DNA from: Mycobacterium sp.
GTDB lineage: Bacteria; Actinomycetota; Actinomycetes; Mycobacteriales; Mycobacteriaceae
Direction of reading: 5' to 3'
Assembly (NCBI GenBank): GCA_003987775.1
Contig: RXJD01000019.1
Span: 44,487-108,486 of the forward strand
DNA length: 64,000 bases
Shown in pieces: positions 1-64,000 of this stretch. Positions within the stretch are counted from its first letter, which is position 1, and the number at the start of each line of letters is the position of its first letter. Under the pieces are notes generated by a model. That model did no database searches. It was not told where the DNA came from and saw only the letters and a list, made by a program, of their open reading frames with translations. A program made the position numbers and the translations under genes.

Positions 1-521
1 GTGCTGCCCGAGGTGAAGATGATGGCGAGTGGGTCCGCCGGGGTCACCGCCTGCGCCATGGCTTCGACGATCCGGCGGGCCGGTCCGCCCGCGGGTGCCC
101 GATCCAGCAGGTCAATTGGCCAGACATGGTGTAGCGCGGGAAGTTCGGCACGCGAGGCGGAGTGGACGGCGTCGAGGTAGCGGTGCCCACGGAACTCGTC
201 GACGCTCACCAGGACCTGCACCGCGGCCGTCTTCAGCTGCCCGAGCAGTTCGGCGGGCCGCAGCAGGGTGCTCAGCGGCACCAGCACCGCGCCGATGCGG
301 GTTACCGCGACGGCGACCTGCACCCAGCGGGTGCAGTTGGGCATGATCAATCCGACGCGGGTGCCTTTGCGCACCCCGGCCGCGATCAGTACCGCCGCCA
401 GCTCGCCGGTGGTGACGTCGATGTCGCGATAGCTAAGGGCACCGGCGGGATCGACGACCATGGGTTTGGTGTCGTGCGCGGCAGCCTGCAACCGCACCAG
501 CTGATCGATGGTGTCAGCCAT
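1..521 (-). CDS. Acyl-CoA ligase (class I adenylate-forming), N-terminal part, runs off left edge
   Basis: The reading frame starts at an ATG at 521 (MADTIDQLVRLQ) and stays open for 173 codons to the window edge, so only the N-terminal third is present. It shows the ligase N-domain pattern: a 'ALSYRDID' strand, 'GVRKGTRVGLIMPN' and 'VAVTRIGAVLVPLST', closely like the neighbour at 514-2073. The AMP-binding P-loop would lie beyond the edge. The start overlaps the stop of the upstream ligase by 8 bases, which suggests translational coupling in a minus-strand operon beginning at 5945. Expected role: activation of a carboxylic acid to its CoA thioester with ATP. The substrate cannot be read from the sequence. 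Confidence 0.85.
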   Translation of the reverse strand, partial: MADTIDQLVRLQAAAHDTKPMVVDPAGALSYRDIDVTTGELAAVLIAAGVRKGTRVGLIMPNCTRWVQVAVAVTRIGAVLVPLSTLLRPAELLGQLKTAAVQVLVSVDEFRGHRYLDAVHSASRAELPALHHVWPIDLLDRAPAGGPARRIVEAMAQAVTPADPLAIIFTSGS

Positions 522-2073
522 CGAACAGCTTCTTCAGTTGCTGCACATCGACTTTGCCGCTGGACAGCAGCGGTACCTCGGCGCGGGACACGGCAAGGTG
601 GCGCCGCGGAATCTTGTAGGCGGACAGTTCCGTTCTGAGGCGCTGACGCAGCGCTGCCTCGTCGAAGTCGTGCACCCCGTCGGGTAGGACGACGACCGCG
701 GCGACCACCTGCCCGCGCGCCGGATCCGGTAGCCCCACCACGTGCGCAGTGACGCCGACGCGGGCCATCGCCTTCTCCACCTCGGCGGCAGAGACATTGG
801 CGCCGGCCGTCTTGATCATCCCGCCCAATCGGCCGGCGAAGTACATGTACCCGTCATCGTCGGCGCGGACCAGATCGCCCGTGTGAAACCAGCCGTCGAC
901 GTCGAAGCACTCTTCGCGGCTGCGTTTGTAATAGCCCTGCATGACATACGGCCCCCGGATGCACAATTCGCCCACGTCGCCACGTCGCACCACAGTGCCG
1001 TCGTCCGGATCGACGATCAGCGTCTGGAACCCCGGCGCGGGCTTTCCATACGAGCCGCGGCGGCGTTCGGGTTGATCCGATTCGTCGCCGCTGATCAACA
1101 CGACGCTTCCGGCCTCGGTCATGCCCAGCATGTTGTGCCGCAGCTCCGGATCGGCCGGGCGGGCCTGCGGTGCCATGATCGGATACAGGTTCCCCCGGCG
1201 CAGCGACGACAGGTCGCGCTGCGGGTAACTCGGATGGTCAGTCAGGTGTGCCACCCCTGCGACAAAACCATTTGTCATGGTCGGTTTTTCGCGTTCTATC
1301 AGGTCCAGCACGGCACCGGCGTCGGTCGAGGTCGAGCAGACCAACGTCGAGCCGGCCACCAGCGTCGCCAGCAGGGCGAACGCGAACCCGCCGATCCAGA
1401 AAAACGGCGAATTGCAGAACAGCGTGTCTTGCGCGGTCAGCCCACGAATGGCATTGAGGTTTCGCTGGTGTCCGATCATCGCGGCCTGGGTGTGCACCAC
1501 GCCCTTGGGGGCCCTGGTCGAGCCGGACGTATAGACGACGGCCAGCACGTCAGAGCCCGCGACGTCGTCCTCCATTGCGCGCAAACGGGTTTCGTCGACG
1601 AGGCCGCCGAGCTGGCCGGCCCGCTCGACGCCGGTGACGTAGCGCAACAGGGGGAGTTCGGCGACGAACAGTTCGCCCTCGCGCGGCGCCTCGCCGAGGG
1701 CCTCGGTCAGGCGCTGCTGGTAGTCGTGGGTGCGGAACGAGCTGATGCTCAACAAGATTGACACATCCGCATCCAACAGTTGTGCCCGCAATTCGCGCCC
1801 GGTGACGAAGGTGGAGAACGGCACCACCACCGCGCCGATGCGGGCGGCCGCGAGCATCCCGACTGCGAAGTCGGCGCTGTTGGGGTAGAGCAGGCCCACA
1901 TGGGTGCCCTTGCCCGCTCCCAGCGCGATCAGGGCGCGGGCCAGGCGTGCCGAGCGCTGCTCGGCGTCGGTGTAGCTGATGCGGTCGGCGTCGCAGACCA
2001 GCATCGGGTGGCCGCCGTGCGACTGAGCCTGCTGTCGCAGCAGTTCCGCGATCGTGGTGGGCTCAGCGTGCAT
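514..2073 (-). CDS. Acyl-CoA ligase (FadD-like, AMP-binding)
   Basis: This 519-residue protein is of usual length for a FadD-type ATP-dependent acyl-CoA ligase. The P-loop YTSGSTRAPKGVV lies at about residues 181-193. Further on come the GMTEAG motif, the 'ELCIRGPYVMQGYY' and 'GWFHTGDLVRADDDGYMYFAGR' regions, and a C-terminal 'SSGKVDVQQL' with the catalytic lysine. The frame is open upstream to 2337, but that part lies inside the preceding gene and has no ligase character, so I use the ATG at 2073, which overlaps the previous stop by 11 bases. It is one of three consecutive ligases in the same operon. It probably activates an acid made or imported for the nearby beta-oxidation enzymes; the substrate is unknown. 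Confidence 0.9.
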   Translation of the reverse strand: MHAEPTTIAELLRQQAQSHGGHPMLVCDADRISYTDAEQRSARLARALIALGAGKGTHVGLLYPNSADFAVGMLAAARIGAVVVPFSTFVTGRELRAQLLDADVSILLSISSFRTHDYQQRLTEALGEAPREGELFVAELPLLRYVTGVERAGQLGGLVDETRLRAMEDDVAGSDVLAVVYTSGSTRAPKGVVHTQAAMIGHQRNLNAIRGLTAQDTLFCNSPFFWIGGFAFALLATLVAGSTLVCSTSTDAGAVLDLIEREKPTMTNGFVAGVAHLTDHPSYPQRDLSSLRRGNLYPIMAPQARPADPELRHNMLGMTEAGSVVLISGDESDQPERRRGSYGKPAPGFQTLIVDPDDGTVVRRGDVGELCIRGPYVMQGYYKRSREECFDVDGWFHTGDLVRADDDGYMYFAGRLGGMIKTAGANVSAAEVEKAMARVGVTAHVVGLPDPARGQVVAAVVVLPDGVHDFDEAALRQRLRTELSAYKIPRRHLAVSRAEVPLLSSGKVDVQQLKKLFDG

Positions 2074-3505
2074 GGGCTCGCTGGAAGAACTCACGGACCG
2101 CACCGAGGTCCGTCTTGCCGGACGGTGTGCGGGGGATGGCGTCGACGACGGCGATGTCGGCCGGAATTTCGTATCGGGCCAGGCGCTTCCGCAGGAAGTC
2201 CACCAATTCGCCGGTGGTGGCGGGTGCCCGCAATTCGACCATCGCCACCGGCGTTTCACCGAGCCGGTCATCGGCGCGGGCGACGACGGCCGCCCCGGCC
2301 ACCGCCGGGTGGCTTTCCAGCGCGTTGCGCACGTCATCGGGCATCACCTTGAACCCGCCGCGGATGATGGCTTGGTCGGCCCGGCCCATGATCCAGAGAA
2401 ATCCGTCCGCATCGATACGCGCCACGTCCGTGGTCTGCAACCACCGCGCCGAACCGTGTTGCGCGGGTTTGACTTCCAGGCGGCCCACCTGATCTGGTCC
2501 CAGCACAGTGCCGGTCTCGTCCACCACCCGCAATTGGGTTCCGGGGTTGGCCCGGCCCACGCTGCCGCGCTTGGCCGCCCAGTGCCGCTCATGGTCGGCC
2601 AGCGTCCAGCCCGCGACGCCGCCACCGAATTCCGTTGCCGCATAGGACGTGAGAACGGGGATGCCGTACCTGGTGGTGAAGGCATCGGCGTCCTCGGGCG
2701 ACAGTGGGGCCGTGCCGCAGGTCACGGTGCGGATACCGGCCAGGTCCTCGCGGGTCAGGTCCGAGTGCAGCACCGTGCGCAGGGCAGCAGGCACCAGCGA
2801 CACAGTCCCGGGCCGGTGCCTACGGACCGCCGCGGCCCAGTCGTTCAGCTCGAAGCGCTCCAGCAGGACGAACGGGCGTGCGTCGGCAACACACTGCAGC
2901 ACCCGGAACACACCACCGATGTGAACCAGCGGTGAGTTGACGATTGCGACGCCGCGGCGTACCCCGGCAGGCGGGGGCGCGGTGCGGTAGTCCGGGCCCA
3001 TCACGGTGTGTGCGAGCGTGTCGTAGCTCAGGTCGATGCGTTTGGGTGGGCCGGTGGTGCCGCTGGTCAGCATCCGCACCGCGACGCCCGAGCACACATC
3101 CACCGGTTCCGCTGCTTCGCCGGTCCCGTCGTACAGGCCGGCCAGGGAAACGGTTGCCGTGCCGGAATTCTCGGGGACCAGGGCGGCCAGATCCTCGGGC
3201 TCGCCCAGTACCACGGGCAGCCCCAGCGCGGCGATGTCTGCGCGGGTGCGCTCGTCTCCGCGGGACGGGTTGATCGTCACCACGGTGGCGCCGCGCATCA
3301 GGACACCCAGGAGGGCTGCCACCTGTTCGGGCCGGTTGCGCAACAGTATCCCGGCGTCGCCGCCCTTCACCGATGCACCAACCCGCCGGGCCGCGCTGCC
3401 GATCTGCGCCCAGGAGATCCACCGACGGTCGTACTCGATGGCTCCCGCGTCGGGTCGCAGGTCCAGCACCTCGGCGATTCGCCTGCTGAGCGGATGCACG
3501 GCCAC
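2063..3505 (-). CDS. AMP-dependent acyl-CoA synthetase/ligase
   Basis: A 480-residue adenylate-forming enzyme. The P-loop LTSGTTGPPKR is at about 146-156, the 'YAATEFGGGVAGW' acceptor motif follows, and then the hinge/C-domain 'LWIMGRADQAIIRGGFKV' and 'PRTPSGKTDL' carrying the catalytic lysine. It is shorter than typical FadDs and closer to the small-acid or aryl-CoA ligase size class. The start is a GTG (GTG GCC GTG CAT) that shares one base with the stop of the crotonase upstream. It lies in the tightly packed minus-strand operon of three crotonases and three ligases. Function at ligase level is secure; the substrate is not known. Confidence 0.88.
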   Translation of the reverse strand: MAVHPLSRRIAEVLDLRPDAGAIEYDRRWISWAQIGSAARRVGASVKGGDAGILLRNRPEQVAALLGVLMRGATVVTINPSRGDERTRADIAALGLPVVLGEPEDLAALVPENSGTATVSLAGLYDGTGEAAEPVDVCSGVAVRMLTSGTTGPPKRIDLSYDTLAHTVMGPDYRTAPPPAGVRRGVAIVNSPLVHIGGVFRVLQCVADARPFVLLERFELNDWAAAVRRHRPGTVSLVPAALRTVLHSDLTREDLAGIRTVTCGTAPLSPEDADAFTTRYGIPVLTSYAATEFGGGVAGWTLADHERHWAAKRGSVGRANPGTQLRVVDETGTVLGPDQVGRLEVKPAQHGSARWLQTTDVARIDADGFLWIMGRADQAIIRGGFKVMPDDVRNALESHPAVAGAAVVARADDRLGETPVAMVELRAPATTGELVDFLRKRLARYEIPADIAVVDAIPRTPSGKTDLGAVREFFQRAHAR

Positions 3506-4284
3506 TAGCGGATCTGTGGCTTTCGCTGCTCACTGTCCCGGGCCGCGACTTCGGCCATGCCGATCGGGTTGCCCAGCCGGGTGTAGATCAGGCCCTGCTC
3601 CATCGCGGCGCGATACGGCTTGTCGAGTGACTCCCAGATCGCTTTCACGGTGCCCTGGGTGGCCGACGGCGGCTTGGCGGCGATGGCCGCCGCGATCTCG
3701 TGCGCCCGCGGCCACAACCGTTCGGAGTCAACCACTTCCGATACCAGCCCGATACGCAGGGCGGTGTCGGCGCTGACGCGTTCGTCGTTGCCGAGCAACG
3801 CCATCCGCAGCGTCTCCCCGAGCCCGATCCGGCGCATCAGTCCGATCGGCTCGAGCGCGCACACCAGGCCCGCCGAGACGTGGGAGTCGAAAAACGTTGC
3901 GTCCGAGGAACAGATGACAACGTCGGACTCGTTCACGAAGTAGAAGGCGCCGGCGGTGCACATCCCCTGGACGGCGCACACCACGGGTTTCCACATCTTC
4001 TGCCACTTGGGGCTCAGGTACTCACCGGGATCTTCGTGATTCCAGATGTTGTCGGGCTGACCGTAGGGTGTCTTGACATCCAGCCCGGCGCTGAAGGCCC
4101 GGGTGCCCGCCGCGCGCAACACCACCGCGTGCACCGAATCGTCGAGTTTGACGATGCGCCAGGCTTCGGCCATCTCCATGCACATGGTGCGGTTGAACGC
4201 GTTCAGGTGCGCGGGCCGATTGAGCGTGATGGTCGCGACATGGCCGGCCGCATCGACCTCGAGCAGGATCGTCTCGAAACTCAT
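3505..4284 (-). CDS. Enoyl-CoA hydratase/isomerase family protein (EchA-like)
   Basis: A 259-residue crotonase-fold protein. It begins with the typical strand 'VATITLNRPAHLNAFN' and has oxyanion-hole segments 'RAFSAGLDVK' and 'VQGMCTAGAFYFVNESDVVI'. The second catalytic acid region is 'SAGLVCALEPIGLMRRIG', with Glu near the usual position. The ATG at 4284 overlaps the stop of the preceding crotonase (TGATGA). A much longer open frame continues upstream but lies within the neighbour and is not protein-like. It likely hydrates or isomerises an enoyl-CoA intermediate. The three crotonases in this operon are clearly different paralogues, so they may act on successive intermediates of one pathway. 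Confidence 0.88.
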   Translation of the reverse strand: MSFETILLEVDAAGHVATITLNRPAHLNAFNRTMCMEMAEAWRIVKLDDSVHAVVLRAAGTRAFSAGLDVKTPYGQPDNIWNHEDPGEYLSPKWQKMWKPVVCAVQGMCTAGAFYFVNESDVVICSSDATFFDSHVSAGLVCALEPIGLMRRIGLGETLRMALLGNDERVSADTALRIGLVSEVVDSERLWPRAHEIAAAIAAKPPSATQGTVKAIWESLDKPYRAAMEQGLIYTRLGNPIGMAEVAARDSEQRKPQIR

Positions 4285-5090
4285 CAGCGGCACTGCCAAT
4301 CCGGTGTGCGCTTCTCGACAAAGGCCCGGGGGCCCTCCTGCGCGTCGGCGGTGCGCAGTACCCGCTCGCGGAACGTCTCGGCCAGTATCTCGGCCTCGTG
4401 CAGCGGCACGTTGAGGCCCTTGAGGATGGCGAGGCGGGTTCCGCGGACGGCCAGCGGAGCGTTGGAGTTGACGATGTCGGCGATTTCGCGCGCGCGGTCC
4501 AGCAGACGGTCGTGCTCGACGATCTCGCTGACCAGCCCGAGCTGATAGGCCCGTTGCGCGTCCATCCGTTCGTGCTTGCCCATCAACGCCATTCGCAGCG
4601 CGATCGAGCGGGGCAGCACCCGGGACACCCGCACCATCTCGCGTCCGGCCACCAGTCCGATGCTGACGTGCGGATCGAAGAAGGTCGCCCGCTCGGAGGC
4701 GATGACGATGTCCGAGGTGGTCACCCAGTCCATGCCCGCACCACAGCACAAACCGTTGACCGCGGTCACTACGGGCTTGGCCGTACTGCGAAACGGCGGT
4801 GTCCCTTCCTGCGGCGCCTCCCACTGGTCGTAGGTGGACAGGTAGGGGCGTTCGTAGATCACCTTGCCGTCTTCGGGAATGGCTGTGACATCGGCTCCGG
4901 TGCAGAACGCGCGACCGGTACCGGTCACGACGGTCAGCCAGACCCGATCATCGTTCTCGGCCTCGTCGTAGGCCGCCCGCAGCTCGGTGATCATGTGCGG
5001 GCTCAGGGCGTTCAGCGCCTCCGGACGGTTCAGCGTGATGGTGGCCGTGTGTCCGTCGACTTCGTAGGTGATGTTGTCGAACGCAGGCAT
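4284..5090 (-). CDS. Enoyl-CoA hydratase/isomerase family protein
   Basis: A 268-residue crotonase. It has 'TATITLNRPEALNALS', the oxyanion-hole motif 'RAFCTGADVTAI', and 'VNGLCCGAGMDWVTTSDIVIASERATFFDPHVSIGLVAG'. At the position where hydratases carry a catalytic glutamate the sequence reads GLVAGREMV, so the acid is shifted or absent and the exact reaction is uncertain. I chose the ATG at 5090, which has a GGGAAG ribosome-binding site. A GTG at 5123, directly after the previous stop, would add 11 residues. It is the middle crotonase of the operon, and its stop overlaps the next start. Confidence 0.86.
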   Translation of the reverse strand: MPAFDNITYEVDGHTATITLNRPEALNALSPHMITELRAAYDEAENDDRVWLTVVTGTGRAFCTGADVTAIPEDGKVIYERPYLSTYDQWEAPQEGTPPFRSTAKPVVTAVNGLCCGAGMDWVTTSDIVIASERATFFDPHVSIGLVAGREMVRVSRVLPRSIALRMALMGKHERMDAQRAYQLGLVSEIVEHDRLLDRAREIADIVNSNAPLAVRGTRLAILKGLNVPLHEAEILAETFRERVLRTADAQEGPRAFVEKRTPDWQCR

Positions 5091-5123
5091 GGCCGCTTCC
5101 CTTCTCAGCATTTCGGGCGCCAC

Positions 5124-5945
5124 TCAACGGCCCCGGTATTCCGGCCTGCGCCGGTGCCGGAAGGCTTCCAGGCCCTCTTTGAAATCGGCAGTGCGACAGG
5201 ATAATTCCAGATTGAACAGCTCCTGCGTCATCGATTGGCTCAGCGTCGCCTGCGCGGCGTGGTTCAAGGCCTGTTTGGCCAGTCCGATGGCGACAGTCGG
5301 GCCGCCGGCCAGGCGGTCCAACAGCGCCTCGACGATGTCGTCGAGTTCTGCCGGGGCGACCGCTTCGTGAATCAAGCCCCAGTCGGCCGCATCCGCTGCG
5401 CAGATTTTCTCGCCCAGCAGCAGCATTCGGCGGGCGCGCGCGAGTCCGATCAGGCGGGGGACCAGCCAGGAGGAGCCCGAGTCCGGGCTGAACCCACGGT
5501 CCACGAACGGTTCCCAGAACGTGGCGTCGGTGGCGGCGATGGTGAAGTCGGCGGCCAGTGCGAGATTGCAGCCCATGCCGGCGGCCCAGCCGCGCACGCT
5601 GCAGACCACCGGTAACTGGATCGTGTGGACGAGTTCGATGACGCGGTGGGCGGCATGGGGCACTCTGCGGACCAGCGCGCCGGTGCGCGGACGTTCGGCG
5701 CCGGGGTCGTTGGTGGCCACCCAGTCGGCGCCCGAACAGAAGTCGTGCCCGGCTGCGCGGATGTGGATCGCTCGCAACGAGTCGTCGGTGGAGGCGTCGG
5801 TGAGCAACTCGACGAACTGCCCGATCATGAACGGCGTCAGCGAATTACGCGATGCCGGGCGGTCGATGACGATTCGCAGCACGGGCCCGTCCCGCGAGGC
5901 GAGGACCGTGCCTTCGGCGGCGGCGCCGCCGGCGTCGTGGCTCAC
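5124..5945 (-). CDS. Enoyl-CoA hydratase/isomerase (PaaG-like active site)
   Basis: A 273-residue crotonase with a GTG start (GTG AGC CAC GAC) and first gene of the minus-strand operon that reaches the left edge. Oxyanion-hole motifs are 'HDFCSGADW' and 'RGWAAGMGCNLALAADFTIAA'. The acid region reads 'RGFSPDSGSSWLVPRLIG'; an Asp followed by SGSSWLVPRLIG is the arrangement seen in PaaG-type isomerases and related hydratases. A 19-bp operator-like site (5982-6000) lies in the divergent promoter region 37 bases upstream. Role: isomerisation or hydration of an unsaturated acyl-CoA; the substrate is unknown. Confidence 0.88.
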   Translation of the reverse strand: MSHDAGGAAAEGTVLASRDGPVLRIVIDRPASRNSLTPFMIGQFVELLTDASTDDSLRAIHIRAAGHDFCSGADWVATNDPGAERPRTGALVRRVPHAAHRVIELVHTIQLPVVCSVRGWAAGMGCNLALAADFTIAATDATFWEPFVDRGFSPDSGSSWLVPRLIGLARARRMLLLGEKICAADAADWGLIHEAVAPAELDDIVEALLDRLAGGPTVAIGLAKQALNHAAQATLSQSMTQELFNLELSCRTADFKEGLEAFRHRRRPEYRGR

Positions 5946-5981
5946 CGTTGCATCCGGCCTTTCCGCCTAGCGCCCGGTCTA

Positions 5982-6000
5982 TACGGTTACCCATACAGTA
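5982..6000. promoter_or_regulatory. Operator-like site 1 of 9 (TACnGTA-N5-TACnGTA family)
   Basis: TACGGTTACCCATACAGTA: two TACnGTA-like half-sites separated by 5 bases, the left one with one mismatch. It sits between the divergent crotonase (5945, minus) and hotdog-protein (6109, plus) genes. The same 19-mer pattern recurs at eight other promoter regions in the window. It probably binds a TetR-type repressor, perhaps that encoded at 7684-8451. Confidence 0.6.
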
Positions 6001-6108
6001 GGCGATACGATTGCTACGGTGTATAAGTTAGCAAGGAAACCCTACCGGCGAAAACATTGCCGTGGGAACGGCCGGAAAACCGGACGACCCGGGAAGCGTT
6101 GAGGCAGC

Positions 6109-6789
6109 ATGACCGAGGGCACAGGCGGGACAGTTCCCGGTGGCGCCGCGTTTGGTGAAGCGCCGCTTGCCCAGACCGTTGCCGTCGCCGGAGCCATCCG
6201 GCGGCTCACCTCAGTGCTGCTGTCCCTGGAACAGCCGCACCCCACGGTGGAGGCGATGGTCGGCCAATTCGCCGACTGGGAACGCGAACTGGCCGCAGCG
6301 GCGCCGCGCGATCCGGCGCCCCGCATCGGATCCGACAGCGACGACGAGCGCCGGGTGTATCTCGATCACGCAACCGACATCGGTGCCTACAACCCGTGCT
6401 TTCCGGAGTATTCGTTTGACCGGCTCGATGACGGCAACGGTGCTGGAACCGTCAGATTTCCGTTGGTCTACGAAGGGCCGCCCGGTTTGGTGCACGGCGG
6501 ATTTCTCGGTGTCTTCTTCGACTGCGTCGTGCAGCACCACAACTGCGTCACCGGCTTGTCCGGCAAGACACGATCCTTGACGGTCACCTTCCGCCGGCCG
6601 ACGCCGGTCTTGACCGACCTGCGTTTCGACATCACGCGATCACCGGTCGAGCGAGCCGTCGTCTCCACGGCCCGGCTGCTGCGCGACGACGAGGTGCTGT
6701 GCACCGGCGAGGTGAACACTGCGGCATCGCGACCCGATCAGCTTTCCACCACCCAATTCGGCAGACGCCGAAAGGAGTCCGGCTCATGA
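6109..6789 (+). CDS. Hotdog-fold thioesterase family protein (PaaI-like)
   Basis: A 226-residue protein with an N-terminal helical region (about 1-80) and a C-terminal hotdog domain (about 85-210). The hotdog signature is 'GPPGLVHGGFLGVFFDCVVQHHN', with the HGG at the start of the central helix, followed by 'GKTRSLTVTFRRPTPV'. Such proteins hydrolyse acyl-CoA thioesters in the cytosol. It overlaps the next crotonase by ATGA, so the two form one unit reading away from operator site 1. Its architecture resembles the minus-strand thioesterase at 29667-30284, another hotdog protein with a long N-terminal helix region. The substrate is unknown. Confidence 0.78.
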   Translation: MTEGTGGTVPGGAAFGEAPLAQTVAVAGAIRRLTSVLLSLEQPHPTVEAMVGQFADWERELAAAAPRDPAPRIGSDSDDERRVYLDHATDIGAYNPCFPEYSFDRLDDGNGAGTVRFPLVYEGPPGLVHGGFLGVFFDCVVQHHNCVTGLSGKTRSLTVTFRRPTPVLTDLRFDITRSPVERAVVSTARLLRDDEVLCTGEVNTAASRPDQLSTTQFGRRRKESGS

Positions 6790-7676
6790 CCGCCGCGGAC
6801 ACTGCTGACGCACGGATCCTCTTCGACGTCGACCATGGCCGGCGCATCGCCACGATCACGCTGAACAACCCCGAGCGACGCAACACCTACGACCCCGCCA
6901 TGCGGGACGCCATGGCGCGGTGTCTGGATCAGGTTGCCGAGGACGACGACCTCACCGTCGTCCTGTTGCGTGGTGCAGGTGGCACATTCAGCACCGGTGC
7001 AGACATGAACAACGCTTACGGCTGGTACGGAGAGTCGGCGGGTGCGGAGGGGCAGGCGGCTAGGCGGCCGAGCCAGCGCCGCCGACTCGCTGTGGACCGC
7101 AAGTCATTTGGCTTCTACCACAATCTGATGGGCTTCCCGAAGGTCACGGTGGGAGAGATCGCCGGTTACGCTCTCGGCGGCGGGTTCGAGCTGGCGCTGA
7201 TGACCGATATCTCGGTGATCGCCCGCGATACGAAGATCGGCATGCCGGCGACCCGCTTCCTCGGACCGGCGCTGGGCAGTCTGCACATGTTCTTTCACCG
7301 GCTGGGCCCGGTGTTGGCCCGCCGTCTTCTGCTCACCGGCGACATCATTGCCGCCGCCGAGGTTGCGCATCTCGGAATCTTCACCGAGACATGCGATTCG
7401 GAGTCAGTGACGGCCCGTGCCCGGTATTGGGCTGAGAAGGCGGCAAAGATGCCGGCCGACGGTGTCGTCATCGCCAAGGAAGCCTTCCGGCTGGTGGAAC
7501 AGAGTCAGGCTTACCAGGGCGAGGAAGTCGCCAGTTATCTGTTCCACGCGTTCGGCACCAACCTGCAGTTCGCGCCGGGTGAGTTCAACTTCGTCAAAAC
7601 CCGTGCGGAGCATGGCACCAAAGAGGCGTTCCGGTTGCGCGATCAACACTTTCACGTTCCGGAACCCGAGGAATGA
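6786..7676 (+). CDS. Enoyl-CoA hydratase/isomerase family protein
   Basis: A 296-residue crotonase. It contains 'IATITLNNPERRNTYD', 'GTFSTGADMNNAYGWYG' with a long Arg/Gln-rich insertion after it, and 'IAGYALGGGFELALMTDISVIA'. The acid region 'ATRFLGPALGSLHMFFHRLG' lacks the usual Glu. The start ATG overlaps the stop of the thioesterase (ATGA) and has an AAAGGAG ribosome-binding site. It converges on the TetR gene, ending 7 bases from it. It is probably part of the same acyl-CoA degradation pathway; hydratase versus isomerase or another crotonase reaction cannot be decided. Confidence 0.86.
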   Translation: MTAADTADARILFDVDHGRRIATITLNNPERRNTYDPAMRDAMARCLDQVAEDDDLTVVLLRGAGGTFSTGADMNNAYGWYGESAGAEGQAARRPSQRRRLAVDRKSFGFYHNLMGFPKVTVGEIAGYALGGGFELALMTDISVIARDTKIGMPATRFLGPALGSLHMFFHRLGPVLARRLLLTGDIIAAAEVAHLGIFTETCDSESVTARARYWAEKAAKMPADGVVIAKEAFRLVEQSQAYQGEEVASYLFHAFGTNLQFAPGEFNFVKTRAEHGTKEAFRLRDQHFHVPEPEE

Positions 7677-7683
7677 GAGCCTT

Positions 7684-8451
7684 TCAGCGCGCGGCCGGAG
7701 ACTTGGCGCGGGTGCGACGCGGCGCAGACTTGGCGGTTTTCGACGAGGACTTGCCCGCCTCGATCAATTGACCCGCGTGATCGAGGATGCATTCGAGCCC
7801 ATACTCGAAGTTGTTTTCGTCCGGAGCGGCGATGCGGTGTCCCTTGCCGGTGACCTGAGCGATCAGCGGCGTGGTCTGCGGGTCCACGGCCACCGCTTCT
7901 TCGATGGAGCGCGTGCCGTCCTCTGATGACTGGTTTTTCTCGTGCAGCCGGTGCAGCACTACGGATCCGCGGACGTGCAGCGATATCGCGGAGTAGGTGT
8001 CGAAGGCGTCCTCGGGCGACAGCCCCGCCTCGACCAGATTGGCGATGGCCTTCTCCATTTCCTGGGCGCCGACCCGGGCTGCCTTCGGGCTCAGCGCCGC
8101 CCGGATCAGAATCAGGTCGCACAGGATCGGGTTGCCCATGAACGTCTTCCGCATCAGACGCGCATGGTTGCGCAGCGTCTCGCGCCAGTCCTTGGCTTCG
8201 ACGTAGGGAGTCGCGAACACGTATTTGCTCAAGGCGCGGTCCGTCATGGCGTTGAGCAGATCGTCCTTCTTCCGGAAGTACCAGTAGATGCTGGTGACAC
8301 CGACGCCGAGGTGCTTACCGAGCAGCGGCATGCTCAGATTGTCGATCGAAACCTGTTCTGCCAGTTCAAAAGCGCCACTGATGATGTCATCGGGATTGAT
8401 GGACCCGCGTTCGCGCCGCTGCCGCTTCTCCGCAGTCGCCTGCTTTGCCAC
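7684..8451 (-). CDS. TetR-family transcriptional repressor
   Basis: A 255-residue regulator. The N-terminal HTH spans about residues 17-65 ('INPDDIISGAFELAEQ', 'LGKHLGVGVTSIYWYFRKKDDLLNAMTDRAL'). A ligand-binding helical domain follows, and the last 25 residues form a Lys/Arg/Ser-rich tail. The start is a GTG. It lies 50 bases from operator site 2 in the divergent region with the aldolase gene, so autoregulation is likely. Because the same 19-mer lies at eight other promoters in the window, this gene is the best local candidate for the master repressor, responding to a pathway acyl-CoA. That link is inferred from position only. Confidence 0.9.
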   Translation of the reverse strand: MAKQATAEKRQRRERGSINPDDIISGAFELAEQVSIDNLSMPLLGKHLGVGVTSIYWYFRKKDDLLNAMTDRALSKYVFATPYVEAKDWRETLRNHARLMRKTFMGNPILCDLILIRAALSPKAARVGAQEMEKAIANLVEAGLSPEDAFDTYSAISLHVRGSVVLHRLHEKNQSSEDGTRSIEEAVAVDPQTTPLIAQVTGKGHRIAAPDENNFEYGLECILDHAGQLIEAGKSSSKTAKSAPRRTRAKSPAAR

Positions 8452-8501
8452 TCCCGGATACCTCCACTAAAATCCACCCCGCGTGCGGGTTCTCTGTCTG
8501 C

Positions 8502-8520
8502 TACTGTAATACCTATCGTA
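8502..8520. promoter_or_regulatory. Operator-like site 2 of 9, beside the TetR gene
   Basis: TACTGTAATACCTATCGTA is one of the best copies of the motif: TACtGTA, 5 bases, then TATcGTA. It lies between the TetR gene (minus) and the DapA-like gene (plus), a normal place for an autoregulatory TetR operator. Confidence 0.65.
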
Positions 8521-8650
8521 GGCTTTTTGATATAGATCGCCGGGCGGGCGGACGTGACGGTGCTGCAGCCATCGAATGAGCCACAGGCTAGGCCATCGAG
8601 CCGGGCCGGGCGAATGCCGGCGCTTTCCGCCGCTATCGGGAGGGCAGGCG

Positions 8651-9655
8651 ATGGCGACGGCGAGTGAAGCACGGTCCTGGGCGCGTGGCGCCCTGCGCGG
8701 CATCGGCGACTCGTTGTACACGCCATTCTGCGGCACTGACGGCGACGACATCGACTGGGATGCGTACCGGACGCTGGTGCGCTACTGCGTCGGCGATCTC
8801 GGGCACCCGATGCTGTGGTGTACCAGTGGCCTCGCCGAGTTCTGGGCCTTGACTCTGGATGAACGAAAACGCTTGCTGGAAGTGGCGATCGACGAGGGGC
8901 GACGGGCGAATCCCGGTGTCGTCGTCCAGGCATGTACCGCGGCCACGAGTGCCAAGGATTGCCTGGATCTGACGCTGCACGCTCAGCGGGTGGGGGCCGA
9001 CATCGCCTACATCCAGACGCCGATGATGGAAGCACACGGTGGCGAGGGCGTGCTGCGCTTCTTTTCCTACATCGCGGCGCGCACGGATATCGCTCTGGGC
9101 ATGTTCAATTCGCCGTCATCGGGTTACGTGCTGACGGCGTCCGAAAGTGCCCGGATCTATCACGAAATCCCGGCGGTATGCGCCACCAAGGAGGGCGCCT
9201 TCCGCCCGGAGAGCAGCCGCCGGCTGCACGACCTTGCGCCCGGTCTGGTGCTCTGGGAGTGCGACCGCACGGTCTACCGGGCCGGATGGCTGCGTGCCGG
9301 CATCGTCTGCCCGGCGCAGTTGGGCACCGCCGGCTATCTCTTCGAAACGCCGCAGCGCCGGTTGTTCTCCGAGTACTGGGACCTGGTGATGGCGGACAAG
9401 TTGCTCGAGGCGATGGACTACGGCCGGGAGTCGGGTCTGGACCAGTTCGATCTGGACCTCGGCTCGTGGTGGACCTGCTATCCCGGACGTCCGGACTACT
9501 TCACCCACTGGGGCGGTGCGTTCAAATACGCGGCATCACTACTGGGGCTGCCGATCGGGTCGTATCCGCATTCGCGCCCGCCCCAGGCGTACCTGCCTGC
9601 TGAGGCCAAGTCACAGATCGAGGCCGCCTACCGCCGGCTGGGACTCATCAGCTGA
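8651..9655 (+). CDS. DapA/DHDPS-family aldolase or hydratase
   Basis: A 334-residue class I lyase of the dihydrodipicolinate synthase/N-acetylneuraminate lyase family. The Schiff-base lysine is K180 in CATKEGAF, and the helper tyrosine is probably Y120 in YIQTPMM. An N-terminal 'CTSGLAEFWALTLDE' stands in for the usual GTTGE loop. The ATG at 8651 has a GGGAGG ribosome-binding site; an upstream in-frame ATG at 8576 lies before the family's fold begins. In a catabolic cluster such enzymes often act as retro-aldolases releasing pyruvate or as hydratase-aldolases on side chains or cleaved rings. A role in lysine synthesis is unlikely here. The real substrate is unknown. Confidence 0.82.
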   Translation: MATASEARSWARGALRGIGDSLYTPFCGTDGDDIDWDAYRTLVRYCVGDLGHPMLWCTSGLAEFWALTLDERKRLLEVAIDEGRRANPGVVVQACTAATSAKDCLDLTLHAQRVGADIAYIQTPMMEAHGGEGVLRFFSYIAARTDIALGMFNSPSSGYVLTASESARIYHEIPAVCATKEGAFRPESSRRLHDLAPGLVLWECDRTVYRAGWLRAGIVCPAQLGTAGYLFETPQRRLFSEYWDLVMADKLLEAMDYGRESGLDQFDLDLGSWWTCYPGRPDYFTHWGGAFKYAASLLGLPIGSYPHSRPPQAYLPAEAKSQIEAAYRRLGLIS

Positions 9656-9686
9656 CGCGAAAAACATTGCACCCCATTGCATGCCA

Positions 9687-9712
9687 AAGGCCCGGTCATG
9701 TGACCGGGCCTT
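9687..9712. terminator. Bidirectional intrinsic terminator-like hairpin
   Basis: A perfect 12-bp inverted repeat (AAGGCCCGGTCA / TGACCGGGCCTT) with a 2-base centre. It lies between the converging DapA-like and CsbD-like genes, and the A and T flanks make it suitable in both directions. Confidence 0.75.
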
Positions 9713-9731
9713 CCGCATGTTTGTCGGCTGC

Positions 9732-9968
9732 TTACTGGTGAGCCTCTTGGCGGGCCTCCTGGACCTTGGCCTCGCCACGGGCGGCTTCGGCCTGAGCCTC
9801 GTACTTGGCGGCGTCACGCTGAGCCTCGGCCTTGTCCTGCTGAGCCTTGCCCTCGTTCACCAGGTCGTCGCGGCCGGCGACCGTACCGATGACCTCTTTG
9901 GCCTTGCCCTTGACGTCCTCGACGACTCCCTTAATGGCCTCGGCCGGACCGCTGTTCTCGTTCGCCAT
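9732..9968 (-). CDS. CsbD-family stress protein
   Basis: A 78-residue hydrophilic protein. The CsbD signature is 'AIKGVVEDVKGKAKEVIGTVAGRDDLVNEGKAQQDKAEAQ', followed by an Ala/Glu-rich helical tail. I use the ATG at 9968 with an AGGAGA site; a longer frame to 10013 is open but lacks a good site. CsbD proteins are general-stress proteins of unknown molecular role, controlled by sigma B in Bacillus. Downstream of the small membrane-protein gene, it probably shares the SigF-like promoter at 10318-10343. Confidence 0.9.
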   Translation of the reverse strand: MANENSGPAEAIKGVVEDVKGKAKEVIGTVAGRDDLVNEGKAQQDKAEAQRDAAKYEAQAEAARGEAKVQEARQEAHQ

Positions 9969-10021
9969 GTCGCTCTCCTTTTCGTTTGTTGTCGCTGCAA
10001 AGGCTTTTCCCAAATCGAGGG

Positions 10022-10270
10022 TCAGCGCAAACGAGATGGAGATGTGTCGCTCGTCACGGCGTCAGCCGGCGGCACCGACGGGGTCGTGGCGGCGGCAGCG
10101 GTCCGGGCACCCGCGGTGAGCCGACGGCGGGTCCAGAGCGCGAGCGTGACGACCCCGCCGATCACCGACAGCCAGAACAACAGCTGAGTCAGCATCCACG
10201 CCAGCTGGGCGCGCAACGCCAATCCGCGCGCCTGCCCTACGCGATGAGCAACTGCTTTTGTTGTGTTCAT
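10022..10270 (-). CDS. Small single-pass membrane protein
   Basis: An 82-residue protein with a GGAGGA ribosome-binding site before its ATG. It has a charged N-terminus, one membrane segment at about residues 22-46 ('LAWMLTQLLFWLSVIGGVVTLALW'), then TRRRL and a Thr/Ala/Pro-rich tail. I do not recognise a family. It lies 53 bases upstream of the csbD-like start and diverges from the GlsB-like gene, so an envelope stress role is plausible by context only. Confidence 0.7.
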   Translation of the reverse strand: MNTTKAVAHRVGQARGLALRAQLAWMLTQLLFWLSVIGGVVTLALWTRRRLTAGARTAAAATTPSVPPADAVTSDTSPSRLR

Positions 10271-10317
10271 GGAGTCCTCCCATAGGCCGTGTGTTCTGGC
10301 GTAAGCCAGCTATCGAT

Positions 10318-10343
10318 AACCCGGACGCCGGCCTGTCCAAACC
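10318..10343 (-). promoter_or_regulatory. Possible SigF-type promoter for the small membrane protein and csbD-like genes
   Basis: On the minus strand the sequence reads GGTTT, 16 bases, then GGGTT. Mycobacterial SigF promoters are described as GGTTT/GGWWT, 15-17 bases, GGGTA. The spacing fits and the -10 differs by one base. It lies about 48 bases before the ATG at 10270. This is pattern evidence only. Confidence 0.4.
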
Positions 10344-10347
10344 CGTC

Positions 10348-10373
10348 GGATTACCGCCCGGGCATGGTGGGCA
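10348..10373 (+). promoter_or_regulatory. Possible SigF-type promoter for the glsB-like gene
   Basis: GGATT, 16 bases, then GGGCA on the plus strand, about 50 bases before the ATG at 10425. The -35 fits GGWWT; the -10 is weaker than the GGGTA consensus. It is back-to-back with the site on the other strand. Confidence 0.3.
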
Positions 10374-10424
10374 TACCCGTGCGGATGACTGCGACGCCAA
10401 TCGTCGCTGTCGAAAGGACTGAAA

Positions 10425-10697
10425 ATGCTCACTCTGGGTGTCATCGGCTGGATCGTGATCGGCGGCCTGGCCGGGTGGATCGGCAGCAAGATCATGAAGA
10501 CCGACGGGCAGATGGGCCTGGTACTGAACATCGTGGTCGGCATCGTCGGAGGTCTGCTGGGCGGTTTCCTGCTGCGCGGCTTCGGTGTCGATGTCGCTGG
10601 GGGCGGACTGATGTTCTCGTTCCTCACCTGTCTGCTCGGGGCGGTGATCCTGCTCGCGATCGTCAAGCTCGTCACGGGCCGCCGCGTGTCCCGGTAG
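10425..10697 (+). CDS. GlsB/YeaQ/YmgE-family membrane protein (transglycosylase-associated type)
   Basis: A 90-residue integral membrane protein with three hydrophobic segments (about 3-20, 31-50 and 57-80). It has the family's glycine pattern: 'GWIVIGGLAGWIGSKIMKTDGQMGLVLNIVVGIVGGLLGGFLL'. The start has a GAAAGGA site 6 bases upstream. In enterobacteria this family is linked to stress and envelope functions; the molecular role is not settled. Its pairing with a csbD-like gene is common for general-stress genes and supports coordinated control. Confidence 0.88.
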   Translation: MLTLGVIGWIVIGGLAGWIGSKIMKTDGQMGLVLNIVVGIVGGLLGGFLLRGFGVDVAGGGLMFSFLTCLLGAVILLAIVKLVTGRRVSR

Positions 10698-10756
10698 CTC
10701 GCCGAATATCCTGCTCACAACGACTCGAGGCGCCTGTCGCCCCGCGCGGAATGAAG

Positions 10757-10775
10757 TACCGATAGGTATACGGTA
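10757..10775. promoter_or_regulatory. Operator-like site 3 of 9
   Basis: TACCGATAGGTATACGGTA: TACcGAT, 5 bases, TACgGTA. The outer arms TACCG/CGGTA are perfectly complementary. It lies 40 bases before the crotonase ATG at 10815 and after the glsB-like gene, so it marks a separate transcription unit. Confidence 0.62.
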
Positions 10776-10814
10776 TGGGTGAACATTTCACCGCCATCCC
10801 GCGAGGAGTGACTC

Positions 10815-11645
10815 ATGAGCGCAGACGACGCGGAACGCGCGGTGCTGTACGAGGCCACGTCAGACGGCGTCGCGATTGTCACGCTCAATCGTCCGGATCG
10901 GCTCAACGCGTGGGGCCCCGATATGGCCGGCCCGTTCTACGACGCGGTGGATCGCGCCGAGCGGGACCCGGCGGTCAGGGTGATCGTGGTAACCGGGCGT
11001 GGGCGCGCCTTCTGTGCCGGCGCACACCTCGGTGCGCCTGGATCAGCCGGCCGCGTCGGTGAATCGCTGGAAAGCGCGGGCGGCAAGTCCGTCGCGGAGC
11101 TGGTAGGTGAGCGGCCCCCGCATTTCGTGACCGAGCTGCGTAAGCCCGTCATCGCGGCCATCAACGGACCCTGCGTCGGCATCGGGCTGACCCAGGCGCT
11201 GATGTGCGATGTCCGATTCGCCGCGGCCGGAGCCAAATTCGGCGCCGTGTTCGCGCGCCGCGGCCTGGTTGCCGAGTTCGGTATCTCCTGGATCCTGCCG
11301 CGACTAACCGGTTGGGGTGTCGCGCTGGATCTGCTGTTGAGCGGCCGCACGTTCCTGGCCGACGAGGCGCTTCGGCTGGGTCTGGTGAAGGAAGTCGTAC
11401 CGCCTGAGGACCTCATGACGCGGGTGATGCAGTACGCCGGGGACATCGCCCAATACTGTTCTCCGACAGCGATGGCGGTGATCAAGCGGCAGGCCTATGG
11501 CGACGCCTCGCGCGACATCGTCACCGCGACAGCGGATGCCGAGGCGTTGATGTGGGAGGCCCTGCCTCGGCCCGATGTCCGCGAAGGGATCGTCAGTTTC
11601 CTGCAAAAGCGGCCGCCGCAATTTCCTTCGCTCACCGACGGGTAG
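10815..11645 (+). CDS. Enoyl-CoA hydratase/isomerase family protein
   Basis: A 276-residue crotonase with an AGGAG ribosome-binding site. Motifs are 'VAIVTLNRPDRLNAWG', the oxyanion-hole segment 'RAFCAGAHLGAPG', 'INGPCVGIGLTQALMCDVRFAAAGAKFG', and the acid region 'RRGLVAEFGISWILPRLTGW' with a glutamate in the catalytic place. It is probably an active hydratase or isomerase. It stands alone behind operator site 3, between the stress islet and mmpS-mmpL, yet shares its operator type with the catabolic operons, so it is likely part of the same regulon. Confidence 0.88.
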   Translation: MSADDAERAVLYEATSDGVAIVTLNRPDRLNAWGPDMAGPFYDAVDRAERDPAVRVIVVTGRGRAFCAGAHLGAPGSAGRVGESLESAGGKSVAELVGERPPHFVTELRKPVIAAINGPCVGIGLTQALMCDVRFAAAGAKFGAVFARRGLVAEFGISWILPRLTGWGVALDLLLSGRTFLADEALRLGLVKEVVPPEDLMTRVMQYAGDIAQYCSPTAMAVIKRQAYGDASRDIVTATADAEALMWEALPRPDVREGIVSFLQKRPPQFPSLTDG

Positions 11646-11733
11646 TCGACGCCGAGCGCACCTTAGCTGCGCGGCCGATAGCTGCGTAACGCATTTCACC
11701 CGCAGTCGCAGTGGCCTCACCTTGCCCGATGCC

Positions 11734-11749
11734 ATACCCGGTAGGGTAT
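11734..11749. promoter_or_regulatory. CsoR-type palindrome (TACCC-N4-GGGTA), copy 1
   Basis: ATACCCGGTAGGGTAT, with 6-bp arms and 4 central bases. It lies 53 bases before a small leader frame and 179 bases before mmpS. Palindromes of this design are bound by CsoR-family repressors, which respond to copper or to persulfide; which ligand applies is not visible here. Confidence 0.65.
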
Positions 11750-11786
11750 ATTCACCAGGGAACGGCGCCGGACGAAGGAGGCAGAT

Positions 11787-11882
11787 ATGAGGGCACGGGC
11801 GTTTGTGTGTGCGACGGAAGGCCATCGAAACGAAGGCCAAACGACCCTTTCGGCCACTCGGGCCCGGCGCGAGACTCAGTAA
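11787..11882 (+). CDS. Possible 31-residue leader peptide upstream of mmpS
   Basis: A short frame (MRARAFVCATEGHRNEGQTT then LSATRARRETQ) preceded by a very strong ribosome-binding site, GAAGGAGG, 6 bases before ATG. It lies between the CsoR-type palindrome and mmpS, ending 30 bases before the mmpS start. It has one cysteine and is Arg-rich. I do not know a family. It could be a translated leader that controls mmpS-mmpL or a small protein of its own. Such a good Shine-Dalgarno in a GC-rich genome supports translation, but coding evidence is thin. Confidence 0.45.
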   Translation: MRARAFVCATEGHRNEGQTTLSATRARRETQ

Positions 11883-11912
11883 AGGCAAGGCCGAAAGACC
11901 AGGGGAACCGTC

Positions 11913-12344
11913 ATGCTCACCTTTCTCAAGCGAGCCTGGATACCGCTTGTCGTTGTGGTCGCCGTTGCCCTCGGCGGCATCGCGGTGCAGCGACTGCGTG
12001 GCGTCTTCGGCTCCGACAAGCTGTTCTCGACCACCGGCAGTGCCGCGGAAACGATCGTGCCCTTCAACCCAAAGACCGTGACCTACGAAGTATTTGGGCC
12101 CAGTGACACCACAGGAAGCCTGAGCTATCTGAACAAGGACGCCCAGGCCGAGGAGGCCAGGTTCAGCAGCCTGCCCTGGACGTACACGATCTCGACGACC
12201 AATCCGGCCGTCATCGCCAACGTCGTGGCGCAGGGGGACAGCGACCGAATCGGTTGCCGCATCACCGTCAACGGCGATGTCCGGGATGAGCAGTCAGCGA
12301 CCGGTCATCACGCCCAAACCTTCTGTCTGGTGAAAGCCGCATGA
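11913..12344 (+). CDS. MmpS-family membrane protein
   Basis: A 143-residue MmpS. It has an N-terminal signal anchor at about residues 8-27 ('[20 protein letters not shown]') and a periplasmic beta-rich domain with the family pattern '[23 protein letters not shown]' and '[35 protein letters not shown]'; the two cysteines fit the MmpS disulfide. MmpS proteins are accessory partners of MmpL transporters. It overlaps mmpL by ATGA. Control probably comes from the CsoR-type palindrome upstream. The MmpS number cannot be assigned from the sequence alone. Confidence 0.92.
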
Positions 12345-15262
12345 AAACTGACACTGACACCCGCCCGCGCTTCATGCGATTCGTCCGGGCTTTCGCCATT
12401 CCGATCATCCTGTTGTGGTTCCTTTTGACCCTTGCCGTCAATCTCCTTGTGCCACCGATTGAATCGGTGGCCCGTACCCATGCGGTGACGATGTCCCCGC
12501 AGGACGCACCGGCCATGATCGCCGCCAAGCGCATCGGCGCGACGTTCCACGAATCTGACTCCGACAGCATCGTCATGGTCGTCCTGGAGAGCAAGAAAGA
12601 CCTCGGTGACCAGGCGCACGCCTACTACGACGGTCTGGTCAAGAAGCTGGCCGCCGACACCAAACACGTTCAGCACGTGCAGAATCTGTGGGGCGACCGC
12701 ATCACCGCGGCCGGGTCGCAGAGCGGGGACGGCAAGGCCGCCTACGTCCAGATCAATGTGGCCGGCAACCAGGGCAGCACGCTGGGCAACGAGTCCGTTG
12801 ACGCCGTCCGCAAGATCGTCGATGAGTCGAAGCCGCCCCCGGACATCAAGACATACGTCACCGGTCCGGCGGCGCTGACCACGGACATGAATGAAGCCGC
12901 CGACAAGAGCATGTTCAAGATGATGGGCGTGACCGGTGTGGTCATCATGATCATGCTTTTCATCGTCTACCGTTCCGTCGTCACCGTGCTACTGGTTCTG
13001 GTGATGGTCGGCTTCGAAATGGGCACGGCCCGAGGCGTCGTCGCGATTCTGGGCAACTACGACCTGCTGGGCTTCTCCACGTTCGTGGTGGCCATGCTGT
13101 CGTCATTGGCCATCGCGGCCGGGACGGACTACGCAATCTTCCTGATCGGGCGCTACCAGGAGGCGCGGCAAGCCGGGCAAGACCGGGAAACCGCCTACTA
13201 CACGATGTTTCGCGGTACCTATCACGTCATTCTGGGCTCCGGGCTGACGATCGCCGGCGCATCCTTCTGTCTGCACTTTGCGCGGTTGTCCTACTTCAAG
13301 GCTCTCGGCATCCCGTCGGCAGTGGGATTGCTCGTGGTGATCGCCGGTGCGTTGACCGCGGCGCCGGCCGTCGTCGCGGTCGCGACCCGATTCGGACTGC
13401 TCGATCCCAAGCGGATGATCAAGACGCGGGGATGGCGCCGGATGGGGACGGCAACCGTTCGCTGGCCCGGGCCGATTTTCGTCGCGTCACTGCTCATCGC
13501 CCTGGTCGGCCTGCTCGTGGTGCCGACCATGTCGATCAGCTACAACGACCGCTACTACATCCCGTCCGGTCTGCCGTCGAACGTCGGATACAACGCCGCG
13601 GAAAAGCATTTCAGCGCGGCCCGGCTCAACCCCGACATCCTGATGATCGAGGGTGATCACGATATGCGGAACTCGAGCGACATGATCATCCTGGACCGGA
13701 TCGCCAAGGACATCTTCCGGACCCCCGGAATCGCCCGGGTGCAGAGCATCACCAGGCCGCTGGGCGGACCGATCGAGCACAGTTCGATTCCGTTCCAGGT
13801 CAGCATGCAGTCGCTGCCGATCCAGCAGAACCTGCAGTTCATGAAGGACCGGATGGCCGACATGCTCACGATGAGCGACGATCTCGGCGTCATGATCGCC
13901 TCGATGCAGCGCATGCAGGGGCTGGTGAACCAGATGAGCGGCACGACGCACCACATGGTCGGCGACATGGGCACGATGAAGGCCACCCTGGACGAGATGA
14001 GGGACCATCTCGCCGACTTCGACGATTTCGCCAGGCCGTTCCGCAGTTATTTGTATTGGGAACAGCACTGTTTCAACATTCCAGCCTGTTGGGCGGCGAA
14101 ATCGGTGTTCGAGGCGATCGACGGTGTGGACAAGTTCAGCGAGGACATGACCACCCTGCTGGGCGACATGCACAACATCGACGCCCTGCTGCCCAGGATG
14201 GCCGCCGAATTTCCTCCGATCATCGCGGTGGCACAGTCGATGCAGGGCACGCTGCTGACGCTGCACAGCAGCTTCTCCGGGCTGGTCACTCAGATGTCAC
14301 GGATGACCGACACCGCAAGCGCGATGGGCCAGGCCTTCGACTCGTCCAAGGCCGACGACTACTTCTATCTGCCGCCCGAGGCATTCGACAACCCGGACTT
14401 CCAGCGGGGCCTGAAGCTGTTCTTGTCGCCCGACGGGAAAGCGGCGCGGTTCATCATCACCCACGACACCGACCCGGCGACGCCCAAAGGCATCGCGGCC
14501 GTCAAACCCGAGCTCAACGCCGCGCACGAAGCGGTGAAGGGCACGCCGCTGGCCAATGCCAAGTTCTACCTCACCGGCACCGCCGCGGTGTACAACGATA
14601 TCCAGACCGGCTCCCAGTTCGACCTGCTGATCGTCGGAATCGCCGCGCTGACATTGATATTCGTCGTGATGGTGGTGATCACACGGGCCCTGGTCGCCTC
14701 GCTGGTGATCGTCGGCACAGTGCTGCTGTCGCTGGGCGCCGCGTTCGGGCTGTCCGTCCTGGTGTGGCAGCACATCCTCGGTCTGGATCTCAACTGGATC
14801 GCCCCGGTGTTCGGCCTGATCATCCTGCTGGCAGTCGGCTCCGACTACAACCTGTTGCTGGTCTCCCGATTCCAGGAGGAGATCGGCGCGGGTCTGCGGA
14901 CCGGGATCATCCGCTCGATGGGTGAAACGGGCGGCGTCGTCACCGCCGCGGGCCTGGTGTTCGCGTTCACCATGATGTCCATGGCTGCCAGCGACCTGAG
15001 TTCCATCGGCCAGGCCGGCACCACAATCGGGCTCGGGCTGTTGTTCGACACGTTGATCGTGCGCTCCCTGATGACACCGTCGATCGCCGCTCTGCTCGGC
15101 AGGTGGTTCTGGTGGCCGCTCAAGGTGCGGCCCCGCCCCGCCAGCTACATGCTGCGGCCCTTCGGTCCGCGCCGGCTGGTGCGCTCGCTGCTGTTGGGCG
15201 AAGAGGCCGATGCGCCCCGGCCGGCAGAACGCCGCGAGGAGAAGGTAGGGGCCGGCGTCTGA
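12341..15262 (+). CDS. MmpL-family RND transporter
   Basis: A 973-residue inner-membrane RND transporter of usual MmpL size. TM1 is at about residues 14-34. A first periplasmic porter domain follows, then TM2-6 at about 190-365. The second porter domain contains a long Met-rich helical insertion (about 490-650), typical of MmpL4/5-type proteins. TM7-12 follow at about 750-930. The proton-relay Asp-Tyr pairs are visible: D263-Y264 in AGTDYAIF and D835-Y836 in GSDYNLLL. MmpL proteins export lipids, siderophores or drugs. The CsoR-type palindrome upstream, shared with the sulfide-oxidation genes, suggests induction by sulfur or copper stress. The substrate is unknown. Confidence 0.94.
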
Positions 15263-15326
15263 CGGGGTGAAACCCTCAGACCCCGCGAAAGACGCCGCGA
15301 CCGGAGTCAGGCAAGCTACTCCAAAG

Positions 15327-15491
15327 TCAGTGGGCGCGAATGATCCTCATCATTCTCAGATTGATGCGGGCGAAACGCCACAATTGCACGAAGGGGTTTC
15401 GGCGCCTGCGCAGTGTCGAATCGGTAGGAAGCGGGGCATCGGCAATGCGTTCGGCGGTCAGCACATTGACCTCCGAGTCCATGTCGTTCAC
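15327..15491 (-). CDS. Small basic protein downstream of the sulfide:quinone oxidoreductase
   Basis: A 54-residue frame starting at a GTG 11 bases after the oxidoreductase stop, preceded by AAGGTG; an ATG three codons in is an alternative. The C-terminal half ('RRRRNPFVQLWRFARINLRM' then MRIIRAH) is strongly basic and amphipathic, as in membrane-surface helices. GC-rich third positions are consistent with coding. I do not recognise a family. Position makes it part of the oxidoreductase operon and probably of the same CsoR-type regulon. A membrane-peripheral helper of the quinone reductase is one possibility. Confidence 0.55.
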   Translation of the reverse strand: MNDMDSEVNVLTAERIADAPLPTDSTLRRRRNPFVQLWRFARINLRMMRIIRAH

Positions 15492-15502
15492 GGGAGCACC
15501 TT

Positions 15503-16960
15503 TCACTCGGGGATCAGCCACCAGAACGGCCGTGCCTTCGCCTTGTAAATGAACAGGTAGTGCAACAATGCCTTGATCCAATGTCCTGCCAGGCCGAGTT
15601 CGCCTGAGGTGCCGGCGATGTCGCGCCCGGTCTGCGGATACTTGGCCGGATCGGGCACGACGGGGAACATGGTCATCGCAGCCGCTGATCCCTCGCGTAA
15701 TCCGGTGCCTGCCGAGGCGACGCATGCGGCGCCCATACTTGCCATCGAGGCGCGGTGCGCGGGAGCCGCGGCCCCGTTGTCGATACGGTCCCGAATCGTT
15801 GCGGCCACCGTCTTGGCCATCACACCCGATGGCATGCCGGTGCGCGGCGGGCTGGGAGTGATGACGGTACCGTTGCGGCTCTTCCGCGGCTTCGAGATCG
15901 GGTGTGGCGGCGCGAAAGCGATCCCCGGCGCAAATATGTTGGGATAGGCCGTTGACTCGTAGGTGTGCGGCCAGTCCTCGGCGCTCCACTCGTCAAAAGG
16001 CTTGCCGGAGTAGTCGGCGTCCACTTTCAGGAAGCCGGACGGAGCGAACAGCAACGACGTGATGTCGTTGCCCTCTCTGTCATAGGCGGCCAGGCTGGCG
16101 CCCCTGAAAGGGGGCAGCAGCATGGCGAAGTCGAAGTCCAGGTCATGCTCTGTGCCGTCGAGCTGCTCATATCGCAGCTTGCCGTCCATCACCTCGTGCA
16201 CGGCTGCCTGGGTGATCGCCTTGACACCGCGCTCACGGAACAACGACTCGGTCCATAGGCGGCTGGACTGCACAAAGCCCTTCTCGACGAAGCTCATGCC
16301 GCCCACGCCGAAGTCGCCAAGCTCGTATTCGTTTGTCAAATAGACGATTTCGGCCAGGTCGCGAACCCCGGCGGTACGCAGGGTGTGTTCTACATTGAAG
16401 GCGTATTCGAACGCTGCGCCTTCGCATGTGCAGGTGCCGTGCCCGACTCCGATGACCAGGCGTTGCTTATGGCCGGCCTTCAGTTTGGCGATGACCTCAT
16501 CGAGGGCCTTCGCCGCCTCAGTGGCGTGGGCCGCGGTACAGACTGAATAAGAATGTCCCTCCGGTCCAAGACCAGGGGTTGCCGCGAAATTCAGCTGGGG
16601 CCCGGTGGCGTTGACGAGATAGTCGTAGGTGAGATTGCCAATCTCGCCCTGGCGCGCCCGGTCGGTATAGGTGAAGTCCACCGATGGCATCGACTGCTCG
16701 CCCTTGCCCTCTGGATAGATCGCCGTCGCGAGACCTTGATGAAAGGCGATTCCCTTGCGCCGATAGATCGGCTGCAGGGGGATGAGCACCTTTGAGGCAT
16801 CCATCCTGCCGACCCCAACCCAGATGTTCGACGGGATCCAGTTCCAATCGGCATTCGGGGAGATTACGACGACTTCGTGCTTGCGGTTCAGCCATCGGCG
16901 GAGATGCAGCGCGGCAGTGTGTCCCGCGATGCCGGCGCCGAGGATGAGGACTCGTGCCAT
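15503..16960 (-). CDS. Sulfide:quinone oxidoreductase-like flavoprotein
   Basis: A 485-residue FAD-dependent pyridine-nucleotide-disulfide-type oxidoreductase. The dinucleotide-binding motif GAGIAG is at residues 8-13, then 'DWNWIPSNIWVGVGRMD' and 'YDYLVNATGPQLNF'. Conserved cysteines occur in VCTAAH and GTCTCEGAAFEY. The second FAD-binding region is 'YPNIFAPGIAFAPPHPISKP'. The C-terminal part ends in an aromatic-basic membrane-binding stretch. It resembles sulfide:quinone oxidoreductases, which oxidise sulfide to persulfide or polysulfide and pass electrons to menaquinone at the membrane. I use the ATG at 16960 with a GGGAG site. It diverges from a thioredoxin gene across two CsoR-type palindromes, which fits persulfide control. 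The exact SQR type is uncertain. Confidence 0.8.
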   Translation of the reverse strand: MARVLILGAGIAGHTAALHLRRWLNRKHEVVVISPNADWNWIPSNIWVGVGRMDASKVLIPLQPIYRRKGIAFHQGLATAIYPEGKGEQSMPSVDFTYTDRARQGEIGNLTYDYLVNATGPQLNFAATPGLGPEGHSYSVCTAAHATEAAKALDEVIAKLKAGHKQRLVIGVGHGTCTCEGAAFEYAFNVEHTLRTAGVRDLAEIVYLTNEYELGDFGVGGMSFVEKGFVQSSRLWTESLFRERGVKAITQAAVHEVMDGKLRYEQLDGTEHDLDFDFAMLLPPFRGASLAAYDREGNDITSLLFAPSGFLKVDADYSGKPFDEWSAEDWPHTYESTAYPNIFAPGIAFAPPHPISKPRKSRNGTVITPSPPRTGMPSGVMAKTVAATIRDRIDNGAAAPAHRASMASMGAACVASAGTGLREGSAAAMTMFPVVPDPAKYPQTGRDIAGTSGELGLAGHWIKALLHYLFIYKAKARPFWWLIPE

Positions 16961-17020
16961 ATTTCGCTCCCTCTCTGCAAAGACCCCCAACGCTCAGCGG
17001 GCGTGGACGCTCGTTGAGAT

Positions 17021-17038
17021 TATACCCCGTAGGGTATA
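17021..17038. promoter_or_regulatory. CsoR-type palindrome (TACCC-N4-GGGTA), copy 2
   Basis: TATACCCCGTAGGGTATA, with 7-bp perfect arms and 4 central bases, 60 bases upstream of the oxidoreductase ATG. It is likely the operator for the minus-strand transcript. Confidence 0.72.
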
Positions 17039-17162
17039 CGAACGGCGACCCCCGGCGAGCGGCCTATTGCCAGAGTGGCCCGTGTTGGTGCGGCGTTCCT
17101 AGGGTCGAATGACCTTTATCGGCGGAACTCGGGCGCGCCACGCACGACGTCGCTGTGCGGGA

Positions 17163-17178
17163 ATACCCCTCGGGGTAT
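17163..17178. promoter_or_regulatory. CsoR-type palindrome (TACCC-N4-GGGTA), copy 3
   Basis: ATACCCCTCGGGGTAT, with perfect 7-bp arms, 79 bases before the thioredoxin ATG. Together with copy 2 it brackets the 297-base divergent promoter region, one operator per direction. Confidence 0.72.
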
Positions 17179-17257
17179 AACGGTTTCAGTAGGTACGAGC
17201 GGCCTGGCTGTTCCAGGATCCCCTGGACCGGCTCGCTGCCAGAGATAAGGAAGAGCA

Positions 17258-17632
17258 ATGACCGTCAAATCCCTCACCGCCACCGACTTCGAGGCAACGA
17301 TCGTCGACAATTCGATTGTGCTGGTTGACTTCTGGGCCCCGTGGTGCGGACCGTGTCGTGCGTTCGCGCCGGTGTTCGAGCGGTCCGCGCAGAAGCACGC
17401 CGACGTCGTGCACGCCAAGGTCGACACTGACGCCGAGCGTGAGCTGGCCGGCACGGTCGGCATCCGGTCGGTGCCCACCATCATGGCGTTCCGGGACGGG
17501 ATCCTCGTTTACAGCCAGGCCGGGGCGATGCCGCCCGCCGTCCTGGAGGACTTGATCACCAAGGTCCGGGGCCTGGATATGGACGCGGTGCGCGCCAAGA
17601 TCGCGCAGCGTAAGGCTGGGGCGAACGCATAA
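17258..17632 (+). CDS. Thioredoxin
   Basis: A 124-residue thioredoxin with the classical active site WCGPC at residues 29-33 inside 'VLVDFWAPWCGPCRAFAPVF', the cis-proline loop 'IRSVPTIMAF', and a short C-terminal extension (AKIAQRKAGANA). An AAGGAAG ribosome-binding site precedes the ATG. It reduces disulfides or persulfides in the cytosol. The divergent sulfide:quinone oxidoreductase and the shared CsoR-type palindromes suggest it removes protein persulfides or accepts sulfane sulfur during sulfide stress, rather than being the housekeeping thioredoxin. It converges on the CaiB-type gene 9 bases away. Confidence 0.93.
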   Translation: MTVKSLTATDFEATIVDNSIVLVDFWAPWCGPCRAFAPVFERSAQKHADVVHAKVDTDAERELAGTVGIRSVPTIMAFRDGILVYSQAGAMPPAVLEDLITKVRGLDMDAVRAKIAQRKAGANA

Positions 17633-17641
17633 TCGGCCGGG

Positions 17642-18868
17642 TCAGGCAATGGCGCCGGCGTCTTTGAGGGCGGCGATGCGGTCCCAGTCCATCCCGATCT
17701 CCATAAGGACGATCTCGGTGTGCTCGGAGGCTTGTGGTGCCCGGGTGGTTTGCAGCGGCTCGTGGTTGAACTGAACCGGTCCGCGTACCACTTTGAATGG
17801 CGCTCCGCCGCTGGCCACTTCGACCTCTGAGATCATGTCGTTGGCGAGCGCCTGCTCGTCCTGGGCCAGGTCGAGCAGGCTCTGGAACGGCGCCCACTGA
17901 CCTTTCATGGTCTTCAGGTGCTGTCGCCAGTACGCGAACGGCTTGGCGGCGAACGCGTCGGCGATGAGCTTGCCGGCCGCATCGGCATTCTGTATCAGGG
18001 GCAGCACTTCGGAGAAGCGAGGATCGTCGGCCGCCTCCGGAATTCCGAGATGCTCGAAGGTATCCCGGATCAGCCCGGTCGGGCTGATGATGCAGAGGTT
18101 GATGGTGCCGCCGTCGGAGGTCAGGTAGTTGCCCATGAACGGGTTGACCGAGGGGGCGAGAGATCCGGGCATGGGTGTGCGCATCACCTCTCCGGCCTCC
18201 ATGCCCTGGGTGACGCTTGCACCTGCCGCCCACCACGCGGTGCTCAGCAATGACACGTCGAGCTCGACAGCTTCGCCGGTGCGTTCCCGGTGCAGCAGTG
18301 CCGCCGAGATGCCCCCGGCGATGAACATCCCCCCGATGGAGTCGCCGAACGCCGGAATGCCTTGCCCCAGCGCGCCACCCAGTTCCGCGGGGGTCAGGGC
18401 GTAGCCCACGCCGCTGCGGGTCCAGAAGGCCGTGCCGTCATACCCGCCGGTGTGCCGTTCGGGCCCCTTGTCGCCATACGCCGACCCGCGCGCGTAGATG
18501 ATGCCGGGATTCGCCGCGCGGATGTGCTCCACGTCGAACTTGTTCTTCTGGCGCTGCGCGGGAAGGTAGTTGGTGAGAAAGACGTCGGAAACCTTGGCTA
18601 ATTCGTAGAGCACTTCCTGACCGCCCGGTGTGGCCACGTCGATACCGACGCTGCGTTTGCCGCGGTTCGGGTGCTCCATGAGGGGATGGCGGTCCGGGTT
18701 GATCTGGATGCCGCCCATATTGAGGAAGCCACGCTGGGTGTCTCCCCGCAGGGGGTGTTCGACCTTGATGACGTCGGCTCCCCAGTCGGCGAGGATCGCT
18801 CCCGCCGCCGGGACGAAGGTGAACTGCGCGACCTCGAGGACCCGAATGCCCTCCATCACCCTGATCAT
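17642..18868 (-). CDS. CaiB/BaiF-family (class III) CoA transferase
   Basis: A 408-residue class III CoA transferase. It has the N-terminal 'IRVLEVAQFTFVPAAGAILADWGADVIKVEHPLRGD', 'NRGKRSVGIDVATPGGQEVLYEL', and a catalytic Asp probably in 'TGGYDGTAFWTRSGVGY'. Later come 'GDSIGGMFIAGGISAALLHRERTGEAVELDVSL'. These enzymes move CoA between carboxylic acids, or racemise 2-methylacyl-CoAs (AMACR-like members). The ATG at 18868 has an AGAGG site; a second ATG four codons in is possible. Operator site 4 lies 40 bases upstream. In this cluster it probably activates a pathway acid without ATP or epimerises a methyl-branched CoA ester. Confidence 0.88.
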   Translation of the reverse strand: MIRVMEGIRVLEVAQFTFVPAAGAILADWGADVIKVEHPLRGDTQRGFLNMGGIQINPDRHPLMEHPNRGKRSVGIDVATPGGQEVLYELAKVSDVFLTNYLPAQRQKNKFDVEHIRAANPGIIYARGSAYGDKGPERHTGGYDGTAFWTRSGVGYALTPAELGGALGQGIPAFGDSIGGMFIAGGISAALLHRERTGEAVELDVSLLSTAWWAAGASVTQGMEAGEVMRTPMPGSLAPSVNPFMGNYLTSDGGTINLCIISPTGLIRDTFEHLGIPEAADDPRFSEVLPLIQNADAAGKLIADAFAAKPFAYWRQHLKTMKGQWAPFQSLLDLAQDEQALANDMISEVEVASGGAPFKVVRGPVQFNHEPLQTTRAPQASEHTEIVLMEIGMDWDRIAALKDAGAIA

Positions 18869-18908
18869 CGGCGGACCTCTTTCCCTGGGCGGCGTCGAAC
18901 GTGAGACC

Positions 18909-18927
18909 TACTGTAGTCAGTACGGTA
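18909..18927. promoter_or_regulatory. Operator-like site 4 of 9
   Basis: TACTGTAGTCAGTACGGTA: two perfect TACnGTA half-sites separated by exactly 5 bases, the best copy in the window. It lies 40 bases before the CaiB-type gene on the minus strand. Confidence 0.68.
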
Positions 18928-19050
18928 TAGCGCTACGCATTCCCGGGCTGTCGCTGCGCCGCGCAGGCGTCCGTGAAGTGATCTCCGAGAGGCGTCTGAT
19001 CAGGCATTCTTCTGACTTCCGACGGTCTCGGCGGTCATTGCAGAAAGCAG

Positions 19051-19069
19051 TACCGATAGGTATACAGTA
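19051..19069. promoter_or_regulatory. Operator-like site 5 of 9
   Basis: TACCGATAGGTATACAGTA differs at one position from site 3. It lies 58 bases before the amidohydrolase ATG and probably controls the five-gene operon 19128-25049. Confidence 0.65.
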
Positions 19070-19127
19070 TGTACTGGGCGGCCGCGCGTCGGCGGGTCAC
19101 GCAGCTTACTGGGGAAGGACGTCCACG

Positions 19128-20333
19128 ATGGCAACGCTGGGCTACCAGGCGATCGACGTCGACAATCACTACTACGAACCGATCGACTCGTTCACCCGTT
19201 ACCTGCCGAAGGAGTTCAAGCGGCGCGGCGTGCAGATGCTGCGGGACGGCAAACGAACCTGGGCGGTGATCGGCGAACGCATCAACCAGTTCATCCCCAA
19301 CCCGACCTTCGACCCGATCATCGAACCGGGCTGCCTGGACTTGCTGTTCCGCGGCGAGATTCCCGACGGCGTCGACCCGGCCTCGCTGATGAAGGTCGAC
19401 CGGCTGGAAAACCATCCGGAGTATCAGAATCGCGAGGCCCGGGTGCGCGTGATGGACACCCAGAATCTCGAGACGGTCTTCATGTTGCCGACCTTCGCCT
19501 GTGGCGTCGAGGAAGCCCTCAAAGGCGACATCGACGCCACCATGGCCTCGGTGCACGCATTCAACCAATGGCTGGACGAGGACTGGGGATTCGATCGTCC
19601 CGATCACCGCATCATCTCCGCGCCGATCATCTCCCTGGCCGACCCCGAGATGGCCATCCAGGAGGTCGAATTCGTGCTCGGCCGAGGTGCCAAGATGGTG
19701 CTGGTCCGGCCGGCTCCGGTGCCGGGCCGAGTCAAGCCCCGCTCGCTCGGGGACCCGGTGCATGACCCGGTCTGGGCCCGGCTGGCCGAGGCCGGCGTTC
19801 CCGTCGGGTTCCACCTCAGCGACAGCGGCTATCTGGCCATCAACGCGCTGTGGGGCGGCAAGGCCACCTTCGAGGGATTCGGTAAGAAGGACCCGCTCGA
19901 CCAGGTGCTGCTGGACGACCGCGCGATCCACGACACGATGGCCTCGATGATCGTGCACCAGGTCTTCACCCGGCACCCCACGCTGAAGGTCGCGAGCATC
20001 GAGAATGGCTCGTACTTCGTCTACCGGCTGATCAAGCGGCTGAAGAAGGCGGCCAACACCGCGCCGTACCACTTCAAGGCCGACCCGGTTGAGCAGCTGA
20101 AGAACAATGTCTGGATCGCGCCGTACTACGAGGACGACGTGAAGCTGCTCGCCGAGACGATCGGCGTGGACAAGATTCTGTTCGGCTCGGACTGGCCACA
20201 CGGAGAGGGCCTGGCCGATCCCATGTCGTTCACCGCCGACATCCCGCAGTTTCCCGAGTTCAGTACCGAGGACACCCGGAAAGTGATGCGCGACAACGCC
20301 CTTGACCTGCTGGGCGCGAGCGTCACGGTGTAA
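19128..20333 (+). CDS. Amidohydrolase family protein (amidohydrolase_2, PF04909-like)
   Basis: A 401-residue TIM-barrel metal-dependent hydrolase or decarboxylase. Its N-terminus 'AIDVDNHYYEP' is typical of the mycobacterial branch. Later come 'VLVRPAPVPGRVKPRS', a metal-binding His in 'VGFHLSDSGY', and the Asp motif FGSDWPHGEG near the C-terminus. The family includes ring-cleavage-product hydrolases and nonoxidative decarboxylases such as ACMSD and gamma-resorcylate decarboxylase. The ATG at 19128 follows GGGGAAGGA. It is closely similar in plan to the protein at 55890-57095. It is first in an operon with a ligase, a second amidohydrolase and an ACAD pair. The reaction is not known. Confidence 0.85.
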   Translation: MATLGYQAIDVDNHYYEPIDSFTRYLPKEFKRRGVQMLRDGKRTWAVIGERINQFIPNPTFDPIIEPGCLDLLFRGEIPDGVDPASLMKVDRLENHPEYQNREARVRVMDTQNLETVFMLPTFACGVEEALKGDIDATMASVHAFNQWLDEDWGFDRPDHRIISAPIISLADPEMAIQEVEFVLGRGAKMVLVRPAPVPGRVKPRSLGDPVHDPVWARLAEAGVPVGFHLSDSGYLAINALWGGKATFEGFGKKDPLDQVLLDDRAIHDTMASMIVHQVFTRHPTLKVASIENGSYFVYRLIKRLKKAANTAPYHFKADPVEQLKNNVWIAPYYEDDVKLLAETIGVDKILFGSDWPHGEGLADPMSFTADIPQFPEFSTEDTRKVMRDNALDLLGASVTV

Positions 20334-20341
20334 CACGCACG

Positions 20342-21967
20342 ATGAGCGAATGGACCATCGGAGCGGTACTGGATGCGGTCGCCGACGCCGTGCCTGATCG
20401 GCTGATGACCGTCTGCGGCACCCGGCGAAGCACCTTCGCCGAATCCGCCGACCGAACCCGCCGAGTAGCCAACTACCTGGCCGGGAACGGTTTCGGCGCG
20501 CACGCCGAACGTGCTGCGCTGGGCAACTGGGAATGCGGGCAAGACCGGGTCGCGCTGGTCATGCACAACGACCTCTACCCCGACATGGTCATCGCCTGCC
20601 TGAAAGCGCGGGTGGTACCGGTCAACGTCAACCACTACTACACCCCACGCGAAGTGGCCGACCTGCTGGCCTACGTCAGGCCGCGCGGCGTCATCTACCA
20701 CCGATCTCTCGGTGCGAAGTTCGCCGATGTGCTGCCCGGCGCAGACCTGCTGCTGTCGATCGACGACGGCAGCAATGCCCCCCAGCTCGCCGGCGCGGTA
20801 TCACTCGAAGACGCGATGGCACAGGGCGATTCCGACCACACCGGCACACCGTCACCGGACGACCTGCTGATGATCTGCACCGGCGGTACCACCGGCCGGC
20901 CCAAAGGGGTGTTGTGGCGGCAGGCGGACATGTACGTCGCGTCGATGAATGGAGACGACCACGAGGGCGTGGCCGAGATTCACCAGCGGGCGCTACGGGC
21001 CGGGGCGCCCTGGTTTGCGGTGTCCCCGCTGATGCACGCCGCGGGGATGTGGACCGCCTTCTCGGCCATCCTGTCCGGGCAGACGGCCGTCCTGTACGAC
21101 ACCCGCCAGAAGTTCGATCCCGCCGCGGTGCTCGAGGTCGCCGAACGCGAGAAGGTCGGCCTGATGACCATGGTGGGCGATGCCTACGCGGCGCCACTGG
21201 TGGAGGAGCTCGGCCGGCGCAGCTACGACCTGTCGGCCCTGTTCGCGATCGGCACCGGCGGGGCGGCCACCAACGTCAAACATCAACAAGCGCTGCTGAA
21301 GTATCTCCCGCACATCACGCTGATCAACGGATACGGCTCGTCCGAAACGGGAAACATGGGTTTCGGGCACAGCCGCCAGGGTGCTCAAACCGACACCTTC
21401 ACGATCCGGACCGGTGGCCTGGTGCTGTCGGAGGATTACCGGCGCTTCCTCGAGCCGGGCGAACCGCAGATCGGCTGGGTGGCCCGCACCGGCCGTATCC
21501 CGTTGGGCTACTTCGCCGACGAGGCCGCGACCGCAAAGACATTCCCGGTCGTCGACGGGCAGCGGGTGGTGATTTCAGGCGACCGTGCTTCGCTGGAGGC
21601 CGACGGCACGTTGCGGTTGTTCGGCCGGGATTCGCTGGTGATCAACACGGGCGGCGAGAAGGTGTTCGTCGAGGAGGTCGAGGAGGTGCTGCGAGCACAC
21701 CCGGCCGTCGCCGATGCCTTGGTAGTGGGCCGCGCCAGCCAGCGGTGGGGACAGGAAGTGGTCGCGCTGGTCGAGCCACGGGATGTGGGCGAGCTGGCCA
21801 CGGCCGCGCTGCAAAAGCACTGCGCCGCCGAGTTGGCGGGGTTCAAAGTTCCCAAGATGTTTCTCGTGGTAGATCGCATCCGTCGGCTCGGTAACGGCAA
21901 GGCCGATTACCGATGGGCCACCTGCCACGCCGAAAACTCAAGCACCGCAAGGACATCCCGCCAATGA
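20342..21967 (+). CDS. Acyl-CoA ligase (FadD-like)
   Basis: A 541-residue adenylate-forming ligase. The P-loop CTGGTTGRPKGV is at about residues 179-190, 'INGYGSSETGNMGFG' is the acceptor motif, and 'GTLRLFGRDSLVINTGGEKVFVEEVE' is the hinge region. The C-terminal end is 'RRLGNGKADYRWA' with the catalytic Lys. The GGTTG...KGVLWRQ stretch is the same in the ligase at 27951-29588, so these are close paralogues, probably for different acids. It starts 8 bases after the amidohydrolase and overlaps the next gene by ATGA. It activates a pathway acid to its CoA ester. Confidence 0.9.
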   Translation: MSEWTIGAVLDAVADAVPDRLMTVCGTRRSTFAESADRTRRVANYLAGNGFGAHAERAALGNWECGQDRVALVMHNDLYPDMVIACLKARVVPVNVNHYYTPREVADLLAYVRPRGVIYHRSLGAKFADVLPGADLLLSIDDGSNAPQLAGAVSLEDAMAQGDSDHTGTPSPDDLLMICTGGTTGRPKGVLWRQADMYVASMNGDDHEGVAEIHQRALRAGAPWFAVSPLMHAAGMWTAFSAILSGQTAVLYDTRQKFDPAAVLEVAEREKVGLMTMVGDAYAAPLVEELGRRSYDLSALFAIGTGGAATNVKHQQALLKYLPHITLINGYGSSETGNMGFGHSRQGAQTDTFTIRTGGLVLSEDYRRFLEPGEPQIGWVARTGRIPLGYFADEAATAKTFPVVDGQRVVISGDRASLEADGTLRLFGRDSLVINTGGEKVFVEEVEEVLRAHPAVADALVVGRASQRWGQEVVALVEPRDVGELATAALQKHCAAELAGFKVPKMFLVVDRIRRLGNGKADYRWATCHAENSSTARTSRQ

Positions 21968-22818
21968 CGCCACCTGACCCACGGCCGGTGATCGACTGTC
22001 TCGTCAATGTGCACTTCGGTGAAACCGAAGCCCAGCCCGAGTTCATGAACAGGGTGCGCGACGACTACTTCAAAGGTCCGCAGTCGATGTTCGACCCCGT
22101 CGACCTCGGCGCGTTGCTCGATGAGATGGACGAACACGGGGTGCGCAAGGCCATTCTGATGGACAACCTTGCCAAACCCTCGGTCACCGCACGCAAGTTC
22201 GCCGAAGAGCGGCCGGATCGATTCGCTCTCGCGATGGGCGGGATGAACCTGCTGCGTCCGGTCAAGTCGTTGCGGGAGTTGACCGCCGTGGCAGCCGACC
22301 TACCGGTGGCCTACGCGGTGGTGGGCCCCAGCTTCTGGGCCGACGGCCAGTATCCGCCCAGTGATGCGGTGTACTACCCGCTGTACGCCAAGTGTGCCGA
22401 GATCGAACTGCCGTTGTGCGTCAACACGGGTCTGCCCGGACCGCCCATCCCCGGCGAAGTGCAGAACCCGATTCACCTGGACCGGGTGTGCGTGCGTTTT
22501 CCGGAGCTGAAGCTGTGCATGATCCACGGCGCCGACCCGTGGTGGGACATTGCGATCCGGATGCTGATCAAATACCGCAACCTGCGGCTGATGACCTCGG
22601 CGTGGTCACCGAAGCGGTTGCCGGACAGCCTAATTCACTACATGCGCACCCGCGGTCCCGACAAGGTCATCTTCGCCTCCGACTGGCCGGTACTGCGCCA
22701 GCACCGCGTCGTGCCCGAGGCCAAAGCGCTGGACCTGCCGGCCGAGGTCCTCGACAACTACCTTCACAACAACGCCAACGAGTTCTTCTTCGGCGCCGGA
22801 AAGGATCAGGAGCGGTAA
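21964..22818 (+). CDS. Amidohydrolase family protein (amidohydrolase_2)
   Basis: A 284-residue short amidohydrolase. It has 'VIDCLVNVHFGE' at the N-terminus, a central 'LPLCVNTGLPGPPIPGE', 'LKLCMIHGADPWWDIAIR' and the terminal Asp motif FASDWPVL. The size and 'R..HRVVPEAKALDLPAEVLDNYLHNNANEFF' tail match PF04909 decarboxylase/hydrolase-like members. I use the ATG at 21964 (ATGA overlap with the ligase stop) rather than one 51 bases upstream. It is the second amidohydrolase of this operon and quite different from the first, so they probably act at different steps. Confidence 0.83.
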   Translation: MTPPDPRPVIDCLVNVHFGETEAQPEFMNRVRDDYFKGPQSMFDPVDLGALLDEMDEHGVRKAILMDNLAKPSVTARKFAEERPDRFALAMGGMNLLRPVKSLRELTAVAADLPVAYAVVGPSFWADGQYPPSDAVYYPLYAKCAEIELPLCVNTGLPGPPIPGEVQNPIHLDRVCVRFPELKLCMIHGADPWWDIAIRMLIKYRNLRLMTSAWSPKRLPDSLIHYMRTRGPDKVIFASDWPVLRQHRVVPEAKALDLPAEVLDNYLHNNANEFFFGAGKDQER

Positions 22819-22821
22819 CGA

Positions 22822-23859
22822 ATGGATCGCTACGAATTACGCCGGATCGACTACAGCCTGACCGAGGATCACAAGGCCCTGCAATCGGCCTACCGACAGC
22901 TGCTGGACACCCATTGCCCCATCGAGACCGTCTGGGCCGCACAGGAGACGGGATTCGACAAGAGCCTCTGGGAGCGGTTGTGCGCGATGGGCGCCAGCTC
23001 GATGGCGGTAGGGGAGCACGCGGGCGGTGACGGGGCGACCCTGGTGGATCTGGCGTTGGTCGCCGAGGAACTGGGGCGGGCACTGGCACCCGTGCCGTGG
23101 ATCGATCACGTCTGCGCGGCGCGCCTCGCCGAACGGCTCGGTGCGGTGACATCGGACGCGGTCGACGGCAACCGCATTCTCGGCCTGGATATCGCCCCGG
23201 AACCCGCGACCGGCCGGCGTCTTGTCCCGTCCGCCGCGGTTGCCGATGGTGTGATCGTGCGTGCCGGTGACGACATCCTGCTGCTGAGTTTCGCCACCCG
23301 CCCCGAGCGGGTGCCCAATCTCGGCCAGCTGCCGATGGCCTGGGTGGATCCCGATACTGCCGACTCGCGCACGGTTCTGGGTACGGGCCCGCAGGCCGTC
23401 GCCGCGTACCGTCGTGCCGTCGAGGAATGGCGGGTGCTGACCGCCGCAGCACTGACCGGTCTGGTCGAGCAGACGATGACGATCGCGGCCGAGTTCGCCA
23501 AGACGCGTTACACCCTGGGAGTGCCCATCTCGACGCTGCAGGCGATTTCGCATCCGCTGGCCAACATGGCGATCGCCGTCCAGGGCGGCCGCAACCTGGC
23601 ACGGCGCGCCGCATGGTTTCTCGACAACGAGCCCGACGAGCGGCCCGAATTGCCCGGGTGCGCATTCGTGTTCATGGCCGAAGAAGCGCCCAAAGCGGCG
23701 ACCATGGCGGTGCACATCCAGGGCGGTCTCGGGGTGTCGGTGGAAGCCGCCGCGACGGCGTATCTGGTCCGGGCCCGGGGGTGGGCACTGGCCGGAGGCG
23801 ACCCCGGTCTGACGGCAAAACAGGTGGGGCGCATGGTTGCCGAGCGGGAAAGCGCGTAA
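22822..23859 (+). CDS. Acyl-CoA dehydrogenase, small-subunit type (FadE-like)
   Basis: A 345-residue ACAD-like protein. It is shorter than homotetrameric ACADs and has poor conservation of FAD-binding residues in the middle domain ('AVADGVIVRAGDDILLLSF'). The C-terminal helical domain has 'TRYTLGVPISTLQAISHPLANMAI' and 'HIQGGLGVSVEAAATAYLVRA'. Mycobacterial steroid-degrading ACADs such as ChsE1-ChsE2 and FadE28-FadE29 are alpha2beta2 heterotetramers made of such paired half-functional subunits. The next gene, 5 bases on, supplies the other subunit. It probably dehydrogenates a bulky acyl-CoA side chain. Confidence 0.85.
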   Translation: MDRYELRRIDYSLTEDHKALQSAYRQLLDTHCPIETVWAAQETGFDKSLWERLCAMGASSMAVGEHAGGDGATLVDLALVAEELGRALAPVPWIDHVCAARLAERLGAVTSDAVDGNRILGLDIAPEPATGRRLVPSAAVADGVIVRAGDDILLLSFATRPERVPNLGQLPMAWVDPDTADSRTVLGTGPQAVAAYRRAVEEWRVLTAAALTGLVEQTMTIAAEFAKTRYTLGVPISTLQAISHPLANMAIAVQGGRNLARRAAWFLDNEPDERPELPGCAFVFMAEEAPKAATMAVHIQGGLGVSVEAAATAYLVRARGWALAGGDPGLTAKQVGRMVAERESA

Positions 23860-23864
23860 TCGCA

Positions 23865-25049
23865 ATGGATTTCAGCCTTGTTGCACTCAACGACGATGAC
23901 CGGGCCTTTCTCGCCGAGACCCGTGCGTTCCTCGCCGAACACGTCACCGACGAGGTTCGCCGGCGTGACCGGGAAACCGGCGACAACTTCGACGAGGGCG
24001 TGCATTTGGCCTTCGGCGCGGCCGGATATCTGGAGAAAGAGTGGACGCCGTTGTCCGCAGGCGGCTTCACCCGGGTGCGCCGTCGCATCTGGGAGTTGGA
24101 GAAGCGGCGCGTGCATACCCCGTGGGTGACCTGGGGCACCACGGCGATGGTGGCGCGCGCCGTCGCCGCCTTCGGCAAACCCGAACTCGTCGAGGAGGTG
24201 ATGCCGAAGGTGTTCACCGGCGAGGTGCGCATGTGCCTGGGCTACACCGAACCTGAGGGCGGCTCGGACATTGCAACGTGCAAGACCCGCGCCGTGCGCG
24301 ACGGCGATCAATGGGTGATAAACGGCTCCAAGATGTTCACCACCGGCGCCCACAACTGTCAGTATGTCTTCCTCATCACCAACACCGACCCCGGTGCGCG
24401 AAAGCACAAGAGTCTGACCATGTTTCTGGTCCCCCTCGACCTGCCCGGCATCGAGATCCAGGGCATCCGCACCGTCGACGGCGACCGGACCAACATCGTG
24501 TACTACAGCGATGTCCGGGTCGACGAGAAGTATCTGCTCGGCGAGGTCAACGGGGGGTGGACGGTATTGCGGGGACCTCTGGACGCCGAGCACGGTGCCG
24601 TCGCCGCGGCGCCGGACGGGTTGCAGGACGTGGCGATCATGCAGCATCAGACCGGGTTCATGTCCGCGGCCCTCGATGCCGTGGCAGCCCGGGTGGGACA
24701 GCCGGACGCGAGCGGGGTACCACCGATCGACGACGGGTCGGTCGCATATCGGCTGGGGCGCAGCGCGGCCCGGTTGGAGGCGGCGCTGTCGACGCCGAGC
24801 ATTTTCGGCCGGGTCGCTCAGGCGCAGACCATGCGCGACATCGGGCCGGACCTGATGGATGTCGCCGGCCCGGCGGCGGTGCTGCCCATCGAGACCGACG
24901 GTGCCGCCGACAATGGGACCTCGGAATACCTGTACCGCTTTGCTCCACTGGCCGGGATCTACGGCGGCACGCTGGAGGTGTTCCGCAACATGATCGCCCA
25001 GCACGTGCTGGGCCTCGGCAAGCCGGCCTACTCAGCACCCGTGGGTTAG
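23865..25049 (+). CDS. Acyl-CoA dehydrogenase, partner subunit (FadE-like)
   Basis: A 394-residue ACAD. The FAD/substrate-binding segment is 'CLGYTEPEGGSDIATCKTRAVRDGDQWVINGSKMFTTGAHNCQYVFL', and the C-terminal motif is 'GIYGGTLEVFRNMIAQHVLGL', which carries the catalytic Glu/Arg region of the family. I use the ATG at 23865; the frame is open upstream but that lies inside the preceding gene. Together with the 345-residue neighbour it fits an alpha2beta2 acyl-CoA dehydrogenase. It is last in the operon from 19128, and its end overlaps by 4 bases a small minus-strand frame. Confidence 0.88.
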   Translation: MDFSLVALNDDDRAFLAETRAFLAEHVTDEVRRRDRETGDNFDEGVHLAFGAAGYLEKEWTPLSAGGFTRVRRRIWELEKRRVHTPWVTWGTTAMVARAVAAFGKPELVEEVMPKVFTGEVRMCLGYTEPEGGSDIATCKTRAVRDGDQWVINGSKMFTTGAHNCQYVFLITNTDPGARKHKSLTMFLVPLDLPGIEIQGIRTVDGDRTNIVYYSDVRVDEKYLLGEVNGGWTVLRGPLDAEHGAVAAAPDGLQDVAIMQHQTGFMSAALDAVAARVGQPDASGVPPIDDGSVAYRLGRSAARLEAALSTPSIFGRVAQAQTMRDIGPDLMDVAGPAAVLPIETDGAADNGTSEYLYRFAPLAGIYGGTLEVFRNMIAQHVLGLGKPAYSAPVG

Positions 25050-25168
25050 GTATGCCAAGTGGGGCTCTGCCCGGACTCCCACTTCGCTTCCAGCGACTTC
25101 GTGACGGTGGTGCCGCTTGCCAGGTTGACCCGGAACCGGGTGCGATAGGCGTTCTGAGGCAGAATCAT
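25046..25168 (-). CDS. Putative 40-residue protein, coupled to the small gene upstream
   Basis: The frame reads MILPQNAYRTRFRVNLASGT then TVTKSLEAKWESGQSPTWHT. It looks like a small beta-sheet protein with a normal residue mix and GC-rich third codon positions. Its ATG overlaps the stop of the 39-residue frame upstream (ATGA), a hallmark of translational coupling in this genome. It converges with the ACAD gene, overlapping its end by 4 bases. I do not recognise a family and cannot give a function. Confidence 0.5.
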   Translation of the reverse strand: MILPQNAYRTRFRVNLASGTTVTKSLEAKWESGQSPTWHT

Positions 25169-25284
25169 TCGTCTCCGCCCCGGGTGCGGCGCAGCCGGCG
25201 CCCGCGCCTGATGTCTTTGCGCGCGGCCGCTTCGTCGGGATCGGGCGCGCGTTTGCGCTCGTCATCGGCGTCGGGTCGGGCCAT
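25165..25284 (-). CDS. Putative 39-residue highly charged protein
   Basis: The frame starts MARPDADDERKRAPDPDEAA and ends in an Arg-rich helix (RRGRRLRRTRGGDE). The first half is acidic and the second strongly basic. GGAG lies 3 bases before the ATG, which is close for a ribosome-binding site. It overlaps the next small frame by ATGA. It could be a nucleic-acid- or ribosome-associated small protein; this is a guess from charge only. Confidence 0.45.
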   Translation of the reverse strand: MARPDADDERKRAPDPDEAAARKDIRRGRRLRRTRGGDE

Positions 25285-25435
25285 ACTCTCCGGTTCCCGC
25301 CGACGCGCCGGTCCACACCCGGCGCGGGCAATTGACGCGCGCCGTCCCAAGAATCGCCCAAGAATCCTCCAAGGCCACCTTCGCAGCATTGAGGTCAGGC
25401 CACCGCTGACGCGGCGGCGAAGGGGAGGGATATCG

Positions 25436-26170
25436 ATGTCCACCGACGTCACGCGAGTAAGCCGAGCCGGCGATCCCGTGAAAGGCCGGTTGCTCGGCTA
25501 TTGCGCGGCATTGGCGTTCAATGCGGGTCTGGTCAACGCTGTGGCGCTCATGATCTTGGCGGTGCCGGTCGGCAACCTCACCGGGGTGACCACTCAGCTC
25601 GGCATGGACACCGCCAACCCGTGGCGTTACGAGAGCCACGTGTTGCTCGCGATCCTGTCGGGGTTCCTGGTGGGCTCGGCAGTTGCTGGCGCGTTGCTGT
25701 CCTCCGACCGGGCCACGCTGGGCGCGCGTCATGCCACGGTGCTGACGATGCAGGCGACACTGCTGTTACTGGCCGCCGCCGGAGTGGAAGCAACCGCGAT
25801 GGACACGGGAATACAGGCCATGTTGGCGGCAACGGCCCTCGGTCTGCAAAACGGCCTCACCTCGAGCTTCCGCGGAATGGCCGTGCGCACCACGCATTTC
25901 ACCGGCACCATCACCGACCTCGGGCTGATGATCGGGCGCAGCCGCACGCACGGCATCGACAGGTGGAAGGCCGCGATTCTGGGCGTCACGCTGTTGCTGT
26001 TCCTGGGTGGCGGCGTGGCAGGGATTCTGGCCGGCGCGCGATTCGGCGGGTACGCGCTGCTGATACCCGCCGCGATCTGCCTGACGCTGGGCACCGCGTA
26101 CCTACTGCAGAACCGCTACAGCGGCGCTGCGATCACGGAGGGCGCACCGCAGCCCGCAGGAGGAAACTAG
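25436..26170 (+). CDS. DUF1275 (YoaK-like) membrane protein
   Basis: A 244-residue protein with about six membrane segments (from about 20, 60, 90, 120, 175 and 200). The DUF1275 pattern is clear: 'AALAFNAGLVNAVALMIL', 'PVGNLTGVTTQLGMD', 'LGLQNGLTSSFRGMAVRTTHFTGTITDLGLMIGR'. The ATG at 25436 follows a strong GGGGAGG site. The function of the family is unknown. It stands alone between the ACAD operon and an inverted-repeat element and has no shared operator, so it is probably not part of the catabolic pathway. Confidence 0.88.
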   Translation: MSTDVTRVSRAGDPVKGRLLGYCAALAFNAGLVNAVALMILAVPVGNLTGVTTQLGMDTANPWRYESHVLLAILSGFLVGSAVAGALLSSDRATLGARHATVLTMQATLLLLAAAGVEATAMDTGIQAMLAATALGLQNGLTSSFRGMAVRTTHFTGTITDLGLMIGRSRTHGIDRWKAAILGVTLLLFLGGGVAGILAGARFGGYALLIPAAICLTLGTAYLLQNRYSGAAITEGAPQPAGGN

Positions 26171-26232
26171 GCAACATGGCTCGCTCACAGGGGTAATTTC
26201 CCACCCTTTCGGCGGGTAATTGCCGGATTTCT

Positions 26233-26294
26233 GCCGAGCAGCCGCAAACTCGCACGCGAGTGCGGGTTTCGGTGCGAGTTTGTGTCTGCTCGGC
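26233..26294. repeat. Intergenic inverted-repeat element, type GAGCAG/CTGCTC (copy a)
   Basis: A 62-base imperfect hairpin: GCCGAGCAGCCGCAAACTCGC on the left pairs with GCGAGTTTGTGTCTGCTCGGC on the right. It lies after the DUF1275 gene and just before operator site 6. The same sequence type is found at 29602-29664 and 36209-36270. It may act as a terminator or be a REP-like mobile repeat. Confidence 0.75.
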
Positions 26295-26317
26295 TTCCGG
26301 CGGGCACTTGTTTTCTA

Positions 26318-26336
26318 TACTGTAAGAGTTACCGGA
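26318..26336. promoter_or_regulatory. Operator-like site 6 of 9
   Basis: TACTGTAAGAGTTACCGGA: TACtGTA, 5 bases, TACcGGA (one mismatch). It also contains TATACT at 26316-26321, a possible -10 box. It lies 42 bases before the P450 ATG. Confidence 0.6.
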
Positions 26337-26377
26337 CGCATCTCAGGTTGCCGGAGCAGGCGGAAGACGAGGAGTTC

Positions 26378-27583
26378 ATGACCGCTGCCACGGTGGTTTT
26401 CGACCCGTTCTCCGAGGACTTCTTCACCAGTCCCTACCAGACGTACCGCCGGATGCGCGACGAAGCGCCCGTCTACTACAGCCGGCAGTACGACTTCTAC
26501 GCGCTGACCCGCCACGAAGACGTCGCCGCGGCATTCAAGGACTACCAGACCTATTCGTCGGCATACGGCGTGGACCTCGCTCAGGTGCGCACGGGGCACG
26601 TGACCGAGCACGGCTCGATCATTGCGATGGACCCGCCCGCGCACCGCCGCATGCGCGGTCTGCTCAACAAGGTGTTCACGCCGCGGGCCATCCAGGCGTT
26701 GCGGCCGCTGGTGACTCGGGTGGTCGACACGTATCTGGCCGCGGTGGATCCGGCTCACTTCGACTTCGTCCAGGATTTCTCGGCGCTCTTTCCGGTCGAC
26801 GTGATGACCACGTTGCAGGGAGTGCCGGAGCGGGACCGGCAGCAGATCCGACTGTGGATCGACGATCTCTTGCACCGCGGTCCGGGTGAGGTCGAGATGG
26901 GCGAGAGCGGGCAGAAGTCCGCCGTCGACATGGCCGTCTACTACTACCGGCTCACCAAACAGCGTCGCGAAAAACTGGGCGACGATCTGTTGAGCAGGCT
27001 GATCGTGGCAGAGATCGAACGCGACAACGGCGAGACGGGCCACCTGACGAACATCGAGATCACGGAATTCGCAACGTTATTGGGAGGTGCCGGGGCCGAG
27101 ACCGTCACCAAGCTGATCGGCAACGCCGCCGTGGTGTTCGCGAAGTTTCCGGACCAGTGGCAGAAGTTGCTCGACGATCGCTCCAAGATCCCACTCGCGG
27201 TGGAGGAACTGCTGCGTTACGAGGCACCAGCACAGTACAACGTCCGGCGTTCAACCCGCGACGTCATGCTGCACGGCGTGACCATCCCGGCCGGCAAACC
27301 GGTCTTCCTGGTGGGTGCCTCGGCCAACCGGGATCCGTTGGCGTGGAAGGATCCCGATACATTCGAGATCGATCGCGACCGCACCCAGGCGCAGAACCTC
27401 GGGCTCGGCTACGGCATCCACAGCTGCCTCGGCGCTGCCCTGGCGCGGCTGGAGAGCACGATCGCCCTGGACCGGATGCTCGACTTCATGCCGCGCTACG
27501 AGGTGGACTGGTCACGGTGTCGACGCGTCAACATGCAGAACGTGGCCGGCTGGAGCCACGTACCGGTCCGGGTCCTGGATTAG
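26378..27583 (+). CDS. Cytochrome P450
   Basis: A 401-residue soluble bacterial P450. The I-helix oxygen-binding motif is LLGGAGAETVTKLIG, the ExxR is in EELLRYEAPAQYNVRR, and the heme-binding loop GYGIHSCLGAALARLE has the proximal ligand at about Cys350. The N-terminal 'DPFSEDFFTSPYQTYRRMRDEAPVYY' is typical of actinobacterial CYPs. The ATG at 26378 has a GAGGAG site. It hydroxylates a hydrophobic substrate using a ferredoxin; a Rieske-type ferredoxin occurs at 45374 but no 3Fe-4S ferredoxin is next to it. Operator site 6 precedes it, so it belongs to the catabolic regulon. Confidence 0.93.
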   Translation: MTAATVVFDPFSEDFFTSPYQTYRRMRDEAPVYYSRQYDFYALTRHEDVAAAFKDYQTYSSAYGVDLAQVRTGHVTEHGSIIAMDPPAHRRMRGLLNKVFTPRAIQALRPLVTRVVDTYLAAVDPAHFDFVQDFSALFPVDVMTTLQGVPERDRQQIRLWIDDLLHRGPGEVEMGESGQKSAVDMAVYYYRLTKQRREKLGDDLLSRLIVAEIERDNGETGHLTNIEITEFATLLGGAGAETVTKLIGNAAVVFAKFPDQWQKLLDDRSKIPLAVEELLRYEAPAQYNVRRSTRDVMLHGVTIPAGKPVFLVGASANRDPLAWKDPDTFEIDRDRTQAQNLGLGYGIHSCLGAALARLESTIALDRMLDFMPRYEVDWSRCRRVNMQNVAGWSHVPVRVLD

Positions 27584-27954
27584 CCGTCGCGGCGCCAGAC
27601 CAGGGTGCTGTGTATGGCGCCCTGGTCCGTGGTCTGGCGGGCCGACAGCGTCAACCGGTCATCCTCGACCCGCGCGTGCCGAATCTGCGGCTCTAGCAAC
27701 AGTTCCGGCATCGTCGCGATGATGACGTGGTGGGTGACGGTTGCTGCCGCTTCGTCGACCTCGAATCGCCCTCCGTAGGAGACGAATTCGCCGGTGCCCG
27801 GCGTCAGCTGCGCGGACATGTGGCCGTCGGTGGTGTACAGGATGAGGCCGGAGGGATGCTCGCCGAACGGGTACCGGACGGGACCGGTGCCGTCACGGCG
27901 CGAGACGAAGGACTCCAGCAGCCAGCCGCCCGGCAGCGCCTGTCGCAGAGTCAT
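27580..27954 (-). CDS. Lipocalin-like domain protein
   Basis: A 124-residue protein of the lipocalin-like type (PF13924-like pattern): 'GGWLLESFVSRRDGTGPVRYPFGEHPSGLILYTTDGHMSAQL', then 'FVSYGGRFEVDEAAATVTHHVIIATMPELL' and a terminal 'STLVWRR'. It probably forms a small beta-barrel that binds or transforms a hydrophobic molecule. It is the last gene of the minus operon from 31929 and overlaps the ligase stop by ATGA. Its 3' end meets the P450 end with a 4-base overlap. Exact function is unknown. Confidence 0.78.
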   Translation of the reverse strand: MTLRQALPGGWLLESFVSRRDGTGPVRYPFGEHPSGLILYTTDGHMSAQLTPGTGEFVSYGGRFEVDEAAATVTHHVIIATMPELLLEPQIRHARVEDDRLTLSARQTTDQGAIHSTLVWRRDG

Positions 27955-29588
27955 GGGTTCAGTGCCTGCTCGCGCGCCCACCGGTAGTCGGCCTTGCCCG
28001 AGGGGCTGCGCTCGATCACGCTGCGGAACACGACCGCTTTGGGCAACTTGTACCGAGCCAGCGACTGACCGGCGTGGGCCACCAGTTCCTGAGCCTCGAC
28101 GCTGGCGCCTTCGGCCAGGGCGACGACCGCGACCACCTCCTGGCCCCACCGCTCGCTGGGGCGGCCGGCGACCACCACGTCGGCGACCGCCGGGTGCGAG
28201 GCGATCGCGGTCTCGACCTCCTCGGCGAAGATCTTCTCGCCGCCGGAGTTGATGGTGACCGAGTCCCGTCCCAGCAACTCGATGTGGCCGCCCTCGTGAT
28301 GACGGGCGCGATCACCGGGTACGGCGTAGCGCACACCGTCGATCACCGGGAAGGTCGCGGCCGTCTTCGCGGCATCACCCTTGTAACCCAACGGCACATA
28401 ACCGCGCTGGGCCAGCCAGCCGATGCCGTCGTGGCCTGGTGCGAGGAGCGTCGAAAAGTCCTCGGCCGCAACGAAAGTGTCCGGTCCGGCGTTGAATGTG
28501 CCGGTCGACACCGCGCCCGAGGTGGACATGTGGTGCATCTGGGCACCGGTCTCGGAGGACCCGACGCCGTCGACGATCATGGCGTTGGGCAGCGCGTCGA
28601 TCAGGCGCTGCTTGACGTAGGGCGTCAGCAGGGCGCCGCCGTTGGCGACGACGAACAGCGACGACACATCGGCGATCCCCTTCTCGATCGCGGCGACCAA
28701 CGGGCGGGCGATTGCGTCACCGACCACCGACACCACGGCCACGCCCTCGCGCTCGATGGTGCGCACCACGTCGTCGGCATCCAGATGGTCGACCACCGTG
28801 GGGAACACGATCGTCTGCCCGGTCGTCACGGCCATCATCACGGTCCACTGCGCGGCGCCGTGGATCAACGGCGGCAACACCATGACCTTGGTGCCGGGAC
28901 CGGCGCTCACCCGCGTCACGATCTCCTCGACAGAAGTCACGAACTGTCCGGTCATCAGGTCGCGGCCGCCGAAGGAGGTCATGAAGATGTCGTGCTGGCG
29001 CCACAGCACGCCCTTCGGCATTCCGGTGGTGCCGCCCGTGTAGAGCACGTACAGGTCATCGGGCGAGTGCTGCACCGGCGGTGGGTCGGCGGGCTCCGCC
29101 ACGATGCTCTCGTAATCGACTGCCCCGTCCAGCAGTTCATTGCCCGAGTCATCGGCGATCTGGATCAGCACCCGCAGATTCGGCAGATCGGGCAGCACCT
29201 CGGCCACCTGCGGAGCGAAGGCCGCGTGGTAGAGCAACGCGGTTGCCCCGGAGTCCGCCAGCAGGTACTGCAGCTCCTTCTTGACGTAGCGGTAGTTGAC
29301 GTTGAACGGAGCGACCCGCGCCGCGAAGCTGCCGAACAGCGCCTCGACGAACTCGTTGCCGTTGTAGGCGTACAGGCCCAGCAGGTCCTGGCCGGCCTCG
29401 TGGCCGGGGAGCTCGGAGCGTTCGGTGTGGCAGCCCAGGCCGCGCGAGTGCAGGTAGGCGGCCAGCCGGTTGGACCGTTCGACGATCTGGGCGTAGGTGA
29501 AGCGCTTGTCGCCCTGGACCACCAGTTCGCGGTCGGGAATAGCGGCGGCAATGGCCGCCGCGACAGCGGGCACAGTGAATTCGGGCAC
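27951..29588 (-). CDS. Acyl-CoA ligase (FadD-like)
   Basis: A 545-residue ligase with the P-loop YTGGTTGMPKGVLWRQ at about residues 183-198, 'IVDGVGSSETGAQMHHM', 'HIELLGRDSVTINSGGEKIFAEEVE' and the C-terminal 'RSPSGKADYRWA' carrying the catalytic lysine. It is a close paralogue of the ligase at 20342-21967. I start at the GTG 29588 (VPEFTVPAV) with a GAAGGA site; the upstream residues lie in an inverted repeat. It activates a carboxylic acid of the pathway. Between it and the thioesterase upstream is a 62-base hairpin, which may lower its transcription relative to the first three genes. Confidence 0.9.
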   Translation of the reverse strand: MPEFTVPAVAAAIAAAIPDRELVVQGDKRFTYAQIVERSNRLAAYLHSRGLGCHTERSELPGHEAGQDLLGLYAYNGNEFVEALFGSFAARVAPFNVNYRYVKKELQYLLADSGATALLYHAAFAPQVAEVLPDLPNLRVLIQIADDSGNELLDGAVDYESIVAEPADPPPVQHSPDDLYVLYTGGTTGMPKGVLWRQHDIFMTSFGGRDLMTGQFVTSVEEIVTRVSAGPGTKVMVLPPLIHGAAQWTVMMAVTTGQTIVFPTVVDHLDADDVVRTIEREGVAVVSVVGDAIARPLVAAIEKGIADVSSLFVVANGGALLTPYVKQRLIDALPNAMIVDGVGSSETGAQMHHMSTSGAVSTGTFNAGPDTFVAAEDFSTLLAPGHDGIGWLAQRGYVPLGYKGDAAKTAATFPVIDGVRYAVPGDRARHHEGGHIELLGRDSVTINSGGEKIFAEEVETAIASHPAVADVVVAGRPSERWGQEVVAVVALAEGASVEAQELVAHAGQSLARYKLPKAVVFRSVIERSPSGKADYRWAREQALNP

Positions 29589-29601
29589 GTGAGTCCTTCC
29601 T

Positions 29602-29664
29602 GCCGAGCAGTCGCAGAATCGCACACGCGGGCCCCGACGGGTGCGATTTTGTGTCTGCTCGCGC
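29602..29664. repeat. Intergenic inverted-repeat element (copy b)
   Basis: A 63-base hairpin of the GAGCAG/CTGCTC type: GCCGAGCAGTCGCAGAATCGC pairs with GTGCGATTTTGTGTCTGCTCG. Unlike copies a and c it lies between two genes on the same strand, so it would sit inside an operon transcript. Confidence 0.72.
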
Positions 29665-29666
29665 CG

Positions 29667-30284
29667 TTACGGTTGGTGGGGGAGCAGGCGGACCATCAGG
29701 CCGGTGGCCTCGGTGAGTACCGCACCATCGGAGCTTGTCATGCTGGCGGTGATGAACACCTTCCGGCCCTCGATTCGGTCGATGCGCCCATGCGCGGTCA
29801 GCGGTTCGTCGATCGGGGTGACCTTGCGGTAGTCGACGTGCAGGTAGGCCGTCCGGGTCGGACGGATGTCGGCACCGGTGACCACCATGCCGAACAGCCA
29901 GTCGTAGAACAGCGGGATCATGCCGCCGTGCACCGCGTGGTTCCCGCCCACATGGGACTGGGTGAAGTGTCCCTGCATGACGACTCCGTCGGAGCCCATC
30001 GTGGTCAGCGTCCACGGAGGCATCAGCGGATGGCCCAGGCCCGGGATTTCCAGGACGCGGCCGGCCGGCACCTCGATCTCGGGCACGCGATGGGATTCCA
30101 GCACGGCACAGGCGCTTTCGAGATGATCGCTGGCGGCGTCCCACGCCGCGGCGTCGGGTTTGGTGGACACCGTCAGGTCCTGCAGCCGGCGCAGGGCGGT
30201 GATGTAGCGCTCCAGCCCCGGCGGCGCCTCGAGGGGCCGGACATCGGGGAAACCACCCCGGATCTCGCTGGTCGTGTCTGTCAT
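29667..30284 (-). CDS. Hotdog-fold acyl-CoA thioesterase family protein
   Basis: A 205-residue protein with an N-terminal helical region and a C-terminal hotdog domain. The key segment is 'GNHAVHGGMIPLFYDWLFGM', with HGG at the head of the central helix, then 'RTAYLHVDYRKVTPIDEPL' and 'RKVFITASMTSSDGAVLTEATGLMV'. It probably hydrolyses a pathway acyl-CoA to free CoA. It overlaps the isochorismatase-like gene by ATGA. It shares its plan with the protein at 6109-6789, so two related thioesterases serve the region. Confidence 0.82.
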   Translation of the reverse strand: MTDTTSEIRGGFPDVRPLEAPPGLERYITALRRLQDLTVSTKPDAAAWDAASDHLESACAVLESHRVPEIEVPAGRVLEIPGLGHPLMPPWTLTTMGSDGVVMQGHFTQSHVGGNHAVHGGMIPLFYDWLFGMVVTGADIRPTRTAYLHVDYRKVTPIDEPLTAHGRIDRIEGRKVFITASMTSSDGAVLTEATGLMVRLLPHQP

Positions 30285-30907
30285 GGTGTCCCTTCAGCCC
30301 AGGCCTCGAGCAACGTGTCGGTGGTGGTGATGGTGGCGAGCAGCGACAGCGAGTTGGCGATGACCGCGTCGGCGTAGTCGGCAGGGATGCCGGCGACGGC
30401 GTCGCGCGGTACCACGACCCGGTAGGCCGCGTTCACCGCGTCCATCACCAGGTTGGGGATCGCGATATTGAGCGAGACGCCTACTGCCACGATGGTGGTC
30501 ACACCCAGGTTGCGCAGCACCGCGTCCAGATCGGTACCGCCCATCGGCCCGACACCGTGCCACCGGCTCAGCGTCAGATCGGTTGGCTCAGGACCTAATT
30601 CGGGCAGCAGAGCGGCACCGGGTGTGCCGGGCGCGAGGTCGACGGTCCCGCCGCTCATCGCGAAGATCTTGGCGTTGTGATTGGAGCCGAGTCCGTCCGG
30701 TCGCCGCCGCACCAGACAGTGCACGACGTGCGCTCCGGCGGCGCGGGCGGCGGGCAGCAGTCGCACGATGTTGGGCAAAGCGACGCGGCGGGCCTCGGCC
30801 GCCAGCAAGGGCAGTCCGGCATCGGGGCCGATCACCGCGCCCTGGCACTCCTGGGTGACGACGGCGGTGTGCCCGGGTGCCACCAGCTGGGCGAGCGCGG
30901 GCTTCAT
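30281..30907 (-). CDS. Isochorismatase-like (cysteine hydrolase fold) protein lacking the canonical triad
   Basis: A 208-residue protein with the isochorismatase-like fold ('PGHTAVVTQECQGAVIG', 'AARAAGAHVVHCLV', 'LSRWHGVGPMGGTDLDAVLRNLGVTTIVAVGVSLNIAIPNLVMDAVNAAYRVVVPRDAVAG'). In active family members the triad is Asp (in VVDMQ), Lys, and Cys (in GVATNVCV). Here the first reads VVTQECQ, the Lys region LSRWHG, and the Cys position falls in VSLNIAIPN, so Asp, Lys and Cys are all replaced. It is probably not a standard hydrolase; a binding role or different chemistry is possible. It overlaps both neighbours by ATGA in the Rieske operon. Confidence 0.78.
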   Translation of the reverse strand: MKPALAQLVAPGHTAVVTQECQGAVIGPDAGLPLLAAEARRVALPNIVRLLPAARAAGAHVVHCLVRRRPDGLGSNHNAKIFAMSGGTVDLAPGTPGAALLPELGPEPTDLTLSRWHGVGPMGGTDLDAVLRNLGVTTIVAVGVSLNIAIPNLVMDAVNAAYRVVVPRDAVAGIPADYADAVIANSLSLLATITTTDTLLEAWAEGTP

Positions 30908-31929
30908 GCGGACGCGTTCATCGTGCCGCGAGGTGGCACGTCGTAGAACTGCTGAGCCCACTTGCGCAGTGCCATATACCCTTTCGCATCGGTCTTGGAG
31001 AGCGCCGGATGCTCGACGTACTTCTGGTAGCGCCAGATCTCCAGATCGTCGAACACGGTGGACAGGAACTGCTTCTCGATCAGCTCGCGCAGCTTGCCCT
31101 GCGGCACCTCGCCGGTGTCGCCCGGGGTCCGCGGCCACCAGATGGAATAGAACAGGTCCGAGCATTCGTCGTCCACCGGCGTGCAGGTGAAGATCAGGCG
31201 ATGATTCTGGGCACCCTCGAACACGCTGATCGCTCCGCCGAGGCCGAACAGGTGGCTGTGGAAACGTAGCGCGAGATCGTCGGGGTTGTCGCTGCGGGCG
31301 TCGGGCCAGCCGGCGACGAACCGCCATTCGTGGTCGGCGATCGTCCAGTCCAGCACCCGCGGTGTCACCGAGGCGTGGTGCACGTACTCGAAATGGGCGC
31401 TGTCCGGTGCGTTCTCCGCCACGATCTGGGGGTGCACCGGTTCGCGCTCGGCGCGCCGGGAGAACTCCGGGTACGCCCGGTAGTAGGCGGCCGGGTCCGT
31501 CTCGAACTGCGGGAACTTGCCGAAGATGTCCGGCATCGTCCATTGCGGGTCGCCGCCGAGCGGGTGGTGCCACAGGAAGACGCAGTCGTACTGCTCGGTG
31601 ACCGGATAGGTTCGCAGCGTCAGCGCCTTGTTGGGGCGGTCCGGTTGGTAGGGGATGTACCGGTTGGTGCCGTCGGGTCCCCAGCGCCAGCCGTGGAAGG
31701 GGCATTGCACGCAGTCGCCGACCACCGTGCCGCCGTGGCCGAGGTGTGCGCCGAGGTGCTTGCAGTGCGCTTCGAGCACGTGCAGTTCGCCGGACTCGTC
31801 GCGGTAGGCAACCAGGTCTTCGCCGAAGTAGTGCAGCGGCCGGACTTCGCCGGCCGGAAACTCCGGCGACCAGCCGATCATGAACCAACCGGTGACCTTC
31901 CAGGTGAACGGAACCTGCAAGCCGGACAC
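30904..31929 (-). CDS. Rieske-type aromatic/steroid ring-hydroxylating oxygenase, terminal (alpha) subunit
   Basis: A 341-residue KshA-like terminal oxygenase. The Rieske [2Fe-2S] ligands are C56, H58, C76 and H79 (CKHLGAH...CVQCPFHGW). The mononuclear iron site is in 'NAPDSAHFEYVHH' (Asp176, His179 and His184 or 185). The N-terminal 'GWFMIGWSPEFPAGEVRPLHYFGEDLVAYRD' is like 3-ketosteroid 9-alpha-hydroxylase oxygenases, so a polycyclic alicyclic substrate is plausible. The start is probably the GTG at 31929, but GGGAG is directly adjacent to it, and a TTG at 31920 would be better spaced. A reductase partner is not next to it. Operator site 7 lies in the promoter region. Confidence 0.9.
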   Translation of the reverse strand: MSGLQVPFTWKVTGWFMIGWSPEFPAGEVRPLHYFGEDLVAYRDESGELHVLEAHCKHLGAHLGHGGTVVGDCVQCPFHGWRWGPDGTNRYIPYQPDRPNKALTLRTYPVTEQYDCVFLWHHPLGGDPQWTMPDIFGKFPQFETDPAAYYRAYPEFSRRAEREPVHPQIVAENAPDSAHFEYVHHASVTPRVLDWTIADHEWRFVAGWPDARSDNPDDLALRFHSHLFGLGGAISVFEGAQNHRLIFTCTPVDDECSDLFYSIWWPRTPGDTGEVPQGKLRELIEKQFLSTVFDDLEIWRYQKYVEHPALSKTDAKGYMALRKWAQQFYDVPPRGTMNASA

Positions 31930-31943
31930 CTCCCGCCGTCTGA

Positions 31944-31962
31944 TACTAAATTCGTTACAGTA
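31944..31962. promoter_or_regulatory. Operator-like site 7 of 9
   Basis: TACTAAATTCGTTACAGTA: a weak left half (TACtAAA), 5 bases and a perfect right half TACaGTA. It lies 15 bases before the Rieske start and 49 before the BVMO ATG, so one operator could serve both operons. Confidence 0.55.
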
Positions 31963-32010
31963 TAGATTTCAGCACGTTGGCTCTACTCATCCGGTGTCGC
32001 GAGGAGCGAG

Positions 32011-33651
32011 ATGACTGAAGCGGTTGCCGGTACCGAGGCGTCGACCGGCGCCGACGTCCTGGTGATCGGCGCGGGCTTCTCCGGGCTGTACATGCTGTAC
32101 CGCCTGCGTCAGCTCGGCCTGCGCGCGCGTGGGCTGGAAGCGGCCGAAAACGTTGGTGGCACTTGGCTGTTCAACCGCTACCCGGGCGCGCGCTGCGACA
32201 TCGAAAGCATCGAATACTCCTACAGTTTCTCCGAGGAGATCCAGCAGGACTGGGTGTGGACGGAATCGATGCCCGCCCAGCCCGAGATCGAGGCGTACCT
32301 GAACTTCGTCGCCGACCGCCTCGACCTGCGTCGCGACATCACGTTCAACACCAGGGTCGTCGCCATGACCTTCGACGAGAGCACGGCGATGTGGCAGGTG
32401 CGCACCGAGGCGGGCGAGACGATCACCGCGCCGTTCGTCGTCGCCGCGACCGGCATCCTGTCCGTCCCGCTGGAGCCCGACATCGCCGGCATGGCGTCAT
32501 TCGCCGGAACGGCGCTGTACACCAGCCGCTGGCCGCGTGACGGCGTCGATCTGGCCGGCCGGCGCGTCGGCGTCATCGGCACCGGCTCAACCGGAGTGCA
32601 ACTCATCCCGGTGGTGGCCCGGGAGGCGCAGCAGCTGTTGGTGTTTCAACGGTCGGCGCCCTACACCCTGCCCTGGCAGGTGCACCGGTTCGAACCGGGT
32701 GAACTGGACGCGATGAAGGCCCGCTACGGCGAGATCCGGGCGGCGCAACGGGCTCACCCGATCGGTGCGGCCCGCCTCAGTGCCTTCTCGGTGCTGCTGG
32801 AGATGCTCGGCAGTCCGCCCCTGAAAGCGGCCACCCGGGAGGAGCAACTGCGCGCCATCGACGACAAAGGCGTACTCGGCGCGCTGAACTGGGGCGACGT
32901 CTTCTTCGACATTGAGGCCAACCGGATGGCCGCACGGCTCTACGGCGAGGCGGTGGCCCGCATCGTGCGGGACCCGCAGACGGCCGCGGCGCTGGTGCCC
33001 GCACATCCCTTCGCCTGCAAGCGCCCCATCATCGACCAGGGCTACTACGAAACGTTCAACCGGGACAACGTCACCCTCGTCGACCTGCGCGCAGACCCGA
33101 TCGACACGGTGACTCCGGCCGGGATCCGCGCCGGCGGACGCGAGTACGAACTTGACGTGCTGATTTACGCCACCGGCTTCGATGCCATGACCGGAGCGCT
33201 GAGCCGCATCGACATTCAGGGTCGCGACGGCGTGCAGCTGAGCCGATTCTGGGCGGACGCCGGCCCGTTGTCCTACCTCGGCCTGGCGATTGCCGGATTT
33301 CCAAACCTGTTCATGATCCAGGGACCGGGCAGCCCCAGCGCGGCGACGAACTTCGTTGCGGCGCTTGAACAGCACGTCGAGTGGATCGGCGACTGCATCG
33401 CCTACCTGCGCGCCAACGGTGTGCGCTGCATCGAGGCGCAAGAGAGTGCGCAACAGGACTGGATCGAGCACACCACGGCGCTGGTGGCGCCGACCGTGCT
33501 TGTTCACCCGTCCTGCAACTCCTGGTACAACGGGGGCAATGTGCCCGGCAAGAGGCGGATGTACATGGGCTATACCGGCGGAATTCCCGAATACCGGCGG
33601 CGCTGCGACGAAATCGCGGCGAGCGGCTATACCGGTTTCAAGCTGAGGTAG
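32011..33651 (+). CDS. Flavin-containing (Baeyer-Villiger-type) monooxygenase
   Basis: A 546-residue class B flavoprotein monooxygenase. The first Rossmann motif GAGFSGLY starts at about residue 20. The BVMO motif GGTWLFNRYPGARCDIES follows, then 'EYSYSFSEEIQQDWVW' and the NADPH site GTGSTGVQLIP. The type I BVMO fingerprint FxGxxxHxxxWP reads FAGTALYTSRWP (F164-P175), with Tyr170 in place of His. The C-terminal part contains 'MIQGPGSPSAATNFV' and 'SCNSWYNGGNVPGKRRMYMGYTGGI', typical of cyclic-ketone BVMOs. It probably inserts oxygen next to a ring ketone. A GAGGAGCGAG ribosome-binding site precedes the ATG. It is first gene of a four-gene operon with an alpha/beta hydrolase, as expected for lactone opening. 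Confidence 0.9.
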   Translation: MTEAVAGTEASTGADVLVIGAGFSGLYMLYRLRQLGLRARGLEAAENVGGTWLFNRYPGARCDIESIEYSYSFSEEIQQDWVWTESMPAQPEIEAYLNFVADRLDLRRDITFNTRVVAMTFDESTAMWQVRTEAGETITAPFVVAATGILSVPLEPDIAGMASFAGTALYTSRWPRDGVDLAGRRVGVIGTGSTGVQLIPVVAREAQQLLVFQRSAPYTLPWQVHRFEPGELDAMKARYGEIRAAQRAHPIGAARLSAFSVLLEMLGSPPLKAATREEQLRAIDDKGVLGALNWGDVFFDIEANRMAARLYGEAVARIVRDPQTAAALVPAHPFACKRPIIDQGYYETFNRDNVTLVDLRADPIDTVTPAGIRAGGREYELDVLIYATGFDAMTGALSRIDIQGRDGVQLSRFWADAGPLSYLGLAIAGFPNLFMIQGPGSPSAATNFVAALEQHVEWIGDCIAYLRANGVRCIEAQESAQQDWIEHTTALVAPTVLVHPSCNSWYNGGNVPGKRRMYMGYTGGIPEYRRRCDEIAASGYTGFKLR

Positions 33652-33660
33652 GTGATTGGT

Positions 33661-34794
33661 ATGTCGTGGGCACAGCGTGGGCTGGGTATCACCCGAGAAC
33701 TGGGGATGGTGCTGCCGCGGACGGTGGCCGGCTTCAACGAGTCGACCCGGTCGGAGCCCTCGGCCCCGCGGGGTGTCCGCCAGTTCGGCGAAGTATTCCT
33801 CGATGAGCTTGTGCTGACCGGGTTTTCGGTGCTGGGGGGCAGTGCGCCGCGCAACATCCGATCGCTGGACGCCTGCGCGGCCGCAGCTGAGGAGTTGTCG
33901 GCGCTGGGCATCGACGGCGCGCACGCCGAACCGGCTGCGCTGCGGGTGCGGGCGATCAAGCGGCGCAAGATCGCCGGACTGGCCTATGAGCGCTTGTCTT
34001 TCGAGCATGATCCGGCGCTGCCGCCGACGTTGACCGACGAGGGATTCGGCGGCCCGTCGCGGGCCGCGGTGCATCTGTGCCGGCACCGCGATGGTCCGCG
34101 GCCGTGGCTGATCTGGATTCACGGGGCCGGCCAGGGCGGGGCCGAAGACATGCTGATGTCGCGCATCGACCGGATTCACCACGGCCTGGGGTTCAATGTC
34201 GCGATGCCTATCCAGCCCGGCCACGGCAGCCGAAAGGGCTACTGGCCGAGCTATCCGGACATGGACCCGCTGGGCAACGTCGCCGGCATGATGCGGTCGG
34301 TGTCGGAGATCCGGGCGGTGGTGCGCTGGGCCCGGCGGCAAGCCACCGCGGTTGTGGTTGCCGGGGTTTCGATGGGCAGTCCGGTTGCCGCGCTGGTGTC
34401 GCACCTCGAGCGGGAGGTGGACGCCGTGGCGCTGTACACGCCCATCTTGGGGCTCAACGCGATGATCGCGCGACACCTCGGGCGCTCCGGCTCGTCACAC
34501 CGCGAGTACCGGAGGTTGCTGCAGTCCGAGGTGGTCTCCCGGCTCACCACCGTCATCGATCCGCTGATGGCCGACCCGGCACCCCCGCCGCAGCGCCGGC
34601 TGATCGTGGCCGCGCGCCACGACCGGATGGCGATGCTGGAGCCGGCGCTGGTGTTGCAGGACAAGTGGGGCGGTCAACTGCACTGGTACGGCGGCGGCCA
34701 CGTCAGCCATGTCTTCTCCCGCCGCGTGCAGGCCATCTCCGAGCGGTTCCTGCGCGAGGTCAGAGACGACATGTCGCTGCGGACGGCCGATTGA
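33661..34794 (+). CDS. Alpha/beta-hydrolase family protein
   Basis: A 377-residue protein with a large N-terminal region (about 1-150) and a hydrolase core. The core has the oxyanion strand 'PWLIWIHGAGQGGAEDML', a nucleophile elbow GVSMGS, an acid in 'VAARHDRMA' and a His in 'GGGHVSHVFS', so the triad looks intact. I use the ATG at 33661 with GAGGTAGG upstream; an in-frame GTG three codons earlier is possible. Placed directly after the BVMO, it is a good candidate for hydrolysing the lactone or ester that enzyme makes. The next gene begins in the TGATG overlap. Confidence 0.82.
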   Translation: MSWAQRGLGITRELGMVLPRTVAGFNESTRSEPSAPRGVRQFGEVFLDELVLTGFSVLGGSAPRNIRSLDACAAAAEELSALGIDGAHAEPAALRVRAIKRRKIAGLAYERLSFEHDPALPPTLTDEGFGGPSRAAVHLCRHRDGPRPWLIWIHGAGQGGAEDMLMSRIDRIHHGLGFNVAMPIQPGHGSRKGYWPSYPDMDPLGNVAGMMRSVSEIRAVVRWARRQATAVVVAGVSMGSPVAALVSHLEREVDAVALYTPILGLNAMIARHLGRSGSSHREYRRLLQSEVVSRLTTVIDPLMADPAPPPQRRLIVAARHDRMAMLEPALVLQDKWGGQLHWYGGGHVSHVFSRRVQAISERFLREVRDDMSLRTAD

Positions 34795-35171
34795 TGGGGG
34801 CAGTGCGCACCGCGCGCGAGGTGGTGGAGCTTTACAACCTGGTGGTGTGGAACGAGCAGGACCTGCAACTCGCCGACGAGTTGTTCGCCGACAACGTCAT
34901 TCGGCACGGGGTGGGTGCGGCTCAGACCCTGACCCACGCCCAGGCGGTGCAACGCGTCGCCGACATGTGGCAGGTGTGCGAGTCGCTGCACTTCGACCTG
35001 AATATCGTGGTTGCGGGCGACGACGGCGAGCACGTCGCCATCGTCTATGACTCGACGGTCATGGCCGACGGCGGCGTCACCAACGTGGCCAGCATCGAGG
35101 TGTTCCGCGTGGTCGACGGCCGGATCACCGAGGTCTGGAATTGCGGCTATCAGCAAGGGGTTTGGAAGTGA
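34794..35171 (+). CDS. SnoaL/NTF2-like domain protein
   Basis: A 125-residue alpha+beta-cone protein: 'AREVVELYNLVVWNEQDLQLADELFADNVIRHGV', 'HAQAVQRVADMWQVCESLHFDLNIVVAGDDGEHVAIVYDSTV', 'ASIEVFRVVDGRITEVWNCGYQQG'. This is the SnoaL-like polyketide-cyclase/isomerase fold, seen in ketosteroid isomerases and limonene-epoxide hydrolases. It shares one base with the stop of the hydrolase and overlaps the following gene by GTGA. It probably isomerises or hydrates a pathway intermediate. The exact reaction is unknown. Confidence 0.8.
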   Translation: MGAVRTAREVVELYNLVVWNEQDLQLADELFADNVIRHGVGAAQTLTHAQAVQRVADMWQVCESLHFDLNIVVAGDDGEHVAIVYDSTVMADGGVTNVASIEVFRVVDGRITEVWNCGYQQGVWK

Positions 35172-36205
35172 GTGAACGGGTGCTCGACGAACTGGGCTAC
35201 TACCTGCTGGCGGGGGCGGGCGGTGAGGGACCCGCAACGCTGATGGACGAGGCACGACGTGGTGAGGAGCTCGGCTTCGGCACCGCCTTCATCTCCGAAC
35301 GCTGGAACGTCAAGGAGGCCTCCTCGCTGGTAGGAGCGGCGTGCGCGGTGACCAGCCGCATGCAAATTGCCACTGCCGCAACGAATCACAACACGCGTCA
35401 TCCGCTGATCACCGGTTCCTGGGCCACCACCATGCACCGGCTGTCCGGTGGACGATTCACCCTGGGCATCGGTCGCGGTATCGCCGCGATCTACGGGGCG
35501 TTCGGCATTCCGGCGGTGACCACGGCGCAGATGGAGGACTGGGCGCAGGTCATGCGCCGCCTGTGGCACGGCGAGGTGATCTTCAATCACGACGGGCCGA
35601 TGGGTAAGTACCCCATCCTGTTTCTGGACCGCGACTTCGACGAGGACATCCGGTTGGCGCTGGTGGCGTTCGGTCCCAAGACGCTGGCGCTGGGCGGGCG
35701 GGCGTTCGACGACGTCATTCTGCACACCTACTTCACGCCGGAGACGCTGCAGCGCTGTGTTGCCACGGTGAAATCCGCGGCGGAGAAAGCGGGCCGGGAC
35801 CCGGACAGCGTGCGGGTGTGGTCGTGCTTCGCCACCGTCGGGGATCACCTGCCCGAGCCGCTGCGACTGAAGAAGATCGTTGCCCGGCTGGCCACCTATC
35901 TGCAGGGGTACGGCGATCTGATGGTCAAGACCAACAACTGGGATCCTGCTGTGCTGCAACGGTTCCGGGAAGATTCGGTGGTCACCTCGATCGCGGGTGG
36001 GATCGACCACAAGGCGACGCCGGAGCAGATCGAGCACATCGCCACCCTGATCCCCGATGAATGGCTGGAACCGTCGGCGACGGGTTCGCCCGAGCAGTGC
36101 GCCGACCGGATTCGGCGCGAGTTCGACTACGGCGCCGACGCGGTGATTCTGCACGGCGCCACACCCGACGAGCTCGAACCCGTGGTCGCGGCCTACCGCA
36201 CCTAG
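35168..36205 (+). CDS. Luciferase-like (LLM class), probably F420-dependent oxidoreductase
   Basis: A 345-residue TIM-barrel oxidoreductase. It has 'EARRGEELGFGTAFISERWNVKEASSLVGAACAVTSRMQIATAATNHNTRHPLITGSWATTMHRLSGGRFTLGIGRG', the standard LLM core, and the C-terminal 'TGSPEQCADRIRREFDYGADAVILHGATPDELEPVVAAYR'. Mycobacterial members mostly use coenzyme F420; FMN cannot be excluded. The start is a GTG overlapping the SnoaL-like stop (GTGA). It is the last gene of the BVMO operon, with an inverted-repeat element 3 bases behind its stop. It probably oxidises or reduces a ketone, alcohol or enone of the pathway. Confidence 0.87.
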   Translation: MSERVLDELGYYLLAGAGGEGPATLMDEARRGEELGFGTAFISERWNVKEASSLVGAACAVTSRMQIATAATNHNTRHPLITGSWATTMHRLSGGRFTLGIGRGIAAIYGAFGIPAVTTAQMEDWAQVMRRLWHGEVIFNHDGPMGKYPILFLDRDFDEDIRLALVAFGPKTLALGGRAFDDVILHTYFTPETLQRCVATVKSAAEKAGRDPDSVRVWSCFATVGDHLPEPLRLKKIVARLATYLQGYGDLMVKTNNWDPAVLQRFREDSVVTSIAGGIDHKATPEQIEHIATLIPDEWLEPSATGSPEQCADRIRREFDYGADAVILHGATPDELEPVVAAYRT

Positions 36206-36208
36206 CCT

Positions 36209-36270
36209 CGCGAGCAGACGCAAACTCGCGCTGCAGCGCGCTGCAGCGTGCGAGTTTGCGTCTGCTCGCG
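36209..36270. repeat. Intergenic inverted-repeat element (copy c)
   Basis: A 62-base hairpin with almost perfect arms: CGCGAGCAGACGCAAACTCGC pairs with GCGAGTTTGCGTCTGCTCGCG across a CTGCAGCG-repeat loop. It lies directly after the LLM stop and probably ends that operon. This is the best-preserved copy of the element. Confidence 0.8.
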
Positions 36271-36363
36271 CAATGGAATGTCAGGGGCGATCACGGCGCA
36301 GGGGCATGGCCTGACCTCCGGGTGTGGTGGCAGAGGTTCGGTATGACACCGATCACAGGAGGA

Positions 36364-36379
36364 ATACCCCTACGGGTAT
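36364..36379. promoter_or_regulatory. CsoR-type palindrome (TACCC-N4-GGGTA), copy 4
   Basis: ATACCCCTACGGGTAT, with 6-bp arms and 4 central bases, in the 221-base region between the inverted repeat and the small gene at 36492. It matches the copies before mmpS and at the sulfide:quinone oxidoreductase, so this small gene is probably in the same regulon. Confidence 0.65.
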
Positions 36380-36491
36380 AGGTATTACTCTGAGTGGTAG
36401 AAGCAATGACCCATTACCTGACGGCCTCAATTCACAGTGATTGCGCAGGATGATGCCGCGGCGCTGGGTCGTCGAGTGAAGGAACGAACTC

Positions 36492-36731
36492 ATGACCGCA
36501 CATATTCAGGAGGTTGTCTTCAGCACGTCGGCAGCAGTGCCGTTACAGCGCAGAAAGACCACGCCGTCACCTCGTTGGTTAGTCGACAAATCCCGGGTCA
36601 TCGGCGCGTCGATGCGTCGCATCTTCCTAGCGCCGAAACAGGCAGCACTCCCGGCGCGCAAGAAGAGCAAGCCGGAGCGCTACGCGTACCTTGAGCGCTC
36701 GTTGTTGGCCCGTGAGATTCACCGGCTGTGA
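36492..36731 (+). CDS. Unknown 79-residue basic protein under a CsoR-type operator
   Basis: MTAHIQEVVFSTSAAVPLQR and onward: a small protein rich in Arg/Lys ('RRKTTPSPRWLVDKSRVIGASMRRIFLAPKQ', 'PARKKSKPERYAYLERSLLAREIHRL') with no membrane segment and no cysteine. An AAGGA site lies 7 bases before the ATG. I do not recognise a family. The promoter contains a TACCC-N4-GGGTA palindrome 112 bases upstream of the ATG, so it is likely induced with the sulfide and mmpL genes. It lies alone between two catabolic operons. A small effector of metal or persulfide stress is the simplest inference. Confidence 0.55.
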   Translation: MTAHIQEVVFSTSAAVPLQRRKTTPSPRWLVDKSRVIGASMRRIFLAPKQAALPARKKSKPERYAYLERSLLAREIHRL

Positions 36732-36807
36732 GTTCGAGTCGCTGAGAATTGATCCCGTTGCGGCGGAGTTGATGTGAATAAGCCCGCCGGTTTTACCAGG
36801 AGCGTAG

Positions 36808-38304
36808 TCAGGGCAAGATCACGGTGCGGGTCACCGGCTCCGCGGGAATTTGCCGGGCGGACAGCGCGCGTTGCAGCGAGGCCAGCAGCGCATCGCGGGT
36901 CTCCCGCGGATCGATCAGTTCGTCGAAACCGAACCCTTCAGCCGAGCGGAAGGATGCCTGCAGCTCAGCGTCGCGCAGTTTGGCGGTCAGGTCCTCACCG
37001 GCGTGGGAGGCGCGGCTGAGTGCGGCGGCGCTCATCGCACCCATCGTCGCTCCCGGATAGGCGAACGTGGCGGACTGGTGGTCGAAGCCGAGCAGCGACA
37101 TCACCATGGAGCCGAAGCCGTAAGCCTTGCGCAAGGTCAGATGCAACTTGATCGTCGTCGCGGCGGTCTGCGCGGCGAACATCCGCCCGCCGCTGCGCAG
37201 GACACCGCTGCGCTCGGAGCGGCTGCCGGGCAGCATCCCCGGATTGTCGGCCAGGAACACGATGGGCAGATGGAACGAATCGGCGACCAGGATGAAATGC
37301 GCTGCCTTGTCCGCGGCGGCGGCGTCGATCGAACCGGCCAGCACCTGCGGCTGATTGGCGACGACGGCGACGGGATGCCCGCCCAGGTGCGCCAGCGCGC
37401 AGATGATCGCCCTGCCGAACGACGGTTGCACCTCGAACCAGTCGGGGCGGTCGAAGACCACGTCGAGCACCGCGCGCATGTCATAGACGCGACGATTGTC
37501 CCGGGAGACGATGTTCAACAACTCCGGGGTGGGCCGCGGTGCCGTCGTTTCGTCGGCGGGCAGGCCGGGCGGATAGGACCAGGCGCTTGCCGGAAAATAG
37601 GACAAATAACGGCGGATTTCGTCGAGCACCGTCTCGTCGTCCTCGGCGACGTTGTGGATCACCCCGCTGGGCAGTGCGACGTCCGGGCCGCCCAGGTCCT
37701 CCTTCGAAATGTCCTCTCCCGTGGACTCTTTCACCACCGGCGGGCCGGCGGTGAAGATGGTGCCGTGCCGGCTCATGATCCGGAAATCACACACCGGAGC
37801 CACCAGGGCGCCGTGCCCGGCCGAGGGACCCAGCACCGCGGCCACCGTGGGCACCCGCCCCGAACACTGCGTCTGGGCGAGCAGGTCGGTGGGGGTGCGG
37901 CCGTAATGCCCACCGGTGGGCCGAAATCCCGCGCCGTCGAGCAGCATCACCAGTGGGACGCGGTCGCGCACCGCAAGCTCGGCGATCCGGTACCGCTTGG
38001 AATTGCCGCCGGGCCCGATGCTTCCGGCCAGCGTGGTGAAGTCCTCGGCGCCGACCATGACAGGTTTGCCATGGACCAGGCCCGAACCCGTGACGATCGC
38101 GTCGGCGGCGACGTCACCGCCGACCAGGGTGCCGATTTCCCGGAACGTGCCGGCGTCCAGGAGCCGCTCGATGCGGGCCCGCGCGTCCAGTTTGCCTTTG
38201 CCGCGGTGCTTGTCGAGGCGCTCCTGCCCACCCATGCCGCGGGAGTGCCGGCGGCGGCGGTCGAGGTCGTCGAGCGTCTCCTGCCAGTCCTGGGAGTTGG
38301 CCAT
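36808..38304 (-). CDS. Acyl-CoA carboxylase carboxyltransferase (beta) subunit family
   Basis: A 498-residue carboxyltransferase of the AccD/PccB family. The N-terminal half has 'RRRRHSRGMGGQERLDKHRGKGKLDARARIERLLDAGTFREIG'. The acyl-CoA oxyanion loop is 'LDGAGFRPTGGHYGRTPTDLLAQTQCSGRVPTVAAVLGPSAGHGALVAPVCDFRIM', and the carboxybiotin half is 'FLADNPGMLPGSRSERSGVLRSGGRMFAAQTAATTIKLHLTLRKAYGFGSMVM'. I use the ATG at 38304 with a GAGGA site; an upstream GTG at 38355 lacks one. No biotin carboxylase/BCCP gene is nearby, so it must borrow an alpha subunit or act in decarboxylation. Operator site 8 is 77 bases upstream. Confidence 0.87.
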   Translation of the reverse strand: MANSQDWQETLDDLDRRRRHSRGMGGQERLDKHRGKGKLDARARIERLLDAGTFREIGTLVGGDVAADAIVTGSGLVHGKPVMVGAEDFTTLAGSIGPGGNSKRYRIAELAVRDRVPLVMLLDGAGFRPTGGHYGRTPTDLLAQTQCSGRVPTVAAVLGPSAGHGALVAPVCDFRIMSRHGTIFTAGPPVVKESTGEDISKEDLGGPDVALPSGVIHNVAEDDETVLDEIRRYLSYFPASAWSYPPGLPADETTAPRPTPELLNIVSRDNRRVYDMRAVLDVVFDRPDWFEVQPSFGRAIICALAHLGGHPVAVVANQPQVLAGSIDAAAADKAAHFILVADSFHLPIVFLADNPGMLPGSRSERSGVLRSGGRMFAAQTAATTIKLHLTLRKAYGFGSMVMSLLGFDHQSATFAYPGATMGAMSAAALSRASHAGEDLTAKLRDAELQASFRSAEGFGFDELIDPRETRDALLASLQRALSARQIPAEPVTRTVILP

Positions 38305-38380
38305 GCCTTGGTCCTCACTCGCTACCGGGCGGTCGGTTCCTGATGACGTGCTCACTGTAGCGCCGCGCTGACGTTGACCC

Positions 38381-38399
38381 TACCGAATTGCTTACTGTA
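38381..38399. promoter_or_regulatory. Operator-like site 8 of 9, overlapping a likely -10 box
   Basis: TACCGAATTGCTTACTGTA: TACcGAA, 5 bases, TACtGTA. It lies 12 bases before the LLM ATG at 38411. TACTGT at 38393-38398 is well placed as a -10 box, so the transcript would be leaderless or nearly so, and a bound repressor would block the polymerase directly. Confidence 0.62.
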
Positions 38400-38410
38400 G
38401 CTTTCCCACT

Positions 38411-39430
38411 ATGGTGCGTGGGGGCCTCAAGATCGACGGTGGCATACCCAACAGGCTGGACCGAGTGGTCGAGGCGGCCGGTGCTCTGGAACAGCAGGGC
38501 TTCGACGGCGGCTGGACCGCCGAAACCAGCCACGACCCGTTCCTGCCGCTGTTGCTGGCAGCCGAACACACCTCTCGCATCGATCTCGGCACCAACATCG
38601 CGGTGGCCTTCGCCCGCAACCCCATGACCGTCGCCAACCTCGGGTGGGACCTGCAGGAGTACTCGCAGGGCCGGTTCATCATCGGGCTGGGCACCCAGAT
38701 TCAGGCTCACATCGAGAAGCGGTTCAGCATGACGTGGAGCCACCCTGCCCGCCGGATGCGCGAGTTCGTCGAAGCGCTGCACGCGATCTGGTCGGCCTGG
38801 AAGGACGGCACCAAGCTCCGGTTCGAGGGTGACTTCTACACGCACAAGATCATGACGCCGATGTTCACGCCGGAGCCGAACCCGTACCCGCCGCCGAAGA
38901 TTTTTCTCGCGGCGGTCGGTGAGGCGATGACCGAGATGTGCGGTGAGGTGGCCGACGGCCATCTCGGTCACCCGATGGTGTCCAAGCGCTATCTCACCGA
39001 CGTGACCTTGCCCATCCTGCAACGCGGTCTCGAACGGGCGGGCCGGGACCGCAGCGCCTTCGAGGTGTCGGCGGAGGTGATGGTCGCCACCGGCACCAAC
39101 GAGGACGAGCTGAAAGCCGCCATGGCGGCCACCCGAAAACAGATCGCGTTCTACGGGTCCACCCCGGCATACCGCAAGGTGCTCGAACTGCACGGCTGGG
39201 GCGACCTGCACGAGGAACTGCACCGCCTCTCCAAAGAAGGCGAGTGGGATGCCATGGGATCACTGATCGACGACGAGATCCTCGGCACCTTCGCCGTGGT
39301 CGGCCCGGCCGACGACGTCAGCGTTGCGCTGCGTTCCAGGTGCGACGGAGTGGCCGACCGGGTGCTGCCCATCTTCTATGCCGCTTCGCCGGACTGTGTT
39401 CAGCGGGCGCTCAAGGACTTTCGCCGATGA
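38411..39430 (+). CDS. Luciferase-like (LLM class) F420-dependent-type oxidoreductase
   Basis: A 339-residue LLM protein: 'VVEAAGALEQQGFDGGWTAETSHDPFLPLLLAAEHTSRIDLGTNIAVAFARNPMTVANLGWDLQEYSQGRFIIGLGTQIQAHIEKRFSM'. This fits the mycobacterial F420-dependent subgroup, and its length is close to the 340 residues reported for Rv1360. There is no ribosome-binding site before the ATG and a -10-like box lies 13-18 bases upstream, so leaderless translation is likely. It overlaps the P450 by ATGA and opens an operon of LLM, P450, SDR, VOC and SDR. Likely a hydride-transfer step on a pathway ketone or alcohol. Confidence 0.88.
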   Translation: MVRGGLKIDGGIPNRLDRVVEAAGALEQQGFDGGWTAETSHDPFLPLLLAAEHTSRIDLGTNIAVAFARNPMTVANLGWDLQEYSQGRFIIGLGTQIQAHIEKRFSMTWSHPARRMREFVEALHAIWSAWKDGTKLRFEGDFYTHKIMTPMFTPEPNPYPPPKIFLAAVGEAMTEMCGEVADGHLGHPMVSKRYLTDVTLPILQRGLERAGRDRSAFEVSAEVMVATGTNEDELKAAMAATRKQIAFYGSTPAYRKVLELHGWGDLHEELHRLSKEGEWDAMGSLIDDEILGTFAVVGPADDVSVALRSRCDGVADRVLPIFYAASPDCVQRALKDFRR

Positions 39431-40713
39431 GCGCGCCGACCATGGACGAGGCCGCGAGGTTGCTGGCGGATCCGCAGGCCTACACCGATGAAGGGCGGCT
39501 GCACGCGGCGCTCACCCATCTGCGTGCCAGCGCGCCGGTGTGCCGCGTCGACGTACCCGGTTACCGGCCGTTCTGGGCGATCACCAAGTACGCCGACGTG
39601 ATGGATATCGAGCGCAACAACGGGCTGTTCACCAACTGGCCGCGGCCGGTACTGGCGACCATCGAAGGCGACGAGTTGCAGGCGGCCTCGGGGGTGCGCA
39701 CGCTGATCCATCTGGACGATCCGCAGCACCGGGTGGTGCGTGCCATCGGCTCGGACTGGTTCCGGCCCAAAGCGATGCGTGCGCTGAAGATTCGCGTCGA
39801 CGAACTGGCCAGGATCTACGTCGACAAGATGAGAGCAGTCGGTCCGCAGTGCGACTTCGTGCAAGAGGTGGCGGTGAACTTCCCGCTCTACGTGATCATG
39901 TCGCTGCTCGGTATCCCCGAGGCCGACTTCCCCCGCATGCTCAAGCTGACCCAGGAACTGTTCGGCAGCGACGACAGCGAATACAAGCGCGGCACCACGG
40001 CCGAGGACCAGTTGCCCGCGCTGCTGGACATGTTCGGCTATTTCAACGGAGTGACCGCTGCCCGCCGCGAGCACCCGACCGAAGATCTCGCATCCGCGAT
40101 CGCCAACGCCCGCATCGACGGGGAGCCGCTGTCGGATATCGAAACGGTGTCCTACTACCTGATTGTCGCCACCGCCGGACATGATACGACCAGCGCCACC
40201 ATCTCCGGTGGGCTGCACGCGCTGCTGGAAAACCCGGACCAGCTCCGGCGGCTGCAGGACGACCCCGCCCTGATGCCGCGCGCCACCGAGGAGATGATCC
40301 GCTGGGTCACTCCGGTCCGGCATTTCATGCGTACCGCTGCCGCCGACACTGAGGTGCGCGGAGTCCCGATCGCGGCCGGCGAATCGGTGCTGCTGTCCTA
40401 CGTGTCGGCCAACCGCGACGAGGACGTATTCGACGATCCGTTCCGCTTCGATGTCGGGCGCGAGCCCAACAAGCACGTGGCTTTCGGCTACGGAGTGCAT
40501 TTCTGCATGGGAGCGGCGCTCGCCCGAATGGAGGTCGGCAGTTTCTTCGCCGAGCTGCTGCCCCGGCTGACATCCATCGAGCTGGCCGGTGATCCGGAAC
40601 TGGTCGCCGCGACGTTCGTCGGGGGGTCTCAAGCACCTGCCCGTGCGGTATTCGCTGTCCTAGGATGCGATCGATATGACGCCCAAGACGATTGTCATCA
40701 CCGGTGCCAGTGA
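39427..40713 (+). CDS. Cytochrome P450 with a probable frameshift at its 3' end
   Basis: A soluble P450: I-helix AGHDTTSATI, ExxR in EEMIRWVTPVRHFMR, and heme loop FGYGVHFCMGAALARMEV with Cys360. As read, it has 428 residues and its last 30 (after FVGG) are unlike any P450 and run 38 bases into the next gene. If one G is removed from the run of six at 40621-40626, the frame becomes GGLKHLPVRYSLS and stops at 40663. That is the usual P450 C-terminus and leaves a normal 12-base gap before the SDR. So there is either a sequencing error or a true +1 change; the heme domain is intact either way. It oxidises a hydrophobic substrate. Confidence 0.9.
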   Translation: MSAPTMDEAARLLADPQAYTDEGRLHAALTHLRASAPVCRVDVPGYRPFWAITKYADVMDIERNNGLFTNWPRPVLATIEGDELQAASGVRTLIHLDDPQHRVVRAIGSDWFRPKAMRALKIRVDELARIYVDKMRAVGPQCDFVQEVAVNFPLYVIMSLLGIPEADFPRMLKLTQELFGSDDSEYKRGTTAEDQLPALLDMFGYFNGVTAARREHPTEDLASAIANARIDGEPLSDIETVSYYLIVATAGHDTTSATISGGLHALLENPDQLRRLQDDPALMPRATEEMIRWVTPVRHFMRTAAADTEVRGVPIAAGESVLLSYVSANRDEDVFDDPFRFDVGREPNKHVAFGYGVHFCMGAALARMEVGSFFAELLPRLTSIELAGDPELVAATFVGGSQAPARAVFAVLGCDRYDAQDDCHHRCQ

Positions 40714-41503
40714 CGGCATCGGTGCCGCGGCCGCTCGGCAACTCACCCGCGGCGGTGCGAAGGTGGTCGTGGTGGGCCGCTCGCAGCGCAAGACGACTGC
40801 GGTGGCAGAAGAGCTGGGCGCGGACTACTACGTGGCCGATTTCGCCGACCTGTCCCAGGTGCGGGCGCTGGCGGACAAGATCCGCTCGGAGTATCCGCGC
40901 ATCGACGTGCTGGCCAACAACGCAGGCGGTATGTGCCGGGAACCCGAGATGACCGCCGACGGGCTGGAGAAGACGTATCAGGTCAACTATCTGGCGCCCT
41001 TCCTGCTCACCACAGAGCTGCTGGACACGCTCGTCGACTCGCGTGCGACCGTCGTCAACACCACCAGCTCGTCGCAGCGGTTGCTACCCAAGGTCACGAT
41101 CACCGATTTCGAGCACACCGCGCGGCGCCGGCCCGGCATCGCCTATGCACTGACCAAACTGGCAATCGTGTTGTTCACCAAGGAATTACACCGCCGCTAT
41201 CGGGAAATATCGGCGGCGACTTTTCATCCGGGCTACGTCAACTCCAACTTCGGTGAAGCCTCGGGCTCGCGGTTGCTGCACTTCATGAAGAACTACGTCC
41301 CGGTGACGGCCCGGTTCACCGCCACCGCGGACGAGGGGGCCGAACAACTGGTCTGGCTGGCCTCTGCTACCCCCGGGGTCGACTGGCAACCGGGCGAGTA
41401 CTACTCGCGGCACAAAGTCTCGAAGGCCAACCGCGCGGCCTACGATCCCGTGCTGGCCGGCGAACTCTGGGATCGCACGGTTGCCGCACTGGCGCGGACC
41501 TAG
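40676..41503 (+). CDS. Short-chain dehydrogenase/reductase (SDR)
   Basis: A 275-residue classical-type SDR. The cofactor motif is TGASDGIGAA at about residues 8-17, NNAGG follows, the catalytic Ser lies in VNTTSSSQR, and the YxxxK is YALTK. It resembles the retinol-dehydrogenase/WWOX-like SDR branch ('EKTYQVNYLAPFLLT'). It acts on an alcohol/ketone pair with NAD(P). It follows the P450 in the LLM-P450-SDR operon, a usual order for oxidising a fresh hydroxyl group to a ketone. Confidence 0.9.
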   Translation: MTPKTIVITGASDGIGAAAARQLTRGGAKVVVVGRSQRKTTAVAEELGADYYVADFADLSQVRALADKIRSEYPRIDVLANNAGGMCREPEMTADGLEKTYQVNYLAPFLLTTELLDTLVDSRATVVNTTSSSQRLLPKVTITDFEHTARRRPGIAYALTKLAIVLFTKELHRRYREISAATFHPGYVNSNFGEASGSRLLHFMKNYVPVTARFTATADEGAEQLVWLASATPGVDWQPGEYYSRHKVSKANRAAYDPVLAGELWDRTVAALART

Positions 41504-41568
41504 CCGGGGTCGCTGTCCGGCCTGCTGCCGGCGCGGTAATACTGGATGCGCTACCGGAAGGGGACTTC

Positions 41569-42009
41569 GTGCTGGGTGTTCATCACGCCGCCATCTGTAC
41601 CGCCGATGTCGGACGCTCGCTGCGGTTCTGGCGGGACGGACTCGGATTGACGGAACTGTTCGACCACACCTTCACCGGTGACTGGCCGGAACTGTTCGGC
41701 GCCGAGACCGATCAGTTGAGATCGATCTTTCTCGGGGACCCGCAGGCACCGGACGGCGGGATCGTCGAGTTGGTGGAGTTGTCCGGGGCCGACGAGACGC
41801 CGCGCGAATACTCCGGCCCCAGGCACGGGTTCTTTCTCCTCTCGCTGCAGCGCGAGGTGGATGCGACGCTGGCCACGCTGGCGGACCTGGGCTTCACCGA
41901 CGGCGTCCGTCAGATCACCATGCCCGCCCCGGCGGGCAAGACGGTTCCGATGGCGGTGATCACCGCCCCGGACGGCGTGCTGGTCGAACTGATCGGACCC
42001 GCGGCATGA
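41569..42009 (+). CDS. VOC-superfamily (glyoxalase/dioxygenase-like) protein
   Basis: A 146-residue vicinal-oxygen-chelate protein with two beta-alpha-beta-beta-beta modules: 'VHHAAICTADVGRSLRFWRDGLGLTELFD' and 'RHGFFLLSLQREVDATLATLADLGF...APDGVLVELIGPA'. The first His (HHAAI) and the last Glu (VELIG) are in metal-ligand positions. The GTG start follows GGAAGGGGA. It overlaps the next SDR by ATGA. Members include epimerases (such as methylmalonyl-CoA epimerase), glyoxalases and dioxygenases; which applies here is not clear. Confidence 0.82.
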   Translation: MLGVHHAAICTADVGRSLRFWRDGLGLTELFDHTFTGDWPELFGAETDQLRSIFLGDPQAPDGGIVELVELSGADETPREYSGPRHGFFLLSLQREVDATLATLADLGFTDGVRQITMPAPAGKTVPMAVITAPDGVLVELIGPAA

Positions 42010-42788
42010 GCGCCTCGACTGCGCTGGTGACCGGTGGTGGCTCCGGGATCGGCCGCCAGGCCGCCGAGATGCTGCGCGATGCCGGCCACGACGTCGTCGT
42101 CTGGGATGTGGCAAATGGCGACATCGCCTGCGACATCAGCGATCTGGACTCCGTGACGGCGGCCATGGAGCAGACCGTCCGCGAGCACGGAGTGCCCACC
42201 CGGGTGGTGGCCTCGGCGGGTATCGGCTCGTCCGGTCTGTTGCTGGCCATCGATCCCGCCGAGTGGCAGCGGGTATTGGCCGTCAATCTGACCGGCACCT
42301 TCTACACGATCCGGGCGGCCGCCCAGGCCATGGTCGACGCCGAACAGGAAGGCTCGATCGTCGTCGTCTCGAGCATCAGCGGCACGGTCGCGGACCGGGA
42401 CATGGGTGCCTACTGCGTGTCCAAGGCGGGCCTGGACATGCTGGTGAAGGTCGCGGCGGTCGAGTGGGGTGTGCACGGTATCCGGGTGAACGCCGTCGGT
42501 CCCGGTGTCACCCGGACCCCGATGCTGCCCGACGCCGAGAAGTGGCCCGCCTGGGTCGAGGGCATGTCCAAGCGGACCGCGCTGCGCCGGCTGGGCGAGC
42601 CCGGCGACGTGGCGCAGGCCATTGTGGGTGTGCTCGAAATGTCCTGGGTGACAGGCCAAGTGCTGCACGCCGACGGCGGATTGTCGCTACACAGCCCGAT
42701 CGACGCCTACGGCCAGGTCGAGAAGCTGATGCGGCTCAAGAAGCTGCAGGAGCTCCACAAAGCCAAGCAGAAAGCCAGCGAGGCCTAG
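42006..42788 (+). CDS. Short-chain dehydrogenase/reductase (SDR)
   Basis: A 260-residue classical SDR: TGGGSGIGRQ cofactor loop at about residues 9-18, 'ASAGIGSSG' in place of NNAG, Ser in 'VVVSSISGTV', and YCVSK as YxxxK. The C-terminal 'GQVLHADGGLSLHSP' is typical of FabG-like enzymes. It oxidises or reduces a hydroxy/keto intermediate, with NAD the more likely cofactor as no basic residue follows the Gly motif closely. It is the last gene of the operon from 38411 and converges on the alcohol dehydrogenase, with a degenerate inverted repeat between. Confidence 0.9.
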   Translation: MSASTALVTGGGSGIGRQAAEMLRDAGHDVVVWDVANGDIACDISDLDSVTAAMEQTVREHGVPTRVVASAGIGSSGLLLAIDPAEWQRVLAVNLTGTFYTIRAAAQAMVDAEQEGSIVVVSSISGTVADRDMGAYCVSKAGLDMLVKVAAVEWGVHGIRVNAVGPGVTRTPMLPDAEKWPAWVEGMSKRTALRRLGEPGDVAQAIVGVLEMSWVTGQVLHADGGLSLHSPIDAYGQVEKLMRLKKLQELHKAKQKASEA

Positions 42789-42789
42789 C

Positions 42790-42848
42790 GTCGAGAGTGA
42801 ACCTCACGACGCAGTACCGGCGTGTCGCGTCGCCCAATTCACAGTCGG
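42790..42848. repeat. Degenerate intergenic inverted repeat, type CGAGCGTGAAC (copy e)
   Basis: GTCGAGAGTGAACCTCACGACG on the left faces CGTCGCCCAATTCACAGTCGGC on the right. The arms are decayed compared with the element at 48964-49024. It lies between converging genes, a place for a terminator. Confidence 0.45.
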
Positions 42849-42860
42849 CGGGAACCGAGT

Positions 42861-44018
42861 TTACGACAGCCCGTAATCGATTACGCCCCTGACGATTTCA
42901 CCGTTCAGCAGGTCGGCGTAGGCCTGGTTGATGTCGTCCAGGCGGTAGCGCCTGGTGATCATCTCGTCGAGTTGGAGCTGCCCGGTCTGGTAGAGCCGGG
43001 CCAGCCGGGAGATGTCGGCCTTGCCGTTGCACGAGCCGAAGATGGTGCCCGCCAACGTCTTGTTCATCAGGATGAAGTCCTGCAGGTTGATGTTGACCGA
43101 ATGTGTCAGTTGCGACGTCATACCGGTCAGGACGCAGGTGCCGCCCTTGCGGGTCAGCGCCACCGCGTCGCGAACGTCGTCGGCGGTGATCAGGGACGGT
43201 GAGACCACCACCGAGTCGGCCATCACCCCGTGGGTGAGGCCGCGCACCAGATCGGTGGCCTCGGCCACCGATGCGACGCTGTGGGTGGCGCCGAACTGCA
43301 GGGCCGACTTCTGTTTGAACTCCACCGGGTCGACAGCGATGATCTGCGCCGCCCCGTTGATCCGGGCGCCCTGGATGGCGCCGGTGCCGATGCCGCCGGC
43401 CCCGATGACCACGACGGTGTCACCGCCGCGCACCCCGGCCCGGTTGGCGGCCGAACCGTACCCGGTCGGAATCGCGCAGGACAGCAGGGCACTGGGCACC
43501 AGCGGCAGCTCGCGTTCGATCTTGATCAGCGAATTCACCGATACCACAGTGTGTTTCGCGAAAGCGCCGACCTTCGCCAAATGGCCCAGCGGCTTGCCGT
43601 CGGCGGTGTGGTGCCGGAAGGTGCCGTCGGTCGGCATGCCCGGGATCATGGTGCCCATGCCGGTGTCGCAGAGGTACTCCATGCCGGTGGCGCACCAACG
43701 GCACTGGCCGCAGACGGCGACGAACGACATCACCACGTGATCGCCCACCGCGAAATCGGTGACGTCGGGCCCGACTTCGCGCACGATGCCCGATCCCTCA
43801 TGGCCGCCGATCATCGGGAACATGGTCGGCAATCCCATGGCTTTCATCACCTCGTTGGGCGCCGACATGTCGCCCTTGAGGATGTGGTCGTCGGAATGGC
43901 ACAGCCCCGCTGCGGCCATCTCGACCAGGGCCTCGCCGGCCCGCGGCGCGTCGAGTTCGAAGTCTTCCACCGACCACGGTCCGCCGATGCCGTGCAGGAT
44001 CGCCGCGCGGCTCTTCAT
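42861..44018 (-). CDS. Zinc-dependent, NDMA-type alcohol dehydrogenase
   Basis: A 385-residue medium-chain dehydrogenase. The catalytic zinc site is Cys in GLCHSDDH and His in GGHEGSG. The structural zinc has four cysteines in 'CGQCRWCATGMEYLC', and the Rossmann motif is GAGGIGTGAIQGA. The inserted region 'DTGMGTMIPGMPTDGTFRHHTADGKPLGHLAKVGAFAKHTVV' matches the actinobacterial NDMA-dependent (bound-NAD, mycofactocin-linked) alcohol dehydrogenase group. The ATG at 44018 overlaps the P450 stop by ATGA, so P450 and dehydrogenase work together: hydroxylation followed by oxidation to the aldehyde or ketone. Mycofactocin genes are not in the window. Confidence 0.88.
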   Translation of the reverse strand: MKSRAAILHGIGGPWSVEDFELDAPRAGEALVEMAAAGLCHSDDHILKGDMSAPNEVMKAMGLPTMFPMIGGHEGSGIVREVGPDVTDFAVGDHVVMSFVAVCGQCRWCATGMEYLCDTGMGTMIPGMPTDGTFRHHTADGKPLGHLAKVGAFAKHTVVSVNSLIKIERELPLVPSALLSCAIPTGYGSAANRAGVRGGDTVVVIGAGGIGTGAIQGARINGAAQIIAVDPVEFKQKSALQFGATHSVASVAEATDLVRGLTHGVMADSVVVSPSLITADDVRDAVALTRKGGTCVLTGMTSQLTHSVNINLQDFILMNKTLAGTIFGSCNGKADISRLARLYQTGQLQLDEMITRRYRLDDINQAYADLLNGEIVRGVIDYGLS

Positions 44019-45241
44019 GAGGCGGGGCTGAAGGTGACGGGCAGTTTGTTGGGGGAGCGGAAGACGAGCCCGACGATCTTGGACTCCTCGCCGGTGCCGT
44101 CGTCTGCCACGAACTTCAGATCTTTCACCCTGTCGAACAAGCTGTTGAGCATCACCCGCGTCTCCAGCCGGGCCAGGTGCATGCCCAGACACATGTGAAT
44201 GCCGCCGGCGAAGGCGATGTGGGCCTGACGCGGGCGGCGGATGTCGAAAGTATTCGGGTCGGTCCACCGGGTTTCGTCGCGGTTGGCCGAGCCCATGCAC
44301 ATGTCGATCTGCGCGCCGGCCGGAATCGTCTTGCCGCCCAGTTCGATTTCCCGGGTGGTGGTGCGCATGACCATGGTGAGCGGGGTTTCGTAACGCAGGC
44401 CCTCTTCCATCGCCACCGGGATCAGCGAGCGGTCCCGGTAGACCATCTCCAGCTGTTCGGGGTTGGTCAGCAGGGCGTACAACAGGTTCCCCGACGACCG
44501 ATAGGTGGTTTCCAGTCCGGCTGGCAACAACAGGCGCAGGAACGCGATGATGGCCTCGTCGGTCAGCTTCTCCCCGTCGATCTCGGCGGCCACCAGATCG
44601 CCGATGATGTCGTTGGTGAGCTTGCGGCGACGCTGTTCGACCTGGTTGAGGAAGTAACCGTGCAACTCGCCCGCCGCGGTCAGGCCGGCCATGATGTCGG
44701 ACGAGATCGAAATCAGATCCAGCGACAGACGACGGAACATATCGAGGTCTTCGCGCGGCAGACCGAGCAGTTCGGAGATGATCCGGGTGGGGAACTCGAA
44801 CGTCAGCGCCTTCACCAGATCGGCGTGGCCGTCGGCCTTGATCTCGTCGATCAGTTGGTCACAGACCGGCCCGATCACCGAGGGTTCCCAGCGTTCCAGC
44901 GCCGTGGCCCGAAACGCCTTGGCCACCAGGCTGCGATGGTCATGGTGCTCTTTGCCGCCCATCGCCAGGATGGTGTGTCCCATCACCAGGCCGATGGTCT
45001 CGTCGTACTTCGCCGAGGTGAAGGTGGCGTCGTCACGGAAGCCCTGGAACACATCGTCGTATCCGAACAGCACCCATTCATCGCTGGGGCGCAATTCCTC
45101 CGGAACCTGCTCGGTGTCCATCAGGCCGCCATGCCACACCGGGTCGGTACGGCGCATGTACTCGAAGAAGGGGTACGGACTGTTCTCGCCGGTGAAATCG
45201 AGCGCGACCGGCGCGCCCTCTTGATTGGTGCTGAGCGTCAC
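44015..45241 (-). CDS. Cytochrome P450
   Basis: A 408-residue P450. The I-helix is LLPAGLETTYRS (Glu in place of Asp before the Thr pair), the ExxR is in EEGLRYETPLTMVMR, and the heme loop FAGGIHMCLGMHLARLE has Cys351. The N-terminal 'YPFFEYMRRTDPVWHGGLMDT' and 'GKEHHDHRSLVAKAF' are typical of actinobacterial P450s. The start is a GTG with a GGAGG site. It is first gene of the minus-strand unit with the NDMA-type dehydrogenase. Upstream is an AT-rich palindrome different from the nine-site motif. Its substrate is probably a terpenoid-like or lipid compound. Confidence 0.92.
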   Translation of the reverse strand: MTLSTNQEGAPVALDFTGENSPYPFFEYMRRTDPVWHGGLMDTEQVPEELRPSDEWVLFGYDDVFQGFRDDATFTSAKYDETIGLVMGHTILAMGGKEHHDHRSLVAKAFRATALERWEPSVIGPVCDQLIDEIKADGHADLVKALTFEFPTRIISELLGLPREDLDMFRRLSLDLISISSDIMAGLTAAGELHGYFLNQVEQRRRKLTNDIIGDLVAAEIDGEKLTDEAIIAFLRLLLPAGLETTYRSSGNLLYALLTNPEQLEMVYRDRSLIPVAMEEGLRYETPLTMVMRTTTREIELGGKTIPAGAQIDMCMGSANRDETRWTDPNTFDIRRPRQAHIAFAGGIHMCLGMHLARLETRVMLNSLFDRVKDLKFVADDGTGEESKIVGLVFRSPNKLPVTFSPAS

Positions 45242-45303
45242 CAGCGCTCCTCCCTGAGCAACCGAGTTTGCCCGTGGACACGCGGGCCGGAAAGCGGAAT
45301 GTC

Positions 45304-45323
45304 GCTATCATAATATAAATAGC
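45304..45323. promoter_or_regulatory. AT-rich palindrome in the P450/Rieske-ferredoxin divergent promoter
   Basis: GCTAT, 10 AT-rich bases, ATAGC. It is unusually AT-rich for this genome and lies midway between the divergent starts at 45241 and 45374. It may hold the -10 boxes of one or both promoters or an operator. It does not match the TACnGTA motif, so this divergent pair is probably controlled separately. Confidence 0.4.
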
Positions 45324-45373
45324 AACCTAGACGACAACGGCTGGCCCCCACGAGCGAAGGCGGTGACACCCCG

Positions 45374-45733
45374 ATGCCACAACGCCGATTCGTGTGCACG
45401 CTCGAGGACCTGCCGCCCGGGGCGATGAAGTTGGTCGACATAGGGAAATTCGGGGTCGGTGTGTACAACGTGCGCGGCGCGCTGTACGCGATCGTGAATT
45501 ACTGCTCGCACGAGGGCGCTCCGCTGTGCCTCGGCCTGCTGGGCGGCACCAACGAGCCGGCACCCGAGGAGCCGGGCGGGGTGCGTCGGGTGCGGGACGG
45601 CCAGATCGTCCGATGCCCTTGGCACAACTGGGAATTCGACATCACCACCGGGCGCAATGTAGCCGATCCGGCTCGGCGCGTCCGGACGTATCCGGTGGAT
45701 GTCGCCGATGGGGAAGTGTTCGTGACCGCATGA
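45374..45733 (+). CDS. Rieske [2Fe-2S] ferredoxin-like protein
   Basis: A 119-residue single-domain Rieske protein. The cluster ligands are in CSHEGA (Cys and His) and CPWHNWEF (Cys and His), with an insertion between them ('GGTNEPAPEEPGGVRRVRDG'). The C-terminus 'RVRTYPVDVADGEVFVTA' closes the fold. It transfers single electrons in the cytosol, perhaps to the Rieske oxygenase at 30904 or to a P450. It overlaps the amidohydrolase by ATGA. No ferredoxin reductase is adjacent. Confidence 0.87.
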   Translation: MPQRRFVCTLEDLPPGAMKLVDIGKFGVGVYNVRGALYAIVNYCSHEGAPLCLGLLGGTNEPAPEEPGGVRRVRDGQIVRCPWHNWEFDITTGRNVADPARRVRTYPVDVADGEVFVTA

Positions 45734-46800
45734 TCGGCCCAGTCGTCGACGCCAACGTCCAGCCGCATTTCCGCTACAACGCCGAAATCCGGCGTTATCT
45801 CCCTGCCGCCCACCAGCTGCGCTCCATCCCCGACGTCGAACAGCAGTGGTACCAAGCGCCCGGCGGCGACCACCGCGCCGACCTCTACGGCGACGGATAC
45901 CCGGGTTCGGATCCCGAGATCGTCAGCCGGCATCTGTTCGACGAGGGCCCCCCGGAATCGCGGGCAAGCTACGCCATCCTGAACCCGCTGACCCGCGGCA
46001 ACATCGCCGACTACCTGCTGAACAGCCGTATCTGCGCCGCGGTCAACGACTGGCTGCTGGACCGGTGGCTCGAACCCGACACCACCGACCGTTTCAGGGG
46101 CACCATCCGGGTCAATCCCGAAGACCCCAAGGGTGCGGTCGCCGAGATCGAGCGCCTCGCCGGCCATCCCAAGCTGGTGCAGGTCGGCGTGCCGATGCAG
46201 TCGCGCGAGCCGTTCGGCAAGCCGATGTTCGAACCCATCTGGGAGGCCGCGGCCGCCCATGGTCTGCCGGTGGCGGTGCACATCAACGGCGGCAACGGCG
46301 TCGACCATCCGCCGACGTTCGCCGGGCATGCCCACACCTATCCGGGTTACGCGTCGTTCATGCCCCTGAACTACTTCGTGCACCTGGCCACCCTGATTGT
46401 CGAGGGGATGTTCGGCCGGCACCCCGGACTGAAGTTCGTGTTCGCCGACGGCGGCTACGACATCCTCACACCGCTGATGTGGCGACTGGACACCTTCTGG
46501 CTGTCGATGCGCGATCAGACGCCGTGGGTGGACCGGTATCCGAGCGAATACCTGCCCGGCCATGTCCGGTTCTGTTCCTCGGCGCTGGACGGATCTCCGA
46601 CGGCCGGGCACGCGGCCCGCTGGATGGACTTCTCCGGCAAGGCGGATCTGGTGATGTACGGGTCGGGTTATCCGCACTGGTCGACGACGCAGGCCGCCGA
46701 CGCGGCCGCCGGTCTCAGTGCCGAGCAACGCCGAAAAGTGTTGTGGCAAAACGCCAGCGATCTGTATGGCTTGACGGTGAGTGAAGGAAGCGCGTTATGA
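45730..46800 (+). CDS. Amidohydrolase_2 homologue lacking key metal-site residues
   Basis: A 356-residue member of the PF04909-like amidohydrolases. It has 'ERLAGHPKLVQVGVPMQSREPFGKPMFEPIWEAAAAHGLPVAVHING' and 'GRHPGLKFVFADGGYD'. At the N-terminus the usual DxDxH is DANVQPH, and near the C-terminus the SDWPH/TDYPH motif reads SGYPH with Gly313 in place of the catalytic Asp. The gene immediately downstream has both motifs. This looks like a degenerate partner subunit of a heteromeric enzyme, or a non-catalytic binder. It overlaps neighbours by ATGA on both sides, which supports a fixed ratio with the active paralogue. Confidence 0.82.
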   Translation: MIGPVVDANVQPHFRYNAEIRRYLPAAHQLRSIPDVEQQWYQAPGGDHRADLYGDGYPGSDPEIVSRHLFDEGPPESRASYAILNPLTRGNIADYLLNSRICAAVNDWLLDRWLEPDTTDRFRGTIRVNPEDPKGAVAEIERLAGHPKLVQVGVPMQSREPFGKPMFEPIWEAAAAHGLPVAVHINGGNGVDHPPTFAGHAHTYPGYASFMPLNYFVHLATLIVEGMFGRHPGLKFVFADGGYDILTPLMWRLDTFWLSMRDQTPWVDRYPSEYLPGHVRFCSSALDGSPTAGHAARWMDFSGKADLVMYGSGYPHWSTTQAADAAAGLSAEQRRKVLWQNASDLYGLTVSEGSAL

Positions 46801-47963
46801 CGATCGTGGAACGGTCCGAGCAGGACACAACGCAGGATGTCGCGGTCACCGTCGTCGACACCGATGTGCACCCGTTGCCCGTCTCCGCCGAGGTGCTCAA
46901 GTCCTACGCGCCCGCCGAGTGGGTGGACAAGATCTGGCCGACCGGCAACGCGGTGACGCCCGTGCCGCACTTTTATGACACCCCCGATTCGTACAAGACG
47001 ATGTCGATGCGACTGGACGCCGCCCCGCCGGGCGGTGGATTCGCCGGCAGCGACCCTGACTACGCCGCCAAGCAACTGCTTCTCGACGCGGGCGTCAGCA
47101 TCGCGTCGCTGGAGCCGATGTGCGACGCGCAGTTACCCCAGGCCGAGCACGTGCTGAAGTCGACCTACAACGACTGGCTGGCCGACGTCTGGCTGGACAA
47201 ACACAACTGGCACGGCCGGTGGCGCGGCTCGATCAGTGTCAGCGCGCAGACGCCCGAGCAGGCGGCACGTGAGGTCGAGCGGTGGGCGGGACATCCCTAC
47301 ATGCATCAGGTGCTGATGACGCCGCAGACTCGCGGAATACCCTTCGGCAACCAGCATTTCGACCCGCTCTATGCCGCGGCGGCGCGCAACGGGCTGCCGG
47401 TGGCCACCCACCTGATGGGGCAGACGCCGTTCGAGCTGATTCCGATCTACCCGGTCGGCAACCCCGCGCACTGGCATGACTTCTTCGCGTCCTGGCCGCT
47501 GCTCTATGTCTCACATCTGATGAGCCTGGTGTTCGACGGCGCATTCGACCGCCATCCCGATCTGCGGGTGGTGTTCATCGAGGGCGGCTTCACCTGGGCG
47601 ATGCCGGTGATGACGCGCATGGACCGGATCTGGGAGGCGCGCCGCGGCGATCTGCCGCACGTGCGCCGACGTCCCTCGGAGTACGTGCGCGAGCACGTGC
47701 GGTTCACCACCCAACCGCTGGAAGACGCCGACACCGTGCAGTTCCGCGAGTATCTGGAAATGATGGATCTCGGTGACAACCTGATGTTCTCCACCGACTA
47801 CCCGCACTGGAGCTACGACTCCCCGATGTATGCGATCAACCGGTTCCCCCGCGACCAGCGGGAGCGGATCATGCGCGGCAACGCGACGGCGCTCTACGGT
47901 CTGCCCGGCACCGTCAAGGCCCTGCCCGGCGAGCGCGTCGACGGCGGTACGGTTCTCGATTAG
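46797..47963 (+). CDS. Amidohydrolase family protein (amidohydrolase_2), motifs intact
   Basis: A 388-residue metal-dependent hydrolase or decarboxylase with VVDTDVHPLP at about residues 17-26, 'GLPVATHLMG' as the second metal-ligand strand, 'VFIEGGFTWAMPVMTRMDRIWEARRGDLPHVRRRPSEYVREHVRF' and the Asp motif FSTDYPHWSYD. It is probably the active partner of the upstream homologue, which shares 'MDRIW/LDTFW' and 'PSEYLP/PSEYVR' segments. ATGA overlap couples the two. The reaction is likely hydrolysis of a carbon-carbon or amide-like bond or a decarboxylation; the substrate is not known. Confidence 0.87.
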   Translation: MTIVERSEQDTTQDVAVTVVDTDVHPLPVSAEVLKSYAPAEWVDKIWPTGNAVTPVPHFYDTPDSYKTMSMRLDAAPPGGGFAGSDPDYAAKQLLLDAGVSIASLEPMCDAQLPQAEHVLKSTYNDWLADVWLDKHNWHGRWRGSISVSAQTPEQAAREVERWAGHPYMHQVLMTPQTRGIPFGNQHFDPLYAAAARNGLPVATHLMGQTPFELIPIYPVGNPAHWHDFFASWPLLYVSHLMSLVFDGAFDRHPDLRVVFIEGGFTWAMPVMTRMDRIWEARRGDLPHVRRRPSEYVREHVRFTTQPLEDADTVQFREYLEMMDLGDNLMFSTDYPHWSYDSPMYAINRFPRDQRERIMRGNATALYGLPGTVKALPGERVDGGTVLD

Positions 47964-47995
47964 CCGTTGACCGTCGAGCCGGAAGGCCAGAGGGC

Positions 47996-48955
47996 ATGAC
48001 ACAAACGAATCTCACGCGGCCGCAGGGACTGGGCCGTATCGACCCTGAACTCCGAGACGCCGCCGCCGCACTGGGCACGGTCGAGTTCAGCGCCGACACG
48101 TTGCCGGCCGAGCGGGAACGTGCCGACCGGGCCGCCGCCGAACGCGCGTCCGCGGTCGACACCACCGGCGTCACCGTCGAATCGCGGACGATTCCCGGCC
48201 CGGACGGCGGCGAACTGAACGTGCGGCTCTACCGTGGCGCCACCGCCACGGGCGTGCCGCTGCTGATCTACGCCCACGGTGGCGCGTTCGTCACCGGCAA
48301 CCTGGACACCGACCATGCGCACTGTGTGGAGCTGGCCCGGGACGCCGATTGTCTGCTGGTGTCGGTCGACTACCGGCTCGCTCCGGAGCACCCCTGCCCG
48401 GCCGCCCTCGACGATGTCGAGGCGGCGCTGTGGTGGGCGATTGGGCATGCGTCCGAACTCGACATCGACGCCGGGCGCCTGGCCGTGATGGGCCGCGACG
48501 CCGGCGGCGCGCTGGTCGCCGGAGTCGCCCAGCGCGTGTTCGATGCGGAGGGGCCCAGGATCGCCGTGCAGATCCTGCATCAGCCGATGCTCGACTCCGA
48601 CGCGACGCCCTCGCGGCGGGAATTCCAGCGCACACCCGGGCTCAACGGTCCGGCGGTCAGCCGGGCGTGGGGGCACTACCTCGGGCACGCCACCGCCACC
48701 GGACAGCTGGTGCCCGCACACCGCGCCAACCTGGAGGGGCTCCCGCCGGCGTTCGTCAGCTGCTCCGACGTCGACCCGTGCCGCGACGAAGCCATCGACT
48801 ACGCCAACCGGCTGTTGCATGCCTACGTCCCCGCCAGCCTGCACGTCATCGCCGCAACGTTCCATGGGTTCGACTCTGTGGTGCCCGATTGGGTTGTCTC
48901 GCAGGAGAACCGGGCGCTGCACGCCCAGACGCTGCGCCGCGCGTTCGCGGTCTGA
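47996..48955 (+). CDS. HSL-type esterase homologue with Ser-to-Asp at the nucleophile
   Basis: A 319-residue alpha/beta-hydrolase of the hormone-sensitive-lipase branch. The oxyanion motif HGG is in YAHGGAFVTG, the 'DYRLAPEHPCPAALDDVEAAL' block is present, the acid is in CSDVDPCRDEA and the His in TFHGFDS. At the GDSAGG elbow the protein reads GRDAGG, so the nucleophile position (D168) is aspartate. A serine esterase mechanism is not possible as read. It may have changed chemistry, as an Asp nucleophile is used by dehalogenases and epoxide hydrolases, or it may be inactive. It follows the amidohydrolase pair by 32 bases with an AGG site. Confidence 0.85.
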   Translation: MTQTNLTRPQGLGRIDPELRDAAAALGTVEFSADTLPAERERADRAAAERASAVDTTGVTVESRTIPGPDGGELNVRLYRGATATGVPLLIYAHGGAFVTGNLDTDHAHCVELARDADCLLVSVDYRLAPEHPCPAALDDVEAALWWAIGHASELDIDAGRLAVMGRDAGGALVAGVAQRVFDAEGPRIAVQILHQPMLDSDATPSRREFQRTPGLNGPAVSRAWGHYLGHATATGQLVPAHRANLEGLPPAFVSCSDVDPCRDEAIDYANRLLHAYVPASLHVIAATFHGFDSVVPDWVVSQENRALHAQTLRRAFAV

Positions 48956-48963
48956 TCACGCGC

Positions 48964-49024
48964 GCCGAGCGTGAACACAGGGCGGAATTCGGGCGCCGTA
49001 TCTCGCCCTCGGTTCACGCTCGGC
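48964..49024. repeat. Intergenic inverted repeat, type CGAGCGTGAAC (copy d)
   Basis: GCCGAGCGTGAAC at the left is the exact complement of GTTCACGCTCGGC at the right, with partly paired GGGCGGAATTC and CGCCCTCG inside. It lies between the converging esterase-like and Mce-associated genes and probably serves as a two-way terminator. It is a different sequence family from the GAGCAG type but has a similar size and position. Confidence 0.75.
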
Positions 49025-49037
49025 GGAAGGGGTCGGG

Positions 49038-49802
49038 CTAAACCGGCGTGAACTTGGTGATCAGCCACTTCCCGTCGACCAGAGCCAGATTCACCAGTGC
49101 GCTGCTCGCCGCCATCGACGGTTCCGGATTGTCCTTGCTGGTCGTGCTCTGGTCCACGAAGACCAGCACCACCGCGGAGTCCGGGTGCAACTCCTGCACC
49201 GCGGCGCGCATGACGTGGGCCGAGGTCTTCAGCGACTTCTGTTTGGCCGCCGGCGCGACGATCTGCTGCGTGAACTGGTCGTAGTACGACAGGAAGTCGC
49301 CGGTCAAATGCGAGCGGGCCGAGGCGAAGTCTTTGTCGAGGGTGTCCGGCGCATAGGACAGCAATGCGACCGTTCCGTCCGAGGCCGCGCTGACCGCCGC
49401 ACGCCCCACGCTGGGGCTGGTCCGCTGGTCGGGCCGGTGATAGTGGGCGTACAGCCATGCCGTCACGCCACCGGAGATCAGCACCAGCACGATCAGCAGC
49501 ACCGGAATGGGCCTGACGGTGATCTTGCGGCTCCAGATGTCGCGCCGCCAGTTCGGCTTGCGCTGCGCGGGCTCGGCGTCCTCGGCGGCGTGAACCTCGG
49601 GTTCGTCTTCGACGTCGGCGTCCTCGTCGACGGCTTCGGCGACGTCTGCGTCGGAATAGTGGTCTGAGTAGTTGTCGGGATGGTCGTCGGAGTAGGTGTC
49701 CAACTCGTCGTCGCGATCCTCGCCGAGGGTGTCGATCACCGTGGTTTCGGTGTCGTCGGCGGGGTGCTTGGTGGCGTTCGATTCGCGTTCGTCATCGCTC
49801 AC
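49038..49802 (-). CDS. Mce-associated membrane protein (Rv1362c-like)
   Basis: A 254-residue protein. The N-terminal 90 residues are acidic and disordered (Asp/Glu/Tyr/Ser-rich). One membrane segment is at about 97-117 ('[21 protein letters not shown]'), and the outer domain has the Mce-associated pattern '[70 protein letters not shown]'. Proteins of this kind stabilise Mce lipid-import complexes. Start is GTG, overlapping the upstream stop (GTGA). The pair directly precedes an Rv1364c-like gene and rsfA, as Rv1362c-Rv1363c do in M. tuberculosis. Confidence 0.85.
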
Positions 49803-50641
49803 GGCACGAACTCAACTTTCGACATCTTGTACTGTCCGTCCTCTTCGGTCACGGTCACGCGCAAGCGCCACGCGCGGGGCTCGTCCTTGGCCCCTGCGGA
49901 ATTGGTGACGCGGGAGGTCGCCGACACCAGCACCTGCGCGGTGCGCCCGTCCATGGATTCGATCGCTGCCGCGTTGACCGTGCCCTCGGTGACCACCTTG
50001 GACTGCTCGACCACCTTGGTGAAGTCGGCCGCGCGCTGCTGGAAGTCGTCGCGGAACTCGCCGGTGGAACTGTCGATGACGCGCTGGACGTCGTCTTTGG
50101 CCTTCTTGAAGTCCAGCGAGGTCATGTTGACGACGCCCTTCTTGGCACCGGCGATGAAAGCCGCCGCCTTCTGCTCCCGGTCGGTGGCCTGGTGGTGCTC
50201 CCACACGAAGTAGCCACTTAGGCCGCTGAATCCCAGGATCAGCAATACCGCGACCACCTTGGCGATCGTCGACAGTCCCGGGAACCGCACCGCGCCGCGC
50301 ATGCGTTCCCGCCGCGACGGCTTCGCCGCTGCCTCGGGTTCGGCCTCGCTGTAGTTCTCCGACTCGTCATAGCCTTCCGGCTCTTCGTATTCGTCGGCGT
50401 CTTCGTACTCGTCGGACTCGTCGTACTCGTCGTCGTCGTAGTCCTCGTACTCGTAGTCCTCTTCGTCTTCGTCGTCATCATCGGCAGCGGCAAGCGCTTC
50501 CCGGCGTAACCGGGCGGCGCGAGCCTTGGCGCGTGCCGCCGCGGCCAGCGCCTCGGCCTCGGCGGCCTCAGCCTCGGCCTCCGCGGCCAGCGCCAGCACG
50601 TCGGCCTTCGACGGCACCGCGTCGTCGTCTCTGTCAGCCAT
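49799..50641 (-). CDS. Mce-associated membrane protein (Rv1363c-like)
   Basis: A 280-residue protein. The N-terminus is an Ala/Glu-rich probable coiled coil (about 10-45), followed by a highly acidic Asp/Glu/Tyr stretch (about 50-105). One membrane segment is at about 125-147 ('[22 protein letters not shown]'), and the outer domain has '[67 protein letters not shown]'. I use the ATG at 50641; a GTG three codons earlier is possible. It forms a two-gene unit with the next protein. Operator site 9 lies 31 bases upstream, which would place this pair under the same control as the catabolic operons. Confidence 0.85.
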
Positions 50642-50672
50642 TACGGCCACCGCTCGTCATTATCGACTGAAC

Positions 50673-50691
50673 TCCGGTATCTCTTACGGTA
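50673..50691. promoter_or_regulatory. Operator-like site 9 of 9
   Basis: TCCGGTATCTCTTACGGTA: TCCgGTA (one mismatch), 5 bases, TACgGTA. It lies between the Mce-associated pair (minus) and the ACAD pair (plus). Confidence 0.6.
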
Positions 50692-50825
50692 TCGCCCATT
50701 GGTAACATCGGAGTCGCCAGCGAACTCCGACGAGGACCGATCAGGCGGATGATTAATCACCCAATCTTTTCCCCCAGCTTCCTTCGCGACGGCGAAGGAA
50801 TGCCAAGGAATGTCCGGTCGGCATC

Positions 50826-51947
50826 ATGACCGCTGTCGACTCTCCCGAAAAGATACTCTTCACCACCACCAGCCAAGCCTTTCTGTCGAAAGAAGCGTCG
50901 CTGCGTCACGTCCGCGAACTGCACGCCGCGGGCGCATCGTGGGATCCGGCGTGGTGGCGGCGCGCCGCCGAGCTCGGCTGGACCGGGCTGCTGGTTCCCG
51001 AGGAATTGGGCGGCGGCAGTGTCTCCGGTGACGGGGTGGCGGACCTGGCCGGGGTCGCCGAGTTGCTGGGCAAGACGGTGGCCCCCGGACCGCTGTATCC
51101 GGTCAGCACCGTGCTCGCCGGACTGGTGGACTGCGCCGACCGGGACACCCACGCGGAATTGATCGATGCGCTGATCTCGGGGGAGACGGTGGCGTCGTGG
51201 GCGGTGTCGGAGCCGCGGCGGGGCTGGGCCCCGCAGCAGCCCATGGTGACCGCGACCGCGGTCGAATCCGGGTACCGCATTGACGGCACCAAAGACCGGG
51301 TGGAGGCCGGCGCGCAGAGCGCGGTGCTGTTGGTGGTGGCACGCTGCGCCGACGGGGTGCGCCAATTCCTGGTCCCGACGGACGCGCCGGGGGTACGGAT
51401 CACCCCTGTGCAGTCGGTCGACCTGGTCAAGCAGTACGCACGGGTGGAGTTCGACGGTGCGGTGGCGTCAGCGGTGGTCGGCACCGCCGCCGAGACGGCC
51501 GGGCTGATCGACCGGCAGAGTCAGATCGCGCAGGTGTTGCAGTGTGCCGAGTCAGTCGGCATCTTGCAGACCGTTTTCGATTTCACCGTCCAGTGGGCCC
51601 TGGACCGGCACAGCTTCGGCCGGCCCCTGGCGTCGTATCAGGCGCTCAAACACGGTTTCGCCGATATGAAGCTGTGGCTGGAGGCGTGCCGCGCGACCAC
51701 GGCGGCCGCGGTCGCCGATGTCGCGGCCCGGGCGCCGGACGCCGGCTTGTCGGCCAGCGTCGCCAAGTCCTATGTCGGCGAGGTCGGCGGGGAGATCGTG
51801 CAGCGGTGCGTGCAGATGCACGGCGGCATCGGGGTCACCTGGGAACACGACCTGCATCTGTATCTGCGGCGAATCACGTTGTACCGCTCCATGTTCGGCA
51901 CGCCCGAGGAGCATAATCTCCGGGTCTACCAGGCGGGTGTGAAATGA
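50826..51947 (+). CDS. Acyl-CoA dehydrogenase, small-subunit type (FadE-like)
   Basis: A 373-residue ACAD-like protein: 'GLLVPEELGGGSVSGDGVADLAGVAELLGKTVAPGP', a middle domain with weak FAD motifs, and 'QWALDRHSFGRPLASYQALKHGFADMKLWLEACRATTAAAV' and 'QMHGGIGVTWEHDLHLYLRRITLYRSMFGTPEEH' in the C-terminal domain. It is paired by ATGA overlap with a full-type ACAD, the layout of alpha2beta2 mycobacterial ACADs used for steroid-like side chains. The start ATG has no strong ribosome-binding site. Site 9 lies 134 bases upstream. Confidence 0.87.
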   Translation: MTAVDSPEKILFTTTSQAFLSKEASLRHVRELHAAGASWDPAWWRRAAELGWTGLLVPEELGGGSVSGDGVADLAGVAELLGKTVAPGPLYPVSTVLAGLVDCADRDTHAELIDALISGETVASWAVSEPRRGWAPQQPMVTATAVESGYRIDGTKDRVEAGAQSAVLLVVARCADGVRQFLVPTDAPGVRITPVQSVDLVKQYARVEFDGAVASAVVGTAAETAGLIDRQSQIAQVLQCAESVGILQTVFDFTVQWALDRHSFGRPLASYQALKHGFADMKLWLEACRATTAAAVADVAARAPDAGLSASVAKSYVGEVGGEIVQRCVQMHGGIGVTWEHDLHLYLRRITLYRSMFGTPEEHNLRVYQAGVK

Positions 51948-53179
51948 GTTCCACCGAGACCGTCGCCGAGTTCGCCGCCCGTGCGCGGTCCTGGCTGGCC
52001 AAGAACATGCCCCGCATCGACCCCGAGTCCCCACCGGCCGTGCCGCGGGATGCCGAACAGTCCTGGCAGCGGGCGCGCGAACTGCAAAAGCGGCTCTACG
52101 AAGGCGGATTCGCGGGCATCTGCTTTCCGCGGGAGTACGGCGGCCTCGGGCTGGACTACGAGTACCAGCGGGCTTTCGACGTCGAGTCGCTCAATTACGA
52201 GATGCCGCTGATCCTCAACGTGCCGACGTTCACCATCTGCTGCGCCACCCTGCTGGACACCGGTAGTGAGGAGCAGAAGAAGCAGCACATCGCCGCGGCG
52301 CTGCGCGGTGACGAGGTGCTGGTGCAGCTGCTTTCCGAACCCAGCGGCGGCTCGGATCTGGCCGGGGTGATCACGCGTGCCGAACGCCACGGCGACCGCT
52401 GGGTGATCAACGGCGCCAAGACCTGGAGCACCAGCGCCTTCGCCGCCGACTACGGTCTGTGCCTGGCCCGCACCGATTGGGACGTGCCCAAGCACGACGG
52501 GCTGACCATGTTCCTGGTGCCGATCAACCACCCCGGCATCACGTTGCGGCGCATCACGCAGGTCAGTGGCGGCGCCGAGTTCTGCGAGGAATTCCTCGAC
52601 GGGGTGGACGTCGGCGACGACGCCGTGGTCGGTGAGGTGAATAAGGGCTGGGCGGTCGCGTCACGGCAGCTCTATCACGAACGGCGCGCCGTCGGGCAGG
52701 GCTCGGAGTTCGCCAGCGGCTCGGGCAGCGAGGGCGGGCACACGACACCGGTGGACTATGCCGATCTGTTGGCACGCACCGGTCAGTCCGACAGCGAGCG
52801 TGCGCAGGAGATGGCCGGGCGCGCGCTGGTGCATCGGGCGGTCGCCGAGCAACTGATCAGCCACGTCTACCGCAGTGTCCGCGACGGCTCACTGCCGCCG
52901 GCCGGCGGAACATTGATCAGGCTTTTCCACGCCGAGACGGTGATGCTGGAGATGGACACCGCTCTGGCGCTCGCCGGTGCCGCCGGTGTGGTGGGGGAGG
53001 TGGGCGAAGGGCTGCAATCGGGGCTTCGGTACCTCTCGCGCCAGTCGGTGGCCATCGGTGGTGGCACCACGGAGATGGCGCGCAACGTCATCGGCGAGCG
53101 GGTGCTGAACTTCCCGCGGGAATTCGCCGCGGATCGCGGGGTGCCGTTCAATCAGGTGCGGCACGGCAGGACGCGGTAG
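51944..53179 (+). CDS. Acyl-CoA dehydrogenase, partner subunit (FadE-like)
   Basis: A 411-residue ACAD: 'CFPREYGGLGLDYEYQRAFDVES', the substrate/FAD region 'QLLSEPSGGSDLAGVITRAERHGDRWVINGAKTWSTSAFAADYGLCLART', and the C-terminal 'LSRQSVAIGGGTTEMARNVIGERVLNFPRE'. The GGGTTE stretch is where the catalytic Glu of many ACADs lies. With the 373-residue neighbour it makes a second probable heterotetrameric dehydrogenase in the window. It converges with the Rv1364c-like gene 8 bases away. It likely dehydrogenates a bulky acyl-CoA. Confidence 0.9.
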   Translation: MSSTETVAEFAARARSWLAKNMPRIDPESPPAVPRDAEQSWQRARELQKRLYEGGFAGICFPREYGGLGLDYEYQRAFDVESLNYEMPLILNVPTFTICCATLLDTGSEEQKKQHIAAALRGDEVLVQLLSEPSGGSDLAGVITRAERHGDRWVINGAKTWSTSAFAADYGLCLARTDWDVPKHDGLTMFLVPINHPGITLRRITQVSGGAEFCEEFLDGVDVGDDAVVGEVNKGWAVASRQLYHERRAVGQGSEFASGSGSEGGHTTPVDYADLLARTGQSDSERAQEMAGRALVHRAVAEQLISHVYRSVRDGSLPPAGGTLIRLFHAETVMLEMDTALALAGAAGVVGEVGEGLQSGLRYLSRQSVAIGGGTTEMARNVIGERVLNFPREFAADRGVPFNQVRHGRTR

Positions 53180-53187
53180 CCGCCGGC

Positions 53188-55185
<1,998 letters not shown>

Positions 55186-55292
55186 CTAGTCGGGTGCGCT
55201 GACGACAGCGTCAAGCAACAACAACCAGACTAGCAATGCGCAGGACATCCACCACGCACCAAAATTTTTGAGCAGCGGGCGTGCCGCTCAAG

Positions 55293-55718
55293 CTAAGCCG
55301 CGGCGAGCGCCGATTCGGTCGTGGGGTGAACGGGCAACACGTGGCCGAAGGCGCAGGCTTCCACGATGCGGGCAATGCCGGGGTTGCTACTGACCAGCCG
55401 CAATGTGACACCGCGTCGGCGGCACCGCTCGGCTTCGTCGGCGAGCACGGCGAACGCGCAGGCGCCCATGAAGTCCAGGCCCGCGACATCCACGATCAGC
55501 GGTCCGGGCCGGACGGCAACCGCGGACGCTTCCGACAGCAGTCCCCGCCAGGTGTGCTCGTTGGCGGCGTCGACTTCGCCGCCGGCGCGGATGACCACGG
55601 CCGAGCCGCTGCGCACCGTGGTGGCCCGCAGCGTGCTGTCCGGTTCACCCAGCTCCAGCGACAACCGGTCGCTCAACGGCACCGGAATGGAGAAAGAGTC
55701 GGATGGACCCAGGTTCAT
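55293..55718 (-). CDS. rsfA: Anti-anti-sigma factor RsfA (STAS domain)
   Basis: A 141-residue STAS protein: 'AVVIRAGGEVDAANEHTWRGLLSEASAV', 'PLIVDVAGLDFMGACAFAVLADEAERCRRRGVTLRLVSSNPGIARIVEACAFGHVLPVH'. The usual phospho-Ser site is replaced (GACAF), and cysteines lie at 87, 99 and 122. M. tuberculosis RsfA (Rv1365c) is controlled by a cysteine pair rather than by phosphorylation and antagonises the anti-SigF factor; the spacing of Cys87 and Cys122 is close to that pair. Its position next to the Rv1364c-like gene supports the name. The role is control of SigF by redox state. Confidence 0.85.
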   Translation of the reverse strand: MNLGPSDSFSIPVPLSDRLSLELGEPDSTLRATTVRSGSAVVIRAGGEVDAANEHTWRGLLSEASAVAVRPGPLIVDVAGLDFMGACAFAVLADEAERCRRRGVTLRLVSSNPGIARIVEACAFGHVLPVHPTTESALAAA

Positions 55719-55889
55719 CGTGCACCCCCATTGAGGGCCGCGCGGAAAAATCCCCCCGATGGAATGTCCACTGCGCGCCCGTAAGACGAACTGATGCCTT
55801 GTGTATAGCAGAAACTGTTGCCCGATTAGGGCGAATGGCGAGATCGGTAGCAGCCCGATAGACCCGGCTGTCTACCGACCCGCGGGCAG

Positions 55890-57095
55890 TCAGGCGGAGA
55901 CCGGTTTTTTGGCCGGGGCCGACACCTTCATCAGCTTCATCAGGTTGCCGCCCATGATCTTGGCGACGTCGGCCTCGTCGAAATCGGTGAGCTCGTCGAC
56001 GAAGGAGATGGGGTCCTTGAGGCCTTCGGGGTGCGGCCAGTCCGAGCCGAACAACACCCGGTCGGTACCCACCATCTTTACGATCTCGGTGAACCTGTCC
56101 TCCCAGAACGGAGTGATGTACACGCAGCGCTTGAAGGCTTCGACCGGGTCTTCGCTGAACGACTGCGGCATCTTCTTGTAGACGCCCTTGAGGCCTTTGA
56201 ACAGGTCCGGCACCCAGTCGGCGCCGTTCTCGATGGACAGGATCCGCAGCTCCGGGTTGCGGGACAACGCACCGTGGCACACCAGAGCGCCCATCGCATC
56301 CAGGATGGGCCGGTGGCCCATGGCGAAACTGCGGAAGGCGGTGGGCTTGAACGGCAGGAACTCGTCGCCGGGCTCCCACACGTTCGCGAACTCGGAGTAA
56401 CCGCTGTCCGAGGCGTGCATCGAGACCGGGATCTCGGCCTTGATGCAGGCCTGCCAGAACGGGTCGAATTCCTCGAGGCCGAACGACCGGCTGCCTTTGT
56501 AGCCGGGCACCGGGGCCGGCCGGACCAGCACGGTGCGGGCGCCGCGATCCAGGCACCACTGCAGTTCTTCCAGAGCGCGGTCGACGATGGGCAGGGTGAT
56601 CACCGGGGTGGCGAAGATGCGGTCCTGGTAGTTGAACGACCACTGCTCATACATCCACTGGTTGAGCGCGTGGATGACATCGTGGGTCATCTCCGGGTCG
56701 TCCTTCATCCGCTCCTCGACCAGGCTGGCCAGGGTCGGGAACATCAGCGCGTAGTCGATGCCGAGCTCGTCCATGACCTCCAGTCGCGCACCCGGTTCCC
56801 GGAAGGCGGGAATCGCCTTCATCGGCTCGCCGAGTATCTCGCGGTAGCTCTTACCCTGCGCGCCGTTGCGGAAGTAGTCCTCCTGCGCGCCCGGGCGGGC
56901 CACTACCTCGAACGTCGGATTGGGGATGTACTCACTGATGTGGCCACGCACCACGATCTTGGTGCGGCCGCGTACCTGCACGTAGTCGATGACGCGCTTG
57001 CGGTTCTCCGGCAGGAACTTGGTCAGCGCCTCCTGCGGCTCGTACATGTGGTTGTCAGCGTCGAAGACGGGGAAGGGAAGTTCGCGGGACGGCAT
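55890..57095 (-). CDS. Amidohydrolase family protein (amidohydrolase_2)
   Basis: A 401-residue metal-dependent hydrolase or decarboxylase. It has 'VFDADNHMYEPQEALTKFLPENRKRVIDYVQVRG', 'TVLVRPAPVPGYKGSRSFG', a metal-ligand His in 'IPVSMHASDSGY', 'CHGALSRNPELRILSIENGADWV' and the Asp motif FGSDWPHPEG. Same length and plan as the protein at 19128-20333, so it is a paralogue. The ATG has an AGGAG site. A perfect 19-bp palindrome 33 bases upstream, and the TetR-hotdog gene next to it, point to its own ligand-responsive control. Substrate unknown. Confidence 0.87.
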   Translation of the reverse strand: MPSRELPFPVFDADNHMYEPQEALTKFLPENRKRVIDYVQVRGRTKIVVRGHISEYIPNPTFEVVARPGAQEDYFRNGAQGKSYREILGEPMKAIPAFREPGARLEVMDELGIDYALMFPTLASLVEERMKDDPEMTHDVIHALNQWMYEQWSFNYQDRIFATPVITLPIVDRALEELQWCLDRGARTVLVRPAPVPGYKGSRSFGLEEFDPFWQACIKAEIPVSMHASDSGYSEFANVWEPGDEFLPFKPTAFRSFAMGHRPILDAMGALVCHGALSRNPELRILSIENGADWVPDLFKGLKGVYKKMPQSFSEDPVEAFKRCVYITPFWEDRFTEIVKMVGTDRVLFGSDWPHPEGLKDPISFVDELTDFDEADVAKIMGGNLMKLMKVSAPAKKPVSA

Positions 57096-57128
57096 GGCGA
57101 TCTCCTGTAGAAGTCTTGATCTCTCTGG

Positions 57129-57147
57129 GTGGTAATGACGTTACCAC
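57129..57147. promoter_or_regulatory. Palindromic operator for the amidohydrolase gene
   Basis: GTGGTAATGACGTTACCAC: perfect 7-bp arms with 5 central bases. It lies between the TetR-hotdog stop and the amidohydrolase start, 34 bases before the ATG. A diverged copy precedes the TetR-hotdog gene itself, so both are probably bound by that regulator. Confidence 0.7.
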
Positions 57148-57172
57148 TTTTCGCGAGGGATGATGCTGGGGG

Positions 57173-58204
57173 TCAGCTTTGGGTGGAGCCGCCGGCCGGG
57201 TCCGGACTGCCCACGATGGCGAAATTCACTGTCGCCGTAGCCGCCAGCTCGCTGTCGCTGTCGCCGTAGATGTCGATCTGCATGACCAGCGACCGGCGGC
57301 CGGCCCGCAGCACTTTCGGGACTGCCAGGGCCGAGCCCTGCCTGATCGGCCGCAGATAGCGGATGACGAGATCGGAGGTCGTCATCGCGGTGCCCGGTTG
57401 CAGGTACTGCAGACCGAGCTGACCGCCCGCCACGTCGGCCAGGGTGGCGATCAGGCCGCCCTGTAACGCACCCGAAGTGTTCACCACCTGAGGGCTGACC
57501 GGCATGGTCATCGCGAAGCCGTCGTCATGAAAACTGGCCGGGCGCAGGCCAATCTGGGCGAACAGTTCGGCCAGGGTGGGATCTGGCGTCTCGTCACCCG
57601 TCTCGCGGATGCCGAGCGCGCGGCTGCAGAAGTCGTACAGTTGGCCGGAATCGATCGGCGTCCCGTTCAATTCGGTTCCGAGCCAATGCAATCGAAGCGC
57701 GCCGACCATGGTCTGCATGACGATCGCGGCGGCGGCGCCGACGTCCAGGCCCGGGTTGAAGACGCCCTCGGTGATGCCCTGGCCGATGATGTCGCGCATC
57801 AGGCGGTGCAGGGGCGAGAGGACCCTGGCGTATTCGCGGGGCCGGGTCTCGGCCAGGTTCTGGTTGTACAGGCTCAGCGCCCGGTTCAAGCTGTCCTGCG
57901 TCGTCGACTCCGGTTGGGCGCCGACGCGGTCGATGATCAGCTTCAGCGCCGCGGTGCTGTCCAGGCCCGCGGTCTCGGCACGCCAGGTCTGCGCCGCCTG
58001 GGCCATCGTCCGCTCGAAGAGCGCCAGCAGCAGTTCGTCCTTGCTGGAGAAGTGTTGGTAGAAGGCGCGCAGCGACGTCTTGGAGCGGGCGACGACTTCC
58101 TGCACGGTGAAATCGGTGCGCCCGGTCTCGCCGAGGATTTCGACCGCGGTCTTGATGAAGCGGTCGGCGCGGGTGACTTCGGCTTCGTCGACGGGTCCGG
58201 TCAT
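57173..58204 (-). CDS. TetR regulator fused to a hotdog (PaaI-type thioesterase) domain
   Basis: A 343-residue fusion. The N-terminal HTH is at about residues 12-60 ('FIKTAVEILGETGRTDFTVQEVVARSKTSLRAFYQHFSSKDELLLALFERTM'), with a TetR helical core to about 200. After 'PDPTLAELFAQIGLRPASFHDDG', residues about 225-335 form a hotdog domain: 'VSPQVVNTSGALQGGLIATLADVAGGQLGLQYLQPGTAMTTSDLVIRYLRPIRQGSALAVPKVLRAGRRSLVMQIDIY'. The GALQGG stretch holds the place of HGG. The fused domain may sense or hydrolyse an acyl-CoA ligand. It neighbours an amidohydrolase gene and two similar palindromes, so it probably controls that gene and itself. Confidence 0.88.
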   Translation of the reverse strand: MTGPVDEAEVTRADRFIKTAVEILGETGRTDFTVQEVVARSKTSLRAFYQHFSSKDELLLALFERTMAQAAQTWRAETAGLDSTAALKLIIDRVGAQPESTTQDSLNRALSLYNQNLAETRPREYARVLSPLHRLMRDIIGQGITEGVFNPGLDVGAAAAIVMQTMVGALRLHWLGTELNGTPIDSGQLYDFCSRALGIRETGDETPDPTLAELFAQIGLRPASFHDDGFAMTMPVSPQVVNTSGALQGGLIATLADVAGGQLGLQYLQPGTAMTTSDLVIRYLRPIRQGSALAVPKVLRAGRRSLVMQIDIYGDSDSELAATATVNFAIVGSPDPAGGSTQS

Positions 58205-58239
58205 CGGTGGTCTCCTCTTCGGGCAACGTGGCGCACGCT

Positions 58240-58258
58240 GTGAGAATGAGGTTACCGT
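58240..58258. promoter_or_regulatory. Diverged palindromic site upstream of the TetR-hotdog gene
   Basis: GTGAGAATGAGGTTACCGT matches the 57129 palindrome at both half-sites (GTGnnAATGA...GTTACC). It lies 36 bases before the TetR-hotdog start and 26 before the divergent GTG at 58284. Probably autoregulatory. Confidence 0.5.
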
Positions 58259-58283
58259 GCGGCGGTTCGATTAGGGTCGAGCC

Positions 58284-59099
58284 GTGAACGTCGGCACCGC
58301 TGGTGGGGGAGCGGTCGATCATCGTCGCCTGGTGGAGCAGGCGGTTGCCTTGGTGCTCGGCGAAGCACCGCCGGGCTGGACGCGCCTGAATATCGCGTTC
58401 GACGCGGCGTCATCGGAGGTGACGGCAGTTGCGGATGGAGGGGCGGACGGGGGGGCGGTGCCGCTGGCGGTGCCATCCCAGGCGGTCGAAGCGCTAAGTG
58501 AATACCACCGCGAGGCTGTTTCCAGTGGGTCGTTGTGGCGGCGCCTGTCGATCGACTGCGGGTCAGACGGAACGCTGTCGATGCGCAAAGATGCGGCCAC
58601 GCCGGGTGTTTCGCGCAGGTGGCCGCAGCGCGTGCTGGCGGCGATCACGCTGGCGTGCCTGGTGGCTGCCGCCGTGGTGTTCGCCGTTGGTTGGCGGCGG
58701 TCAGAGCCACCGCGCATCGGCGTGCTCGCCGTGCCGCCCCCGCCGCGTGCCAAGGCGGCGTTCGCGGTGCTCGAGCAGTGGTATGCCGCCGAAGACCAGG
58801 GCGACGCCGCACTGATGCGTCAATTGGCATGCGCTCATCCCACGCAGTCGCTCGTCGACTGGATCAACACGATCGCGTATTACGGGCAGGACCAGGGCCT
58901 GATCTTTCCCGATGCGTTGACCCAATTCCGAGACAACGGTTCGACTGTCTGGGTGAAAGTGGCGGTGCGGATCAGGCCGATCGACGACCGGATGAAGCGC
59001 GAAGTCGAGGAGGCGCAGACCCGCGGCGGCTTCTTCTTCGAGACCGTGACCCTCGCCGACGAAGGCGGCGCGCTCAAGGTGTGCGATGGACAGCGCTGA
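58284..59099 (+). CDS. Unknown single-pass membrane protein
   Basis: A 271-residue protein with a GTG start. The N-terminal cytosolic domain (about 1-105) has 'RRLVEQAVALVLGEAPPGWTRLNIAFDAASSEVTAVADGG' and 'PSQAVEALSEYHREAVSSGSLWRRLSIDCGSDGTLSM', a pattern that reminds me of YezG/DUF600-like immunity domains, but I would not assign it. One membrane segment follows at about 117-138, then an outer domain with 'AFAVLEQWYAAEDQGDAALMRQLACAHPTQSLVDWINTIAYYG' of NTF2-like type. It overlaps the next gene by 14 bases. Function unknown; it is first of three probable envelope proteins on the plus strand. Confidence 0.72.
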   Translation: MNVGTAGGGAVDHRRLVEQAVALVLGEAPPGWTRLNIAFDAASSEVTAVADGGADGGAVPLAVPSQAVEALSEYHREAVSSGSLWRRLSIDCGSDGTLSMRKDAATPGVSRRWPQRVLAAITLACLVAAAVVFAVGWRRSEPPRIGVLAVPPPPRAKAAFAVLEQWYAAEDQGDAALMRQLACAHPTQSLVDWINTIAYYGQDQGLIFPDALTQFRDNGSTVWVKVAVRIRPIDDRMKREVEEAQTRGGFFFETVTLADEGGALKVCDGQR

Positions 59100-59574
59100 A
59101 TCGGATAGGTCCCGGCACCGGGCGCGAATCATGTTGTGGCTCTGCTCTTTCGCGGCCGCATCCTCGATCGCGCTGTTGGTGGTCGCGGTCGTCGGTCGAG
59201 ACCCTGGCGACGACGGGCCGACGTTGCGGCCTAGAGAGGTCGGCGACTCGATGAGTCAAGCGCAGGCTTACGAGGCTGCCGATTCCACGGTGCGGGCGTG
59301 GGTACGCGAACGCAATGCACGAAACCTGGCGAACCTCGAGGCGCTGACCTGTCTGGACAACGAGGGCACCGTGACTGCCGAGGTCGATGCGGTCCGGAAG
59401 AAGAAGCCGGTCGGCAAGCCGATGCATGTGGTCTCCACTGGGGCGCTCGGCCGCCACGATTCGCTGTGGACCTTGAGCACGCACTTCGACAACGACGTCA
59501 GCGTTCAGTTCGTGTTGGGGGTGCGCGGCGGCCAGTTGCAGGTCTGCCGGATCGCTTCGGCCCCGGTGCCGTGA
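59086..59574 (+). CDS. Unknown membrane-anchored or secreted protein
   Basis: A 162-residue protein. It has a membrane or signal segment at about residues 16-37 ('MLWLCSFAAASSIALLVVAVVG') and an outer domain: 'SQAQAYEAADSTVRAWVRERNARNLANLEALTCLDNEGTVTAEVDAVRKKK', then 'FDNDVSVQFVLGVRGGQLQVCRIA', probably an NTF2-like/DUF4878-type fold. Two cysteines in the outer domain may pair. The outer domain is similar in style to that of the upstream gene, which may mean a duplication. No known function. Confidence 0.7.
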   Translation: MDSAESDRSRHRARIMLWLCSFAAASSIALLVVAVVGRDPGDDGPTLRPREVGDSMSQAQAYEAADSTVRAWVRERNARNLANLEALTCLDNEGTVTAEVDAVRKKKPVGKPMHVVSTGALGRHDSLWTLSTHFDNDVSVQFVLGVRGGQLQVCRIASAPVP

Positions 59575-59608
59575 CTAGCGTGATTGGCGTGATGCTTTCG
59601 AAGGAAGG

Positions 59609-61084
59609 GTGGTGACGGTGCCGGGTTCGTCGTTGCCGCCGGACGGTTTTCGGTGGGTTGAGCAGCCGCCGTCACCGCAGCGTCGCGCGCGGCGATTCTG
59701 GTGGATCGGCGCGGCGGTTTTCCTCGTGATTGCGGTTGTCGCCGCAGGAGTTGTCGTGGTGCTGCGCCGTCACGCGCCAAGTCAGGGCGCCGACGCACCC
59801 GCCGGACGCCCACCCATCGGGACACCGCAGGACCTGCTCGTGTCGTTTCCGTTGAATCGTCAACCGGTGCCGGGTTGGCAGGTCAGCGGCGCGGATATCG
59901 GATTGCCGCCCGGCGTCAAGGTTGGCGACCTGTTCTCCCGCAACGGCACCAAGGCCTACTTCATCACCCTGGAGGGCTGCGAGAAGTCCTGCCACAATCC
60001 GACCGGTTGGCTGTACGGTCTTGAAACAACCACTGGTGCAAGGCTTTTTCCGCCGCTGGCGCTGCCGGGTTTCTTCGGAACCAACTCGGACTGTCATAGC
60101 AATGGTCCAGCGGTGGCCCTCTGCACGAGCCGCACCGAAGGGCAGGAAGCTCATCTCCCACCACCGGGAGCATGGGTGATCGACCTCGATCGCGGCGCCC
60201 TGACGTATCACGGATCAAACACTCTCAATCCCAAGATCATTGGCAGCGGAATTGAACTCGAGTCGGTGGGCTACCACGACGGCCCGGCCTACCTGGTAGC
60301 CGCTCACCGCGGAGAGGGCCTGCACGGTGTCGGCGCACACGCCGAGTTGACCTGGTTCCTGCCCGGCAGCGGGGAGATCCAGGATCCGGGAGCCTGGAAT
60401 CCCGACATTCCGCCACTGACCCTCGCCGTGCAACCGTTGAAGTCTCCCGGCGATAACCGGGGAGATCGGGTCTTCTCGGTAGTCGACGGCAAAGACCTGA
60501 CCCCCTCACCGACTTCGGGCACGCGACTGGAGGAGGCCGTCGTATACAACGGCGGGTTTGCCTATCAGGTGGACGCGGGCACGCGGATGTATGACACCGC
60601 CGGCCGTGAAGTCGGCCGGCAGGAGCCCGAGCGCAGTTACCCACAGCAGAACGCCGCGATGCTCACACTCGCGGTCGGAAGCAACTTCCAGATTTACGAT
60701 GCGACAGGCAAACTTGTCGCAACGATCCCGTCGCGCGGTCTCGCTGCCGATTTCGAAATTATCGGCACCAAGGTGTACATCAGGACCGCGGGCAGTGGTG
60801 ACGGCATGGAATCTGCCTGGCAGCAATGGGACCTGCGCACCGCAGCGCCCGGTGCCACCTGCACCATGGCCCTGTGGCCCGACTACGCCGGCTCCGACGG
60901 CACCGTCGTGGTCACCCGAAGCCGTGCCGACGATGTGTCCCACTACGTGGCCATCGACACCACCAATTGCCAAGCGCTATGGGATATTCCCGGCAAGGTC
61001 TGGATCCACAAGATAGGCACGGGCCTGATAGAAGTGGACCATGACCGGGACACGGTCTCCTCGCTGCGGGAACCCCCGAAGTAG
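59609..61084 (+). CDS. Unknown membrane-anchored beta-propeller-like protein
   Basis: A 491-residue protein with a GTG start. A short Pro/Arg-rich cytosolic part and one membrane segment (about 30-52, 'WWIGAAVFLVIAVVAAGVVVVL') are followed by a large extracytoplasmic domain of beta repeats. Recurring units such as 'GWLYGLETTTGARLF', 'GAWVIDLDRGALTYHG', 'AMLTLAVGSNFQIYDATGKLVATI' and 'HYVAIDTTNCQALWDI' look like WD/PQQ-type propeller blades. Six cysteines are present in the outer domain, some likely paired. I do not recognise a named family. It follows two small membrane proteins and could form an envelope complex with them. Confidence 0.75.
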   Translation: MVTVPGSSLPPDGFRWVEQPPSPQRRARRFWWIGAAVFLVIAVVAAGVVVVLRRHAPSQGADAPAGRPPIGTPQDLLVSFPLNRQPVPGWQVSGADIGLPPGVKVGDLFSRNGTKAYFITLEGCEKSCHNPTGWLYGLETTTGARLFPPLALPGFFGTNSDCHSNGPAVALCTSRTEGQEAHLPPPGAWVIDLDRGALTYHGSNTLNPKIIGSGIELESVGYHDGPAYLVAAHRGEGLHGVGAHAELTWFLPGSGEIQDPGAWNPDIPPLTLAVQPLKSPGDNRGDRVFSVVDGKDLTPSPTSGTRLEEAVVYNGGFAYQVDAGTRMYDTAGREVGRQEPERSYPQQNAAMLTLAVGSNFQIYDATGKLVATIPSRGLAADFEIIGTKVYIRTAGSGDGMESAWQQWDLRTAAPGATCTMALWPDYAGSDGTVVVTRSRADDVSHYVAIDTTNCQALWDIPGKVWIHKIGTGLIEVDHDRDTVSSLREPPK

Positions 61085-61557
61085 CCCACTTCACCGACGT
61101 GACTCGCGCAGCTCGGCTATGTCCTCGGCGACGTGCTGAAGTTAGAGAAACCCCCACTTCGCGACCCGCCGCCACAATCGACCAGTCCCGCGCTCGCAAT
61201 TCCATGAAACGTTCACGCCTGGCCGACTGCGGCCGACGGCGCGCTCTCTACACGACGCGACGACGACAACACAACCTCCAGAACCTGGTGAAATGTTGCG
61301 GCAGGCCTCCAAAAACCACCATTGTTAAATTTGTGCAGCACGAGCAGGTCAAGATCTTTCTCGGGATCGACGTTTCCGCAATCTTTGCCAATGATCGGTT
61401 TCGCATCGTGGCCTTGCGCAGGAGCTGATCGCCCAGCGCAAATTCGGCTCGGGACGCTGCGGTATTGGTGGCCAACGTAATCGTGGTCAGCGTCGACGCT
61501 GCTGCGCTTGGCGCTGTGCGCTCAATCTAGCCCCCTACACCGGCCGAGTCGTGAAGC
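61085..61557. other. 473-base intergenic region without a supported gene
   Basis: No convincing coding region, RNA gene or known motif. The part from about 61262 to 61400 is clearly more AT-rich than the flanks, with the stretch CAAAAACCACCATTGTTAAA. A minus-strand frame at 61248-61475 reads MATNTAASRAEFALGDQLLR and onward but has no ribosome-binding site and no recognisable domain. It may be a decayed gene remnant or transferred DNA next to the PE_PGRS gene. Confidence 0.4.
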
Positions 61558-63327
61558 TCAGAATCCCGGTAGTGGCACCTTCGGGCCGGTCAATCCCTTG
61601 CTGCCAATAGCACCGCCGCTGCCAGCTCCGCCACTGCTTCCTGCGGGACTGCCTGGTCCGCCGAGCCCACCAGCCGCGCCGGCACCGCCGGTCCCGCCGG
61701 TGCCACCGGCGCCCGGGGTGGCCCCATAGAGCGACGTGCCGCCGGTACCGCCTCTGCCGCCGACCCCGCCGGCTCCGCCGCGTCCGCCGGCACCGCCGGG
61801 TGCCGCCGCACCCATGGGTCCGGCCGGACCGTTGGGGCCGCCCGAGCCCCCGGCTCCGGGGAGCCCGGCAGCACCGCCCATTCCGCCGGCACCACCGGCG
61901 CCACTGTTTCCGCCGGCTCCGCCGGTACCGCCAATGCCGGTCAGCGTAGCGCCGCCGCCGGTGCCGCCCGTGCCACCGATCCCTCCAGTGCCACCGACAC
62001 CCCCGACACCGCCGGCGCCCGCGGCGCCGCCATGGCCGTACATGCCACCGGCCCCGCCGTTGCCGCCCGCGCCACCAACGCCGCCGACACCGCCCGATGC
62101 GCCATCTCCACCGTCACCTCCGTCGCCCCCAAAGGTGCCAACCGAACCACTGGGTCCGCCCATACCGCCACTGGCTCCGTTGGCGCCCACACCGCCGGCA
62201 CCGCCCGCACCGCCGATGCCGCCTGCGCCGCCATTGCCCCCCATCGACCCGCCGTGTCCCCCATTTCCGCCCACCCCGCCGGCGCTCCCTGAGCCACCGA
62301 TGCTTCGGGCACCAGCGGCGTCACCACCGGCACCGCCGTCACCGCCAGCCGCACCTGCCCCGCCGGCACCACCCCGGCCGCCAGCGGCGCCGATACCGCC
62401 ATCACCGCCGTCGCCGCCGTTGCCACCGCCGATAGCGCCGATTCCGGCGCCACCGCTCCCGCCCGCACCGCCAGGCGCACCGGTACCCCCGTCACCACCA
62501 TTGCCGCCGGCACCGCCGGGCTGCCCGGCGAGGGCGTTGCCGCCTCGGCCGCCGGCACCGCCCGCCTGCCCGGTAATGCCGTCAGCTCCGATGCCCCCCG
62601 GCAGGCTGGGTCCACCGGAACTGCCCGCCGCGGCGGGCTGTGTGACGGACTGCGTCGGATTAACGCCTGCGGTGCCAGGCGCACCGGCGCCACCGGCGCC
62701 TCCTGCCCCACCGTTGCCGAGCGTCGCAACGTTGCCGCCGTGGCCCCCGGCGCCGCCTCCGATGCCGCCGCGTCCGCCCGCGCCGCCGTTTCCGAAGGTG
62801 GCGTCGCCACCGCGCCCGCCGGCTTGACCGGGCAGCCCGTCACCGCCGCGACCGCCGTTGCCGCTCAGCCACCCACCCGGCTTGCCGGGTCGGCCGGGAG
62901 CGCCGTCTACGCCGTTGCCCACCAGCGGGCGTCCGGTCAGTGCCAGTGATTGCGCGTTCGCCGCGGCGCTCACCGCTTGGGCGGGGGCAAGCAAGTTCTG
63001 CGCCGCGGCGTTCACCGCGCCGAGCGGGTTCGCCGCTGCGGCGGTGTTCGCGGACTCGGCGAGCTGATACAGCCCGGCGTTGGCGAGCAGGGTGCGTGCA
63101 AACTGTTCGTGAAAAGCGTTGGCCTGCGCGCTGAGCCGTTGATAAGCCCGCGCATGACCCTGCAGAATCGCCGAGGCCATCGTCGAAACTTTATCGGCTG
63201 CCGGAGCCAACATTCGAGTTGTGTTGGCCGCCGCGGCGGCATTGGCCTCCGCTATTGTCGAGCCGACTCGGGCTAGGTCAGTGGCAGCCGCCGCGAGTGC
63301 TTCCGGGCCAGTGAGTACGTACGACAT
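61558..63327 (-). CDS. PE_PGRS family protein
   Basis: A 589-residue protein. Residues 1-95 are a PE domain ('[20 protein letters not shown]', '[71 protein letters not shown]'). A linker containing [12 protein letters not shown] follows, then about 400 residues of GGxGG-type PGRS repeats, ending with [12 protein letters not shown]. The PE domain starts MSYVLTGPE rather than the common MSFVI form. PE_PGRS proteins are ESX-5-exported surface proteins specific to slow-growing mycobacteria. The ATG has a GGAAGGAAAG site. The PGRS DNA is repetitive, so exact length could be affected by assembly errors. Confidence 0.93.
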
Positions 63328-63451
63328 GGCACTTTCCTTCCATAGAGTGAAAACTCGAATGCGAGTTCTATGCGGGGCAGCCAAGCAGTGAGCGAGGCGG
63401 CCGGCATCGTCTGATGACGGCATTCACGAGCCCGCCGACGTGGCCGTTCTG

Positions 63452-64000
63452 TTAGAAATCGCCGGTGCGGGCGACACCGGACAGCAGATTGCCCAGATTG
63501 AGTAAGCCGGAGATGGCGGTGCCGACGTTTTGGTAGCCCGAGCCGCCGAAGAAGCCAGTTGGGTTGACGTTGAAGATCCCGGAGAGGCTTGACCCGCGGT
63601 TGCCGAAGCCGGAGTTGCCGCCGGTGCCGGTGTTGAAGAATCCTGACGAGGGTGTGGTGCTGGTGGTTCCGAAGCCCGGTGCGGGCGGCAGGTCGAAGCT
63701 GGCGATGGTGGTGCCCGGCAAGGTGATGCTTGGGATGCTCAGGCTCGGCAGGGTGAAGCCGGACAGCGCGAACGGCGGGATTTTCAGGCCCGGAAAAATG
63801 AAGGTGTCGAGGCGAATTGGGTCGAGATTGAGTCCGGGGAGGGTGAAAGTGCTTAGCCCGATGGAGGGAATCGTGGTGCTAGGCAGAGTGATGCGCGGCA
63901 GGCCGAAGCTGTCTACACCGATTGGGTCGATGGTGAACGCCGCGGTGGTCACTCCGGGGATGGTGAAGGCACCCACGCGGATCGGGGGAATGCTGATGTC
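63452..64000 (-). CDS. PPE-family protein (MPTR type), C-terminal part, runs off right edge
   Basis: At least 182 residues of the C-terminus; the frame is still open at the window end, so the PPE domain lies outside. The visible part has hydrophobic pseudo-repeats with Ile/Phe-Pro ('FGLPRITLPSTTIPSIGLST', 'FTLPGLNLDPIRLDTFIFPG') and then MPTR-like NxGxGNxG repeats ('GFFNTGTGGNSGFGNRGSSL', 'FFGGSGYQNVGTAISGLLNL'). This is typical of PPE-MPTR proteins, exported by ESX-5. It is upstream of the PE_PGRS gene on the same strand, 124 bases away, but the two are not a standard PE-PPE pair. Confidence 0.88.
   Translation of the reverse strand, partial: DISIPPIRVGAFTIPGVTTAAFTIDPIGVDSFGLPRITLPSTTIPSIGLSTFTLPGLNLDPIRLDTFIFPGLKIPPFALSGFTLPSLSIPSITLPGTTIASFDLPPAPGFGTTSTTPSSGFFNTGTGGNSGFGNRGSSLSGIFNVNPTGFFGGSGYQNVGTAISGLLNLGNLLSGVARTGDF

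Follow-up and report, generated by a model that had tools for sequence, protein, structure and literature searches.

Nine copies of a 19-bp palindrome lie between the genes of a catabolic cluster in the window (the whole stretch of DNA analysed, 64 kb), and with a probability of roughly 0.87 they are operators of the TetR-family protein encoded at 7684-8451, which would act as a repressor of the cluster. The 19-mers are real, and their strong conservation extends across mycobacteria to some relatives. The sites, their conservation and position, their co-occurrence with this TetR, and an overlap with promoter elements at one operon were obtained by computation; going by these sequence comparisons, binding of the nine sites by the neighbouring TetR is very probable.

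Putative operator sites

Genes were called using a codon-model script made for this analysis, and start codons may be off. Promoter regions had earlier been read by eye, and all nine 19-mers reported from them were recovered at their coordinates (Table 1), including the copy at 18909 with both halves perfect. Two of the nine carry an extra third half-site, at 5994 and 31956. A scan of every position in the window with ≤2 mismatches to TACNGTA-N5-TACNGTA returned 12 places, namely the nine sites, 5994, 31956, and 41540, the last of which reached only 8.3 bits with the matrix described below. The claim that the sites lie only between genes was partly built in, because the first reading covered promoter regions only, but it held in this unbiased scan, where 12 of 12 places were intergenic by the gene calls (intergenic share of the window, 11.7%).

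Table 1. Putative operators and associated genes in the window. Mismatches are counted against the 12 fixed bases of TACNGTA-N5-TACNGTA, bits are from the matrix scan of the window, and operon extents are inferred.
Feature	Position	Strand	Mismatches	Bits	Remarks
ECH-3, ECH-2, ECH-1, FadD-b, FadD-a operon	514..5945	(-)			Pfam
Operator 1	5982..6012		1	23.5 + 15.0	31 bp, three TACNGTA-like halves spaced 12 bp; between ECH-3 and orf226
orf226 and crotonase ECH-4	6109..7676	(+)			orf226 without Pfam match, hotdog-like signature by eye
tetR, candidate repressor	7684..8451	(-)			255 aa; Pfam TetR_N and TetR_C_1
Operator 2	8502..8520		1	23.3	Between tetR and DHDPS-like aldolase gene
DHDPS-family aldolase	8651..9655	(+)			Pfam
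Operator 3	10757..10775		2	19.0	40 bp upstream of ECH-5
Crotonase ECH-5	10815..11645	(+)			
CoA-transferase family III (CaiB)	17642..18868	(-)			
Operator 4	18909..18927		0	24.8	41 bp upstream of CaiB
Operator 5	19051..19069		2	21.8	59 bp upstream of AmidoH-1 operon
AmidoH-1, FadD-c, AmidoH-2, ACAD-1, ACAD-2 operon	19128..25049	(+)			
Operator 6	26318..26336		1	20.7	12 bp upstream of P450-1
Cytochrome P450-1	26348..27583	(+)			
KshA-like Rieske oxygenase, isochorismatase, 4HBT thioesterase, FadD-d, lipocalin-like operon	27580..31920	(-)			
Operator 7	31944..31974		2	23.7 + 17.9	With third half-site; between KshA-like oxygenase and BVMO
BVMO, esterase, SnoaL-like, LLM-1 operon	32011..36205	(+)			
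Carboxyltransferase, PCC-beta-like	36808..38304	(-)			
Operator 8	38381..38399		1	24.2	Between carboxyltransferase and LLM-2
LLM-2, P450-2 (P450terp-like), SDR-1, glyoxalase, SDR-2	38465..42788	(+)			Glyoxalase and SDR-2 possibly co-transcribed
Two genes, termed Mce-associated in the sequence-only reading	49038..50641	(-)			No Pfam match at E 1e-4
Operator 9	50673..50691		1	16.9	Between gene pair 49038-50641 and ACAD-3
ACAD-3 and ACAD-4, acyl-CoA dehydrogenase pair	50826..53179	(+)			

The matrix was derived only from sites in other genomes (64 distinct ones), first picked by the pattern TACNGTA-N5-TACNGTA with ≤1 mismatch. Reverse complements were included to make it symmetric, and its symmetry therefore does not count as independent support. 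The improved consensus from these sites is TACTGTAA-N3-TTACAGTA. In the matrix scan of the window, the nine sites and one overlapping half-site took the top ranks with 16.9 to 24.8 bits (Markov-2 control: mean 0.01, at most 1 in 100 runs).

The genome was scanned with patterns, and the matrix scan was applied to the window. The extended palindrome TACYGTAA-N3-TTACRGTA was found at 17 places in the 7.29-Mb genome, and nine of these are in the 64-kb window, where 0.15 would be expected under uniform spread; the pattern scan with ≤2 mismatches gave 32 places, 12 of them in the window. Raw genome counts did not exceed those of a backwards-pattern control (32 versus 164 at ≤2 mismatches, 9 versus 12 at ≤1 mismatch, and 17 versus 21 for the extended palindrome), and the motif signal consists of clustering, position, and conservation rather than raw genome count. 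The genome pattern scan and the window matrix scan both place the motif preferentially in the intergenic DNA of the cluster. Three places with ≤1 mismatch lie outside the window, two within genes and one intergenic. The places C45:18147, C47:24083, and C110:7560/7572 of the same genome were taken as background because they are inside genes; C53:143947 is intergenic.

Conservation in other genomes

Conservation in orthologous promoters was found in footprints, at tetR promoters, at relocated genes, and at loci of other genera. In the footprints (66 to 77 distinct windows), identity was 0.98-0.99 in site columns versus 0.57-0.74 in the flanks (operator 1, 0.98 versus 0.74 in 66 distinct windows; operator 2, 0.99 versus 0.57), where site identity is somewhat inflated by the choice of footprint and promoter windows for likeness to the reference site (≤4 of 19 mismatches). 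Free of this selection bias is the count at tetR promoters, made without requiring any given sequence: 78 of the 79 loci with upstream sequence have a site upstream of tetR, and 71 are identical. The site orthologous to operator 9 is present in G107, G006, and G029. Sites are also retained by an orthologue of P450-1 (70%) that has been relocated to a distant locus (G020:C1:3889396), by a PCC-beta orthologue (83%) on another contig (G100:C53:91803), and by the thiolase gene of the genome studied here (C112:110662-111837), orthologues of which (75-91%) were found within the TetR regions of nine other genomes. In total, 179 sites were counted in 1.23 Mb of regions, five of them inside genes, with the training genomes included.

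Genome-wide counts no higher than the backwards control are what a chance or compositional artefact, arising from the reading of many promoters by eye, would give. Such an origin is extremely improbable, being contradicted by the tetR-promoter count and the footprints and opposed by the clustering, the unbiased window scan, and the independent matrix.

Candidate regulator

The protein encoded at 7684-8451 had been put forward as the best candidate repressor, and its presence tracks the motif. A close orthologue is present in 113 of 148 sampled Mycobacterium genomes; at least three sites occur in 110 of these 113 versus 3 of the 35 genomes without it, a co-occurrence that is not fully independent because a genome may lose TetR along with the entire cluster. 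G074 and G114, both without the TetR, have seven and five scattered motif matches, respectively, and the tandem site in G074 (a 3.3-Mb genome) adjoins no cluster gene, with only 28-30% crotonase matches. For Mycobacterium tuberculosis, no TetR orthologue was among the matches listed (80 named loci of 288). Both TetR_N and TetR_C_1, corresponding to an N-terminal HTH and a ligand domain, score above the Pfam cut-off in the protein, and its AlphaFold2 model (alignment of 22 close relatives) has a mean pLDDT of 62.5.

Across 25 loci of more distant TetR homologues (559 kb), the motif occurred 49 times at ≤1 mismatch, versus 0, 0, 0, 1, 1, and 11 matches for six control palindromes in the same sequence. 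A site is present at every one of the 17 loci from other genera; it lies upstream of homologues of 39% (G261) and 44% (G109b) and about 1 kb from one of 43% (G190). The recognition segment GVTSIYW is found in 40 of 43 homologues. The loci that lack a site, seven of the 25, all belong to Mycobacterium. Four of the seven homologues (43-45% identity) keep the helix, so the recognition helix alone does not decide, and the others are paralogues in G059, G031, and G006; in G059, the matrix gives one match at ≥14 bits. No site was found in the 450 bp upstream of the tetR genes in the motif-rich clusters of G310, G177, G239, and G169. In the more distant clusters of G034 and G020, there is a second TetR paralogue that has the same helix and might also use the operators.

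Another regulator of the cluster might bind the sites, with the TetR at 7684-8451 as a mere neighbour. The chief candidate is a TetR-thioesterase fusion at 57173-58204, a TetR_N protein of the same cluster that is full length (E ≤ 1e-150) in 47 of the 148 genomes, 46 of which have at least three sites. Its presence, however, does not track the motif: at least three sites are still found in 64 of 67 genomes with the close TetR but without a full-length fusion, and in none of seven with a fusion-like match but without the close TetR. None of the 24 best matrix matches in the window is at the fusion's own promoter. The fusion was thus rejected as the main regulator, and binding by a regulator other than the TetR at 7684-8451 is very unlikely. 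Among ten proteins searched with NCBIfam models, the fusion's thioesterase domain alone gave a score above cut-off.

Proposed mode of action

Operator 5 covers a predicted -10 element, TATACA (19061-19066), together with ten bases of the 17-bp spacer that separates it from a predicted -35 element, TTGCAG (19038-19043). At this promoter, a -35 TTG at exactly 17 bp occurs in 63 of 69 distinct windows. Overlap of an operator with promoter elements was found at one promoter family, that of the amidohydrolase operon, and the position over the -10 and the spacer fits the expectation for repression by occlusion. The -10 box has the consensus TANNNT, which each operator half (TACNGT) also fits, and the right half of operator 5 forms part of the predicted -10; alternatively, the TetR could activate transcription, or the 19-mer could serve mainly as a promoter element recognised by a sigma factor. 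This is quite improbable, since a promoter element would be asymmetric with one half sufficient, whereas here both halves are kept over the 19-bp unit, at divergent promoters too, and the overlap with the -10 favours repression.

For repression by the TetR at 7684-8451, we infer the following course. A TetR dimer would bind the palindrome TACTGTAA-N3-TTACAGTA in its own promoter and at the other eight cluster sites; since the operators would overlap promoters, the bound TetR would block RNA polymerase. A pathway intermediate would bind the TetR and release it from the operators, and this release would induce the window genes of the regulon along with the thiolase and an APH-like kinase.

Proposed regulon and possible substrate

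The sequence-only reading had proposed one regulon of some 30 cluster genes. By the present analysis, it would cover about 34-36 window genes and would not be confined to the window, as the thiolase gene is on another contig and the APH-like kinase gene is upstream of the window. Within the cluster, 42861-48955 has no site above 14 bits in the window matrix scan. In the TetR regions of 27 scanned genomes, the first gene after a site was of the ECH-3 type in 16, of the ECH-5 type in 16, and CaiB in 7.

P450-2 resembles P450terp, the Rieske oxygenase resembles KshA, and the BVMO resembles steroid monooxygenase, and these resemblances suggest a cyclic terpenoid- or steroid-like substrate, presumably common to the whole regulon. 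Together, the P450s, BVMO, KshA-like oxygenase, esterase, CoA ligases, acyl-CoA dehydrogenase pairs, crotonases, and thiolase would oxidise such a compound, open its rings, and degrade it by beta-oxidation. A wider proposal is tentative and rather doubtful as a whole: the TetR may, as master repressor, govern a ring-degradation pathway that is undescribed and acts on a single class of cyclic isoprenoids (terpenoid- or steroid-like). This pathway would run in parallel with the KstR/KstR2 cholesterol system and be held by most sampled Mycobacterium genomes and by several further genera of the family. The three-half 31-bp operators would recruit two dimers on neighbouring turns, giving the tightest shut-off at the divergent promoters of the crotonase and BVMO/KshA genes.

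The operator offers a ready list of genes of a single pathway, including members elsewhere in the genome, and the TetR ligand would be a handle for identifying the substrate. In this way, a function would be assigned to many P450, crotonase, amidohydrolase, and acyl-CoA dehydrogenase genes of mycobacteria that so far bear only family names.

Comparison with known regulators

A description of the operator and regulon was not found in the portions of the literature covered; a survey of TetR regulators with rows by Rv number (PMC4482099) may include a related logo. The comparisons below draw on excerpts of the cited papers. KstR is a TetR repressor of lipid and cholesterol catabolism and, like the regulator proposed here, an autoregulated TetR-family dimer whose palindromic operator recurs at numerous promoters within a large set of lipid-type catabolic genes; its operator partly overlaps the -10, as does operator 5 (PMC1995591). 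Its 14-bp core, TnnAACnnGTTnnA, matches none of the nine sites and has its sole window match at 53997. KstR2 also acts at divergent promoters near the regulator, with motif-to-start distances of mostly 22-82 bp, comparable to the 12-66 bp (to the nearer gene) found here, but its motif, AnCAAGnnCTTGnT, has no match in the window, and its regulon comprises 15 genes (PMC3068626). The motif differs from the KstR and KstR2 sites, in agreement with the sequence-only reading.

BkaR, a mycobacterial TetR repressor, resembles the proposal in that its dimer binds a palindrome both at the bkaR promoter and at catabolic promoters close by (PMC3920632), whereas its core, GTTA(N)T(N4)A(N)TAAC, is not matched in the window. 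MbdR of Azoarcus represses a catabolic cluster, as proposed here, from an 18-bp palindrome flanked by TAC/GTA and has a CoA-thioester inducer; ATACN10GTAT is without a match in the window, and organism and pathway are unrelated (PMC4424350). The operators of KstR, KstR2, BkaR, and MbdR were rejected as the identity of the nine sites, with no match at any of them. By sequence, the nearest solved chains to the TetR at 7684-8451 are tetracycline repressors (5mru, E 6e-15), which share the TetR_C_1 family with it, although it scores below the NCBIfam cut-off for them (NF010319; 78 versus 265 bits). The tetracycline repressor adjoins an efflux gene, whereas the neighbours here are catabolic genes.

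Coordinates and scans

Window features are collected in the table. From promoter regions only, the sequence-only reading had placed nine TACNGTA-N5-TACNGTA sites, all between genes; its coordinates proved correct throughout, with 0-2 mismatches to the 12 fixed letters. Here every window position was scanned, and all 12 positions at ≤2 mismatches were intergenic by the gene calls of this analysis, although intergenic DNA makes up just 11.7% of the window. The nine sites lie 12-66 bp from the nearer start codon, operators 1 and 7 are extended by a third half-site at an offset of 12 bp, and the sole position apart from these is weak (8.3 bits).

Features of the window
Feature	Position	Strand	Remark
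Operators 1-9	5982, 8502, 10757, 18909, 19051, 26318, 31944, 38381, 50673		19 bp
Third half-site of operator 1	5994		15.0 bits
Overlapping match	31956		≥16.9 bits
Separate weak position	41540
orf226	6109-6789
tetR	7684-8451	-	candidate repressor
ECH-5	10815-11645		crotonase
MmpS/MmpL pair	11955-15262		~310 bp after ECH-5
AmidoH-1 operon	19128-25049	+	amidohydrolase
P450-1	26348-27583	+
BVMO operon	32011-36205		Baeyer-Villiger-type oxygenase
Carboxyltransferase	36808-38304	-	PCC-beta-like
ADH/P450-3 and divergent unit	42861-48955	-/+
TetR-thioesterase fusion	57173-58204		TetR HTH and hotdog (4HBT) thioesterase domains

The genome of 7,292,936 bases, in which the window forms the right-hand end of contig C92, was scanned with the same pattern at ≤2 mismatches (32 places, 12 within the window) and with TACYGTAA-N3-TTACRGTA at ≤3 mismatches (17 places), both patterns having been devised after the sites had been seen. 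Because these totals were not above the backwards controls (164 and 21, respectively), clustering is what counts: nine of the 17 places are the nine sites, where an even spread would put 0.15 into the window, so that the motif is concentrated in the intergenic DNA of the cluster; a tenth lies 10 kb upstream. An independent matrix, made symmetric (consensus TACTGTAA-N3-TTACAGTA), was trained on 64 distinct intergenic sites, taken from other mycobacteria and from further genera. Its ten window matches at ≥16.9 bits were the nine sites and the overlapping one, followed by the third half-site of operator 1 and then by 10.4 bits; in a second-order Markov control the mean was 0.01 matches and the maximum over 100 runs one.

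Conservation and candidate regulator

Across 80 loci around TetR orthologues (of 288 matches; Mycobacterium and one Mycolicibacterium; 1.55 Mb), 150 places at ≤1 mismatch were found versus 0-20 for eleven control palindromes. The tetR promoter carries a site in 78 of the 79 loci with upstream sequence, in 71 of them TACGATAGGTATTACAGTA letter for letter. The sole exception is M. lepraemurium (locus L071), which has kept the TetR gene (81%) and lost the otherwise near-invariant site before it. In aligned windows chosen by likeness to a reference site, conservation of site columns versus flanks was 0.99 versus 0.57 for tetR (77 distinct windows), 0.98 versus 0.74 for ECH-3/orf226 (66), and 0.99 versus 0.60 for ECH-5/AmidoH-1 (69), the promoter conservation for which the sequence-only reading had asked.

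A TetR match at E≤1e-20 was present in 118 of 148 sampled Mycobacterium genomes, as a weak match only in five (best E 8e-43 to 6e-61) and as a close orthologue in 113. At least three sites occurred in 110 of these 113 (median 7; fewer in genomes G041, one, G069, none, and G076, two) versus 3 of the 35 genomes with no or weak TetR (G091, three; G074, seven; G114, five), those of G074 and G114 being scattered matches. Twenty-five further TetR-homologue loci (17 from other genera, eight from Mycobacterium; 559 kb) held 49 places at ≤1 mismatch versus 0-11 for six controls, with a site in 18, including all 17 from other genera, and none in seven. The recognition segment GVTSIYW was found in 40 of 43 TetR homologues, site-less ones included. 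Co-occurrence and the homologue loci together make the TetR already proposed as repressor the best-supported candidate binder. Presence of the TetR-thioesterase fusion, the other candidate considered, does not follow that of the motif; the fusion was matched at E≤1e-150 in 47 of the 148 Mycobacterium genomes, and 61 more gave weaker matches that mostly cover its TetR part.

In G074 (3.3 Mb, without TetR), a tandem site (L177, G074:C1:160778-160808; 21.6 and 18.7 bits) has no cluster gene beside it, weak crotonase matches excepted. Two more distant Mycobacterium clusters, G034 (59%; L115:6633-7325) and G020 (50%), have a second TetR paralogue whose recognition helix is identical, and one operator may thus serve two repressors.

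Putative regulon and substrate

Site counts per operon type were taken over 27 genomes. Among the matches listed, the same operon types carry a site in G107, G034, G020, G028, G081, G100, and G029, and genes located elsewhere keep theirs: P450-1 2.1 Mb from tetR (G020:C1:3889464) and the carboxyltransferase on another contig (G100:C53:90281). About 34-36 genes lie downstream of the nine sites (operon extents inferred), where the sequence-only reading had suggested some 30, and the putative regulon also reaches outside the window. In the genome of the window itself, site C112:111887 (19.2 bits) is upstream of a 391-aa thiolase with orthologues (75-91%) within TetR regions of G034, G020, G028, G081, G100, G260, G169, G239, and G338; C92:34325 (13.3 bits) precedes an APH-like kinase gene whose G100 relative (61%) and the carboxyltransferase gene diverge from a site between them. 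The gene behind the upstream site (L099:14379-15455) encodes an APH/ecdysteroid-kinase-like phosphotransferase; kinases of this sort can have hydroxyacyl-CoAs as substrates when hydroxy acids are degraded.

The best match of P450-2 is P450terp (E 2.6e-102) and that of the Rieske protein 3-ketosteroid 9-alpha-hydroxylase (3.9e-33); for the BVMO, phenylacetone monooxygenase (5.9e-165) comes first and steroid monooxygenase (3.7e-150) second. A ChsH2-like protein lies behind a site in G020, G034, G100, and G338. We infer from these likenesses a cyclic substrate, terpenoid- or steroid-like with no choice between the two, or possibly several substrates.

The matrix scan found no site >14 bits between ADH/P450-3 and the divergent Rieske ferredoxin, AmidoH-3, AmidoH-4, and alpha/beta hydrolase genes; among the matches listed, other genomes carry one at their relatives of P450-3 (53-56%). 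The MmpS/MmpL pair, without an operator of its own, could be a transporter transcribed from the ECH-5 promoter. In most loci seen, orf226 stands beside ECH-4 under the three-half operator; it has no Pfam match and, by eye, a hotdog-thioesterase-like GPPGxVHGGF signature.

Proposed mechanism and known systems

Operator 5 contains the -10 and ten spacer bases of a predicted promoter, TTGCAG-17 bp-TATACA. TATACA was present in 65 of 69 distinct orthologous windows of this operator type and TTG exactly 17 bp before the -10 in 63, versus 0-3 at the other spacings tried (14-20); in operator 3, the other window copy of the type, the hexamer reads TATACG and TTG is absent from -35. Operator 5 departs from consensus yet hardly varies, for which the promoter overlap may be the reason. 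TetR bound there would block the promoter by occlusion, with which the position over the predicted -10 is consistent, and, judging from its family, a pathway intermediate would release it.

The nine sites fit neither the KstR (PMC1995591) nor the KstR2 operator (PMC3068626), as the sequence-only reading had held, nor those of BkaR (PMC3920632) and MbdR (PMC4424350), in the form in which these papers give them. No description of the motif or regulon was found in the literature searched, mostly open-access papers and PMC4482099 apart from its motif logos. The cluster is described as a putative TetR-controlled catabolic regulon with an operator of its own. Repression by occlusion is reported for KstR, the motif of which overlaps the -10 in part (PMC1995591), as operator 5 does the predicted -10 here.
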